Positions 1 through 64,000 of a stretch of 64,000 nucleotides of DNA are shown one piece after another. Position 1 is the stretch's first letter; each line of letters starts with the position of its first letter. Both the position numbers and the translations under genes were made by a program. The notes beneath the pieces were generated by a model. It had not been told where the DNA came from, ran no database searches, and saw nothing but the letters and a program-made list of their open reading frames with translations. Source of the stretch: Paramacrobiotus metropolitanus (Eukaryota; Tardigrada; Eutardigrada; Parachela; Macrobiotidae); assembly GCF_019649055.1 (NCBI RefSeq), contig NW_026570314.1:124001-188000 (forward strand), given 5' to 3'.

Positions 1-824
1 CAAGTAAGACTCTTGGATGAGTCATCCATCCTGATTTGCCAGTAGCCACTAGCCAAATCAAGGCTAGTAAAGTAACACGAATTTTTAAGACTGTCCAAAC
101 AGTCGTCGATTCTGGGTAATGGGTAGGGATCAAAAATAGTGTCCTCATTCAAAAGCTTGTATGAAACACAAAATCTTAAAGACTCATCTCTTTTTCGTGC
201 CAGTACCACATTGGCACATCGTTCTGAAATTTCGCATGGGCTGATCACGCCCTTTCGCAACATATCTTGGATCTGTCGAGTGATCTCGACTTTTTGCCAT
301 TCCGCGAAACGCCGAAGCGGTTCCACGACTGGATTCGCTTCCGGTTTCAGAAAAATTCTGTGTGTCAACACGTTACAGGTACCGAGGCCCTGATCGTCGG
401 TCGGAAAGACCTCAGTAAAATCCATGAGCAAACGTACTAGTTCGTTCCGTTGTTCGACCGAAAGGTCACCATAATTTAATTTTTGAAAATTAATGTCTGA
501 AACTTTTGCCGCAATTGTGGTAGGACCAAAAAGGTCATCAATGTCATCTGTGATTTCCGAATTATTCTTCATAAAACGCTTGAGGTTTTCCGGCAGTAAC
601 TCTTCCAACGCGACTGCACTATTCTGAATCTCTTGGTCCGGAACCTCGAGGGTTCGCGTTTCTGTAACAGCTCTAATGGCATCTCTGATCCCAAAATTCT
701 CTGTAACGGGTTCCTGATGTTTAGGGATTGTTTTACCTTCGACCTCAAAGTTAGTTAGTTCCTGATTCCCTGCGACCTCAATGGCAGGTTCCTGGAGTCT
801 CCGGACTCGAAACCTCCGGGACCT
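1..824 (-). pseudogene. Reverse transcriptase N-terminal part (Ty3/gypsy type), cut by window edge
   Basis: The minus frame with codons at positions divisible by three is open from 824 to 1. It shows the conserved run leading into an RT palm: residues reading DPYPLPRID (about 120-147), followed by SLDLASGYWQIRM near the window edge. Upstream are the usual EVFP.D, H.I.L and P.R...E.Q..EI..ML..G.I.PC segments. The catalytic YVDD box would lie outside the window. The linker just before the domain (about 640-900) contains loosely repeated Pro/Glu-rich units. A TAG at 825-827 separates this frame from the linker piece at 828-1352. Confidence 0.85.
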
Positions 825-1352
825 CTAACTTGAATTCTTTCTGAATGCCAGTGACCTCGGTGACCGGTTCTTGGGTCTCCGGGATCGAAATCCCAGGACC
901 TCAACCTGACCTTTCAAACTTCTTTTGTTCTCGTTGCGCTTCAGCAACCCAAAATTGAAAAACTTTTCACGATCGGCTAATGCCCTTATCATACTATCTT
1001 GTCTCCTTTCCTTCCCATCTTGGGAGGAACCTGCGTCCAACAACTGTAACCCCTCGGGGCCTGCGGGTTCTGTACCATCAAGTGTCCTCGCCGTTTCCGG
1101 AAACTGTTCCGCCAGCAGAACAGCTTGGGAAACTAAGTTCGTAGATGCGGCCAAACCTGGGCTCGCCTTCTTTCTGAGCTCGCCCGGAAATACGGGTTTC
1201 TCAGACGGATTCTCCGTTAGTATTTCTACGGCAACTCGTTTGCCTGTCTTCGGACCATCTCGTGGGTCGGATGGACCGTGTAGAAGGTAAATGGGATTAT
1301 TAAAAAACCGGCTTCCCATTCCCTTCATCCTGACCATTATCCGGGTTTGCAA
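825..1352 (-). pseudogene. Protease-RT linker piece of the retrotransposon
   Basis: This open stretch lies between the protease and the RT, in the RT frame but closed by TAG at 825-827. It is Pro/Glu/Lys-rich with no recognisable domain. The sequence on either side of the stop contains two similar Pro-rich blocks (about 785-824 and 865-900), suggesting an internally repeated linker. Its overlap with the end of the protease frame (1300-1352) marks another frame change, which could be an indel or a programmed shift. Confidence 0.55.
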
Positions 1353-1833
1353 GGCCCGGAAAACAGTAATAGAGCAAGGGCAAGACTACAGAATCATTAC
1401 GCAGTGTTTTAGAATGAAAATCAATTTGAATCCGTGTTTGATTAAGGTAATCAATTCCGATTAATACCTCAAAGGGTGCTTGGGTTACAACAAATAATTC
1501 ACATGGTTGTACTTGGCCCAAAACTTCAAGATAGACATCAATCTTTTTATTTAATTTACGTTGTGATGTTATTGTGGAGACGTATGGGCCATCAGTATCA
1601 ATTATTTCCAAACCATTAAGTTTCGCAAAACCTTCCGTAATTAATGAAATCCCTGAGCCGGTATCGAGTATCGCCCGGCATGATATATTATTCACACGAG
1701 CCCGACAGATAATTGGACCTACTTCACTATTTTTATATGGGTTTATGATGAAATGGTCTGTGCGTGCGTCGGTACCACGCACAGACCCATTCAGTTTAAA
1801 GAAGCAGGATCGTCCATCGGGAGCTGTTCCCAT
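1300..1833 (-). pseudogene. Retropepsin-like aspartic protease of the retrotransposon
   Basis: The product carries the aspartic protease signature AILDTGSGISLI, followed about 75 residues later by a VLIGIDYL segment that matches the conserved glycine-bearing flap-side motif of retropepsins. In this family the enzyme cleaves the gag-pol polyprotein. The frame differs from both the gag zinc-knuckle frame upstream and the RT frame downstream. An upstream piece in a third frame (1791-2141) appears to bridge gag and protease, so at least one indel lies near 1800. Confidence 0.8.
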
Positions 1834-1945
1834 GGATCCGCCTGAAGGTTACTGTGATAGAAAACTCGTGTCGGATTTGCAGCTGTACCGGCTGCCGGAA
1901 AAACTGGCGGGAGCTGTGGTCGAGCGGGTTGCTGACCACCTGTAA

Positions 1946-3312
1946 TCATAGGGACAGGTTGGGCTGGACCCATAGCGGGATATGCATTAGGTGGGGTGGC
2001 GGTCCGTAAGTACCGCGAGCTACTGCGTTGGCATAGGTGCCTCGACCTCGACCACGACCGGTCGATCCTCGGTAATTCCGACTTTGTGGGTTTTGCCAGC
2101 AAACGCCCTTGAGATGGCCTGCTTTCCCACAGTAATGACATTTACGAGACTCACGCTGCCGGGTATCGGGGCGTTGACCACCGGCTTCCAATTGGCTAAG
2201 CCTAGCGCGAATAGCTTCCATCTCAGCTGGATCAGGCACCGCAACATCGACTCGTACGGCTTTTGCCTGCGTATCGGTTGGGGGCGGAAAGTTTCCGTAG
2301 GACTGTGTCGTCCGTTTAACCGTTTCGGTTTCAACCCGAGGCGGTCGGCGTGAAGGTCCCGCACCAGCTTCAGGAAAGGCTAAACGTTGCCTATATTTAT
2401 AGGCGCGCGATATGTTCTTCAGTCGCTCGAGAAAATCTGTGGTATCTTCGATCTCGTCATAAACGGAAACGATTTCTGCTTTTAAGCCATCAGGCAAACC
2501 TTGGAAAAGGTGTAATATCAAATCATCAGGGGAAGCGTTAGGATTACGCGTCGTCACAATACGCGTAATTCGCGTGACGTACGCGAAAGGGTCATCAGTT
2601 GAAAGCATTTTCAAACTGGTGCCTTCGAGGTCAAAGTCGATGGGATTTTTCCCAAAGGTCTCTTTAAGAGCCTTCTTCAAATCATCCCAGCTATTGTCAT
2701 CGGGACGATTGACAAACCAATGGAGGGCGTCGCCCTGAGACAAGCTCGAAGACAGCTAAGTAACTGTCCTGACTTCCACCCGTAAAAGGAGTTCCCTGTG
2801 ACTCATATTCAAGAATAAAATTATCGACATCCTCAAGAAAAGTCCCCGTGAATTTCGGCAGGTCCCGAATATTAGGGGCCCGAAGCTGAAAACCTTTTTC
2901 TGCTGGCTGATTATCGTCATCAGCGTCGCCTGGCGCCATGGCCTTTGCTGACTTTTTATTTGCTCTACGAGATTTCCGGTTTTGTTTACGTAGTATCGAA
3001 AGGCGACCTTTCAGTTCGGTCCAGCTTAAATTTTGATTCACAGCGGACCGGAGAAGGTACCCTGTGGGCGAAGGCGATAGGGATTCAATTCTTTGGTCAA
3101 AAGGTATTGCCGAATGAACACTCAGATCCGGTGATTCATAGAAAGCTGTGTTGTGTAGATCTGCTTGATCAACCGTGTGGGGGTCGGAGTCCGAAGACGA
3201 CTCTACGACGTTCCCAGGAAGGGTTGGCTCTGGCTTCTTGTTTCGATGCTTGAGCCAAAATTTATCAACCGTGGAATGGGAGCTATACTCCGAATCCAGG
3301 TTAAATCAATCT
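1946..3312 (-). pseudogene. Gag of the retrotransposon, frame-broken
   Basis: An open frame runs from about 3312 to 2697 and continues after a frame change near 2700-2740 in the frame 2743-1946. The second part has a capsid-like helical region (HWFVNRPDDNSWDDL, then F.GLP..L..EI) and one CCHC knuckle, CHYCGKAGHLKGVC, followed by an Arg/Gly-rich tail. These are hallmarks of Ty3/gypsy gag, which packages the element RNA. The first part is basic (RKQNRKSRRANKKS). The break between the two parts implies a damaged copy. No ATG is obvious at the very start of the first frame. Confidence 0.8.
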
Positions 3313-3818
3313 TATTAACACACAATTTCAAACGACGGGTAGGGCCATGACACAAAAAGTAGTAGAAAACAGGAAATGGGTTTGGTACCACGATTGTTCA
3401 AGAAGAAATTATCGGACCGATCGCTGAATACAGAATTGGTAAAACAGGCGCAGCTGACTTATCAGTTTTGTCATCCGGCTGCGCACAACAACAGCCAACA
3501 ATCTTGGTAAGAATCTTTACCAGAAAAACATAACGGGATGATTCATCCCGAGGTAACGATTCTCTTATTTTAATATAGAACGGGTCACGTTTTGGAAAAA
3601 TAAAGTTCATCTGATAACATACATGTTGAATACTATGTGCAGCATAATATTTATGCTGTTTAAATGGATACGTACAAAAAATAAAACGTAGCTCTATAGA
3701 GCATAACCGGAAAATATGAATATTATTTGCAAGAAGAAGACAAAAATAATAAAATGAAATCCAGAAAACTGTAAATAAATTTCCGAATGATGAAACCACA
3801 TCAAAAGAAAAGAGAATC

Positions 3819-4121
3819 TTACAATCGATGCGGATTTTGTCGATGCGCATTAACCAACAACGTGTTACAGCAGGGACACACGGTTTCTGTTATATACTGG
3901 AAAACATAAAGGTCACTCAGGTTTTGTCGAGGCGCAACTAAATGTGCTCTCCTGGACTCAAGGACAATACAATGGACAAACAAAACTTTTGCATCATTGC
4001 TGAAAATGGTAGTACAAAAATCTGCGAATTCATCAACATCATCACTTTCTTTTGTCTGCCAAACGCTGTGAATTATTCGGCCCGTATGATCACGTGAAAC
4101 AGTTTTATATGTGAATTGCAT
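3819..4121 (-). CDS. Small unknown protein, CPCC family, copy 1
   Basis: A 100-residue open frame. I prefer the Met at 4121 over the one at 4184 because the two neighbouring copies start at the equivalent place. The core pattern FC..(I/L/F)F.......(L/V) near residue 35 and a C-terminal ITETVCPCCNT segment recur in the next copy upstream. The paired cysteines could bind a metal or form disulphides, but nothing shows which. No signal peptide or membrane segment is evident from the preferred start. I do not recognise the family. Support for a real gene comes from conservation among three tandem same-strand copies. Confidence 0.5.
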   Translation of the reverse strand: MQFTYKTVSRDHTGRIIHSVWQTKESDDVDEFADFCTTIFSNDAKVLFVHCIVLESRRAHLVAPRQNLSDLYVFQYITETVCPCCNTLLVNAHRQNPHRL

Positions 4122-4190
4122 TTCACAACAGATTATTGAAAAGAAAGAGATAAAGGAATATGTCGATTTATTCCAATGCAACAATGAAAT

Positions 4191-4464
4191 TCATACATAA
4201 GAATGTTTACAACAAGGGCACGTGGCCTCAGCAATATATTTTTGTATATACGGATCCGTACTTTTCTCACGTACATTAATACCGCTTCCGATGGGGTTGA
4301 ATGTCACGTAATCAATTAATAATGCCTCAGGATTATTTTCAAAAAAGGTATCACAAAAGGAATCGAAAGCTTCTTCGGCAGCGTGATTTGCATCCCGAAT
4401 AAAAACGCCAGTAGATTACGCCATCAGATGTACGGCGACAAAGAACTTTATAGTCGAATAACAT
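4191..4464 (-). pseudogene. Small CPCC family, copy 2, one-base frameshift
   Basis: From the ATG at 4464 the frame begins like copies 1 and 3 but must shift by one base near 4410 to continue into the matching segment EEAFDSFCDTFFENN. It ends IAEATCPCCKHSYV before TGA at 4191-4193. The C-terminal Cys-Pro-Cys-Cys and the FC...F.N block match copy 1. Either this copy is a recent pseudogene, or the assembly has an error, or a very short intron lies there. Function unknown. Confidence 0.45.
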
Positions 4465-4594
4465 TTCTTAAAATGTCTGAAAGAAAGTAAAGAAATGCCC
4501 GACAATGATTTTCATGAAAAGAAAATGTACGCAATAAAGACGATTAGAAAATGCAAATATTGAAATATTAAAATACGGAGATTAGTGATTTATT

Positions 4595-4875
4595 CTATTC
4601 AGGAATTTGCAGCACATTGCGCATACCACCAAGCGATACCAAACGATCAACAATATCCTGAACAAGAGAATCCGTAATAGGCATTTTAAATAAAATCCTG
4701 TATCTTCAGTATCCAGGTTTTTCCACTCGACATACAATACAGTCGAATTTTGAATAAACAGATTATTGCAAAATGCCGCTAGTTCATTATTATTTTGGAA
4801 CGAATAAGTCTGCGACAATTGATGTATATACACCTGATTATTAATTCGCTGCACAAGAGATAATTCATATACCAT
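4595..4875 (-). pseudogene. Small CPCC family, copy 3, divergent, possible frameshift
   Basis: The frame starts at the ATG at 4875 and shows the family block ELAAFCNNLFIQNSTVLYVEW. After about residue 60 the better continuation lies in another frame, which reads MPITDSLVQDIVDRL and ends at TAG 4595-4597 directly followed by AATAAA. That continuation aligns with the STDPYIQKYIAEA part of copy 2 but lacks the CPCC motif. Without a frame change the product instead ends at 4582 with a hydrophobic tail. Whether the change is an indel or splicing cannot be told here. Confidence 0.4.
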
Positions 4876-5688
4876 ATTTAAATTTTATCACGAACGATGC
4901 ATAATTAATAAGCGGGATAAATTATAACAAACATTTTGACAATAGTCAAAAGTACACAACAGTATTACAGCATATACATTACGGCAGAATATCTGACATC
5001 ACTTGATGCATTGACTCTAACGTTCCAATCGGAACGTATAAGAGTATGGTATATTCAAATATACCACTGGCAAATTAGCGTTGGTGAAAAATTAATTTAT
5101 TTTAAAAATTAATAACTGGTGCAACTTACAATACGGTGTTGCGCTTGGTCCATCGTAGAACTGTGAACGCGGGAAAACGGCTTCCGTAGACGAAACGTAA
5201 GGCGGCCGGGTGGTCAGTTAACGGAATAACGATGCCGTAAATATCGATCGCACGCGACTGTAGTAACCGACAGGTGGCTTCTCAGTCGTCGGACCAATTT
5301 GTTACATAATTTATGGCAGAGCGAAATAAACGGAAAAGGTCACGGCGGTGTAAGACCGGCCGGTTTCGTAGTCTAATATGTGGTGTTTACGGAAATATGC
5401 ATAAACGGCAACGAACGAGACGGCAATTGCGAGTCAAGAATTGTTATTCAAGGAAATTAGGCTGCACGGCTGTGACTGTCGCAGAAAAGCGCAAAAACAT
5501 CGGTATAAAAGAGCAACCAGTGGAACGGTATATCAGATAACGGCATGTACGGGCATATCGCCCTTAACAATCAGAAAGCGCATTTCATGAGAATCGGCAC
5601 ATACTAAGTGATTCAGGCATTGGGCAAGGGAAAAGTAGCGAGCCGAGCATCAGGACAAAGTACATGTAACACGGTTAATAGGTGCAAC
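4876..5688. other. Intergenic, nothing recognised
   Basis: No supported gene. A short Arg/Lys-rich plus-strand frame at 5313-5540 has no recognisable motif or paralog in the window and is probably chance. Confidence 0.5.
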
Positions 5689-5845
5689 AGCCAATGAACT
5701 TCATTGGCAGAAGCGGAAACCAAAAGAAGACCGCGGTAAACAAGTGGTGTACCAAAACCGGTAGAAAAAAACTGGGTCATCTGCCAAACTTAAGTCAAAG
5801 CCGACAGAATCCTAAGAACTCTTAAAAATTACCCAGTCCACAAAA
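5689..5845. repeat. Duplicated flank, copy of 15370-15540
   Basis: About 150 bases from the CCAATGAACTTCATTG segment to CTTAAAAATTACCCA match 15370-15540 closely. At 15540 the sequence continues into the 3' flank of a minus-strand BTB gene. Here it continues directly into the first exon of that gene type, so the gene body appears to be deleted. Confidence 0.8.
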
Positions 5846-5980
5846 ATGATCGTGTCCCACCGCGAACTGGTCGTCGTTTAATTGGGCGCTGGTTAAGGTC
5901 AGGTGCATGCCTTCACTGATCTTCGCGATCCCGATGCGATTTGCTGAATCCGAGGACGGCGCAATCGAATTCTGAGACAT
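5846..5980 (-). pseudogene. BTB-BACK-MATH gene remnant, first exon only
   Basis: The minus strand starts MSQNSIAPSSDSANR at 5980 and continues through the BTB start to QFAVGHDH, nearly identical to the first exon of the pseudogene at 17793. It breaks off at about 5846 where the duplicated flank begins. Exons 2 to 10 are absent. The upstream sequence (5981 onward) also matches the region upstream of 17793, so this is the remains of a head-to-head pair with the intact gene at 6604. Confidence 0.85.
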
Positions 5981-6603
5981 GACAACGGATTCGTGAAGGC
6001 GATGTCACAATCGAATTTTAGGGAAGTCAGACCCAAAAGTCGAACGCAGACAGTGTAACCAAGCAAGAAACCATATGAATCAGTTTACTATTATTTTCAC
6101 CAGCCACAATATGAAAAATCCGGAGGAAATAGCTCGCACCGCTACACAGGTCATAAAAGTGGAAGCTAGCAGCTATCTGGATGCTGGACAAAACACGACG
6201 CACTGGACGAAGCAAACAGCGGACGCGAAGCGGGCGCCACATGCCGAGTGGAACTTAACCGATGCGCTGTTATAGCCGGTGGCCCGGTGTTATACGCATA
6301 CTCGCGTCAACAGGGCGCCGGTCATTCGGTTTCGCAATTTCTAAACCTGCAGTTTCAAACTGCTTTAGGTGTAGGATTAAATTTCTGCTGACTGTACACC
6401 ACTTCAGTATTCCGTTGACTTTCATGTTGTATCGCTTCATACTGTTGATATTAAGGCATTGTCGTTTCCTTCGGATTTTCTAAATCCAATGGTTCCTTAG
6501 CGGTTTATGCGACTTCCAGCTGCATGTTCGATTGCTTGCGTTCTGCCAGGTCCGAATTTCTGAATTTTGACTGTGAATTCACTTTGGCAAATTCTCTTTG
6601 GAC
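5981..6603. promoter_or_regulatory. Shared 5' region of a head-to-head BTB pair
   Basis: This stretch separates the minus-strand first-exon remnant from the plus-strand intact gene. It aligns over most of its length with 17794-18389 between the paralogous pair. It is the likely promoter region of both genes. No TATA box or specific site could be assigned with confidence. Confidence 0.5.
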
Positions 6604-8662
6604 ATGTCTGAGAATTCTGTTACGCCGTCTCGCGGTTCAGGGGGTCGCGCGGGGATCTCAAAGATCAGTGACGGTTTGCAGCGCATGTTAGCTAGCGGCG
6701 AAAGAAGCGATATCCAGTTCACGGTGGGACGGCTGTATGGTGCCGAGAAGATTTTTCCCGCTCACGGGTGAATCGCCGCTGTTATTTCCTTAAGGGCGCC
6801 TCGTTTTTATCCATGATTTCCAAGACTCCCAGAGCAGGTTTCTTATCAATGATACTGATGTCTTGCAGACTCATCATGGGTGTTCGTAGTTCTGTGCTTC
6901 ATGCTGCGTTGGATAAAATGTTCTCTGGAACTGTCGGAGGAAGCTACACAGCTCATATCGACTTGCCTGATGTTCATCCCGAGGCCTTCGCGAACATGCT
7001 CAGGTCGGTTTTTTTGGCACAATGTTTGTTTATCGCTCTTTCCAGATCAACGCTAATGACAACGCTGCAAAATTTGCAGCTACATCTACACTGATGATGT
7101 GAAGAATCTCTCCTTGGATAACGCTTTCCACACTCTACGCTGCGCAGACAAGTATGGCTTGCCGTTACTGGGAGCCATCTGCACCAACTTCATTCTGAAT
7201 CAGATCAGAACCGACAGTTGTCTCGATATGTTGGATACGGTAGGTTTGCTAAGCTTCGTTTTTCCATTCTCCTACAGGAGATATTGGCAGCTTTGTTTTG
7301 CAGGCAGTTCGATACGCCAATGCTGCACCCTGCGTCCTGGAGAAGTGTCTGAGTCTGATTGACAAATCAACAAAAACTGTCTGGGAATCAGATCAGTTCT
7401 GTGAGATTGGAGAAGAGGCGCTCCGCATCATTCTCCAACGGGATACGCTGACCGCCAGCGAAGACACAATTTATTCCGCAGTTGATAAGTAAATGAAGGC
7501 CGCTTTTAGCAAGAAATGCCAACATACCGATAGTTCCATGTTTTATTCGCTGATTTTTGGCAGGTGGGCTGCACAAATGTGCATACGGAGGAACATGGAC
7601 GCTTCCTCCGCCAATCGGCGCAAAATATTGGGCCAGACTTTCTTTCTCCTCCGTTTTCCGCTCTTGACTGATGCTCATCTGATGGATGGACCGGTGAAGG
7701 TACGATTGCATTGCCATCGATCTATGTAGTATAATCTGATTCATAGCAAGTGGTAGATTCACCGATAAGTGGCTTTGTCTTCCGTCCGTGTTCTGAACGT
7801 AGATGGCCGAAAAGTGGACAGCCGGAGAAAAGTCGGACGCGTTTGATGAAATCTTTGGTTTTGTTTAGAATGGTCTGCTGCTGCAGTCGGAAGGATGGGA
7901 CATCTACCGCTTTAAGCACGCTACCGTCAAACCGGAGCTGCCGTTCCCTACGGAACCCCGACAAAGTACCCGCGTAACAACGCTTTAAACTTTTGACGCA
8001 GTCCGTACACAACAGCGATATTGCGCTTCTAGAGGTACGCGTCGAGGGTATCGTTAACTACCCCGTTCCGGACGTCAGAACGCTATCGGCAACGTACGTC
8101 TCCAGTCGCTCCACGAAAATCGGAAAGCTGCTTTGGTGAGCCGGCTATCGCACGGGAAAGCTGCAAAGCCGTTGAACGGAAACAACATTCATATGTGTCA
8201 TATTGCAGGGGAATCGAGGTGAACAACGCGCTGGGCTTCTTCCTTAAGTGTTATGGCTCCGACCCGAAATCCGAACTTTGGAGGTGCAGCGTAACTGCAG
8301 AACTTTGCCTGTTACCGTGGAACGCGGAAACTGCACCCATTAAGAGAAGTATAAATTTGCCGTCGAGTTAGGGTAATTCCATTCACTCTATACATACTTT
8401 GCCTTAATTATGTTGAACTTGTGTAGTGATATCCCATTTGTTTCGCAAGGAAAAGAATAACTTGGGATATAAAGAATATATATCCATGGAGGTAATGTAT
8501 TCGATGCGGTTAAAAAAACCGTTAGCGATTCGTTGACGGTCTTGATGTCGGTTTGTGTTTCAGAATTTACTGGATCCGTCAAACGGGTACGTCGATCCTA
8601 GTGACTTCTCCTTGAAACTGCAAGTCCACCTGACCGCTTACCTTCCGGCTGAACTGGCGTAA
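6604..8662 (+). CDS. BTB-BACK-MATH protein, intact (gene 1, 427 aa)
   Basis: Ten exons: 6604-6767, 6869-7003, 7080-7239, 7304-7488, 7564-7699, 7869-7965, 8033-8135, 8209-8348, 8427-8491, 8564-8662. They sum to 428 codons with all phases consistent. Exons 1-3 encode the BTB fold, starting at SDIQFTVG and including an YIYTD-like strand. Exons 4-6 encode BACK, with LQRDTLTASEDTIYSAVDKWA, LGQTFFLLRFPLLTD and a PFPTEPR end resembling the BTBD1/2/3/6 group. Exons 7-10 encode a MATH/TRAF-like domain ending LLDPSNGYVDPSDFSLKLQ. Such proteins are expected to link CUL3 to substrates bound by MATH. Exon 8 is shorter than in paralogs by six codons. The start matches other family members. Confidence 0.85.
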
Positions 8663-10106
8663 ATGCAATGTGCAGTTAAATGGTTGACCGAAAGGACAAC
8701 AGTACGGTACTTTGGTGTGTGAATGTTCGGCTTGGTGAGCGAATTTAGGATTGGTGTTCGCTAGTATGCAATGGGTTTTTTACAGATTCCGTTTTTGTAG
8801 ATTGATCACGTTCGTAATATTATTGTTTCAGGAGTCATTGTATTTACGGTTCAGAGAATGTGTAAATGTACTTTATTGATACCTTATGAAGGGGGATTTA
8901 TACTGAAGTATTTATTCTAATGGTCCTCCTTATGAATGAACTAGATTTTGTTCAAGTGTGACGGGAGATGTTAATTTTGTAATGGCTGATCGTTAGCAGT
9001 ATCAATTCAAACGTTTTTAGAGGAGCATTGTTATACTCTGTAAACTTCAAATACAGCTCTCCTTCGGTTGAACAGCGCCTGTTCCCATGCGCCATGGTTT
9101 TCTACTTTGAGATGCTCACGTTTGATTGCGCATTGCCGGAAAAGGAGTTCGCACAGACTTAAGTCAGCTGGTACACGTTATCTAATTTTAGACAGTGTAA
9201 GATATGTTGCGACCTTGCATGGAAGAAGCGAAACCGTAGTTAGCGACCGCTGTTCGCCCGTGGGGGATACAGTATATATTTTTGTTTGTAGCCGTTCACT
9301 TAATTTCATAAACTTAAGCAATTTGTACGAAATGTTTCTGTGAAATAACAATAATCTTGTATGAATGTTACCAGCTTTATAAACCAGGTCTTATAAATTA
9401 CAGTGAGTCATGTCTACGCGCATACACTTTGCGACATGGGTAGAGAAGGAAGATGTGTACTTTGATTTACACATCGGATGCTATTTACAAACAATGGCTC
9501 ATTCTGGAATTTTTCAGTCATTTTGAAAATTTCTGAGATATCATCGGCAAATGGTAACTAAGTACCAAAGCTAATTGACTGCGTTGCCGAAAGCGAAAAC
9601 TCCAATCCGCAAACGAAGAGGGGAGGCTGCACATGATTTAAGTAAAAGCAGTGCACGATACAAGAAGAATTATGAGTGGACACATGACAATAAAGGTACC
9701 GCGTAATAAACGTAACGTAGGTAGTTACTGTAGAACTGTAAATGCGAATACGACAAATTGCAGACGTTATAGTAATTGCAACGGACCATAATTGTTTTGG
9801 TTTCTCCATTCTCTTACAGCAAAAGCTGCAGAAGGAATACAACTGAGCAACCACCACCAACACCTGCTCAAATTAGATCAATACAAAACGTTAAGAAACG
9901 CTTATAGCGCAGCGATTTCTAATGACATTTTACGACCAACCACAAGGTAATCAGTTCACAAAAAAATTAACGCTACAAAACTCGTCCTTAAGTGAAAAAC
10001 ACATACATCAGCCGGGAATCGCCAGCCAACCTGAGCGTGCAACTGAATACTTCAAGTGGTATTATTTTCTGGTCCATATCCATAAGACGCTCCTTGAAAC
10101 ACTGCA
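8663..10106. other. Intergenic between convergent BTB genes
   Basis: No supported gene. A segment near 9190-9250 matches 20940-21000 downstream of the paralog at 18390, showing that the duplication extends past the 3' end of the gene. Several short open frames (9068, 9558, 9922) have no recognisable features. Confidence 0.6.
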
Positions 10107-12234
10107 TTATCCAGCTGCACCAGGAAGATCTGCGGTCAGGTGAACTTGCAGTTTCAAGGAGAAGTCAGCAGGATTGACGTAGCCTTTCGCCGGATCAAGT
10201 AAGTCCTGAAAGTACGAGCTCCTGTAAACCCATGTTTAACCAAGGATTTCCCGCACAAAACCCTCACCTTCATAGAGGCGAATCTCGAAGTTCCTGCCCA
10301 CGGCTTCTTCTTGTCGAACACAGATTTCTCAAACTCTGCAAAATTACAGTATACCATTGCGATGTTCCTAGCCAACAGTTGCTTCAGGTTACCGTAAGCA
10401 GACATACGTTTATTAATTGCTGTAGTTCCCGTTTTCCAGGGTAGCAGGCGAAATTCTGTTGTAACCTGATACTTCCAAGAATCACATTCTGGATCACCAG
10501 AACACTCTAGGTAAAAGCCCAGAGTAGCGGATCCACTATCCGTCCTCTTGACCACCTCGATGTTCCTGTAAAATCGACGGTTGACTGAGACGTGGACGTT
10601 CTGCAGTTCTGCTTCTCCCATGTGCCGATGTTATTCTTACCACAGCAGCTTCCTGACTGAAATGGGATCACTGCATTTGCTTGCCTCACTGAGTTCCCTC
10701 AAATCCGGAATCGTATAATTAATGACGCCCTGAGAACGCACATCTGAAAATAATAGTTTAAAAAGGCTTAAATAAATTTCCGAAACGAAGTAGCCCTGAC
10801 TTTGTCGTGATTCCGTAGGGAATGGCAGATCTGGTTTGATGACGGCGTGTTTGTACTGGCAGATGTCCCATGCTTCCGATTGCAGCAACAAACCAGTCTG
10901 AATAAAGACAGCATTTCACCCATTACATTTTACTCCTGAAATGCTTACAGTACTTCTTTTACACTTTCTGCAAGGTAAAGCGAAGCGAAGACCTGGTTAT
11001 ATCGCCCCTTTTCAGTGGCATTTAGCCTTACGAAAGGTACAAGTACGTTAAAAAGCTTGTGCGAAGAGCGTACCTGCACGGGTCCATCCAGCAGTTGAGT
11101 GTCAGTCAAAAGCGGGAAGCGAATCAGGTACAACGCCCGGCCCACTATTTCGCGGCGATTGGCGGGGGAAACACCCACGTTTTTCGACTTGCACATGTTT
11201 GCAGTCCACCTGAGAAGAAACGTTTGGAATGATCACAGATACATTTTTAAGGGAGAAGAAAGGTGTTTGCCGAAACTAGGTTGATAAATGGTATAGATAT
11301 AGCCAACAAAGACTTTCGTGGCACTAGAAGAGGACTGCTGGCATGCATTTACTTCTCAACCGCCGAATAAATTTTGTCTTCGTTGGCGGTCAGCATATCC
11401 CGCTGGAGGATGATGCGCAGCGCCTCGTATCCAATTGCACAAAACTGATCCAGCTTCCACACAATTTCCACTGATTCATCAATCAGGCACAAACACTTCT
11501 CCAGGATACTTGGCGCAACACTTGCGTACAGAACCGCCTGCACAAAAAAAAAGCAGTTAAAATCGGTTGTGGGCAGCCTATGGTTAACACTGGAGAAAAC
11601 TCACACTATCCAGCATATCCAGACAGTTCTGGATTTTCAGCTCCTTCAGGGCAAACTCAACGCAGATGGCGACCAGCAATGGTAAGTCATACTTGTCCGC
11701 GCAGCCCAGTGTATGGAAGACGTTATCCTGTGACAAGTTCTTCACGGCATCGGTGTAGATGTAGCTGCAAAGGGTGCCATGTTGTCATTTGCGGTGTTCG
11801 CTGCACGGCTTCTAAGAAAACATGGTGAGCAGTACGGTGCAATAGACACACCTGAGCATATTAGCAAAGGCTTCGGGATGAATGTCCGGGACGTCGATGG
11901 GAGCTGAGCAAGTCTCTGGTACGCTGCCGTAGAACATGGTATCGAACACATCGCTGCGGATGCTCAGGATGAGTCTAGCACATGACAAAACGGACAATTC
12001 AGAAAAAATTTGTCAAGCAGATGGTTTTTACATTCTTGATGAGGGCGATATGCAATTTCAAGGGACTCACCTGTGAGCTAGGAAGGTCTTCACGTCGCCA
12101 TAGTCCCGTCCCACAGCGAACTGGACATCGCTCAGTTCGGTACTGGTTAAGATGAGTTGCATGCCATCACTGATCTTCGCGATCCCGTCCCGATTTCCCG
12201 AATCCGAGGGTGATGCAGTCAAATTAAGCGACAT
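10107..12234 (-). CDS. BTB-BACK-MATH protein, intact (gene 2, 430 aa)
   Basis: Ten exons on the minus strand: 12234-12071, 11974-11852, 11764-11605, 11537-11353, 11209-11074, 10897-10801, 10743-10641, 10565-10408, 10335-10268, 10205-10107. The sum is 431 codons including TAA. BTB starts at LSDVQFAVGRDYG; the BTB middle reads RSDVFDTMFYGSVPE. BACK contains EALRIILQRDMLTANEDKIY and LYLIRFPLLTD. MATH begins GVINYTIPDLREL and ends LLDPAKGYVNPADFSLKLQ. The exon 8 acceptor is at 10565, because an upstream AG would put a stop in frame. It is head-to-head with the pseudogene at 12747 and convergent with gene 1. Likely CUL3 adaptor by family. Confidence 0.85.
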
Positions 12235-12746
12235 GGCAACGTAGAATTTGTGAACGGGAATTATTAATCAAATTTTCAACAAGTCGAGCAAACGATATTA
12301 TTAAGCAGATATTTCACCAGCCAGAATTAGAAAAATTTGCAGCGAATGGTCATCAACACCATGAGGCACTTCAGGATGGATCAACTCGATACCGAAGTGC
12401 AGTGGACGTCAGATTAATTTGATTTACGACGTACACGGTACACCTTAGCCGGTTTGCAGCTACAGCCGGTTTAATCAAGTTGTCGGCTCTCTTGGTTCTT
12501 TCGTTCACTTGCGCCAACCGACGAGTACTGGCAGTAGTATAAGTACTCGTCGTACTTATACTACCCTTCAGTATTTTCTGTGTTTGGGTTTGTATTTTTC
12601 TTCACATTTGTTAAAACTCTGGATGATGATATGATATACGTACTACTTGAAAGAGCTCTAGGCTACATTTTGGACTACTTGCATTTTCCTTACTCGGACC
12701 TGCTGAAGATTTGATTGTCGGTTCGCGTTCCATATTTTCAGTTGTC
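12235..12746. promoter_or_regulatory. Shared 5' region of head-to-head pair (genes 2 and 3)
   Basis: The 512 bases between the two opposed start codons should hold the promoters of both. There is a hairpin-like repeat of CGAGTACT/AGTACTCG near 12510-12555. No core promoter motif was assigned. Confidence 0.45.
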
Positions 12747-14771
12747 ATGTCTCAGAATTTGACTGCCCCATCCCCAGATTCAGTGCATCTTAGCTAGCGG
12801 CGAAAGGAGTGATGTCCAGTTCGTGGTCGGAGGGGATTATGGTGCCGTGAAGGTCTTTCCAGCCCACAGGTAAGCCTTTATTGTCGTTCCAGTTTGCCCG
12901 CACCGTCCTTGTTCGTGAGTGATCAAGTCCATGGTCTCTGCTGATGGAATTCTTACTAACTGTCAGTGGTTCCATAACTTCCATGCAGGCTCATCGTGGG
13001 TGTCCGCAGCACAGTGTTCCATACAATGATGAATAAGCTGTTCCATGGAAAGACGCCAGGGAGCTGTACGGTTCGCATCGACATTCCGGACTTTTATCCA
13101 GAGGCCTTCGCTAATCTGCTCAGGTAGGTCTACAGTGCAACATTTGTGCATCGCTTGCAGCGAATAACGCCACAGTAAACTTTGCAGCTACATGTATATC
13201 GACGCTGTCAAGAATCTGTCAAGTCTTCCCGACTCTGCTGTGCGCTGACAAATATGGCCTGCCGTTATTGATTGCCATCTGCACCAACGTTATCCTTGAT
13301 GTGATCAGTATCAACAATTGCCTGCATATGCTGGATGTTGTAAGGTTTCTTCGGATTATTTTGCTACAGATTTTCACAAGCTGTGTTATGCAGGCCATGC
13401 AGTACGCCAGTGTTGCGCCAAGCATCATGGAGAAGTGTTTATGCCTGGTTGACAAATCGTCAAAAACTGTTTGGGAATCAGAGCAGTTCTCCGCGATTGG
13501 TGAAGAAGCGCTACGCATCATTCTGCAACGGGATAGGCTGACCGCCGACGAAGACACGATTTGTTCGTCGGTTGATACCGACGAACCGATACCGAAAGTT
13601 GTATTCGCTGTTTCTGTAATTTTTAAGCCTCTTAACAGCTACCTTCTGGTAGATGGGCTGCCAGCATGTGCACGCGGCGGAACATGGACATTTCCTCTGC
13701 CAATCTTCGTCAAGTATTGGGCAAGATGTTGTTTCTAATTCGATTCCCGCTCATGACAGTTGCGCAACTCATGGATGGGCCCATTAAGGTATGGATATTG
13801 CATCGGTTTACGAACTATCTCCTTGTAAGGGTTATAGCTACTCTCCAGTGTCGGTTAAAATCAGGAATGACGGCTGCGACTTATCAACATGCGTAGGCAA
13901 AACACTCGATTTTCGCAGTGCAAAAGGATGCGATGAATAAATTACTGCGTTTTTATTAGAGCGGTTTATTGCTGCAATCCGAAGGATGGGATATCTACCG
14001 ATACAAGCACGCCACCATCAAGCTGCAGCTGCCGTTCCCGACGGAGCCCCGCCATCGTTAGCGTTACTTAGGGCGTTCATTTATTCGATGAAAACCGCAT
14101 TCACGTCACAAAGACTGTTTGATTTTTCCAGAGGCCCGCGCAGAGGGTGTCGTTAACTACACGGTTGCGGATGCCAGAGAGCTGTCGCTGAAGTATATGT
14201 GCAGTGACTGGACGACCATCGGAAAGCTTTCCTGGTGAGTGAGTTGCCGTAGCACATGCAGCTGATGAAACCATGTGTCTAAAGGTTGACTGCGCCACAT
14301 ATGCGTCGTTCTGCAGGGGCATTTTCGTCAGTAAGGAAACCGATGAAGAGCTTCCCGTATTAGGCTTCTACATGCAGTGTTCTGGCTATCCGAAATCGGT
14401 TTGGACGTGTCAGTTTAATGCGGAGCTGCGCCTGCTGCCGTGGAAAGCGGAAACTGCACCAATTTAAAACGTATGGTCGTTTAATGCGGCTGTTATAATT
14501 TCAGTTACCCCGTGATTTCTTCGCAACGGTAACTCTAAATTTTGTAGAGACATCGCACCTGTTCGACAAGACTATCCATTGCTGGGGATGTCTTACATTT
14601 ATCTCTATGGAGGTGAGAGTTTAGCGCGGTGAAAGGCTTGGCAGGTTTATTAGTCACATAAGGCTGCCTTTCCAGAAATTACTGGATCCGATCAACGGCT
14701 ACGTAAATCCGAAAGACTTCTCCTTCAGACTGCAAATTCACCTGACCATGGTCACCGCTGGAATTATATAG
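12747..14771 (+). pseudogene. BTB-BACK-MATH pseudogene (gene 3)
   Basis: All ten exons are recognisable but damaged. Exon 1 (12747-12869) is 123 bases against 164 in paralogs, the gap falling after PSPDS and producing an immediate TAG. Exon 3 (13188-13339) lost about eight bases after KNLS. Exon 4 (13394 on) has no GT donor because of a small rearrangement around 13570-13600. Exon 6 (13960-14056) has only a weak donor. Exon 8 (14315-14470) has an extra base giving TAA in API. Exons 2 (12989-13123), 5 (13653-13788), 7 (14132-14234), 9 (14548-14612) and 10 (14686-14771) look normal. An AATAAA lies at 15041-15046. It was once a BTB-BACK-MATH gene like genes 1 and 2. Confidence 0.8.
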
Positions 14772-15201
14772 TTTAATGTGCCAAACGAATGAGTGACAGA
14801 AGGTATAACCTAGGAAAATTTTGCTTGCCTATTTTTTGTTCGGGTTGACTAGCGGGACAATGGTGAAGCGATTCTTTCGTTTTCACAGGATTATTGTACG
14901 CATTTTTATTTTGCAAATTTTAAGGCCGCAATGGGACCTGAAAGTCGTTGAATTAGCCTACTGGAATCCGTTGCCCTTGTAACTTAGGGTTAGTTTTCGT
15001 GGCTTTGTATTGATCTCTGTGCGCTAATTTACATGTACCAAATAAAGGGTGTTGTCTTTCTCACAAATCTGCTGGCTTGGTTATGATAACAGCGGTGCTT
15101 GTATAAAATGTTTGTCCTCCGGTTGATACTTACGGTTCTGATGCGCTCTCGACGGTTGAGATCCGATGGGGCGGCCTGGTTACAACGTTTATTTGTACAA
15201 A

Positions 15202-15265
15202 TAGAAAATAATAAATAATAAGTAATAATAAATAAATAATAAATAATAATTGTATAAATAATAAG
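15202..15265. repeat. AAT/AAAT microsatellite
   Basis: Imperfect run of AATAATA and AAATA units, low complexity, no coding potential. Confidence 0.85.
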
Positions 15266-15369
15266 TTTGTTTGTTTATTTGCATTCTGCATTTTTGGTGA
15301 CCAGTACTAGGTTTGTGGGCAATTTGAAATTTTTAATTTTCTCGAATGTCAGCGGCATGTGATTACTAA

Positions 15370-15540
15370 GCGCCACAGCCAATGAACTTCATTGCCGGAA
15401 GCGGAAGCCGAAAGGAGACCGCGGTAAACAAGGTGCTGTACCAAAACCGATAGAAAAAAACTGGTTCATCTGCCTATTTTAAGTCAATGCAGACGGAATT
15501 CTACGAACTCTTAAAAATTACCCAATCCACAAAAATTAGT
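15370..15540. repeat. Duplicated flank, copy of 5689-5845
   Basis: Matches 5689-5845 closely. Here it lies just downstream of the 3' end of the minus-strand BTB pseudogene at 15676-17793, as expected for an undeleted copy of the duplicated unit. Confidence 0.8.
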
Positions 15541-15675
15541 TGTACAAAAATCGGTAATGAACGAAAAACACAGGCCTTCGCCGGGAATCGCCAGCCAACC
15601 AGAACTTTCAACCTGAATATTTGAGTTGCTAACATTTGTAGTCCATATTCGTAAAACACTCAGTGACCCATTGCA

Positions 15676-17793
15676 CTAATTCGCTCCAGCAGGGACACTA
15701 GCCGTCAACTGAACTTGCAGCTTCAAGGAGAAGTCCTCAGGATTGACGTAGCCTTTCGCCGGATCCAGTAATTCCTGAAAACACAAGCTTTGGAAAGCCA
15801 TATCCAACCAAGGATTCCCCGCACACAATCCTCACCTTCATAGAGGAGAATCTAGAAGTTCCCTAGCCCACGTTCTCCTTGCAGAACAGATATTCGTCCT
15901 CTGCAAAATTACACGATACCTTTGCAATGTTCTTAAGCAACAGATGCTAGAGGATGCCATACTTTTCTTAATTGCTGCAGTTCCCGTTTTCCAGGGCAGC
16001 AGGCGGAATTCTACTGTTACTTTACTTCCAAGAATCAGACTCTGAATCGCCCAAACATCCGAGGTAGAAACCCAGAGTCGGATATCCGTTTTTAGTGCTT
16101 TTGGCCACGCCGATGCGCCTGCAAAACGGCGAGTGTCTGGACGTTCAAAAATTTCTCTCTCTGTTATGCTATGCTTACCACAGCAGCTTCTTCACTGCAA
16201 TGGGATCGCTGTACATGCTCTTCTCAGTGAGCTCCCTCAAATCCGGAATCGTAAAATTAACGAATCCCTCAGCGCGCACATCTGGAAATGACACATGTTA
16301 AAAAATGATTGAAACTCTCTTAACGAAGGAACATGCTGACTTTGACGTGGCTCCGTAGAAAATGGCAGCTCTGGTTTGCTGTCGGCGTATTTGTACTGGC
16401 AGATGTCCCATGCTTCCGATTGCAGCAGTAAACCAGTCTGAGTAAAGCATTTTACCCATTAGATTTCATCAACGAGATACTGTCAGCTTTTACAATTTCC
16501 GCTAACAATGTTCCCATCGGTCCTAACGATCAGCGCAAACCAAAGTCTGTTTTGGTCACCCCTTGTGACCTGAAGACTTACGGAAAATAAATCAGAAAGC
16601 CAGGTGAAGACCGTACCTGTACGGGTCCATCCAGCAGCTGAGTATCATCCAAGAGCGGAACCGAATCAGGTGCAACGCTTGGCCCAAAATCTCGCGTCGA
16701 TTAGCGGAGGAGACGTCCACGTTTCTCACCTTGCACATGTCTGTAGCCCACCTGAGAAACAACGCTTCATATAATTGCGATCGCCGATACATTTCTATGA
16801 TACAAGAAAGGCGCTGCCAAATCGGGTTGATAAAGGTCACAGACACAACGAGCTGAAGTTTTCGTGGAACGAAAAGAGAATTGACGGCTTGCATTTATGT
16901 ACTTCTCAACCGACGAATAAATCGTGTCCTCACTCGCGGTCAGCGTATCCCGTTGGAGAATCATGCGGAGAGCTTCGAGTCCAATCGCACTGAACTGCTC
17001 CAGCTCCCACACTGTTTTAGGTGATTCATCAATTAGGCACAAACATTTCTCCAAGATACTTGGCGCAACACTTGCATAAAGAACCGCCTGCACAAAAAAA
17101 TCAATTAAAATCGGTTGTAAGCAGCCTGTGGTTAACACGGGAGAAAACTCACACTATCCGGCATATCTAGACAGTTCGGGATTTTCAAATCCTTCAGGGC
17201 AAACTCAACGCACATGGCGATCAACAATGGCAAGTCGTACTTGTCCGCGCAGACTAGCGTTTGGAAGACGTTATCCTGGGAAAAGTTCTTCACGGCATCG
17301 GTGTAGATGTAGCTGCAAAGGGTGCTATGTTGTTATTTGCGATCTTCGCTGTACAGTATCTGGCAATACGCACTACGCAGTACGCAGCAATACGCAGAAC
17401 GACAGACACACCTGAGCATGTTAGCGAACGCCTCGGGATGAATGTGGGGATGTCGATCGGGACTGACCAGTTCTGTGGTACGCTTCCGTAGAACATGGTG
17501 TCGAACACATCACTGCGGATACTCAGGATGAGTCTGTATCGACGATTGGATAGTTAGAAAAAATTAGTCAGTCGGAGGAGTTGCTAGAATCAAAGGGACA
17601 CTGAGATTCGAATGGCAGCGGGGACTAACCTGTGCGCTGGAAAGATTTTCATGGTACCATGATCGTGTCCCATCGCGAACTGGACGTCGCTTAGCTGGGC
17701 GCTGGTTAAGATTAGGTACATGCCTTCACTGATATGCGCGATCTCGGTGCGATTTGCTGAATCCGAGGACGGCGCAATCGAATTCTGAGACAT
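15676..17793 (-). pseudogene. BTB-BACK-MATH pseudogene (gene 4)
   Basis: Ten exons are alignable: 17793-17630, 17533-17412, 17312-17153, 17087-16903, 16751-16617, 16437-16341, 16281-16179, 16118-15963, 15900-15836, 15774-15676. Exon 2 is one base short (in the PIDIPD.HPEAF region), exon 5 one base short (in IRFPL), exon 8 two bases short with a resulting TAA after DSWK, and exon 9 carries an in-frame TAG where paralogs have Trp-Ala/Gly. Splice sites are all kept. The lesions suggest loss of function by small indels rather than by rearrangement. It is head-to-head with gene 5. Confidence 0.8.
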
Positions 17794-18389
17794 GACAACG
17801 GATTCGTGAAGGCGATTTCACAATCGAATTTTAGGTAAGTAAGACCCAAAAGTCAGAACCCAGACAGTGTAACCATGCAAGAAACCATATGAATCAGTTT
17901 ACTATTTCACCAGCCAGAATATGAAAAATCCGAAGGAAATAGCTCTCACCGCTACATAGGTCATAAAAAATAAAAATGAAAGCTAACAGCTAACGAAGCA
18001 AACAGCGGACGCGAAGCGGGCGCCACATGCAGAGTGGAATTTAACCGATACGCTGTTATAGCCGGTGGCCCGGTGTAATACGTATATTCGCATCAACCGG
18101 GCGACGGTCATTCCGTTCCGCTGTTTTTTAAGCCTGAAGTTCAAGCTGCTTTAGGTGAAGGATTAAATTTCTGCCGGCTGTACACCACTTCAGTATTCCG
18201 TTAACTTCCATGCAATATAGCTTCGTACTGTGAATGCTAAAGCATAGTCATTTCCTTCGGATTTTCTAAATTCTGTGGTTCCTTAGCGGTTTATGCGACT
18301 TCCAGATGCAAGATCGATTACTTGCGTTCTGCCTGGTCCGAATTCCTGAATTTCCATTGTGAATTCACTTTGGCAAATTCTCTGTAGAC
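17794..18389. promoter_or_regulatory. Shared 5' region of head-to-head pair (genes 4 and 5)
   Basis: The interval aligns with 5981-6603 for most of its length, apart from small indels. Both flanking genes start at its ends, so it should carry both promoters. Conservation between the copies reflects duplication and does not by itself pinpoint sites. Confidence 0.5.
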
Positions 18390-20475
18390 ATGTCTCTGAA
18401 TTCCATTACACAGTCTCGCGATTCGGGGAGTCGTGCCGGGATCGCGAAGATCAGTGACGGTTTGCAGCGCATCCTAGCTAGCGGCGAAAGGAGCGATGTC
18501 CAGTTCACGGTGGGACGGCTTCATTGTGCAGAAAAGATTTTTCTCGCTCACAGGTGAATTCTCGCTGTTATGTCACTTTCTGGACTTGCCCTTCTTATCC
18601 GTGATTTCCAAGCTGGTTTCTTGGCGAGTATACTGATGTCTTGCAGACTCATCGTGGGTGTTCGTAGCGTTGTGCTCCAGGCAATGTTTGATAAGGTGTT
18701 CTATGGAACTATCCCGGGAAGCTACACAGCTCATATCGACGTGCCTGATGTGCATCCCGAGGCCTTCGCTAATATGCTCAGGTCTGTTTGTTTAGCACAA
18801 TGTTTGATTATCGTTCTTTCCAGATTGACGCTAATGACAACGCAGCAAAATTTACAGCTACATCTACACCGATGCTGTGAAGAATCTCTCCCGGGAAAAC
18901 GCTTTCCACACTCTGCGCTGCGCGAACAAGTATGGCTTGCCATTACTGGGAGCAATCTGCACCAACTTTATTCTGAATCAGATCAGTATCGACAGCTGTC
19001 TCGATCTGCTGGATATGGTAGGTTGGCTCGGCTTCGTTTCATTCCGCTACGGCAGATATGCGCAGTTTTACTTATGCAGGCAGTTCGAATCGGCGAAGGT
19101 GCACCAAGCGTCCTGGAGAAGTGCCTGCCTGATTGACAAATCTGCAAAAACGGTCTGGGAATCCGATCGGTTCTGTGAGATTGGAGAAGAGGCGCTACGC
19201 ATCATTCTCGAACGGGATACGCTGACCGCCAGCGAAGACACGATTTATTCCGCGGTAGACAAGTAATTAAAGACCTCTTTTAGCAAGAAACCCCAGAATG
19301 CTGATAATTCCAAGTTTTATCAGCTGATTTTTGGCAGGTGGGCTACGCAAAGGTGCACACGGAAACACATGGACGCTTCCTCCACCAATCGGCGCCAAAT
19401 ATTGGGCCAAACCTTTTTTCTCATCCGATTCACGCTCTTGACTGACGTCCAGCTGATGAACGGACCCGTAAAGGTAAGAGTGCCTTGACATCGATTTATA
19501 ATCCTTGTTTTACAAAACTGGGATTCGCATGACAAGAAGCGCCCTAGTCAGTCCTTGAATTCCGTCATTATTTTGGAGGCCGCTGAGACTAACAATGGTC
19601 AGACGGAGAGAGTTGCACGCGTTCGCTGAATTGATTTTGTCTGTTTAGAACGGTTTGTTGCTGCCATCGGAAGGATGGGACATCTACCGCTTTAAGCACG
19701 CAGCTATCAAACCGGAGCTGCCGTTCCCTACGGAATCCCGACAAAGTACCCGCGTAACAATGCTTTACGTTTTATCCCATTATCCGTCGACAGGAACGAT
19801 GGTGTTGAACTTGCGTGGCGTTTCTAGAGCTACGCGCTGAAGGCATCGTGGACTATACCGTTGTGGATGTACGGAAGCTATGGAAACCTGTGTCCAGCGT
19901 CCCCGTTCGCGTTGGAAAGCTGCTTTGGTAAGTCGGTGCCGGTTGTCGTACACGAATCTAATAATGTTGTAAAACGGCATACAAATGTATCATTGTGTAG
20001 GAGTATTGTGGTGCATAAGGGAACGGATGAGGAGCTTCCTGTGCTGGGCTTCTACCTGTCGTGTTCTGACTATCCGAAATCCGACCGTTGGGCGTGTCGT
20101 GTTACCGCAGAACTTCGCCTGTTGCCGTGGTACGCGGAAGTTGCACCTATTAAGAGCAGTATGGGTTACCATAGGTTTACGATAATCTCCGGAAACTTGT
20201 GCTGTTATTTTCTCTTATGTACAAGTATGCTTTAAATTCCGTAGCGACAACCCATCTCTTTTGCAAGGAAGAAGACAGTTGGGGATATTCGGATTTTATA
20301 TTTATGGAGGTGAAGTATTTTGTGCGTTTGAAAGTCTAAAATGTGTCGGTACAGCCTTGATGTCGGTTTGTTTCAGGATTTACTGGATCCGGCAAACGGC
20401 TACGTCGATCCAAGGGACTTCTCCGTGAAACTGCAAGTTCACCTGACCGCTTATCTTCCGGCTGAACTGGCATGA
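18390..20475 (+). pseudogene. BTB-BACK-MATH gene with one frameshift (gene 5)
   Basis: Exons 18390-18553, 18647-18781, 18858-19017, 19080-19262, 19338-19473, 19649-19745, 19828-19927, 20001-20158, 20245-20309, 20377-20475. All splice sites and the start are good. The single lesion found is a two-base deletion in exon 4 (near 19130), where paralogs read KCLSLIDKS. Retaining the 62-base intron before exon 4 would restore the downstream frame with no stop. MATH motifs are intact, including LFCKEEDSWGYSDFIFME. An AATAAA occurs at 20724-20729. It is very close to gene 1 and part of the same duplication. Confidence 0.75.
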
Positions 20476-22604
20476 ATGTAACGTGCAATTGAATGGTTGA
20501 CGAAAAGTGAATTTTAAAGACAATGCGTAGCGCTTTAGCGGTTGTTGGATTTGGTCATTCTGTTTCGCTGGTAGGCAGTTTATTTTGTACAGATTCGGTT
20601 TTTGTAGATTGATCACTTTTGTAAATTATCTCGTTGGTTGTCTTCGCATTTACGGTTCAGTGACTGTGTTATCATATCGATGTCTTATGAAGGCGGACGT
20701 ATGTAAAATCAAACGACCTTTCTAATAAATCTGTTGGATTTGGTTCAGCTGGAAAGGTAGAACTAAAGAGTATGCATTGTTTAAATTTAGCTTTCCTTTG
20801 ATTTGCTACAGCAAAGCCTGTTACCGTGCGCCATGATCTTCTTCTTTCGTCTGTTCACGTTTTATCGTGGGTAACCGGAAATGGAATTAGCAGAGACTTC
20901 CGGTGTAAGTCAGCTGGTATGTGTTTCTTGCTGAGTGCTGACAGTGTAAGATATCGTGCGACCTTGCATGGAAGACGCCCAAACGGTAGTAACCGCAGCT
21001 GCCAATCCATGGGGTCCAGTGTGTAGTATATTACAATGGGTGAAGCGGAAAAGTAAAATGAACTCTCGATGTTATAAAGTGTAGCTTTTTCGGTTGCTCT
21101 TAGTGGTCTTCTTTTAATGACACATGAGTAATTGTAAATTGATCATCAGAACAACGGGATATTTAATGCCGAGGAAATGCACCTGATGTAAAGTATAGAA
21201 ATATTTGAATGCCACAAAAGTTTACTGTGGTGGGCCCTCCGTCAGCGGCGCATTAAACAGCACGAAAAGTCGTGGAGTAAAAGGTGGTTAGCTGCCACGT
21301 AGACGTAGTTACTAGTTAGCACGTAGGCACTCACACATTTACAGCAATACCAGGTTATTAGACAGTAAACATGCAGCGCAGAAAGAACATCAGTACTGAA
21401 AAATACGGTTTATTTGCTCTGCAAACAGAATGTTGTTGTTCTGTAGATCGACATTAAGTTGTTGTCGGCTTTAAAGATGTATTTGAGCAAGATCTGGGCT
21501 GCGCTGTAATCATTATCACGGCCCAATGCGAACAATGTAATTAAACATCGCTTGTTATTTCACTGACTATTCAGGCATTCTCACGGTCAGGAACATTCGA
21601 TAACCTACTGGAATTCTTGTGTCAAGCATCGCTTGCTATTCTGCAAGACATGACTGCAGACACACATAAAGTGTTCGTGGAACCAGTGGTCAACACCGTA
21701 GCCCTGTGTACCCTTAATTCCGCCAGTCCAGTCATCTGTATTCGACGACGTTGATGTTTTCACATATGCCGTAACGTGGACTTTGCCTGATATGGTGACT
21801 TTATCACAGCCCATCAGGGAGATTCATAACAAAAGCAAAAAATGGTTTATCGCCAATCGAAATCTGCACAAATCGCATGCAGAACGTTTGGTTGGACACA
21901 AAAGTCCAACGAAAAGTTGTCGCGCAACCGTTGTAAGCAATGGAATATACAAATGTGGCGTAGTGCTGTGGTACTGATGTCACGAGAATGTGTTGTCCTT
22001 TAGTGACCTCTGCGTGTCGTCTATCTAGCATGACCACTGCGGTTGCAGTGTGCCATTGTTGTTCTGTAGCATAACCACAATCAGTTGGTTGTTTGTGCCT
22101 TGAGTGGTGGTTCGTAATAAATGTATTATGCTGCCACCTTAAGTCGAGATAACAAAGTTGTAGTTAACGTTACTAGAGCTTGTACGTCTGCACAAATCAC
22201 AATGCATAATAATCATCGCAATGTAAATGCAGATCGTTGTGCGATAATCTTGCATCCATCGCTACGGCTCATACAACCCCAGAGACTTATCAGAGAAACA
22301 CCCAAATTTTGAAATGCTGTATCTAGTTTACCTCAACGTGTCGATAAACATAAGGTTCAACTACAAACGGGCTAATTTAACGAGTAACCAGCTCCAAATA
22401 AATTAACAAAAAAAGAACTGTCACACACACTCTCTGGAAACGGAAGCATTACACCGCTACCTTTTCTATAAGGTTATCTCTGCTTTATAAATTTCTTATA
22501 AGTTAATACGATTTTCGTTGGCCTGCAGATTGTAACTTCGTAAAACCCTATGCTGCCTCAATTTACAGTTATTCACTTCTTGAAGAAATTAGTAGAGACG
22601 GAAG
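20476..22604. other. Intergenic, nothing firmly recognised
   Basis: The first 500 bases are the duplicated 3' flank of gene 5. A minus-strand pair of overlapping frames at 22037-21804 and 21814-21605 would read on from one to the other across a frame change near 21815. I recognise no family, so this is noted as a weak coding possibility only. Confidence 0.4.
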
Positions 22605-22806
22605 TCAGTTCTGTATTTGCAGTCTTAAGGAAAAGTCACTGGGACTGATATATCCCTTTGCCGAATCCAGTAGTTCCTGAAAAATACAGTTATGTGAGTG
22701 AGTGCTGGGCACCCAAGTGTTTTCCTGTACAAAACCCTTACCTTCATGGAAATAAATTTAGTATGTCCCCAAATAACATTCTCTGGGTTAAAGAAAACGC
22801 ATATCT
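22605..22806 (-). pseudogene. BTB-BACK-MATH remnant: last two MATH exons
   Basis: Exon 9-like 22806-22742 reads WGHTKFISMK before a GTAAGG donor. Exon 10-like 22676-22605 reads ELLDSAKGYISPSDFSLRLQ and ends TGA. Lengths and splice positions fit the family (65 bases for exon 9). The upstream exons are not recognisable as family members, so this is a fragment or a very divergent gene. Confidence 0.7.
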
Positions 22807-22829
22807 CTGCAAAATTAAGATGCTGTATA

Positions 22830-23960
22830 TACTTTAAGAATGAAACGATGGGTTATCGGAACACTAATGTATCCTTTTCTTTTGTTTTCATGTTGAAACT
22901 TGGTCTGGCAACCAAGTTTAGAAAATCCACAATTATCTCCATGTGTTTGGTACCGCGAACGTCAAAGATGGTTTTAAGGAATTCGCTCCAGATGCTATCA
23001 ACCATTTCTGCATCCAGTTTTCCGATGAGAATTTTGTTGATCGTAGCTGGACTTCTCTTCTCGTTTATTATACCGCGCCTAATATCGAACTATGAATTGC
23101 CGAGATGGCACATGATCGCCTCCTCAGATATTTCCTCATCCTTTTCTAGCATTGCAATACCGGTAAGAAAAGGATCAACCACCGCAGCGGGGTATTCTTG
23201 AAATTCACCGTCGGTGATCTGGTATCCGTACCGATCATTTTCGTGTGTCAGCGGCTCTCGGACGACATTGACCTAACAAAATAATTTATCAATGGTTTTC
23301 TGAATCTGAGCTGCGGTGACCTCATGAAGTACAGCGGTGGTAGCCGTAGCACGGCTAAGAGCCAACACAAAATGGTACTGTTTCTTTAAACCGTAGTACG
23401 GCTAAGTGACGGCTTTACAACGAAAAGCAAACAAAACGTGCTCTGAATACGTGGCACGGTCAGATAATAAACAGCAAAAAATAAATCCACAGACTGATGT
23501 AAACTGCACCGCACTGTGCACAACGGTACATTGTAAAGAGCTTTTTACAAGACGTAAAATTATAAAATAGAAGTGAAAACGTATGCGAATTTTCATGGGA
23601 GGCGTTTTCTTTTCTTCAGGCAAATGTTTCTCCCTTTTCAGCTTTTGCTGTTCCAGCTCTTTTGCTGTTCCAGCTCCCACGATATGGTCTAAAGGGCGCA
23701 GCCTCACGCCCTCCAGCAAGGGTGGATCTGGCTTCCGCGCTTCAAATTCAACAGGTTCTGGCTGCAGGTGCTCGGGCGCCTCAGCGAATGCGTTGGGATC
23801 AGTCGGTTCCACATTGACAGCATAGAATTGATCTTTTGGTCGGAAGAGGATAACCTTTGCATTCTCAGTTAACGTAGTGAAATATTCCTTGTAATTAGTG
23901 TATGCTCGCGCAGATTTATTCACGGAACGGAATGGTCCACATGAAGTATCATAAAACGTA
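22830..23960 (-). other. Unidentified coding-like segments, minus strand
   Basis: Two stretches look protein-coding but match nothing I know. The first (about 23960-23590) reads SVNKSARAYTNYKEYF and then a Pro/Glu-rich part ending in KREKHLPEEKK. The second starts after a good acceptor at about 23274 and reads REPLTHENDRYGYQITDGEF, with a TAG near 23090 before a further open stretch containing NKILIGKLDAEMVDSIW. The latter could be a highly diverged MATH start (GIIN, IGKL), which would join the remnant at 22605-22806, but the match is weak. Variants of the CCGTG-N-CACGG motif sit at 23344 and 23391. Confidence 0.35.
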
Positions 23961-24681
23961 CTACCAGAAATTGCGCTTTCAAGCTAAAAATTCCTAATAA
24001 TATCAAGTTATCTTCGAAAAATCAATAAGTTTAAACAGCACTGTTCCATCGTTGCCACAATTACAATTTAAGTGCAACGGCACTCACGGTGCTACTACTG
24101 TATTTAGTACCATTCGTGTAGATACAGTACCATTCCGCACAATGGCAGCGAGTGTAAAGCTTGCCTGTTCTACTGTATCCGGCCGCTGCCTGCACCCGAC
24201 CGGGTATTCAGCACGAGACACCCTCCCACCGGGCAGGGCACACGTTGCCAGTTTACTTAACTGTGAAGCCCCTGCCCCTGTCAGGGGCACCCCAAAAACC
24301 ACAACAAACCAGGATAACGAAAATTTTAGAGCTCTAAATTTGTCATTACTTCAGATTTCTGTTGGCAATACGTAAATAAAATTTTTATCTATTCTAGAAC
24401 AGTTCGCCAAGAAATAGTTTGAAATTGAAAGCAGAACATCAAAGACTTGTGCAGGGAGCAAAGTGGGTATACTGAGCTTGAATTTTCCCGTGCACCAGAC
24501 TCTGTGGTGTAAGTCAATCGTGTGGATTCAGTTTTGCAAAATAGTTTACAGTACTTACCGCCAGTTTTGCAAAATAGTTTAGAGAATACTGTTTGTTATT
24601 GGTCGAGATTTATATTTATTCCAATAGTGTGCGGATAATTATACTGATTGTATTATTATTAAACTAATTCGCGTCGCCGAG
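23961..24681. other. 5' flank of the BTB-kelch gene
   Basis: No gene supported. The interval presumably holds the promoter of the gene at 24682. A duplicated phrase CAGTTTTGCAAAATAGTTTA occurs twice near 24530-24580. Confidence 0.5.
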
Positions 24682-27295
24682 ATGGACCGCTTTCTGTTCA
24701 GCCAGCCTTCCAGCATTCTCGATGGATTATCAGACTTGCGGGCGGAGCGTTTTCTGTGTGATATAGTCCTTCGCGGAGGTGATGGAGAACCCGTCGATCT
24801 ACCCTGTCATCGCGCGATATTAAGCGCCAGCAGCAGCTACTTTCGGGCTATGTTTAGGTCGCGTATGGTGGAATCGATAACACAGGCAATAATCCCGCTG
24901 GTTGAGGTGCCTAACGCAGTTCTGTCGCAGTACGTACTTCCCGTTTTTTTTCGGTTTTCAAAACTATCACTTTGTTGTTGACCGATAACTTTTTTGAACA
25001 GAATTGTTGATTTTGTGTATTCCGGAAAGATTGCAATCGAGTGGGAAACTGTGTACGAGCTGCTGGACGGAGCATTGTACCTTGGAGTGGAGATTGTTGT
25101 GGGTGCCTGTTGTCGATTTTTAGATCAAAACTTCGATACGACCAATTGCGTATCCATCTACCAGTTTATCCGGACTCGAAACTGTCCAAGTTTGGAGAAA
25201 CGAATCAAAAGATTTATTTTGGCACATTTGAGCGAGATTTCTGGCAGCCCTGAGTTCGTTAGCATGGAAAAGCAAGAGGTGAAGGAAATTTGTTTTCTGT
25301 ACTGCCAATTTCCAAAACTCATAATGAAGTACATACCTCGGGTGTGTTGTGTAGGTTGTGGACCTTTTTAGTTATGCAGCGACGTGCGGCATGCATATTC
25401 CGGAAAGCGTGCTTGTTGATGGTGTGTCCCGTTGGGGTCGGGAGGAACCAGTCTCCAGGACACCTTATCTCCGTGAAGTGCTTGACGGGTTGGGCTTACC
25501 TTGCTGCACTGGCAGTGCAGATTCGGGTGAGCAAGTTGGACCTTCCCTGGCTGAACCGGGCTTCACCGTTCCGCAGCTGTCTGGTAACAACTTTTAGTGC
25601 ATAGGCTATCTATATTGCCGATGACACCTAGAGCGATATTCGGTGTTAACTTTTTTTGGAATGTTTGATATCCAAGAAGTAATTATGGTGTGCAAGGATG
25701 TGACGATTTCCAGTTAATGATGTCGTGTAATTGTGAATCCCGATCTTAATCTGCAACAAGCAAGACTCATACCTGGTGTCGTCATCTACAATTGTGATGT
25801 CGTGGCTTGAATTCCACGATCTTGTTAGCTTAATCATTGCTGGGTTATCTGCTTTAGATTGGACAAGAACCATTCTCTTCGTTGGTGGAACAGACGCAGA
25901 CGAGAACTGGTACGGGGTGGATTGTTTTGATCCTGTAGTTTCGTTGCGGGTACCGAAACGTAAGCTGGCTTGGATGCCTACAGTCGTTCGCGATGCTAGG
26001 CCTGTGGTGATGGATTGTGGTCTCTTCATGTGTGGGGGAATGGTTCCAGAAGACGATATGGATACCGTAACGTGTGCAGTTCAGCGGTATGATCCCATAT
26101 CTGATAAGTGGCACCTGATGCAGGAGATGCAAGCCGCGCGCGTACATTTCGGAGCTGTTGCATTGAACGGATATATCTACGCCGTGGGTGGTTTCGGTTT
26201 GGGACAGCCAACCGAGGCACACGGTAAGCCTGGGCGCTGCGAGCTGGATTCAGTGGAACGATACGACCCATGCGGCAATCGGTGGGAGTTTGTTGCCCCT
26301 CTTCCAATTCCATTGGCTTCCTTTGCAGCTGTTGCTTGGGGCAAGTATTTGTACACTTTTGGGGGCATGTCGCAGAATTACTCTGTCTGCTGCATTGTTT
26401 GGCGGTATAATTCCTTAACTAATGAGTGGACCAGAATGGCCCCAATGCCGAAACCTCGCTATGGATGCACTGCCTGCGTTGCGCCAAGTGGGTTAATTTA
26501 CGTTATCGGTAAGTAGGTTCTGAAATTGTGCGTGAGGGCTATAGAAATAGCGGATTTGTAATGGCAGTTGTCAGCACGATTTGTATTTGTGCGCAGGAGG
26601 ATTCAATGGGCATCCGCGTGACAGCAGCGCCGTTCGAGACGTGGATGCGTACAATCCCATTACGGATAAATGGCAGCGAAATGGTTGGAGGTGTCGGCTG
26701 TGTGTGATTTTGAAGTCCCTAATTTTGCTTCGTCTGCAGGTCCATTGACGCACTGCCGCGGTCTTGCTGGAGTCTTGCTTCTGGATAATAAAATTTATGT
26801 GATGGGTGGAATGTCTGCCTTTTTGGATGACATTATGCAAGAGACTGTTGAAGTTTTGGACGAAACTGAACTGCCTTCTCGTTGGACTGAGCAGGGACAG
26901 ACCATAATTGAAGAACGGATCGGATTCTGCCCTGTTGTTATGAATATACCCGAACGTACGTAGTGTGTTTCTAAAGGTGGTATATTTATATATTTTGTGT
27001 AGTTTTCAAGGTGCAGTGAAACTGCCTGTAAATAGTACCTGCATACCGTGTGAAATTCTTTAAGCGTGCACGTGGTGTGTTATTTATAGGTGTAATTGGT
27101 TTAAATCCTGATAACCGTACCGCATCGGCTGCCAGTTCTGAAGACAGTGTACCTAAGCGGTTGCGCGAGGACGAGTACGACCCAGAAGGTGACTTTTGTA
27201 ACTTTGTTTGGGTCTGCAGATTGCTCCCTTACCAGTTTTCCCTAATCTCCTACGTTCTGCTTTTAGAGAGGCCCCACAAATGCGTCAGATTATAA
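24682..27295 (+). CDS. BTB-BACK-kelch (KLHL-like) protein, 592 aa
   Basis: Eight exons: 24682-24929, 25002-25278, 25355-25526, 25858-26508, 26597-26683, 26740-26955, 27090-27188, 27267-27295, summing to 593 codons with consistent phases. The BTB domain spans roughly residues 15-120, with FLCDIVL and PCHRAILSASSSYFRAMF. BACK follows (about 125-225, RTRNCPSLEKRIKRFI, then W-R-EEPVSR). Kelch repeats fill about 235-530, with GG doublets and paired Y/W residues such as VGGTDADENWYGVDCFDP and AVGGFG. A short charged tail ends the protein. KLHL proteins pair with CUL3 through BTB-BACK and bind substrates through the kelch propeller. The gene is intact and unlike its MATH neighbours, so it is probably a separate older gene. 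Confidence 0.85.
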
Positions 27296-27609
27296 CCAAG
27301 CGATCCTGTGTTCACGTTGTACGGGTTTAAACTCTGCAGATATGGCCGGCCTCGGTCCTTGTTTGGGAGTCCTCTGTATACAAGTTTGTATAGTGTTTAC
27401 AGCTTTTTACAACTTGTGTGTATGTTGTTATTTTCGTGACAGCAATGTTTCCTTCCTTCTTTTCAATGGAACCTCCTTTAAGATTTAAGTTTGTGTAACG
27501 GATGGTGGAAGTTTCCTTACGATTTCATGGACAGAGGTCGCAAACTAATGTGCACGATTTTGATGGCGTAATAACGTATTCTCGTTGTACGATGTTCTTT
27601 AATTCAGCC

Positions 27610-27615
27610 TAATAA
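27610..27615 (+). terminator. Polyadenylation signal of the KLHL-like gene
   Basis: AATAAA, about 315 bases after the stop codon at 27295, on the gene's strand. Confidence 0.6.
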
Positions 27616-27750
27616 AGCTCGTGAAGCTTATAAAGCTTTATAACTGTGTCACGGTTTTAGCCCAGTATTGGTCTCCACAATACTGTCGTGTGGTGTTTAT
27701 GTCTGTAATGCAGGAATCTACGGTTATTTGGGCAAACTGATTTGGGTAAA

Positions 27751-27941
27751 ATGCCGTGACACGGTTGACTAACTTACCGCAATACCCGTCACCATTATCG
27801 GAACAACACTTAACTGCTAATTGAATCACTAATTTACTGAATTCACAAACCGAAAACGAAGAAGAATTCGTTTCAGGAGACATGTTTCATTTCTACACAA
27901 ACCCCAACATGATTCTTCATAAGTGTCATCAAGCCCAAAAC
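27751..27941. repeat. 190-base direct repeat, copy 1
   Basis: Near identical to 28246-28435. It begins at a CCGTGACACGG motif (27754) and ends at AAGCCCAAAA. Both copies keep the same minus-strand open frame. Confidence 0.9.
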
Positions 27942-28194
27942 AAAGTCTTTCACAGCTTGGATTTATGTCTCGTCTTTATCCACTGCCAGGGTAACATCTT
28001 TACGCATAGCAACATGCAAAGAAAACATCAGTAAATTAAAGTATCAAACACGCATGCTGGCTTCACACTGAAATTGCATCTACTGCGAGCAACAAAACCC
28101 CTCGAGAAATTGCAAACTAATAAAACATGCGATCAATTACAAACTATCTGGGTACTGAACGCAACGAACCGTGGCCCGGTGCGTTTACTTTATG

Positions 28195-28259
28195 CCGTGA
28201 CACGGTTGCTGGTAGTTATTGCCGTGGCACGGTTTTTTGGGAAAAATGCCGTGACACGG
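28195..28259. repeat. Cluster of CCGTG-N-CACGG motifs
   Basis: Exact motifs start at 28195, 28222 and 28249, about 27 bases apart, with further copies at 27754 and 28463 and an imperfect one at 28436. The motif is an 11-base inverted repeat with a free central base. Confidence 0.85.
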
Positions 28260-28435
28260 TTGACTAACTGACCGCAATACTCGTCACCATTATCGGAACA
28301 ACACTTAACTGCTAATTGAATCACTAATTTACTGAATTCACAAACCGAAAACGAAGAAGAATTCGTTTCAAGAGCCATGTTTCATTTCTACACAAACCTC
28401 AAGATGATTCTTCATAATTGTCATCAAGCCCAAAA
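28246..28435. repeat. 190-base direct repeat, copy 2
   Basis: Partner of 27751-27941 with few differences, ending next to the imperfect motif CCGTTCCACGG at 28436. It lies at the broken 3' end of gene 8. Confidence 0.9.
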
Positions 28436-28491
28436 CCGTTCCACGGCGTCTGCGTGCGACGACCGTGCCACGGTCTTTAACTATAACACAC

Positions 28492-30240
28492 CTTTCGTAA
28501 CTGGTGCAACTCCCAATTTCCATGGCAGCAAAAGCATGCCTCCTTTAACCCAGCAGGTCCACGAAGTCGATTTCGGACAGCCAGAACATCGCAGGGAGAC
28601 GCCAAGATAGGCAGATGCATTATTAGTTTCCTTCTTAGCACGTAAACTCCTGCAAAACGACGCAGTTCATTGATGTCAGTCTGCCTGTTCTTCGTCTGCT
28701 TTTCTTGCTTATATTTCCACTATGAGTAGGCAGTTTTCTCACCAAAGCAGATTTCCGACTGTTACCGCTGGTTGTCTCCGCCAACATTCTGACATCCGGA
28801 ATCGTGTAGTTAATGACGCCTTCAACGCCTTCAACATCCACATCTACAAGCAGCATTCGTAAATTGCGGCTACAGTTTTCGAAGAAAGCCGAACGCGCTA
28901 ACACTGTCGGGGCTCCGTAGGGAACGGTAGCGGCGGTTTGACGTCGGCGTGCTTGTAGTGGTAAATGTCCCATGCCTCAGACTGCAGCAGCAATCCAGTC
29001 TGGAAAAAAGTCCAGTTCATTTAAAATGTTTTTCGTCATAGGCAACTATATTTTAATCTGCGTCAAAAGCTGCTAAAGCCAGTGCTTGGTGTGATCCATT
29101 ACCAATCTGATCAGAATATCAGTCGCTGCAAAGACCGCACCTGCACTGGTCCATCCAGCAGTTGAGTATCGGTCAAGAGCGGAAACCGAATCAGGAACAG
29201 CATCGGGCCCAGCATTTCACGTCGATTGGCGGAGGAAGCTTCCATATGCTTCTGCTTGCACATGTTGGTAGCCCACCTGCCGGAAACAAGCTGCTAGAAA
29301 GATAACGGGCTCGCGGTTTTTTGCCATCAGGTAGGGGAATGGTGAAATCTTGTACTTGTCAACCGACGACCATATGATGTCTTCGCTGGCGGTCAACGAA
29401 TCCCGTTGTAGAATGGTGTGTAGCTCATCTTGCCCAATCGCGCAGAACTGCTCCGATTCCCAAACAGTTTTCGATGATTTATAGATCAAACACAAACATT
29501 TCTCCAGGATACCCGGTGCAGCATACGAGTAGCGAACCGCCTGCCGCAACAGTCGGTTAATGTCTGTTATAGGTGTTCAACCAGCCATACTCGTAACAAA
29601 GGATAAAACCAACCGAGAAGACCTACACTTTCCAGCGCTTCCAGGCAGTTGCTGACACTGAGCTCTTTCAAGATGAAGTCGGCGCACATGGCTACCATTA
29701 ATGGCAAGTCGTACTTATCCGCGCAGCCCGTGTGTGGAAGACATTATCCTGGGACAAGTTCTTCACGGCATCGGTGTAGATGCAGCTGCACAGATTGTTG
29801 CGTTATTATTTGCAGCAGCGGCTCTAAAGAACGACAAAGAAACAGTGTGCGATAGACACACCTGAGCATATTGGCGAACGCTTCAGGAAGAATGTCGGGG
29901 ATCTTGATGGGAGCTGTACAGCTCTTTCGGACACTCCCGTAGAACATCATATGAAACACAGCGCTGCGGACGCTCAGGATGAGTCTGCATAAGCACAGAT
30001 AACAGGGGATCCGTCAGACGGATTCGTTCATCTTGGGGAAGAATGGCATAGAGGCCAAAATGACAGTAAGGACTCACTCACCAGTGGGCTGCAAAGATTT
30101 ACAGCGCCATAGTCTCCTCCCACTGCGAACTGGACATCGCTCATTTCGCTCGAGGCCAGAATGTGTTGCATGCCATCACTGATCCTTGCTATCCCGGCGC
30201 GATTTCCTGAATCGGATGATGGTGTCGGAATCTGAGACAT
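28492..30240 (-). pseudogene. BTB-BACK-MATH pseudogene lacking its 3' end (gene 8)
   Basis: Exons 30240-30082, 29984-29862, 29785-29627, 29540-29356, 29276-29141, 28999-28903, 28843-28743, 28649-28492. Exon 1 is two bases short just before the end (paralogs read VK.FPAHR) and exon 3 one base short (FHTL.CADK). Exon 7 has a small duplication (VEGVEGVIN) and an altered end. Exon 8 is open and of full length (158 bases), with SWTCWVKGGMLLLPWK. No exon 9 or 10 follows; the DNA beyond 28480 is the CCGTG-N-CACGG repeat, so insertion or deletion removed the end of MATH. It is head-to-head with gene 9. Confidence 0.8.
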
Positions 30241-30690
30241 GGCATCAAGGTATTTTCAATGGACAACGAAATTTCTTAAGGAGACAGTCCAAACAGGCCT
30301 CAAGCAGTCCGAAACAGAAGATTAACCAACTGCGTACTGTCGCTCGAATTCTGACAATCTGAAGGGAAAGCGAAGCTCTTTCTACATGAAAGTACGTTTA
30401 GATAGCCCACGCAGTGGACGTCACAGCTAGCTGCACAGATACGATACATGTAAACCGGCTTTATCGCTATAGCCAGTTGCGTAACAATAAAATTAATGCC
30501 AGTTTTGATTTTGAGGTGTAAGCCTCAAGATATGAATTTATCGGATTTGCTGCCATTTCCTTTACATTGCTGAAACGCTGATTGTAAACGATACAGTCCA
30601 CGCTTGACTGTGTTTGGTTTGTTTGCGTTCTGCTTAGCCTGTCTTCGAACCTTCAGTTCTAACTTACTGCTCACAATCCTCGGTTGACTC
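30241..30690. promoter_or_regulatory. Shared 5' region of head-to-head pair (genes 8 and 9)
   Basis: About 450 bases between the two opposed first exons. The layout equals that of 12235-12746 and 17794-18389. The phrase TTTGCGTTCTGC upstream of gene 9 is close to TTGCGTTCTGCC upstream of genes 1 and 5. Confidence 0.4.
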
Positions 30691-32767
30691 AGGTCTGAAA
30701 ACCGTACACCATCCTCGGACTCAGGAACCCTCACCGGAATCGCTAACATCAGCGATGGCCTGCAGCGTATCTTAGACAGTTGCGATATGAGCGATGTCCA
30801 GTTCGCCGTGGGGTGGGATTATGGTGCCGTGAAGATCATTCCAGCTCACAGGTGGGTCTCCGTTTTCAGTTCAATTTGTTCGCCACTTTCTCCTAATTTA
30901 CCAATACATTTGACGGATTCTTTGACTCTGAACAATGATGTCATGCAGGCTTATCCTGAGCATCCGAAGCGCCGTCTTCCATAAAATGTTCCGAATAAGG
31001 TTCTCTGGAAGTGTAAAGGACCCCATAGGCTCACATCGAAATCCCGGACGTCCATCCCGAGGCCTTCGATAACATGCTCAGGTATGTCCCCCGCAATGCA
31101 TGTTATCCTTCTGAGTAACGCTAGTGGCAACCAACCCGACGAATTGCAGCTACATCTACACGGATGCCGTGAAAAACCTGACCCAGGAAAACATCTTCCC
31201 TACAATAGTCTGCGCTAACAAGTATGACTTGCCACTGTTGGTCATAATCTGTTGTGATTTCATCGTGAAAGGGCTGACCAGCGGCAACTGCCTGAATATC
31301 CTGGATAATGTAGGTTTTTTTGCGCCGGCCTTTGCTGCCATTTCAGTACAGAAGATACTGACAGGTTGTGTTGTGCAGGCGGTTCTCCACGCGGATGTTG
31401 CACCGAGTGTCCTGGAGAAATGTTTAAGCCTTATTGATGGATCAGTGGACACTGTCTGGCAGTCGGAGCAGTTCTGTGCGATTGGACACAAGGCACTTTG
31501 CATGATTCTCCAACGCGATACGCTGGCCGCCTCTGAAGACACCATTTGTTCGTCGGTTGACAAGTGGGCCCGTTTTCGTCGTCATATTTTAATGATAACT
31601 ATACGTTTAAGAAAGCCAGTGCACGGTATGTGTTCTTTTGAACAACCGTTTCACGTCAGGTGGGCCGCAAAGATGTGCACGCCAGGTGGGCCGCAAAGAT
31701 GTGCACGCGACAAAACATGGACGCTTCCTCCGCCAATCGGCGCGAAGTACTGGGCCAGGCGTTGTTTCTTATCCGATTTTCGCTCCTGACCGATGTCCAG
31801 CTGCTCATTGGTCCCCTGAAGATACGGGCTTCGCACCCGTGTATCATCAATAAGGCAGACACTCCGCTTCTATAAAACAGTTGACCTGTTCCATGACATA
31901 CTATGGTTCTACAGAGCGGTTTGTTACTGCAATCGGAGGGCTGGGACATCTGCCATTATAAGCACGCTACCGTCAAACCGAAGCTGCCGTTCCCTACGGA
32001 ATCCCGACAAAGTACCCGCTTACCAATGCATTGGCTTTTTCCATTATATGCTGGCTCCAGCAATGTTGTTGAAATTGCATGACGCTTGTAGAGGTACGCG
32101 CTGAAGGTATCGTGAACTATACGGTTCCGGATGTGAGAAAGCTATCGAAAACATCGGTGTCTAGCAGCCCCGTTTACGTCGGAAAGCTGGCTTGGTGAGC
32201 CGGAGCCGTTCGTCAGAGGAAATCTAACAATTTGGTACAAAGAGATCGTCATTCAAATATATGATATTGCAGGAGCATTATGGTAAATAAGGACATGGAT
32301 GGTGAGCTTCCTACGCTAGGCTTCTACATGGACTGTTCTGGCTATCCGAAACCCGACCACTGGGCGTGTCGGGTTACTGGAGAACTTCGCTTGTTACCCA
32401 GGAAGGCTAAAACTGCACCTATTAAAAAACGTAGGGTTTTCCGTAGGGTCACGATAATCTCCACATGTGCTTATATTTTTGCTTATGTATGTTTCCAATT
32501 CTTTAGCGATATCCGATCTATTTTGCAAGGAGGCGGACAATTGGGGATACTCCGAGTATATATCTATGAAGGTATAAAACATTTTTTGCGGTTGAAAACC
32601 TGAAATGCATAATTATACATACAGACAGTTGACTTGATGTACAGTCTTGATGTAGGTGTGTGTTTTAGGATTTACTGGATCCGGCAAAAGGCTACGTCAA
32701 TCCTCGTGACTTCTCCTTGAAGCTGCAAGCTCAGATGACCGCTTACCTTACGGCTGAACTGGCCTAA
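30691..32767 (+). pseudogene. BTB-BACK-MATH pseudogene without start codon (gene 9)
   Basis: Exons 30691-30851, 30949-31081, 31150-31309, 31379-31563, 31686-31821, 31915-32011, 32092-32194, 32273-32430, 32507-32571, 32669-32767. The codon aligned with the family ATG is AGG, directly preceded by in-frame TGA. The next in-frame Met (30787) lies at the SDVQF start of BTB. Exon 2 carries one extra base near 31030. The exon 5 donor reads AAG-ATACGG instead of AAG-GTACGG, and the exon 5 acceptor is duplicated in a 26-base tandem repeat (31660 and 31686). Exons 6-10 are clean. The MATH end reads LLDPAKGYVNPRDFSLKLQ. Confidence 0.8.
31658..31709. repeat. 26-base tandem duplication across an intron-exon border
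   Basis: Two adjacent copies of the unit starting AGGTGGGCCGCAAAG carry the acceptor AG and the first codons of exon 5 of gene 9 twice. Confidence 0.9.
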
Positions 32768-34250
32768 ATGTAGCGTCCCACTGAATGGTTGACAAAAAAG
32801 TACTAACGAAATCGAAAACGGGAACATGGCGTGAGAACGATCGGTTTGGTTAAGCGGTTTCCGGAGCCGTATGATACTTTCGCAGTTTAGTTTCGCTTGT
32901 AGACAATTTAGTTTTGTACAAATTCTGTTTCTGTAGAACGATTACTTTTGTAAAATTATCCTGTTGGTAGTCTTTGTAATTGCGGTTCAGCGGCTGTGTT
33001 ATATCGAAACTTTTTGCAGATGGATTTATGGTCTATCTGATAAATCTATTGGCTTTGGTTTAACTGTGACGTAGTGTTGATAGGGGCTACTTGTTGTCTG
33101 TACCAATTAAAAAGTGTTATCGGAGAAAAAAATATGCATTGTTATACAGGATTCATACTTTTCTGTTTCCCTTGACACAGAAAAAGGTTTTTCTGTTTTA
33201 CGAAGAAAACATTTTGAAAACATTTTTTCTGCGTTGACTTCGCAAACATTTTTTCTGTTTCGAAAAAGTGTACTTGTCTGGTATTTTTCAGTTCTCGCTC
33301 ATACTTCAGTAATCGTTTTCTCTAATTCTCCGCCCCGTTTCAACCACAAAATATTTAAGTAGGCCAAAAAACAAGATTCGAAATAATAGCGAAGATCTTT
33401 CGGTTAAGTATTCTGCAAAGGGGATATGAAAAATTGTAACTGCACCCTAAATTTCTCATAATGTTGCTAATAAATACGTTTCGCGACCGGAAACGGCTTT
33501 TGCTAATCACAGCCTTTGTGGTACAGTTCGCTCAGTTGTGCCAGGGATCTGCTAATATTCGTTCTTGTTACGTTGACAATTTATCTGAGACGCGAAGGGT
33601 CAATGGCGAATTTGTCAGAGTGATTCCCAGACTTCGACTTAATCCGAGAAAGCACTTCAAATATTTTCGGATGCCTGTACTTCTTCAATCAACTTTTCAG
33701 CTTTCGTCCAGTTTGCAGGTGGTTTTGGTAATGTAGGCGGAAGGTCACCGGATGCGGGTGCGTTTTGCGTTTCGATGGCGCCTAAATTCAATCCATACGC
33801 CTACATTCCGGGCGCCTAAATTCAATCCATACTGTTGCAGACAGCATCGTAGCGAGATGTTCCTTTACCTTATGCAGCTCACGGTTTTAACTACCAACGT
33901 GTCTGCCATCGATTTTGTTGCTATATCTTAACTGCCGGCTATAGCCGACTGTCGTATTTGATCCAAGCAAATAGGCATGGAAACAAAATCGGCCTCCGTG
34001 GGTATGAGTAGCTATTCTGTATTCAGCGAAGTGAAATTTTGATCGGCAGCTGAGCTGTGCTGTAGTAAACGGAATCTAGGTTTGGAAACGACGGTTTGAG
34101 ATCAGGATAATATCCTCGATAGATTCGCTTTGGCACTAGATTTACTTTTATCTTTTCGTGGTGCTTTCAACAGTTTACAGAAATTTCTACACAACCCAAA
34201 GATTCTGACGGCGGCGAAATACTCGATACATATCGGGTAACTTCTAAACA
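32768..34250. other. Intergenic; one possible secreted-protein first exon
   Basis: The stretch 33100-33260 is rich in CATTTTTTCTG-like repeats. A plus-strand frame at 33461-33736 begins with a basic N-terminus and a hydrophobic run, LLLITAFVVQFAQLCQG, that looks like a signal peptide, but no further exon or family is recognisable. A direct repeat lies at 33777-33832. The last 200 bases are the 5' region of gene 10. Confidence 0.4.
33777..33832. repeat. 22-base direct repeat pair
   Basis: The phrase beginning GGCGCCTAAATTCAATCC occurs at 33777-33798 and again at 33811-33832, separated by 12 bases. Confidence 0.9.
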
Positions 34251-36441
34251 ATGCTGTGTTCTAAACTGCGTGAGTTCTTCTTGGGCTGCTTCCCGAGAAA
34301 GTCCGTGGACGATTTACATGCCCAATTTCCTGATGATGTTGTCTCGGGATCCGGCACCAACCTGCGTTTCCCAGAATCGTTTAAGTCTAAGAATCCCACT
34401 CCACCCTCGGATGATAGAAATCGCGCCGGGATCGCTAAAATCCGTAATGGCATGCAAGACATCTTGGTCTCTAGCGAACTGAGCGATGTCCAGTTTGCCG
34501 TGGGTCGAGATTACGGACCCGTGAAGATTGTCTCAGCTCACAGGTGAGTCTCTGCTGTCACTTACGTCTGAACATCATTTCGAATACAAGTTTGCGGTTT
34601 CGCTTGAAGGATTCCTTGTGTTCGTGTTAGTGTATAATACTGTACATGCAGGCTCATCATGAGTGTCCGCAGCGCTGTATTCCGTACAATGTTCCACGGG
34701 AGCGTCCAAGAGACCTGCGAAGCTCCCATCGACGTTCCTGACATTCTCCCGGAGGCGTTTGTTAATATGCTCAGGTGTGTCTAGCATCATGCACCTCTTT
34801 ATCGTTCTCTGCAGCGAATATGATCACCAGCACCACTAATGTTAACGTAATAAACTGCGCAGGTACATCTACACCGATTCCGTGGAACACATCACCTTGG
34901 ACAATGTCTTCCACACCTTGCGCTGCGCGGACAAGTATGACTTGCCATTGCTGGTCACCATCTGCACGGACTTCATCCTGAATAACATGAGCTTCGGGAA
35001 CTGCCTAGATATGCTGGATAATGTAAGCCGTGTCCGCTCCTTTTGCCACGGTTTGCTTCGGCTCGTAATGATAGGTTGTCTCGCGTAGGCGGTTCTCTAT
35101 GAAACCGCTGCTCCGAGCATCCTGGAGAAGTGTTTAGGCCTGATTGATGAATCACCAATAACCGTCTGGGAATCGGAGCAGTTCTGTGCGATTGGACACG
35201 AGGCACTCCGCACCATCCTCCTACGGGATACGTTGACCGCCAACGAAGACACAATTTGTTCGGCGGTTGACAGGTAACCAGACTGTAGCAGCTTTGCTTA
35301 GTAATGCAAAAATTCTAACTGGTCGCATTGCCTTCTGACAGGTGGGCTGCAAACATGTGCAAAGAAAAACACATGGATGCTAGTTCTGCCAATCGGCGCG
35401 AAGTTTTAGGCCAGGCGTTGTTTCTCATCCGATTTCCGCTTTTGACCGATACTCAGTTGCTGGACGGTCCCTTGCAGGTACGGTCTTCCTACGCATTTAT
35501 TGCCTTTGTAATAAACTCTAGACTTTTTGACATGTTCGTTAGCACTTGCCGAAACAATGAACTGGTGAAAATTGGGATAGAACAAATTTGTTTGGTAAAA
35601 GCTTGTATTTTATTTAGAGCGGTTTGCTGCTACAGTCGGAAGGGTGGGACATCTACCACTTCAAGTTCGCCGACATCAAACCGCCGCTGTCGTTCTCTAC
35701 GGAGCCCCGACACAGTAAGCGCGTTTCAGTTCTCGTCAAAAATTGCAGCGGAAGTGTGAATGCCAGTTATCCAACATTTCTAGATATGTATACGCAAAGA
35801 GGGTACGATTAACTTTACGATTCCTGACGTCCGGGAACTGCAGGAGTCGTATACCATCAGCGAACCCATATCAGTCAGGAACCGTTTGTGGTGGGTATTG
35901 CTTTGTAAGGTCAAGAATAGAAATTCGCAGAGTTAGCGAAGATGGACGCCAGTGATAATGCACCTTTTTGTAGGAGCATCTACGTCAAAAAAAATGAACC
36001 AGATGGCGAGTCTGCTACTCTTGGCTTTTACGTGCGGTGTTCTGGGTACCCGAAATCGGCTTCCTGGACTGGCTGGGTTCATACTGAACTGCGCCTGCTT
36101 CCTTGGAATACTGAAACTGCGCCAATCGAGAAACGTACAATCGTTTATGCGCTTTAATCGTAACCTATTACAATGATTGTGGTCTCCGCAAAGAAATGCT
36201 TAAATTTTGCAGAACTGTCCGAGCATTTGTCTTTAAACAATAATTTCTGTGGCTGGGGATTCTCGTATATGTCTATGGAGGTGAAGGAATTTGCTTGTTT
36301 GTACATAATGTTTGCATGTATATGTTTTATTTCCAGAAATTACTGGACCCGGCAAACGGCTACGTCAGTCCTACTGACTTCTCCTTGAAGCTGCAAGTTC
36401 AGCTCACCCTGGACGCTGATCTGCCTGATAAATTCGAGTAA
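34251..36441 (+). CDS. BTB-BACK-MATH protein with extended N-terminus, intact (gene 10, 472 aa)
   Basis: Ten exons: 34251-34543, 34652-34774, 34863-35022, 35089-35273, 35342-35477, 35618-35714, 35800-35890, 35974-36134, 36213-36280, 36337-36441, total 473 codons. The codon aligned with the usual family start is AAG, but the frame is open to an ATG 44 codons upstream, giving a Cys/Phe-containing leader (LREFFLGCFPRK). BTB starts LSDVQFAVGRDYG. BACK includes LLRDTLTANEDTICSAVDRWA and LFLIRFPLLTD. MATH runs from GTINFTIPDVRELQ to LLDPANGYVSPTDFSLKLQ, with an acidic end DADLPDKFE. It stands alone, without an opposed partner. Likely CUL3 adaptor. Confidence 0.85.
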
Positions 36442-37182
36442 ATACTTCGAGCCGATATGGAAAATAGAAATTATATATGACGATGGATTTTTTCAGGTTT
36501 TCTAGCGGATCCAAAGTGGCGTGATCCTTTCGTTTGCAGACGGATTTTGAGAAAATTCTTTCGTTGTAGTTCCAGACTCTTTAGATGCGTTTCTGAACCC
36601 GCGTCTACGGTTTTATCCTGATCTGCGATTCTGCCTTGCGCCGGTACAGAAGTACGGATGTTATAAATCTGACTGTCTTTCTGATAAATTTACTGGCTCT
36701 TTGTGTAAACTAATTTTGACTACTAAATTGCATTATCCACTATCTAGATCAGGCAAATTTTGTTTCATAAGCGAGTATCCAGTAACCTGGTATGGTAATT
36801 TGTTTTCTTATCAGACTGCGGACTGATCCGGTTGAGCAATTGGATGCAACAAATATAAAGTAGTAACTATTGCAGAAGAAGCGTAAATTATGACTGCCGT
36901 TCCGCTGATATCCATTCAGCTGGATGGTATGGTCAACTCAACAACTAAAGTGCCGTCAGTGGCATGCAATATACACCATTGGACACCAATCTGATATCAT
37001 GTGAACGATCCCGATCCATCGTTGTACATCGTTGTTAAAGGAACATGATTGCCGAGGTCCACTGTATGAGCATTGAGTAGCGCGACGTCAGTAAGGAAAA
37101 TCTCAACTCACCTTTACGTCGGCAGTTCGAATCCAGATCTGCAAAAGCACGCACCGTGCAAATTTTCCTTCCCGCACTTCCG
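36442..37182. other. Intergenic between convergent gene 10 and MGAT4-like gene
   Basis: No gene recognised. A tRNA-like T-loop phrase near 37125 was examined and rejected. Confidence 0.55.
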
Positions 37183-39933
37183 TTATTTTAAAATAAGCCA
37201 GTGCCGATAGCAACGTACTTCCTTGATTACAATGCCGAACTCGCTGCCGCTGAGGATCCTAATTCGGATGGCCAACAATGCTGCTCCCGTAGTCAGTGTG
37301 CCTCGAGCAATCCCCCGATAGCACCGACCCACTTCGCGCCAGGTATACGTCTGATTCCTTCCCGCAGGCGTTGCTACCTCTACCACCGCATCGGACAACC
37401 GATCTCCTGGATGTTGAGCGTTGCCTGACTTGAAAAGATACTGCGTGACGACGGTGGGGTCCCTAAATTCTACGGTGATTGTGTCGTTCACTTGGGAATG
37501 CCCAGTCCAGAAGTAATTGCTCCCATTGTACGCGTACTCCAAATCATGTTGGGGATAGACCTTCATGGTGGTCCACACTGTTTGGGCGGGAGGATTATTT
37601 TTGTGGGGAATAAACAGGATCACATTTCCGGAGCTGATTTCCTAGAAACGTAGTTAACATGACTGAAAACTTTGTGTTACTCACGTATTTACCCGTTTAT
37701 GCTATCCTGCTGGCACTGAAGCAGCAGTATTGACTGGAATTATGCCATCGGTTTTTCGTATTATGCTTACATGTTCTAATCAGTAGTTTGTCGTAAGCGG
37801 GGATAAGTGCAAATATATCAGAAACCAGCCGTGCTGTATCCGATTTTAGTTTCGGCTTTTTCCAAGCGATTTAATCGCTTAATAAACTGAGCCCGTGGTT
37901 CGGTGCTCTTTCTGTTCTGGCAACCATAAGTTAGTGACCTTAAAACCATTTCCAACTTACAAAGCTGCTACTTTTTCGAAGCGGTACATCAGCAGTTTCA
38001 GTAAAATGATCGCTCCAGTGACATTACGGCTTCCACAGAACCTAAGGCTGGGAATAATCAAATTTCCCCATCGAGACAGTCATGCGTTCCAGATGCCGAA
38101 TGCGAAAGTTTTCTATAGTCAGTAGCTTGAGCAGTTCTAGGCGTACCTGCGGTAAATCGTGCGTCTTTCCTTGGAAAGAGGAATGCATTCCAATATGATG
38201 GAACAAAGGGGGACTGATCTGCGGCGCAGCGCGTTGCTTGGCTTGCCTACAGGCGCTGACAGCGGAGTTTTCCGGGCAGACATGGAGCGAAACGTAACTG
38301 GTCAGCAGCCAGTCTACGGGCTTGGTTTCATAGAATAAAAGGAGAAATTCCACAAACGGTAGTAAATCCACGGTACGAAAAAGCTTGCCTGGAAACACCA
38401 CAACCGCAATATTCAACACACGATAAAACAGTAAATTTTCTCGATTACGTGGTGTACAGACAGACACGTATGTACTCGTACAATACGCTTTGTGAACATG
38501 AATGTTTGCCTTCGAAAGTCAGAATAATAGGCTTATAATAAGCTGGTAATTAATAGTCGTACCAATAAAACCCGCGCCACTAAGCTGAACGAAGATAAAT
38601 CTGTTCCTTTTCGTCTGTGCAAATCTTTTGATCGTGGATAAATATTTCGGTACGGCGACCACATCGTCTTCCAACTGAAGAACAGTGAAAAACCAATTGC
38701 AAAACCACATAGCATGGTAGCAGACGGTTTGTCTGATACAACAAGCAGATTGTGAAGGGCTCCAAAACACATACCTGAACATAGTTTGATCCTTTAGATT
38801 GTGCATAGGTCATCAGGTAAGCGTAATCCAGCACCTGCTTCGTCCGCCATCTGCAACAAGAAAAAAAAGTTTGACTTCTTTCTGCTTTGGAATCACTAGT
38901 GCAATTGAAAACGGTTGAAAGTAAGGAAAGTTGGAAAGACTTCAAACACACTTTTGATGCTCGAGAGAATCATCCAGGGCGGAGTGTATATGATGCAGAT
39001 CAGGATAAAACTCTGGGGACGGAGCGATAATCTCCAATGTTCCTTTCTCGATTGTCGGGGCGTATGCTTGTCGTAAATCGTTGATAAACGCGTCCACGGC
39101 GCTTAAGTTGGTAATGTCGGCAGCCATGACGATGACCAATACATCGGTCTCTAGTTTGCTATCTTCAATTCTTAACAGGGAATCCAGCGTTTCTTCCAGA
39201 TAGCTGTGCGCCGATGATCTCCGCACCGTCGGGATGCCGATCACGACAGAAACTGTAAGAATGTATTGTGATGAAGATTCTGTTTAGGCCAGTGTTTTTC
39301 TCACCACGTTAAAAAAAACGTTGGTAATAAACAAACACTAACTACTACGTCCACAATATAGTAGGTTTTCGGTCTAGATAGTTTAGTTCTTTTTTATCTC
39401 GTCGATGCAAAAACGCTGTTGCTTCAGTATTTCTTTTAATGTTTAAGTTAAATAAAAAATAACTGGCAATTATATTGCAGCAAATCATAATTATTAGTGT
39501 TTATACAGTGTTCTTCGAGTTATCGGACTAACTACAACGTGGCAATAATTATGTCTAAAACAGTATGAGCCTTCAGAAATTTTGTAAAGAAATCACATTA
39601 CCTCCTGTTCGTCCTTTCCCTATAAGCCGTCGCGGGACCAGAGCATCCGGTTTGGCGAGCAAATGCGGCATACGTTGCAATACTGTCGGTAACGACAGCG
39701 GTACCGGTCCGCTTCCGTCCCGTGGAACGCCTCCATTCGCGCACTTGTAAACTGAATTATTATTAGAACAGTGGCTCACGATCAGTTATATAGGGTACGT
39801 TATCGGTGCTGCGGAATGCGGTATACGAACCCCATGTTTTTGACTGCAACACCAGCAATAGGATCACTAACACACAGAAGGCCAGTAGCAACGACAATAG
39901 CACAATGATTGACGTTGATTTCAACCGCTTCAT
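37183..39933 (-). CDS. MGAT4: Alpha-1,3-mannosyl-glycoprotein 4-beta-N-acetylglucosaminyltransferase (GT54), 497 aa
   Basis: Seven exons: 39933-39780, 39751-39602, 39252-38952, 38850-38775, 38674-38563, 38388-38147, 37641-37183, total 498 codons. This Golgi enzyme adds a beta-1,4 GlcNAc branch to the alpha-1,3 mannose arm of N-glycans. The N-terminus is a type II anchor: KRLKS followed by a Leu/Val-rich stretch to about residue 30. The MGAT4 landmarks are in order: MPHLLAKPDAL, GKGRTGVSVVIGIPTVRR, YPDL, WRTKQVLDYAYLMTYAQ, the acidic LEDD motif, GAGFIGKLF, and HHIGMHSSFQGK. The C-terminal region, VYPQHDLEYAYNG...FWTGH to ...SGNAQHPGD, matches the family's lectin-like domain. Splice phases fit throughout, including a 28-base intron (39752-39779). 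The A/B/C subtype is not resolved. Confidence 0.93.
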
Positions 39934-41984
39934 TGGGAATAGATCAACATCATCCCAGTCGTTAAAAATCTCACAATAAAACAAAAAACGTATACCATTA
40001 AAGTGATCCCACGCATGCGCATTCGGCACGGTTGTGCAAGAATAGTTTTTGACTTTTAATTTCAACCGTAAGCAACGGTAGTCGATTTGTTCAAGAAGCC
40101 CAGAAGATAGGAGTGAGAAGATGGGCAAAAACCTTCTTTATTTCAGATTTCTGACTTATGAATATCCATAGCTGCCATAGCTTTATCTGGCGTGAGTTAT
40201 TACATTTTGCGCGGTAAGCATTGGAGCATCCATTTATACCGTACGGCGTACATCTATATGTACTCGTACCGTACAAATCTGGCAAATTAACGGCACTGCT
40301 GTTTTGTGATGAGGTTATTAACTGACTGATATTTGACTGCAGGCTGAATCTGGTTGCATGTACATTGTACCCGTACTAGTTTCGATTTGCTTTGTACCTG
40401 ACAACCTGTAAGGTAAGCGCGAGGTAGCAAAAATGTTTAGGACAGCCTGAGCAGGTGACGAGACATCTGTTAATGCACCGAGTGCAATGACACCGGCAAC
40501 AAAAAACCTGAAAATCGCACAGTTATAGCGTGTTCACATGCACGGTGAATTGTTCACTTGCAATTGCGCAATACGTCATTAATAACCAATTAATGCACTG
40601 GCAGATTAAAGTGAGGAGATTAAAGTCGGGGCTCTATTTGATTAAATAGGGAGAGTTACGACAGAACTGGAGGTCCGCAGTAAGGACAAGCACATGAGCG
40701 AAACAAACCGACAGCGGCTAAAGGAGTACAGAGTCGTTAATTATGTATTGTACATACCATTGTAGGGCAGTGCTTCAGTTGCAGTACTTATCCCATTTTA
40801 GTAAAGGAAAATAAACCGGCAAATTGCCGATATATTTTCCTGGGTGCCGTTACCAAAAGTCCGGCGGCAATGTGTGTATGAAGACACATAGACACGCAAT
40901 ACATATGTGTATAAAAATAAGTAAAACTGAACCTGCAACGCCGCGCTCTTGTACAGGTATACATGTACAGTACACAAACCGGAAATCGGCGGCATAATAT
41001 TCGAAATTTCGGATTCTTGATCACGCATGATACTAGTAAGTATGTTTCAAGGACATTAATTTCTTTAGCACCAATTCGCATCTATCAGATGTATTTCTTG
41101 TGCATGTATCAAGATTCAAGACCAAGTAATTTAACAAGTACTTTGTATCCCAGTGCAAGGACAAACTAATAAGTACCGATCGAAAGAGAACAACATTCAT
41201 AACCAAAACACCTCTTCTCTGCTAGCCGGGTCATGCTTCAGAATCATTGTTTGTTTAATGAGTTATGCGTGTGTTGTGCAAGTGGTGGCACTTCTGGTTT
41301 TCCTTTTTATCCTGTCTCAAGGGTGACGGCTGGGGCGCGGTGACCTCTTGGTCTCCGTCACCGGCTAGTATTTGCATGCTGCAGTTTTTTTTAAAATTTG
41401 CCATTTGTTCAAGGAAAGGCTCGAGTATTAGCCAGCTTAACAAAAAATACAAATGATAATAGTAAAAATGTAAGTAGTACTAGTAAAAATTTCTTGTATT
41501 GGGCCATCGGGGTGATAAGCTGGTATGAGCAAAATCCTAATATGGCATAGCTATTATTGCAACTCACTCTATTTCACAGTACCAGCAGCGAAAAGCCATG
41601 AATTAGAATCGACTTCCCCTAAGCATGCCCACAAAAATGCCTCGCGGGATATCCAGAATGCCAGAGGGAGCTGCACTATCAAATTCGCGCTTCAAATTGA
41701 TGCTTTCACCCGTCCTTGACTCCTGATTGTGAGACAGGCTTGTATACCGCATTTGCATTATGCAGTCAACCGTTGAGTTTGCGACTGTAAAGTTGCGATT
41801 TGCGTCAGCGCATAAAAAATTGCAACTGCTGACGCTGATTCCGCATCCGATAGCAGCTAACAGCCGATTGGGATAGCACAGTATTCCGTAAAACGAAAAA
41901 CGAAATACAGTAAACGGGGATCAAGTAACCGATTCAAGCAGGTAACTGCCGCATTGCAGGCCGTCGAGGGGCCTAGACTCCAAA
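39934..41984. other. Intergenic, nothing recognised
   Basis: The MGAT4-like frame is open upstream to 40128 but the hydrophobic anchor argues for the start at 39933. No other coding segment, RNA gene or mobile element could be supported here. Confidence 0.5.
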
Positions 41985-42350
41985 TCTGACTCTGACTCTG
42001 ATTCTGACCACTCAAACTCTGACTCTGACTACTCAAACTCTGACTCTGACCGCTCAAAGTCTGACTCTGACTCTGAAGGTTTCTTAGGTTTCTTAGATTT
42101 CTTAGGTTTCTTAAGTTTCTTAGGTTTCTTAGGTTTCTTAGGTTTCCTAGGTTTCTTAGCTTTCTTAGGCTTCTTAGGCTTCTTAGGTTTCTTAGTTGTC
42201 TTAGGTTTCTTAAGTTTCTTAGGTTTCTTAGGTTTCTTAAATTATTCTTAGGTTATTCAGTCAGAGTCAGAGTTTGGACAATCAGAGTCAGACTTTGAGT
42301 AGTCAGAGTCAGAGTTTGAGCGGTCAGAGTCTGAGTCAGAGCTTGAGCGC
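41985..42350. repeat. Large inverted repeat around a 9-base tandem array
   Basis: The left arm (41985-42076) is built of CTCAAACTCTGACTCTGACT-like units. The right arm (about 42253-42350) is its reverse complement, built of GTCAGAGTCAGAGTTTGAG units. Between them lie roughly 18 imperfect copies of TTAGGTTTC (about 42077-42245). The whole could fold into a long hairpin with the 9-base array in the loop. Low complexity; the frames through it are not credible genes. Confidence 0.9.
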
Positions 42351-42518
42351 GGGCCCTGTCGAGGCGCTAGCCTTGCCACAATTTGCCTACAAATAACTCA
42401 TGGCAGTACTAAATGGTACCGCCATGAATAACTTTAAGAATGTGCACGCCCCCAGAGCGGCGTCTACGTGGTTCCGATAAGAAGTGATCACTGATCAGTC
42501 TTTCACACTTGATAGAAA

Positions 42519-42606
42519 GTGAATCACGGTCTAACCGACGGAGAATGAGTAAATCGAAGTTCTTATCAATCTTTTCCTGATTTTATCACTTCCCCAGTGT
42601 TCAATA
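42519..42606 (+). promoter_or_regulatory. Conserved upstream block of family A gene 1
   Basis: GTGAATCACGGTCT at 42519 and GATTTTATCACTTCCCCAG from 42579 recur, in the same order and at similar distance, upstream of the other two family A genes. The first element lies 289 bases before the ATG. Confidence 0.55.
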
Positions 42607-42807
42607 CAGTCAGTGACTCAGTCCTTCTTCAGTCGATTTGTTGGTTAACAGTTGTCTTGGACTCAGTTCAATATCCAGAACAAGTCGATCCTGTTTTTTA
42701 TTCGGAGATAGACACATATGGTCTTGCGAGGCAAAAGCGTAAATCCAGCCATCAGCAGCTGGTGTCTGTTTTCCACAGTTATCGCTGATCACTCCTAGAA
42801 CTGCGCA

Positions 42808-45040
42808 ATGTTTGCGTACAGCCACGAGACACGGCAGGTCCTCGCGTGGAACGCTGTGGACGTCCTCGTCGACGACGGCCAGCTGCAGCACGGCGAAGTC
42901 GTCAACGTGGTGCAGGGCGGTCTAATCATCGATTTCCAGTGTGCCGAGCAGCGCGCGCAGTTCGTCCCATTCGGGAACATCTTCCGCTGTGACAAGATTC
43001 TGGAGCGCGACGGCCCGTATGTCCAGGTCCTGTGGCGGCGCCATCCAGACGGCGCGTGGATCTGGCATCCGGGACGGTACCGCCGGAATCCACTGCTCCC
43101 CTTGTATGAGGAGGCTCATGTCGTGGAGGTGGATCGGCCTCACGGATTCACCAGCCGCGAACTGGTTCCCGTGGATCAAGTACGCGCACCGCTCTCCAAC
43201 GCCGATCTGGAGAAGCGGCGCATCGGAGAGCATCACTTTGTCATCCACTGCCTTCCCTTGTCCGCGGAATATTTTGCTGAAGGGTCGCCGTTGTTGCGGG
43301 AATTCTTTGCGTACCGGTTGCAGCGTCAGTACCAGGTGCTCTGCACGTCCCTGGCCAGCCAGACGCTCCTCTATATGCTGCGCCGGAAATACAAACCATT
43401 GAGCGCTGAGCAAGTGGTAAGTTCTTAGCTTGGTGGCAACCGTCTCAGTAACTCATGGCCAGTTTCCCCGTTTTTTTTTAAATTTCTCTCTCTTAATTTC
43501 GGATTTCGTTAAATTCATAGTAATATTTTTCGACAGAGTGATACTGTAGACATGAATCATGAGGCACCCCATTCACTCCCGTTTTCCACCCGCACACTTC
43601 TGTAGCACCCCATTTCTTGCCATTCCTTCGGGTTACTGAACGCTCGCGCCCCGTTCTGGCTGCTGGCATTTATATATCGTAATGATATAATGCAGTTCTT
43701 TTCGTGACTATGTATTTTTGAAGTAGCCTACTCTAATTTTAAAATTCCTGTAAGTAGCTCAAATCTTGGAAACCTCAATTGCAAATGGTGTTGGATAGAC
43801 TCGGTAATCACAATAAAGTTAAATAAAGTTAAATTTGTTGACTAGTGGTTCAGGGGAATTTTTTAATGGACACCGCCAACTTGGCATGAACAGGGTGTAT
43901 ATCTAACCGCAAGCGTTCGTGCAGGAAATGATTTACAATCAAGCGAAAGAATTGGAAAAGGGAGGCAGCCTGCTTGGGACATCGCAGTGGATTATGCGGC
44001 GTACGACGATTGGTGCCTTCAGTGAGACACCACAGACCTGTGACAGCGATGATGCCGTCGGGCTGCCGTTGCCCCCGGAGCTGCTGGTGGAAATCTTCCA
44101 TTCCCTGGACTCCATCGAGCGCATCCGCTGTCGGCGTGTCTGTTCACTGTGGAACATTCTCATCACCACGTCTGCCTACATTCCGGAAGTGCGCGTTTCA
44201 GGGAACGTTACCCATTATGGGAAGAAGCTGCATTTCGTTATGGAGAACATAACTCGCGTTTACTGGATCGTGGCGTGCTTCTTGAAATGTTTGAACAACA
44301 CCACGCAGAGAGTTGTTCTGACGGATTTGGACGCTATCCAGTGTACCGAGGTGGCTAAACTGATTAAAGAGCTGGTCAAGTCCACTCCCATGCCGGCATT
44401 GATTTTCTACAACTGCAGTTTCGGTTATAAGAAGTTCCTGGTCCCGGACATCATTAACGGGGTGGCGGGTATTCTGGCGCGATTGTCGAAATGCGGCGGT
44501 ATGGTGTGGAGAAAGTGCAGCCTGCACGATCACAACGTGCGAGCCGCGATAGCGCATCATGCCTTCGGCGACCTCAGGTTGAAGCCGCTGAAGTTGCAGC
44601 TGTGGGATCTTTTCGAGAACAATGTCGTTCTCACCAAGGCGATTGATCGACCGGCTTTGGCGAAATGGATTGCCGGCTGCATCGCGCAGCATCGCATCAA
44701 TCCGCGGGGCCTCAATGCGCTCGAAGACCAAATTGTGAAGGTAAGCCCTTGTACGATTAGGACATAATTCGCTTGTTCGTACGCGTTGACTGCTGGATTC
44801 TTGCAGGGCCTGCTTCGTTACCAGAGGGCGGATCCGCGTTCCTCCACCCACTACCGCAAGCGGAACTGGACGGCATCCACGGTCTCGCAACTGGACGTTA
44901 AGCTGCTGACCACGCTGACGGCGGCGGCCTTGAGCGAGGGCGTTGATATGATTCTGGACTGGAGACTGCGGGCAATTGGCGGCGGTTGCCCGTATTCGAC
45001 TCAATTTGATATTGACCATTTCCATTTTTCATATAATTAA
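42808..45040 (+). CDS. F-box protein with N-terminal module, family A copy 1 (552 aa)
   Basis: Three exons: 42808-43416, 43925-44740, 44807-45040, total 553 codons. Residues 1-200 form a module of repeated beta-like segments (GQLQHGEVVNVVQGGLIIDF, then F.P.G.IFRCDK) that may be a Tudor-like barrel; this is inference. The F-box lies at about residues 240-285: LPPELLVEIFHSLDSIERIR followed by CRRVCSLWNIL. The rest is a unique region with KCGGMVWRKCSLHDHNVR and a C-terminal exon ending STQFDIDHF. F-box proteins bind SKP1 in SCF ubiquitin ligases and recruit substrates through the remaining region. AATAAA is at 45143-45148. It is intact. Confidence 0.85.
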
Positions 45041-46074
45041 AAATGCGGCAGATAAATGTTACGCATGCCAATCACTTGCATCCTTTCCGGTTCAGTCGTT
45101 GTGAGATGTTGTGATGGGTGAATCGCTTCATAGTTTTTACTGAATAAAATCCAGCAATTTTTTTGTCTGGAGTTCGACTTCGTTGGGATCGTCTACAATG
45201 GCAACACGTTTCTTCACGATCTCGTAGCACCTGTACAATACTGATCGTGAATACACAATGGCGAACAGCCACAATTTTATATTCCACCTACCGTAAGCGT
45301 TGAACACAGCTCACACTATCGCTACAAAGCATCTTCACTCGAATGTTTCTTGCTTTGAGCCTGGGTGCGCTCATGGTCTCTGCTGGACATCATCATGGTA
45401 AATAATGGTACATTCGGCATCCCTGGCCATCAGATTTCACCTTTCTTCTTCGGATATAAATGGCACATCTGCAATCGGTTTTTAGTTCTCCTTCTCATTC
45501 ACCATGCCACCATTTAATCACCAGTCAGCCGCCTAGTGTGGTGTGAGTGTGTGCACTGTGCATGTGCACAAAGACTTATCAAGCTCCCTATTCCATTGGA
45601 GAAAACGTTTTGAGCAAATCGGATTGCAGATCCTTTTTCTTGAGAACATTGCGGCCGCCCAAGGTGGCGGTCATGTATGCCCCTTGGGGGCGACAAATTT
45701 TTTTCAAAGATCGGACTGTTTCCATAACAGAAAAATGCGCTGATTCCGAATCTGAAATTGGTTTTTCGAAAACACCAAAGCGGCGCCTTCCCCTTTGAAA
45801 AACAAGTCACACCCTGCGCACCACGGCAACCGCCTAGCGATTGGGTGGCGAGATACCTTAAACAGGGGGAAGAGAACCGCTGGTGTTTTTGGGTTTCTCC
45901 ATAAGTTTTATAGATCAGAAAAATTCGCTAATTCTAAATCTGCAATCAGATTTGCTTTAAAACGTTTTTTCCAATGAAACAGGGAGCTTGATAAGTCCTT
46001 GCATATGCATGCAACTTCGGCAAGTACACGGAAATGTGAGTCACTTCGAGACTGGAGTGGCTTGCCGCTTGCAA
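45041..46074. other. Intergenic between family A copies 1 and 2
   Basis: It holds the 3' flank of copy 1 and an inverted-repeat element (45545-46010). No gene was recognised. Confidence 0.6.
45545..46010. repeat. Foldback or MITE-like inverted-repeat element
   Basis: The left arm at about 45570-45640 (GACTTATCAAGCTCCCTATT and on to AAATCGGATTGCAGAT) reappears as reverse complement at about 45925-45993, with only a few mismatches over roughly 65 bases. Weaker inverted similarity continues inward (AAAACACCA.AGCGG). The centre has GC-rich sequence and no coding frame of note. Confidence 0.8.
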
Positions 46075-46163
46075 GTGAATCACAGTCTTGCAATCTGAGC
46101 AAATCGAGTTCCTTAATTCTTATCAATCGTTTACTGATTTTATCACTTTCCCCAGTGTTCAAC
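46075..46163 (+). promoter_or_regulatory. Conserved upstream block of family A gene 2
   Basis: GTGAATCACAGTCT at 46075 and GATTTTATCACTTTCCCCAG from 46136 match the blocks before copies 1 and 3. The first lies 302 bases before the ATG. Confidence 0.55.
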
Positions 46164-46376
46164 ACAGTTAAATTCCGTCATAGATTAATTTGTTTGCTAT
46201 TAAATATTGCTTGGACTGCGTCTACCTATGCCAAGTCGATCCTTCTTTTCTTGGAGAGTCTTGAAAGGCAAAAAGTCCGGATTTACAGATTTGAAATCCG
46301 TAAATCCAGTCATCACTGTCAGCAACTCATATTAATTTTATTCTTCGCTACTGAAGCTCACACTGAGAACTGCGCG

Positions 46377-48877
46377 ATGCTTATATACCCTCACGAGACA
46401 CGTCAGGTCTTTGCGTGGAACGCTGTCGACGTTCTCATCGACGGCGGCCAGCTGCAGCACGGCGAAGTGATCAACGTGGTGCAGGGCGGTCTAATCGTCG
46501 ATTTCCAGTGTGTCGAACAGCGCGCACAGTTCGTCGAATACGGGAACGTTTTCCACAGCGACAAGAGCTCCACGCACGACGGAGAGGACGCCGAGGTTTT
46601 GCTGCGGCGTCATCCCGACGGCGCATGGATCTGGTATCCGGGGAAGCTCCTCGAACATCCGCTGCGAGACTGGTATCAAGATGCTTTGTTCGTGGAAGTA
46701 CAACGGCCGCATGGCATCCCCATCCGTGATCTGGTCCCCTGGGAGCAAGTACGCGCACCATCCTCGATCGCCGCTCTGGAAAAGCGGCGCGTGGGGGAGG
46801 AGCATTTCGTCATACGTTGTTATGCGTTGTCCGAGGAATATTTGGCTAGCGGCACCCCGCGGTGGAGGGAGATCTTTCTGTACCGACTGCAACGTCTGTG
46901 CGAGGTGGTCTGCACGTCCGTTTCCAGCCAGAGGCTCCTATATCTGCAGCGTCAAAAGCACCAGCCCTTGGACGTTCAACATGTGGTAAGTTACAGTAGC
47001 TGCCATTCAACTTGTGATCTGTTTTTCGGTTTTCAATGTTACTCTCTTAATTTCAGATTTCATGTAGTTATAGTGAACAATTATTTATACAAATATTCTT
47101 ATTCTTGCATAAAGAGTTGACAGCCTGGTTAATGTTAATAGCAGCCAGAAGGCGCCCGTTTTACCCTCACTATAGGGCCTAGGCACCCTTTTGGGTTTAT
47201 ACAAATTTAGACTGAATAATTTGTATATCCGCTTGCATTCGAAGTTCCTTTGCATATTTGTAAGCAAAAAATTGCTACTGTATGTTGCCGGTAATATTTG
47301 AACGCTTTTTTATGCAGAAAAACGCTTACTATGAGGCGAGAAACTTGGAGAAGGAAGGCAGCTTACTTGGGACATCGCAATGGATTATGCGGATTGCCAC
47401 GGATAGCGCATGCAGTGAGAAACCACGGACCGGTGGCCGAGACAATGATGATGAAGTCGGACTGTCGCTGCCGCCTGAGCTACTGGCGGAAGTCTTCCAG
47501 TCGCTGGACTCCATCGAGCGCATCCGCTGTCGGCGTGTCTGTTCACTGTGGAGCATTCTCCTCATCTCGCCAGCCTACTTTCATGTTGTTCGCGTCTCAG
47601 GCGACGTCGAGCATTACGGAAAGAAGCTGCATTTCGTTATGGAGAACATAGACCGCGTTTACTGGATCGTGGCGTGCTTCTTGAAATGCTTGAACAGCAC
47701 CACGCAGAGACTTGTGCTGACCGATCTGGACGCTATACAATGCACCGAGGTGGCTAAAATGATCAAAGAAATGCCCGAAACCACGCCGGTCCCGGCGTTA
47801 ATTTTTTTCAACTGCAGTTTCGGTTAGAAGAAATTTCTGGTCCAGGACGTTATTAACGGGGTGGCGGGTATTCTGGCGCGATTGTCGAAATGCGGCGGTG
47901 TGGTGTGGAGAGAGTGCAGCCTTAACGATCACAACCTGCGAGTAGCGATAGCACACCATGCCTTCAACGACCTCACGGTGGAGCCGAAGATGAAGTTGCT
48001 GTTGTGGAACCTTTTCGAAAGCAATCTAGTCCTCACTAAGCCGATTAATCGCCCGGCACTAGCGAAAGCGATTGCCGAATGCATCGCGCAGCATCGTTTC
48101 GATCAGCCGGGTCTCAATGAACTCGAACACCAAATTGTGAAGGTGAGGCGTTAAAGTTTTGCACTTTAGAACATCATTTTGTTTTCGGTACCCCATAGCA
48201 GTTGACTCTGGCCTAATTTTTTGTCAATACCCAAAGCCGAAGTCCACACGATGAGCCAAAGTTTTGCAGTCTTCACTCAGAAAACCTGTTAGTTCGCCAC
48301 ATGGTTTGCCATGTGCGTTGACCGTTAGGAAGGCAGTGTCTAGAAATACGATGGCAGCCTCAGAAAACTGTGAAACCTAAAATTCCTCTGAATTCTAAGG
48401 AACATGATAAACTGACAAAACTTGTGCTCGACCTCGTAACGTGTCGGCATCGTGTTCGTTCAGCTTGGTAACAGTCATCGAAATAGCGGGTCACCACCCA
48501 GCTCCAACGGAGAACCGCTTGGTTGCGGCTCAAGCGATATTACGTGGCGGGAACAAATTAAGTAATGATTTAAACTGAACAGTTTTTATACTATATTCTT
48601 GATATCTATGCCGATGGTGTTCACTGACTCTGGGTGCTTGCAGGGCCTGCATCGATACCAGAGTGTGGATCCGCGTTCGTCTACTCACTACCGCAAGCGG
48701 AATTGGACGGCATCCACGGTCTCCCAACTGGACGTCAACAAGCTGACCACGCTGACAACGGCGGCCTTGAGTGAAGGCGTTGATATAATTCCGGACTGGA
48801 GACTGCGGGCATATGGCGGCTGCTGTCCGTATTCGACTCAGTTTGATATTGACCATTTATCCTTTGCGTACAATTAA
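46377..48877 (+). pseudogene. F-box protein family A copy 2, single nonsense codon
   Basis: Exons 46377-46985, 47318-48142, 48644-48877, 556 codons in register. The start is set by alignment with copies 1 and 3, although the frame is open upstream to 45999. The N-terminal module and F-box (LPPELLAEVFQSLDSIERIR, then VCSLWSILL) are intact. At codon 373 (47825-47827) TAG replaces the Tyr of FNCSFGYKKF seen in copies 1 and 3. After it the frame is open to the end and well conserved, so the loss is a single substitution. Read-through, a truncated F-box protein or a recent null allele are all possible. Confidence 0.8.
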
Positions 48878-49607
48878 TAACGCAGGCGATTAATGCTACA
48901 GGATGCGCATCTTCCTGGCAGCCTGATCTGCTTGTATGCAAAATTAAGTGGCGGAACTGGAAGATTTCACATGGTTCAAATCTGATAACTTCTGGCTGCG
49001 GTAAACTTTGTAGTAAAAATGTCTTACACTGTGGTTCCTGCATTACCGGTATACGATGTCGGAAAGCGAAATCCTATCTTTCCATTCTCCGATTTTGTCA
49101 AGAGTCGTTTCTGTTCTACCTTCTGTAATTTTGCGCAAAATGAGAAAACCTGTTCGGTAATACTTCAAACAAAAATTGTCTATGGGATCCTTCTCACCGT
49201 ATCACAACAAGAATTTATCATGCAGTGACGCTTTCAAGGTCACTTATAAAACGACAGGAATTGATGCGTAACCCCGCAATCAGTAGAGTGCCTCCATGAA
49301 GTTGATCTTTTAACGAACTATTGTAATAACTACAAATATTTGTCTTCCTTTTTCAGGTTGACTTCAAATATTAGTAAAAAAAATAGATAATAGTAATTTT
49401 CCGCTTTCCCATGCGGCTAGTCCTGAGGTTGATGGAGAGTGGAGACTAAGATAAGTCAGCCGGGTGTCGATTTTTATCAGAAAATTCAGCTGCCTTCCTT
49501 TTTTTGTATCACGTCGCTCTGACTGATTTGGAAGGCATTTGCAATGGGTGCAGCGTGTGAACTTGTATGCTCATAATGTGGTGGTAGCTTATATCTGTAC
49601 ATAATCC
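48878..49607. other. Intergenic, duplicated with 59699-60570
   Basis: No gene. Segments such as ACGATGTCGGAAA and GGTGCAGCGTGT occur in the same order in 59699-60570, showing that the A-B unit was duplicated together with its spacer. Confidence 0.65.
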
Positions 49608-49742
49608 ATCCTTTAGCCTAAATGGGCCCATGGCTGAAAACCACCGTATTGACGTACAATTTCTGTAGTTCACTATCCGTATTAACTTTATTAATAATAA
49701 TCGCACAGTTCAGGTAAGAAAGAAAGAAAAACGCTATCTTAT

Positions 49743-50144
49743 TCACAACAGCAAAACTTCATTTAAACTATCCACTCCGTCCATTGTGCCAAGGATAGAT
49801 GCTGCATTTCCACGCTGAACCTCCAGCGATATTCGTTGACGTAAAAACTCATGCGATCGACGCTCTCCTGTATGCTCTTGAAGTCTTTTGCCCAACTCCT
49901 TCACGATGGCGGTAGCCGACGGGCCCCAGGGGCCCATCGTTTCAAAGGCGATGGGAGAAAAGATATAACGCCCTTGCAGATACGCATACAGACGGGACTT
50001 CTTATCTTCTGCTTGTACAGCAGCAGCTCCAGCCGTAACCGACGTCGATGGGAGATGGGAAAAGGCCACTGTGTCAACGCACGTCACATCCCAGGCCAGA
50101 CACATTCCCCTTTTCCAGGCGAAAGTTGTACAACCGTCAGGGCG
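49743..50144 (-). mobile_element. Retroelement C-terminal fragment 1 (minus)
   Basis: The minus strand reads RPDGCTTFAWKRG, then AWDVTCVDT, then IFSPIAFETMGPWGP, and finally FLRQRISLEVQRGNAASILG before a stop at 49743-49745. This order of motifs recurs, from memory, at the C-terminus of many predicted animal retroelement reverse transcriptase proteins; I have not checked it. No polymerase motifs are present here. Aligning with the paralogous spacer near 60570-60700 suggests that about 49610-50335 is an insertion present only in this copy of the A-B unit. Confidence 0.6.
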
Positions 50145-50768
50145 TTGATCTGTAGTTCACTCGTACCGACCGTACACGCCTGTCAATTTTGCCGCAGGAC
50201 AACTTTTACCTACACGGTCACAACGCTCATCTTATCAAGTACATGCAGACAGAGTGCTCGTACTGCGTACATTTTTTTTAATAACGGCGTAAACTTTTTA
50301 AGCTTTTTCCTTTTCTCTCGCGATTTCGCGTAAGCCTGTTATTGAAGGGTTTTGTTGGAAAAACCGAAACGTTTTCAAGTATTTTGGCTCCGGTAAGAGT
50401 ACTGCCACTTCTACATAATGGTTAAATTAAGTGTGTAATTTGCAGTCTGCATTACCGTTACACGGATAAGCCTTCCAGCTTTGAGCAACTGCTCCGCATA
50501 ATATATTAAAGCATTTTTGAGGTACGAGTAGATGACAGCAGTCATAAGAATAAGTTTGTTCTTACTTTTGGCCACGAGAAATTTGTATTTTCTAACAATA
50601 TTTCTTACTTTTGACATTGGCTTCCTGTAAACACCGGAACTGATAAATTTGTTGCTGCCGTTTGGGTAGAGTTCGAAGGCGATTGAAGCGAATCCGCCCT
50701 TGGTTCTATACAGTGTTTATGTGTTTGTGCGCTTCCCTGTACTTGGCAAATATTTTCTCTCTATTGTG

Positions 50769-50893
50769 GCGTTTCATCATTAGGCGGGCGCAGCGTGTCA
50801 TGTGCCGATCGATTCGGCTGCTCCTGCATATTATCGATCGACTGCCTGTGCAGCCGGCACAACGCTCACGCTCTTGCTGTTAGATTAGTTATC
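50769..50893 (+). promoter_or_regulatory. Conserved upstream block of family B copy 1
   Basis: The block containing CTGCTCCTGCA, TTATCGATCG and CACGCTCTTGCTGTTAGATT is repeated upstream of family B copy 2 (61218-61332) at a similar distance from the ATG, about 140-165 bases. It may be core promoter or 5' leader. Confidence 0.45.
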
Positions 50894-51033
50894 ACAGAAC
50901 CATGCGCCCAGGAAAGCTCTGCAATCTGCTGCCAGTTAGTTTTTCTTGGCATCTGCCTGTCTGCTTTAAAAAGCGTTTCCCAATCGGATAGCTATCAGTG
51001 TTCCGTAAAACTTCTTTTAATAAAACTTTAAAA

Positions 51034-54000
51034 ATGGCCAGTGAAAGCCCAGCACCCCATTCACCTAAAACGCGTTTCAACCGATGGATTCATAAGCCTT
51101 GGAAATCCCTGACGCTCCTACGGCAACACAGCAAGGAAATTCTCCGTGTAGAAACCTCCGTATCCGCTCAGGGAACAATCGCCGACGACAGCAACTGCCG
51201 TCAAATTCTGGGTACAAACCTGCAGCCAGTTGTTTGCGAATTTGCTATGGGACAATTTTCTCTGGGCTTTTTATGCGACGTGGACTGGCCGGGACGGCGT
51301 GTCTTAGTGGATTTTGCCCGTTACAACCGCCCGCCAAAATGGCTGCCTGCCGGGAACGTCCGCTGGCACAAGCCAGTAATAACTAGTGATATTCGCCCCG
51401 GGCAGCCGGTTGTAGTTGCCTTGCGACTGAACTCCGACCAACCTTACGTATTCCAACCGGCGCAAATTATTGTTCCCGCGGCCAGGGACAGTAATGGCAA
51501 TTTCGGTCCAATATGCGTGGAGGTGACGTGCCCGGACAACGCTGGCTGCATTCGGAAATTCGTGCATCCAGTCCAGGTGCGCGTTGCGGCCGAGTATCCG
51601 GAACATTACCATGATTGTGACAAACCTCTTACTGTTGTCGGATACTGCCGTCTGCTGCACAAGCAAACCGCGCCCCTCAATTGCTGTCCGGATGCGACAA
51701 ATATTGATTTGCGGCACTTGTTGGGAACTTTTAACGAAATTTCCAGCTGGCTGACAGTTGTGCGGATATGGGTGGACACCAAAGGCATCCACTGTGTCTA
51801 CACAACATGCCGGCCGAGCTATTTCGATCACACGTCTCTGGAATATCTGATCCGCAAGTCCAAGTCGCTACCGGCCATTCAGCTCGAACCACTTCCGGAT
51901 TCCGATAATATCGGCGCTAATGGAGACCGCTCGGTGCCTTTGGGAATGCTGCCTTATGATTTACACGAGCTGACCTTGTTGGAAATCCAAGATATTCATA
52001 GCGTCGTTAGCGCTCAAAAGTAAGCAGCTTAAAAAATAGCTGTATGCCCCAGCCGTTGTATCAAGTTGTTACAACGACTGGTCTTACAAAAAAGTACGGG
52101 CAGCACATATAATATGCTGTTGATAGTAATGTCAAGGGCACGGGCTGTACGACGTGCCCTGACGTGGTGGGACGACACAACTGAAGCTGGACCTTTATTG
52201 GCTACTCTCTGCTCTAGCATATAATGCGCTAGCATTATATAGGGAGGAAACAAACAAACAAACTACGGGTAGCCGAAGGCTGGATTGCACAACTGATGAT
52301 CATTAGCAGCGCTAATGATCAAAAGCACTTAGCAGCTCGAAACAATGAAGGATGACACATAGAACAAGAGCATCGCCATATATAGAAGCATCTAAGCAAG
52401 CTATGGCACGAGGAGTACTCGTGACAGTAACACCAAATGCCGCCCGTATTTTTTTTAGCGATACTCACCTCTACAACGCCGAAGGTCGAAAATCTACAAA
52501 AATTAGAAAAAGACAGCGTTGACCACGACAGATTGTTTGCTAGTACAGTGGTTTGTGTATCCAGAAAACTTACTGGACACCTGTCCACTGAACTAGTGTC
52601 TAGTCTGATAGTAAAAAACGATGCTGCTGGAGCATCGAAACTCAAGTTGCGTATTTACTGCTTTGAGCAAGCAGCTAGGTGCAAACAGAAGCGAACTGCA
52701 AAGAATTAACTAGATGCTTTGAGAAAGAAAATATTAGCTAGATGCAAAAGCCCTGAAGGAAAAGAATTAACCAGGTACGAAAAGCTAGCATACCAATTCA
52801 ACAATGACTGCGATTGCGCAAATTAAGAAAACACCGCTCAATTTATTAGAATATATTTACGTAAAAGCATGTAAAAGCACCATGGCTTATCCAGCTTCCG
52901 TAAAATTTCCACCCTACGACAAATTGTCACTCCTATGACAAGCTGGTCAGAACAAGTACTAGGTACTGGTCCTGGTACTGGTCAGAACAGGTAGTAGCCA
53001 AAATCAGGTACTGGTAATAGGTACTGGTCAGAACAGGTAGTAGCCAAAATCTGTTCAAACCGATGGGGCAATACTGTATTTTTTCCACTTTAATATTAGT
53101 ATGGTTTCATAAGGGTCGTCATAATAACTTCCCTGGGTTTCTTGCAGAGTTTGTAAGGCCTGGTACGACATCTTAATCCGTCGCCGCAGCAGCCAGCACG
53201 TAGCTATCGACCTGACCAGTCTACTGCCTTATGGTCCAAACAGCCAGGAGCGGAGATGCAACCGCTCTCATCTGCTTAACGTTCTGGACAAGGTCGTGAC
53301 GACGGCCACCGTCTCGCTGACGCTGATGAACGGCCATCTGACCCCGGAACTGGATCTCTATCTCTTTCAGTTCCTATCGGTTAAGGTCCCGCGTCTATCG
53401 AGGATCTTTTTGAAAAATATTCGTTGCTTTGGCGCCGTGACACAGAACTACGAGAAGCAACGGCTGGAATGGGCGAATCTCAGTTACTTGATGGAGGCTT
53501 GCCAAGTGATGCATTTGCGTGACGTCCGGATTCCAAAAATCTTCGGACCGATCGCCGGGTTGTGGTGCGCGCCGGCTGGATTCCGGGAGGATGTCGATGT
53601 TTTCGTGAAGAAAGCTGCGCTGCATTGCACACTTAGTGAAACCGATCGCTTGAATCGTTTCCTGCAAGTTTTGAACGCCGGCTGTCCTGAACTGTCCACG
53701 AGGGAAGTAACCGACATTAACGCAGCCTGCCATAAGATACTGATTCGTAACGAGCATCCACTACACAGCCGGTTGCTGCTCATGCTTACCTTGTAAGTAT
53801 TTTCGTGCTCGTTCTGATGAAATGTGAAAAATGATGAACATATAAAACGAAAGTAGAAAATTGCAGTGTACTGTAAGCGTAAAAAGCGTACGCGTCTGCG
53901 GGTCAGTACACGGTGCATAATAATCATGGTATATAAATCAAATTAAACTGTAAACATTTTGGCCAGCTAGTCTATTTGACTGGCGGTCTGCCGGAGCGGA

Positions 54001-54281
54001 AACTTCATCCTGAATTCTAGATGCTTATGAGGCACTAAATGATAATTATTGTAATCAGTGAGATGCTTGTCTTCAGGCTGAATGAACCGGTAACCTGGGA
54101 GCTGCGGCCGCCGCTGTGCAGACTCGCCGCCCATGCCTTCCGCTACTCGTATCCCATGGCGACGTCCTTAAGCTCCGACTCCGGCAGTCACCATCAAAAG
54201 CGTACCGCGCCACGTGAGCCACGTCACAGGGACGGCACCTGGGATATACCGGCCCCAAAACCTCCTTTCATATTTATATAA
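51034..54281 (+). CDS. F-box protein with N-terminal module, family B copy 1 (611 aa)
   Basis: Three exons: 51034-52019, 53148-53792, 54077-54281, total 612 codons. The ATG sits in AAAATGGCC, and copy 2 starts identically. A basic start (KTRFNRWIHKPWKSL) is followed by a module (about 75-190) whose pattern G...LGF.CDVDWPGRRVLVDF resembles that of family A. The F-box at about 307-345 (LPYDLHELTLLEIQDIHSVV, then VCKAWYDILIRRR) is split by the first intron. The C-terminal half has a leucine-containing region (FLSVKVPRLSRIFLKNIRCF) with no named domain. Likely an SCF adaptor. The first intron is 1128 bases and carries extra DNA compared with copy 2. Confidence 0.82.
52035..52510. other. Extra DNA inside intron 1 of family B copy 1
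   Basis: Copy 2 has AAGTAAGC followed within about 50 bases by GACAGACTGTTTGCTTT, while copy 1 has roughly 475 bases between the equivalent points. The insert has two clear hairpins: TGATCATTAGC-AGC-GCTAATGATCA at about 52293 and GCATATAATGC-GCTA-GCATTATATAG near 52216. A mobile element is likely, but termini and target duplication were not established. Confidence 0.55.
52960..53055. repeat. Short tandem/direct repeats in the same intron
   Basis: The phrase GGTACTGGTCAGAACAGGTA and the following AGTAGCCAAAATC occur twice, with additional GGTACTGGT copies nearby. A single related GACAAACTGGTCAGTAC segment is present in copy 2. Confidence 0.8.
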
Positions 54282-54326
54282 AACTCATGGTAAACTCACG
54301 GCTTCAGTGTGTTTTATAAGTTTTAC

Positions 54327-54705
54327 GAAGAGGAGATGGCAAGCGGCCGGACGAAGTTACAGCTTTTCCCTGGCGCAATGGGAAACCGTTGGTGTGGGAT
54401 GTCACTGTTGCCGATACCTTCGCCCAAACCTACACAGGGCATACGTCAGGTGTTCCAGGAAGTGCAGCGGAAGTAAGAGAAAATCATAAGCTACGGAAGT
54501 ACGATGGACTCGCGGATCGCTACGTAGTACAACCTCTGGCTTTTGAAACTACAGGGACTTTTGGATCGCTAACAAAAGAAATTTTTTAAGGAGTTATCGA
54601 GGTAGATTTGAGAATGTAGCGGTAACCCACATTCGGGGGAGCTTTTGCGCCAGAGAAACAGTATTGAGATACAACGAGGAAGTGCAGTGTCTGTCCTCGG
54701 AACTT
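54327..54705 (+). mobile_element. Retroelement C-terminal fragment 2 (plus)
   Basis: It reads KRPDEVTAFPWRNGKPLVWD, then VTVADT, then VQPLAFETTGTFG before a stop at about 54589. After the break, RQRNSIEIQRGSAVSVLG follows near 54650-54705. The motif order equals fragment 1 at 49743-50144, in opposite orientation. It is a degenerate copy sitting 46 bases past the stop of family B copy 1. Confidence 0.6.
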
Positions 54706-56988
54706 TTAATGACATGAGAGACAACGAAGATGTTTTTTAGCATTTAGATTGGCTGGTCGGGAATAATTGGTGCCCGATGTTGTTTTTCTTGGCAGCTTTG
54801 CTGTGCTTTTGTTATCAATGAATCCATCAATGCAGTTTTACGAATCCCATGGTCTCTGGCATTTGTTAAAATTGTAATGCTATAGTTTTATTTCAGTTGC
54901 ACCACACTGACTACAGTGTGCCGCAAAATGCGAATGATGTTATCAAAATAGTAATGTCATCAAAAGATGTTGCAGCCCAATGTCGGGCTAAATGTTACAC
55001 TATATAACGACCATAGTGCGCACTGCGCCGTAATATCTAGTTAACTGCAATTCACGAAGCTAACAGTAAACAAAAAAAAACAGCGAAACAAAAAACAGCG
55101 AAAACCATGCATTTTAAATTTTAAACTGAACTTCGGAACAGCAAACTCAGTGTTGAAAGCGATCGCAAGTATGCCTGTGTGCAAACACGTACACGAAGAC
55201 GTGCAGGAAAGAATTGACGTGTGGGAGTAGGATCACACGCCGGGATGTACGTATGGATGCTGACTGTCCGCCTTCCATCTGCAACATAACGGATAATCTA
55301 GTCAATCTCTTCTGTGATTTGCTGTTCTCTTTTACTAGCGGTGTAAATGATGTCATAACGCAAAGTCTATATAAGTCTTGGTTGTCACTAATATCGGGGA
55401 TCAGTAGTCTGAGATTTACTTCTGAGACTGCTTCTAATTACGATTTCCTAGCGTTGTGAACTGTGATGTGAATTGGATAAAGAGACAGCAATACTTGTTC
55501 CTACGGAAGTGCATAGTCGTTTCCGGATTATCGCTTAGTATACAGGTTTGCTCGTGACACAATCGTCCTAGCTCTAGCCGATCCTCACAGGACTTACGAC
55601 CGGAGATTGTAGTTGGATTTCTCGCTTAGGGATTCCTGATCGTGTTTCGGATCATTCATATTTCCACCATAGTTTATCTGTTACAGTTTGAGAGTACGAG
55701 TGCCTACCGATTGAGCATTACAGGCGTGGAAGAGTAAAGATTGTTCATGGAGCTCTAACCAGCGTGAACGCTTATACACGACAGAATAATAGAAAGGGAA
55801 AATGCAGACGAGGCTTTTTTGATTTTGTTCTGCTTGGGAAAAATGGCAGCATTTCCAAACTGATTTCTGTTTAAGTTACTCTTTGTTTTCAGTCTGGTTT
55901 GCTATCTTTTGCTGGTTTAGTTGTTTATTTGTGAGGATCAGTGATGCGATCGCGAAGGTCCAAGTGATGCTAAAGTTACTTCGGTAAAGCATTTCAAACC
56001 ATTTTTGCTGAAAATTTTCAGTTTCGAATATCATGTAAATTGTGTGCAGTACAGAAACGAAAGTATCATAGGACGCTTTTCTAAAAATGTTAGGTAAACT
56101 TTGTGAAACCGGGATTAATGGAAGATTTGTTTGGTACAGCCAGTAGAGACTGTAGAGTCGATGCATTGTTACTAATTACTATTAAGAACAACTTCGTTAC
56201 TAAATGCTTACCATCGGACCCATGCAGAATTCGAGTTTACGATCGCTTTTGATTAGTGAAGTTCCCGCGCGAAAAAAGTTAATGTTCGTGCTTCAAAGAT
56301 ACCGTTTTCTGTTATCCATTAACCATAAGAAAGCGCCCATCTGAGCCAACGCAAAGCCAAACTGAAAGTACTTTGTACTCGTATTAACATTAATGCATTA
56401 TGCCAATTTTTGGTTCTGTCGTTTTTTCACGTACCGAATTTGTCGATGATAAAGGTCACATCAAAAATGGTGAAAACTGTGGCAAGGCTCTACTTGACTT
56501 TTAGAATGATTACGTTGCCCGTTATAGCAAAACAAATAAATATATTTTGCACGGAACTTGGTACAGCATTACAGGCAGCGGAAACAGGCCGAAGATTCAT
56601 CGGAACAGGCTGTTCCTTTATACATATTTTGTCATTTTAAAGCTGAATTTAATGAAAGTTTAATTTTACATTTACCTTTCCTCCAAATTTGTTCGACCCG
56701 GCAATGAGTTCAGGCACCTTTATTACACCGCGTCCATACATTTGTGCTAACTTCATACATGAGGCTGGTGAACGATACAAAGTACGATCGTATTTCTTCG
56801 TTCTGGTTGCAGTCCCGGCTGTGTACTTGGTCAATGTTAAAAACAACTCGCGTTAAGTCGAATAGTTAAAATTAAGGGAGTATGCGAGCCTGCCGTCCAG
56901 AGTGGCGTGTACTTGTCGAAGTTTGCAACTGATGGCGAAATGTTAGATTGTGATTTGTGAGTCTCCTGACAAGTGCTGCAACTTGCAA
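54706..56988. other. Intergenic, nothing recognised
   Basis: AT-rich in parts. Open frames at 55147, 55214, 55876, 56410 and 56649 are short and without motifs. No RNA gene or repeat was assigned. Confidence 0.5.
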
Positions 56989-57063
56989 GTGAATCACGGT
57001 CTTGCAGACTACAAATTTGCTCAGCAAATCGAGTGTCTTATCAACCGTTATTTGATTTTATCA
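56989..57063 (+). promoter_or_regulatory. Conserved upstream block of family A gene 3
   Basis: GTGAATCACGGTCT at 56989 and GATTTTATCA at 57054 correspond to the blocks before copies 1 and 2. The first lies 319 bases before the ATG. Confidence 0.55.
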
Positions 57064-57307
57064 TTTTCTGCACTCTACGGTGTAACACTGTAACCGTATA
57101 AGTCCGTGTTCAATGCAGTAAGTTTGTTCATTCAGTAGTTAGTTATTAAAACTGTCTTGGACTGGATTCTCTACCCAGACCAGTCGATCCTGTTTTCCGC
57201 GCGGAGGTAGACACATAATGTCTATGCCCTATGGAGACGAAAGTGTAAATCCAGTTATCAGCAGCTTGTAACTATTCTCCCCTGTTATTACTGCGCACAA
57301 CTGAGCG

Positions 57308-59698
57308 ATGTTTGCGTACGCCAACGAGACACGTTATGCCCAACGGTGGAACGCTGTGGACGTCCTCGTCGACGGCGGCGAGCTGGTGCACGGCGAAGTG
57401 ATCAACATGGTGCAGGGCGGTCTGATCATCGATTTCCAGTGTGCAGAGCACCGCGCACAGTTCGTCGAATACGGTAGCATTTTCCACTGCGACAAGAATT
57501 TCAAGCGCGACGGAGAGGACGCCGAAATCCTGTTGCGGCGCCATCCCGACGGCGCGTGGATATGGTATCCGGGACGGTTCTTGGAATATCCGCTGCGACA
57601 CAGCTATCGTGATGCTGAATTCGTGGAGGTACAGCGACCGCAGGGCATCACCATCCGCGAGCTGGTTCCCTTGGAGCAGGTACGTGCACCGTCCTCGAAG
57701 GCCGATCTGGAGGAGCGGCGCGTGGGGGATCAGCACTTCGTCGTCCGCTGTTATCCGTGGTCCGCTGAAGATTTTGCTGACGGGGACCTGCGGTGGCGGG
57801 AAACCTTTCTGTACGTGATGCAGCGTGAATGCCACGTGATATGCACGTCCGTTTGCAGCCAGAGGCTCATCAGATTCTATCTGGAGCTTCAGAAGGATCA
57901 ACCCTTGGACGCTCAACGAGTGGTGAGTTGGTTAGCATTCAGCTTCGGGACCAGTTTCCCCGTGTTCAGTTTCTTTCTCTTATTGTACTTTTATCGTTTA
58001 AAACAAGAAACCCTGACCTTATTTCTTTATCGAGAGTACACAATACACAAAATTTCATTATAACGACACGTCACGTTTTCGCTAAGTATGTGATTGCTTA
58101 AATTGTTTATCAGTCAAAATGTAACAAATGCGTGCGAAATAGTGAAGAAACTTGATGTAGCTGGTAAGCGAAAAAATAATACTGTTGTGCATGTAGAAAG
58201 GAGTCTACTATGAGACGAAAAAATTGGAGAGGGAAGACAGCTTACTTGGGACATGGCAATGGATCGTGCGGCATGTCACGGTTGGCGCCTTCAACGCGAA
58301 AACACAGACCCCTGACCGCGATGGTGTAGTCGGACTGTCGTTGCCCCCGGAGTTGCTTGTGGAGATCTTCCAGTCGCTGGACTCCATCGAGCGCATCCGC
58401 TGCCGGCGTGTTTGTTCACTGTGGAACATTCTGCTCAGCACGCCAGCTTACTTTCGCGATGTGCGCGTCTCAGGGAACGTTACGCATTATGGGAAGAAGC
58501 TGCATTTCTATATGGAGCACATAAATCGCATTTACTGGATCGTGGCATGCTTCGTGAAATTCGTGAACAGCAGCACGCAGAGAATTGTTCTGGCCGACCT
58601 GGACGCTATCCAGTGCACCGAGGTGACTGGACTGATAAAAAAATTGGCCAAGACCACTCCCATACCGCCACTGATTTTCTACGGGTGCAGTTTCGGTTAT
58701 GCAAAGTTTCTGATCCAGGACATCATCACCGGCGTGGCGCGTATTCTGGCGCGGTTGTCGAAATGCGGCGGTGTGGTGTGGAGAAAGTGCAGCCTGCACG
58801 ATCATAACGTGCGATCCGCTATAGCACACCATGCCTTTGGCGACCTCGCGTCGAAGCCGCAGCTGAGGTTGTTGTTGTGGGAACTTTTCGAAAATAATCT
58901 GGTCCTTACGAAGCCGATTGATCGGGCAGCCTTAGCGGAATGGATTGCCGAATGCATCGCGCAGCAGCGCACCAAGGAGCTCGAAGACCAAATTGTGAAG
59001 GTGAGACGTTGTGCAGTTGTAGTTTAGGACTTGATTTGCAGTCTTCATGGGCTGTCACAGCGTTTGATACCGGCCTAAATTTTTTGAAAAAACCCAAAGC
59101 CTACGCTCACACTGCCAACAGGCGTATTGCTGTTGATGGTTTTGTGGTGGGGTAAGACTAAAGGTTCAATAATATTATATCTTGGTTATAACTCACGGTC
59201 TGCGGCATTAACTGATGGCATTTATTAACCTTTTATATTCAAACCACGAGAGTTGACCTTCGCGATCATACTAGACAGACTGACCGTTTTCGGTCCTTCC
59301 ATCTTTATCGTAGACTTCCAAACGGCAACTGACTTTACAACTTTCAAGGCAGTTCACAATAACCACTCCACTAGTGACAGTTCAGAAGTTGTCGTTGTTA
59401 TAGTCATGTTGCTTATGTCTATGCCCATGGTGCGGAATACGCATTGACTGCTGGATGCTTACAGGGCCTGCATCGTTACCAGAGCGTAGATCTGCGTTCA
59501 GCTGCGCACTACCGCAATCGGAACTGGACAGCATCCACAGTCTCCCAACTGGACGTTAACCTGCTGACCACGCTGACGGTTGCGGCCCTGAGCGAAGGCG
59601 TTGATCCGATTCCGGACTGGAGACTGCGGGCAGTTGGTGGCGGTTGCCCGTATTCGACTCAATTTGATATCGACCATTTAGGTTTTTGTTATCATTAA
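57308..59698 (+). CDS. F-box protein with N-terminal module, family A copy 3 (550 aa)
   Basis: Three exons: 57308-57922, 58197-59000, 59465-59698, total 551 codons, all open. The N-terminal module reads GELVHGEVINMVQGGLIIDF, then RRHPDGAWIWYPGRF. The F-box is LPPELLVEIFQSLDSIERIR plus CRRVCSLWNILL. The tail carries KCGGVVWRKCSLHDHNVR and the shared last exon ending STQFDIDHLGFCYH. It is closest in layout to copy 2, and with family B copy 2 it forms the second A-B unit. Likely SKP1-binding substrate adaptor; the substrate is unknown. Confidence 0.85.
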
Positions 59699-61217
59699 AA
59701 ATACAGCAGATCAATACTGCACGATGCGCATCTTCCAGGCAGGCCATTTTAATCAGCTTGTACTCTGTATACAAAAACAAATGAACGGAACTGGTAGATT
59801 TCACATGGTTTAAATGTCGATTACGTTTCATTGTGCGGCCACCTTTGGTAGAGTTAATATTGTTCTTGCATTACTGTTGTACGATGTCGGAAAACGAGCT
59901 GCTGTCTTTGCAGTATCCGATTTAGTCACAGTTGCTTCGGCGATGACCTTTGGTAATGATAAGCAAAACAAGAAAACCGTTTGGCAGTTCTACACTCGTA
60001 TCAAACAAAGAATTGTATATCGGGTCAACTCAATTCCTTTATTTACTTTTTAACGTTTTATAACAAGAGCCAATCATGCAATGATACAATGATGCATTAT
60101 AGGTCGGTTACAAAAGGGTAGGTAGGTCCCTTCTCATGTTAATTGGGATAAATTCTTCATTTGATGATATTTGTTGAGCGAAGCTCGCTTTGTACATATT
60201 GAGAAATAAAATCCTTTATAATTATTTAAAAGGTAGAAATTTATTCGTATTTATTTACCTCCATGGAGTTGACCTTTAGCGAAGCATTACACAACTACAA
60301 AAACGTTCTTTCGTTCTGCAAGCTCGCTTTAATTATCAACTGACATACGTTATGGTAATGCCGTGTTTCCTCATGCATGTAGGTTGGGCTTGAAGTTGAT
60401 GGAAAGTGCATGGAAATTGGCTAATTTACTAACCTACGTCACTGGTGGTGTCGGTTTCCATCAGACAAGTCAGCAGACTTCATTTTTTTCTGTAGAACGT
60501 CGCTCTAACTGCTGTGGAAGGCTTTGCAATCGGTGCAGCGTGTAAGCTGGTATGCTAATACTGTGGTAGTAAATTTGTACATACTTAGTTGTTACGTAAC
60601 GGCGCAATCATTTCAGATTTTACCACTATTGTCCTGATTTTGCTTTAGCCTATTTTTGAGCATTTTTTGGCGAAAAAGGTTTTGAGCATTTAATTGACGA
60701 AAAGGTTTTGCTGGAAAAACAGAAAAGTTTTTAAATGTTTTGGCCCTGACTTTGGTTTCATTGTCGACATAATGGTGAAATTAATTGTGTACAGAGTAGT
60801 TTGCAGTCTGCACTGTTCCAGTTAAAATGCATGCCCACATTCACTTTACATTCATATATATACCTTGATTTACCGGTATAGGGATAGGAGTTTCAGCGAC
60901 AGCGCATGAATAAACAGTATTTTTAAATGTACAAACAGGAGTATATGGCAGCCTTCATTAACAAATTTCTTTCATTCTTTTGACCACACCAATTTTCCTT
61001 CCTACAAACATCCTTTTTTACTTCTGGCATTGGCCTTCTATGAATACGGGAATGGATCAATTTCAGATGCTGCCGCTTGGCTGAATTCAAATGCGTTTGA
61101 AACGGCATTCCCTTGGTTCTGCAGTCTGCACATTCGGCACTGTTTATATGTTTGTGCACTTGTTTTCTTCCTTGTGCCCTTCCTTTCTGTACTTGTATAT
61201 ATTCTCACAATAGTGCG
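59699..61217. other. Intergenic spacer of the second A-B unit
   Basis: No gene. It matches 48878-50760 in patches but lacks the retroelement fragment. AATAAA occurs near 60205. Confidence 0.6.
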
Positions 61218-61332
61218 GCGCTTTATCATCAGGCGGGTTGTGTGTCATGTATAGATCCGACTGCTCCTGCAAATTATCGATCGGTTGCCTGTGCAGGCGG
61301 CACAACGTTCACGCTCTTGCTGTTAGATTAGT
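61218..61332 (+). promoter_or_regulatory. Conserved upstream block of family B copy 2
   Basis: Counterpart of 50769-50893, with CTGCTCCTGCAAATTATCG and CACGCTCTTGCTGTTAGATT. Confidence 0.45.
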
Positions 61333-61495
61333 CATTACGTATCACGCGTTCCAGGAAGCTCTGCAGAGGAAACTGCAGTTGTGCTGGAAGTTTATTTTCC
61401 CTGGCATATGCCTGTCTGTTTTAAAAGGCGCTTCCCAATCGGATAGTTATCGGTGTTCCGTAATCCGTAAGACTTCTTTTATTATAACTTTAAAA

Positions 61496-64000
61496 ATGGC
61501 CAGTCAAGGCCCATCACCGCATTCACCCAAAGCGCGTTTCAACCGTTGGATTAATAAGCCTTGGAAATCCCTCTCACTTCTCCCGCGACAGCGCAGCAAG
61601 GAGACTCTCCGAGCAGATATCTCCGCTACTGCTCTAGGAACCATCGCCGACGACAGCAACTGCCGCCAAATCTTGGGGAGAAACCTGCAGCCAGCTGTTT
61701 ACGAATTCGCTACGGGACAGTTCTCTCTGGGCTTTATATGCGACGTGGACTGGCCGCGACGGCGCGTCTTCGTAGATTTCGCCTGTCACAACCGCCCACC
61801 TCAGTGGCTGCCTGCCGGGAGCGTCCGCTGGCACAAGCCAGTAATAACATGCGAAATCCTTCCCGGGGAGCCGGTCGTAGTTGCGCTGCGACCGAGCTCC
61901 GACCAACCGTACGTATTCCAACCGGCGCAAATTATTTTTCCCGCGGCTAGGGATAACAACGGCAATTTCGGTCCAATATGTGTGGAAACAACTTGCCCGG
62001 ACAGCGTTTATCCTATTCGGAAATTCGTTCATGCAGTCCAGGTGCGCGTTGTGGCGGATTATCCAGAACAATGCCATGAATCCGACGAGCCGCTTTCCGT
62101 TGTAGAGTATTGCCGTCTGCTGCAGAAGCAAACTGCGCCTCTCGAGTGGTGCCCGGATGCGGCAAATATTGATTTGCGGTACTTGTTGCGGGCTTATAAC
62201 GAAATTTCCTGGATAAAAGTTGTGCGGATATGGCTGGACACCAAAGGCATCCACTGTGTCTACACAACAAGCAAGCCGGGCTTTTTTGATGAGCCGCCCC
62301 TTGAATATCTGGTCCTCAGGTCCAAGTGGCTTCATGCTGTTCAGCTCGGATCACTTCTGGATTCCAACAATACTGGCGCTAACAGAGACCGCTCTGTGTC
62401 TCTGGGAATGCTGCCTTTTGACTTGCACAAGCTGACCCTGTTGGAAATCCTAGATATTCACAGCATCGTCAGCGCTCAAAAGTAAGCTTAAAAGTTAAGT
62501 CTGAGCACGACAGACTGTTTGCTTTCAGGAAGATGTTCATCGATTATATGGAAACGATGCTGCTAGAGCATCGAAACTCAAATTGATTATTTAGTGCTTC
62601 GAAGAAGCAACTTTTAACAAGATGCATGTGCATTGGACACGGATTAGCCAGGTTGGAAACGGTTAGAATACCAACACAACCTTGAGTTATTGCGGTTGCT
62701 TAGACTAAGAAAGCACGGGGTCAAAATCTCGATTTGTATTATTTAGACATTTCGGTCGGCTTGTGCCTTTTACGTAGAACATGGTTTATCCAACTTCCGA
62801 CAAATTGTGGGCCATAATCCCCACTACAGTGCACGCCTTTGACAAACTGGTCAGTACAGCCTGTACAGGTAGCCCCAACCTGTTCATCCGAGTTTAGGCA
62901 ATATTTATTTATGCTTTAATATTAGATGTTTTATAAAGACCACCAATAATTTAGTCCGTTTCATAACTTTTCTGTACTTGTTGCAGAGTTTGTAAGGCCT
63001 GGTACGACATTTTAACCGGTCGCCGTGACAACCAGCACGTAGCTGTCGACCTGACCAACCCACTACCCGATGACCCATTTAACCAGGAGCGGAAATACAG
63101 TCGCTTTCATCTACTGAACGTTCTCGACAAGGTTGTGACGAAGGCCACCGTCTCGCTGACGCTTATGAACGGCAGTCTGACCCCGGAACTGGATATCTAT
63201 CTCTGTCAGTTTCTGTCCATCAAGGTCCCGCGGTTGGCGAGGATCTTTTTGAAAAATATTCGTTGCTTCGGCGCCGTTACACAGAACAACGAGAAGCAAC
63301 GCGTGGAATGGACGACTCTGAGTTACTTGATGCAAGCTTGCCAAGTGATGCATTTGCGTAACGTCACGATTCCAAAAATCTTCGCACCGATCGCCGGGTT
63401 GTGGTGTGCGCCGGCTGGCTTCCGCGAGGACGTCGGTGTCGTCGTGAAAAAAGCCACGCTGCACTGCACGCAAAGGGAAACCGATCGCTTGGGTCGTTTT
63501 TTGCAGGTTTTGAACACCGGCTGTCCTGAATTGTCCACGAGGGAAATAACCGACATTAACGAAGCCTGCCATAAGATAATCATTCACCCCGAGCATCCGT
63601 TACACAGCCGGCTGTTGCTCATGCTTACCTTGTAAGTATTTTTTGATCCCTGTTTTGGTCAAGTGCATATGAAAAATCATGAATAAGAAAAACGAAAAAT
63701 AGAAAATTGTAGTGTAGGACAATGTTTATTTTCTGCCACATTTTATCGCTTAACGCACAATTAAGTAAGCGCTTGCATAACAATTAATCGTACGGGCCTG
63801 CGGGTCCATTACAAAGGCTGCTTAACTGCTTTACCGAAATAAACCATAAACATTTTTGTCAGTTAGTCTCGTGGACTAGCGGTCCGACGGAACGGGAGCT
63901 AGATCCTAAATTGTAGATATGAGGTGCTTTTGTATCATTGTAAGTTTTACACTACAGATATTTGAGCGAGCTGCTTATCTTCAGGCTGAATGAACCGGTA
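61496..64000 (+). CDS. F-box protein family B copy 2, cut by window end
   Basis: Exons 61496-62481, 62987-63631 and the start of exon 3 at 63984. Exons 1 and 2 have exactly the same lengths as in copy 1 (986 and 645 bases) and are open throughout. The N-terminal module reads GQFSLGFICDVDWPRRRVFV. The F-box is LPFDLHKLTLLEILDIHSIV, then VCKAWYDILTGRR. The visible beginning of exon 3 (LNEPV) matches copy 1. The first intron is 505 bases, lacking the insert seen in copy 1. About 62 codons should lie beyond the window. Confidence 0.82.

Follow-up and report, generated by a model that had tools for sequence, protein, structure and literature searches.

The BTB genes clustered in the 64,000-nt stretch of DNA analysed here (the window) appear to belong to an expanded family of chimeric, presumably CUL3-type, adaptors. 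In this family the TRAF/MATH domain of the genome's own USP7 stands behind a BTBD6-like BTB-BACK part, the chimera has multiplied, and its groove has diversified; the probability of this reading is put at about 70%. Judged by sequence comparison, four USP7 exons appear to have been joined to a BTBD6-like BTB-BACK gene, and the target-binding groove appears to have changed faster than the rest of the protein.

Gene content of the window

Window genes were located by tblastn with exon peptides and by splice-aware gene models; coordinates are positions within the whole window. The inventory of the original prediction was recovered in the same places. It comprises the BTB-BACK-MATH family, with eight genes or pseudogenes and two fragments, a single BTB-kelch gene, and five genes of F-box type:

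5846-5980, minus strand: BM1f, exon-1 fragment of a BTB-BACK-MATH gene, head-to-head with BM2 (tblastn 7.5e-9 and gene model)
6604-8650, plus strand: BM2, BTB-BACK-MATH, 10 exons, intact, exon 2 longer by a 4-residue insertion
10107-12234, minus strand: BM3, BTB-BACK-MATH, 10 exons, intact
12769-14744, plus strand: BM4, BTB-BACK-MATH, 2 frameshifts, no match for the 5' part of exon 1
15679-17793, minus strand: BM5, BTB-BACK-MATH, 3 frameshifts
18390-20463, plus strand: BM6, BTB-BACK-MATH, 1 frameshift in exon 4
22611-22676, minus strand: exon-10 fragment of a BTB-BACK-MATH gene (tblastn 8.8e-8; end taken from the gene model)
24682-26897, plus strand: BTB-kelch gene, Pfam kelch repeats 5.1e-27, exons read without in-frame stop; BTB and BACK exons identified by eye, only kelch by Pfam
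28488-30237, minus strand: BM7, BTB-BACK-MATH, frameshifts, exons 9-10 unrecognisable
30694-32749, plus strand: BM8, BTB-BACK-MATH, 1 frameshift in exon 2
34251-36441, plus strand: BM9, BTB-BACK-MATH, 10 exons, intact, start and stop codon read
42808-45037, plus strand: F-box family A gene 1; N-terminal domain exon 42808-43422, F-box exon 43994-44752, third exon 44786-45037
46377-48874, plus strand: F-box family A gene 2, in-frame TAG at 47825
51034-53793, plus strand: F-box family B gene 1, exons 51034-52019 and from 53148
57308-59695, plus strand: F-box family A gene 3, exons read without in-frame stop
61496-63632, plus strand: F-box family B gene 2, exons 61496-62481 and from 62987

The claimed breakage holds, with five of the eight BTB-BACK-MATH copies broken. 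As a control, 17 F-box and kelch exons of the same window (9,585 nt) carry a single in-frame stop, a lenient comparison since these exons were chosen as open frames or ungapped matches. The first gene models, made with linear gap costs, produced spurious lesions in BM2 and others and were replaced by affine-gap models. BM2, initially classed as a broken gene, is intact under affine gap scoring. The trees (including the one with a kelch outgroup), the pairwise rates on contig C54 and the phi-x-E table are still based on the linear-gap models. The duplicated unit in the window looks like a head-to-head gene pair.

Domain architecture and origin of the MATH domain

In the spliced intact genes BM3 and BM9, Pfam recognised BTB (3.8e-20 and 2.6e-19), BACK (7e-9 and 1.8e-9) and MATH_2 (8e-9 and 1.5e-7), all above cut-off, and these were the only domains found at E<=10. 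In BM3 they follow one another as BTB (30-136), BACK (143-251) and MATH (299-417), and in both genes a stop codon comes after the last MATH exon. At the same threshold neither protein matched a USP7 catalytic or UBL domain, or a PHR domain. The nearest solved relative of the family BTB is BTBD6 (2.8e-17), followed by SPOP (6.9e-13) and KLHL3.

Assignment of the genes to the MATH-BTB type was not upheld: the order is reversed, with MATH behind BTB-BACK, and the MATH domain is USP7-type, not SPOP-type. All 11 distinct PDB matches of the BM3 MATH domain at E<=10 are USP7 (best 4.8e-13), and a MATH profile of nine copies matched USP7 at 1.4e-23 and SPOP at 2.1e-4. The genome's own USP7 was located via PF12436; its TRAF introns have phases 2, 1 and 0, the same as those after BM3 exons 7, 8 and 9, and their positions match too. 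The MATH domains of 19 family members are 47% (42-58) identical to the own USP7 and 28% (24-35) to human USP7; the own and human USP7 share 47%. A transfer from USP7 to a BTB-BACK gene is suggested by the domain order, the USP7-type sequence, the intron match and the closeness to the own USP7.

Copy number and turnover

As the original prediction of large, turning-over families would have it, copy number is high: across the genome, the BACK exon and the F-box exon of family A each drew at least 150 scored matches. A genome search with Pfam MATH (PF00917) gave no matches, probably owing to the division of the domain among several exons; single-exon proteins served as queries instead. The exon pattern of about 161/123/160/185/136/97/103/158/65/84-90 is repeated across the genome. 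The survey covered the 48 best exon matches, 8 in the window and 40 in fetched stretches; among the latter, MATH was recognisable (E<=1e-3) in 36 and not in L001, L015, L037 and L040. Turnover is likewise borne out: of 51 modelled genes, 20 are free of lesions and close to full length, and the other 31 are broken or incomplete, some merely because the fetched stretch ended.

The phi-x-E motif, at the CUL3 contact of BTB domains, is given as a CUL3-adaptor motif (PMC10564622). In the table, made from the linear-gap models, it is present in BM3 (V-P-E) and BM9 (V-Q-E) and absent from BM2 (V-G-G), BM4, BM5, BM6 and BM7; BM8 reads V-K-D. The plus-strand copies BM2, BM4 and BM6 lack the acidic residue, so some copies may not bind CUL3. 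Among the 36 copies that are readable outside the window, phi-x-E occurs in 18 and phi-x-D in 12. Taken by their sequence, the BTB genes are presumably CUL3-type adaptors.

Selection and the peptide groove

Selection was examined with a FUBAR-like script of our own. The 20 paralogues compared, of which many have a dS close to 1, were 18 of the 20 intact genes and the lesion-free partial genes L007 and L009, with L026 and L035 excluded for their odd exon models. At a posterior probability (PP) of at least 0.8, 8 of 135 MATH sites passed and none of the 261 sites of BTB, BACK and linker did (p=1.6e-4); 6 MATH sites passed at 0.9. In eight null simulations of the whole alignment, 0-1 sites reached 0.9, where 6 were observed, and 1-4 reached 0.8, where 9 were observed. 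With 17 genes, 2 of the 261 non-MATH sites passed too, and p was 0.004. Selection on the putative substrate-binding MATH domain is non-uniform, which supports the original prediction, and selection is strongest in MATH, at positions that match the USP7 peptide groove. Mean beta was 2.12 at groove positions (n=12) and 1.00 at the others (n=120; p=0.006).

By alignment to USP7, which supplies the numbering in place of a structural model, the intact copies compared keep the groove scaffold (C121, G166 and mostly F/Y118 and W165). According to alignment and rates, the peptide-touching side chains M100, M102, R104, E162, D164, S168 and N169 vary greatly among them. These seven give p=4.4e-7 as a set that was chosen after the alignment had been seen. 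The mean rate ratio is below 1 in all domains, 0.54 in MATH and 0.30 in BTB, indicating that most MATH sites are constrained or relaxed. Among three pairs on contig C54, including L005, MATH dN/dS in the linear-gap models (0.30-0.32) is no higher than that of BTB (0.32-0.44).

F-box families and their linkage to BTB genes

Families A and B are related, as had been noted, through their N-terminal part (profile-profile E 4.1e-8). The one family-A gene scanned, among three in the window, matched F-box-like at 1.1e-8 (35.2 bits, cut-off 24.3). Of the two spliced family-B genes, one stayed under the cut-off for F-box (0.0061; 16.9 bits against 20.5) and the other under that for F-box-like (0.09; 13 against 24.3). 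AlphaFold models of two window F-box exons have mean pLDDT values of 39 and 36.

Positive selection in the C-terminal halves, looked for in both families, was not found in either. The F-box and C-terminal exon of family A (42 sequences, L066 dropped) had 0 sites at PP>=0.9 and 1 at 0.8, its N-terminal exon 0 at 0.9 (nulls 0-4), and the second family-B exon (L094 dropped) 0 positively selected sites. The first family-B exon had 4 sites at 0.9, where nulls gave 0-3, and 14 at 0.8, where nulls gave 1-8. Positive selection in the F-box parts is not convincing.

Co-clustering was assessed on 150 listed matches per BTB search, on 150 of the 153 matches to family A and on 32 of the 49 matches to the second exon of family B; the family-B matches left aside were the second pieces of two genes, one match of 7.2e-9 inside a counted cluster on C52, and 14 weaker ones. 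Within 20 kb of a BTB match lay 16 of the 32 family-B matches, in 5 of 9 clusters (P=1.8e-6), and 5 of the 150 listed family-A matches, in 4 of 49 clusters (P=0.046). The F-box genes are separate expanded families, and only family B is clearly linked to BTB genes genome-wide. Of the mixed regional reservoir originally proposed, the part that stands is the genome-wide co-clustering of the small family B; the large family A is not clearly linked, its figure being little above chance.

Proposed origin and alternative explanations

Exon shuffling probably placed four exons of the own USP7's substrate-reading TRAF/MATH domain behind a BTBD6-like BTB-BACK part. The chimera appears to have multiplied, with births and breakage continuing, in the window apparently as head-to-head pairs. 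The BTB/BACK part would recruit CUL3 and every paralogue would recognise another short peptide motif; a domain by which a ubiquitin-removing enzyme reads its targets may in this way have been reused to mark proteins for ubiquitylation. CUL3 binding is putative, as is a role in defence or in recognition, of foreign proteins among others. A further step is speculative and on balance unlikely: the USP7-derived grooves would each have adapted to a short peptide motif of their own, in an evolutionary arms race against changing proteins made by parasites, viruses or selfish elements, and the original chimera would have vied with USP7 over shared targets, turning their fate from protection to ubiquitylation.

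Genomic drift, with copies gained and lost at random and MATH varying through relaxed constraint while the recognition range is not widened, would suit the five broken window copies, the 31 broken or incomplete models (some only truncated by the fetched stretch) and the rate ratios below 1. It is nevertheless somewhat unlikely, since variation is focused on positions that face the peptide in USP7 while C121 and G166, and W165 in most cases, are conserved, and since the sites passing the test exceed the null simulations. It is very improbable that the domain order stems from a rearranged ordinary SPOP-like MATH-BTB gene; the BTB of SPOP does rank with the nearest solved ones, but the MATH profile fits USP7 far better than SPOP and the intron positions agree with the genome's own USP7.

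The BTB proteins might instead have ceased to be CUL3 partners and serve as decoys that, for instance, pair with genuine adaptors or shield the targets of USP7. The missing acidic residue of BM2, BM4 and BM6 is consistent with this, BM2 being otherwise intact, but phi-x-E or phi-x-D is retained in 30 of the 36 readable copies outside the window and BTB is under constraint (ratio 0.30), and the decoy explanation is unlikely. Still less probable is a window that functions as a regional reservoir keeping CUL3-type and SCF-type adaptors together. Family-B clusters do lie near BTB genes on five contigs; however, these contigs may have been copied from a single ancestral block, in which case the clusters would not be independent, and family A, the larger family with three of the five window F-box genes, lacks a clear link.

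Comparison with known systems

The preferred reading, a chimeric BTB-BACK family with a USP7-derived MATH, can be set against several known systems. The family resembles the USP7 (HAUSP) TRAF/MATH domain in MATH sequence, intron positions and phases, and groove scaffold residues. It differs in that MATH sits C-terminal to BTB-BACK, the gene models have no catalytic part, and the peptide-contact side chains are highly variable. The USP7 TRAF domain binds the P/AxxS motif of proteins including p53 and MDM2 (PMC4624675). BTBD6 and other BTB-BACK-PHR proteins (BTBD1/2/3/6) share the N-terminal BTB followed by BACK, and BTBD6 is the nearest solved BTB; unlike them, BM3 and BM9 showed no PHR domain, and the C-terminal slot holds a USP7-type MATH or another domain.

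MATH-BTB proteins are defined by a BTB C-terminal to MATH (PMC1257465), and their families are large in some lineages, with selected sites within the substrate-binding domain (PMC1257465, PMC5392922). SPOP, MEL-26 and the nematode and plant MATH-BTB proteins likewise combine BTB and MATH in one protein and form large families with selection in the substrate-binding domain, whereas the present family has the opposite domain order and a USP7-type MATH.

In 2006, Thomas reportedly described expanded F-box and MATH-BTB families in nematodes and plants. Lineage-specific expansion and selection in the substrate-binding domain are common to those families and the present one; here, in contrast, the selected domain is a captured deubiquitinase reader, and the F-box families have an N-terminal domain in common and lack convincing signs of positive selection.

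If the preferred reading is correct, a multicopy USP7 reader on BTB-BACK with a diversifying groove would be a natural case in which the outcome of recognition was switched by moving one domain, the same switch at which designed degraders aim. Natural MATH-groove variants on one fold would then allow the relation between groove residues and peptide motif to be read. A fast-evolving adaptor family that resembles nematode MATH-BTB at first glance can thus differ in origin.

Relatives with another C-terminal domain

Remoter BTB-BACK relatives carry a different C-terminal domain (X) instead of MATH. Pfam and PDB profile searches with domain X and the F-box N-terminal domain gave nothing convincing (best DUF4537, 2.7e-4, in 2 of 19 members), and the match between these two domains (E 0.021) does not establish homology. 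The kelch outgroup is too distant to order the arrival of MATH and X on the BTB-BACK chassis. In the chassis tree, where the four copies without recognisable MATH (L001, L015, L037, L040) carry the MATH label, the MATH-bearing and X-bearing groups separate with a FastTree support of 0.99.

Structure of the family and origin of its MATH domain

The eight BTB-BACK-MATH copies (BM2 to BM9) and two fragments that the original prediction placed in the window were borne out by tblastn searches with exon peptides. The window corresponds to positions 124001-188000 of contig C94, in a genome whose gene content, such as USP7 and a fatty-acid-binding protein with animal proteins as its nearest solved relatives, is consistent with an animal. 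In the two copies read base by base, the gene consists of 10 exons separated by GT-AG introns, which in BM3 measure 57-176 bases, and Pfam returned the domain order BTB, BACK, MATH_2 in both copies scanned. This is the reverse of the order in MATH-BTB proteins, in which MATH comes first and BTB follows (PMC1257465). The nearest match of the family's BTB domain was BTBD6.

A single-sequence search of PDB with the family MATH domain returned USP7 chains only (11/11 distinct sequences at E<=10), and a profile of nine MATH copies matched USP7 at 1.4e-23 and SPOP at 2.1e-4. The genome's own USP7 gene was found by PF12436 on contig C62, where four exons encode the TRAF domain. The intron phases inside this domain (2, 1 and 0) are the same as those after exons 7, 8 and 9 of BM3, and the introns fall at matching residues when the sequences are read by eye: in a split Trp codon, after the codon for K/R, and before D-L-L/M-D-P. 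The intron upstream of the domain is in phase 1 in both genes, at positions at most one codon apart. Across 19 family MATH domains, mean identity was 47% (42-58) to the genome's own USP7 and 28% (24-35) to human USP7; the two USP7 proteins are 47% identical. The simplest reading of these sequences is that USP7 was the donor of the family's MATH domain, which would have been acquired by exon shuffling rather than as a processed copy. No account of a BTB-BACK-MATH protein, or of exon shuffling of the USP7 MATH domain, was found in the literature searched, from which most subscription journals are missing.

Selection on the MATH domain

The non-uniform selection on MATH that the original prediction had called for was detected in a FUBAR-like analysis of 20 genes: 8 of 135 MATH sites reached a posterior of at least 0.8, versus none of the 261 BTB, BACK and linker sites, and the 27 N-terminal sites contributed one more. 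A posterior of at least 0.9 was found for six MATH sites. Eight simulations without positively selected sites yielded 0 or 1 site at 0.9, where 6 were observed, and between 1 and 4 at 0.8, where 9 were observed. Rate ratios were 0.30 for BTB, 0.32 for BACK, 0.34 for the linker and 0.54 for MATH. When BM2 and two partial copies were removed, the counts were 8/135 MATH versus 2/261 non-MATH sites. Contig C54 carries a young cluster in which dN/dS was 0.43-0.75 for MATH versus 0.11-0.33 for BTB in the six pairs of four genes, and 0.30-0.32 versus 0.32-0.44 in three pairs with a fifth gene, L005.

The selected sites include positions aligned to USP7 M100, Q120 and N163. Based on the groove residues named in a preprint (PMC13142314), 12 of 13 of which were scorable, the mean nonsynonymous rate was 2.12 at groove positions (n=12) versus 1.00 at the others (n=120; p=0.006). 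It was 3.21 at seven side-chain contacts (p=4.4e-7), a subset chosen once the alignment had been seen. In USP7, D164 touches the serine of the target motif. This position is Asp in 2/19 copies; the W165 position is Trp in 14/19, the G166 position is Gly in 19/19, and the C121 position is Cys in 20/20. The genome's own USP7 retains M100, M102, R104, F118, C121, E162, D164, W165, G166 and N169, and differs at Y106, R109 and S168.

CUL3 contact and proposed function

The phi-x-E motif of BTB domains is the CUL3 contact (PMC10564622). BM3 has V-P-E at this site and BM9 has V-Q-E; in BM2, BM4 and BM6, glycine replaces the acid, and four extra residues in exon 2 adjoin the substituted site. Outside the window, 36 of the 40 fetched copies were readable here (4 were not): 18 carried phi-x-E, 12 phi-x-D and one E-P-E, and five had no acid. 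We take the V-P-E stretch to be the phi-x-E site on the strength of our own alignment to KEAP1-like and SPOP sequences.

From known BTB and USP7 biology, we infer a working model that goes beyond the domain make-up: the BTB part would dimerise and bind CUL3, BACK would act as a spacer, and the USP7-type MATH groove would grip the target by a short peptide, the target then being ubiquitylated. In Caenorhabditis elegans, virus and microsporidia induce F-box and MATH adaptor genes, and the C. briggsae orthologues are not induced by a related virus (PMC5392922). Defence is a candidate role here.

Copy number and an alternative C-terminal domain

Of 353 candidates for the 62-residue BACK exon of BM9 in the 169.8 Mb surveyed (533 contigs), at least 150 were scored as matches. 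The best 48 comprised the eight window copies and 40 others, which were fetched; MATH was recognisable in 36 of these 40 (tblastn, E<=1e-3). Among 12 more distant matches (identity 41-56%), three had MATH, and it was not found within the fetched stretch of the other nine. In six of those nine, exon reading showed the same linker continuing into another domain, X, with the pattern W-x-P-A, V-V-R-A-x-D-I-L. For domain X, the genome-wide count of scored matches is at least 150, and no convincing match to it was found in Pfam or PDB.

Copies with domain X
L097, L099, L100, L103, L104, L106: genome G000, contigs C73, C133, C76, C75 and others

The BTB-BACK parts of the MATH and X types separate with support 0.99, and therefore the sampled genes can be explained by a single switch of C-terminal domain.

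All copies were placed with a custom splice-aware aligner, with linear gap costs first and affine costs afterwards. The 51 genes modelled were the 40 fetched copies, the eight of the window and the three more distant MATH copies; 24 had no frameshift or stop and 20 of these were near full length, and some of the remaining models owe their incompleteness to the end of the fetched stretch alone. The affine-cost models leave BM2, BM3 and BM9 intact; frameshifts, stops or the loss of the last exons disrupt BM4, BM5, BM6, BM7 and BM8. To gauge assembly error, F-box and kelch exons from the window (17 exons, 9,585 nt) served as a control: they contained one in-frame stop, and the control is lenient because its exons were chosen as open frames or ungapped matches.

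Head-to-head pairs

Four head-to-head pairs were found (BM1f/BM2, BM3/BM4, BM5/BM6 and BM7/BM8, BM1f being an exon-1 fragment), with about 455-625 bases between first exons in the gene models, that of BM4 being incomplete. In the 51-copy tree, which rests on the first, linear-cost models, one clade (support 0.954) unites the plus-strand members BM2, BM4, BM6 and BM8; BM3 and BM5 are joined by a further C94 copy (1.0), and BM7 is placed with BM9 (0.81). Exon 2 of the four plus-strand members is four codons longer than in BM3 or BM9. The closest window pairs are BM2-BM6 (dS 0.44) and BM3-BM5 (0.49). Most simply, the duplicated unit would be the head-to-head pair, and the two members may have a common promoter.

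F-box families and their neighbourhood

Family A of the F-box genes gave at least 150 scored matches among 981 candidates, and its N-terminal exon at least 150 among 1001. Family B is smaller, with 49 matches at E<=0.001; its F-box scores below the Pfam cut-off even in spliced form. The N-terminal parts of the two families are homologous (E 4.1e-8), and no convincing Pfam or PDB match was found for this domain, which in family A has conserved W-N-A-V-D-V and G-G-L-I-I-D-F.

Exons with the F-box N-terminal domain
42808-43422: family A
46377-46994: family A
57308-57931: family A
51034-52020: family B

The search for positive selection in the F-box parts of families A and B yielded no convincing sites. 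For co-clustering, the best-scoring matches were placed: 300 for BTB (150 BACK exon, 150 X domain), 150 for family A and 32 of the 49 for family B. Neighbourhoods of 20 kb around BTB matches cover 2.8% of the genome. They held 16/32 family B matches (5/9 clusters, P=1.8e-6) and 5/150 family A matches (4/49 clusters, P=0.046), P values that are optimistic because the null is uniform placement and clusters may share one ancestral block. The proposed side-by-side reservoir of BTB and F-box genes therefore fits family B only.

Other features were observed in the window:
3-3305, minus strand: gag/protease/reverse transcriptase-like frames of a Ty3/gypsy-type retrotransposon, split over several frames (by reading)
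about 37186-39283, minus strand, between the BTB and F-box clusters: exons that we take to resemble N-acetylglucosaminyltransferase IV (MGAT4)
41860-42295: low-complexity tandem repeat whose frames give RNLRNLR, KKPKKPK or FLGFLG runs
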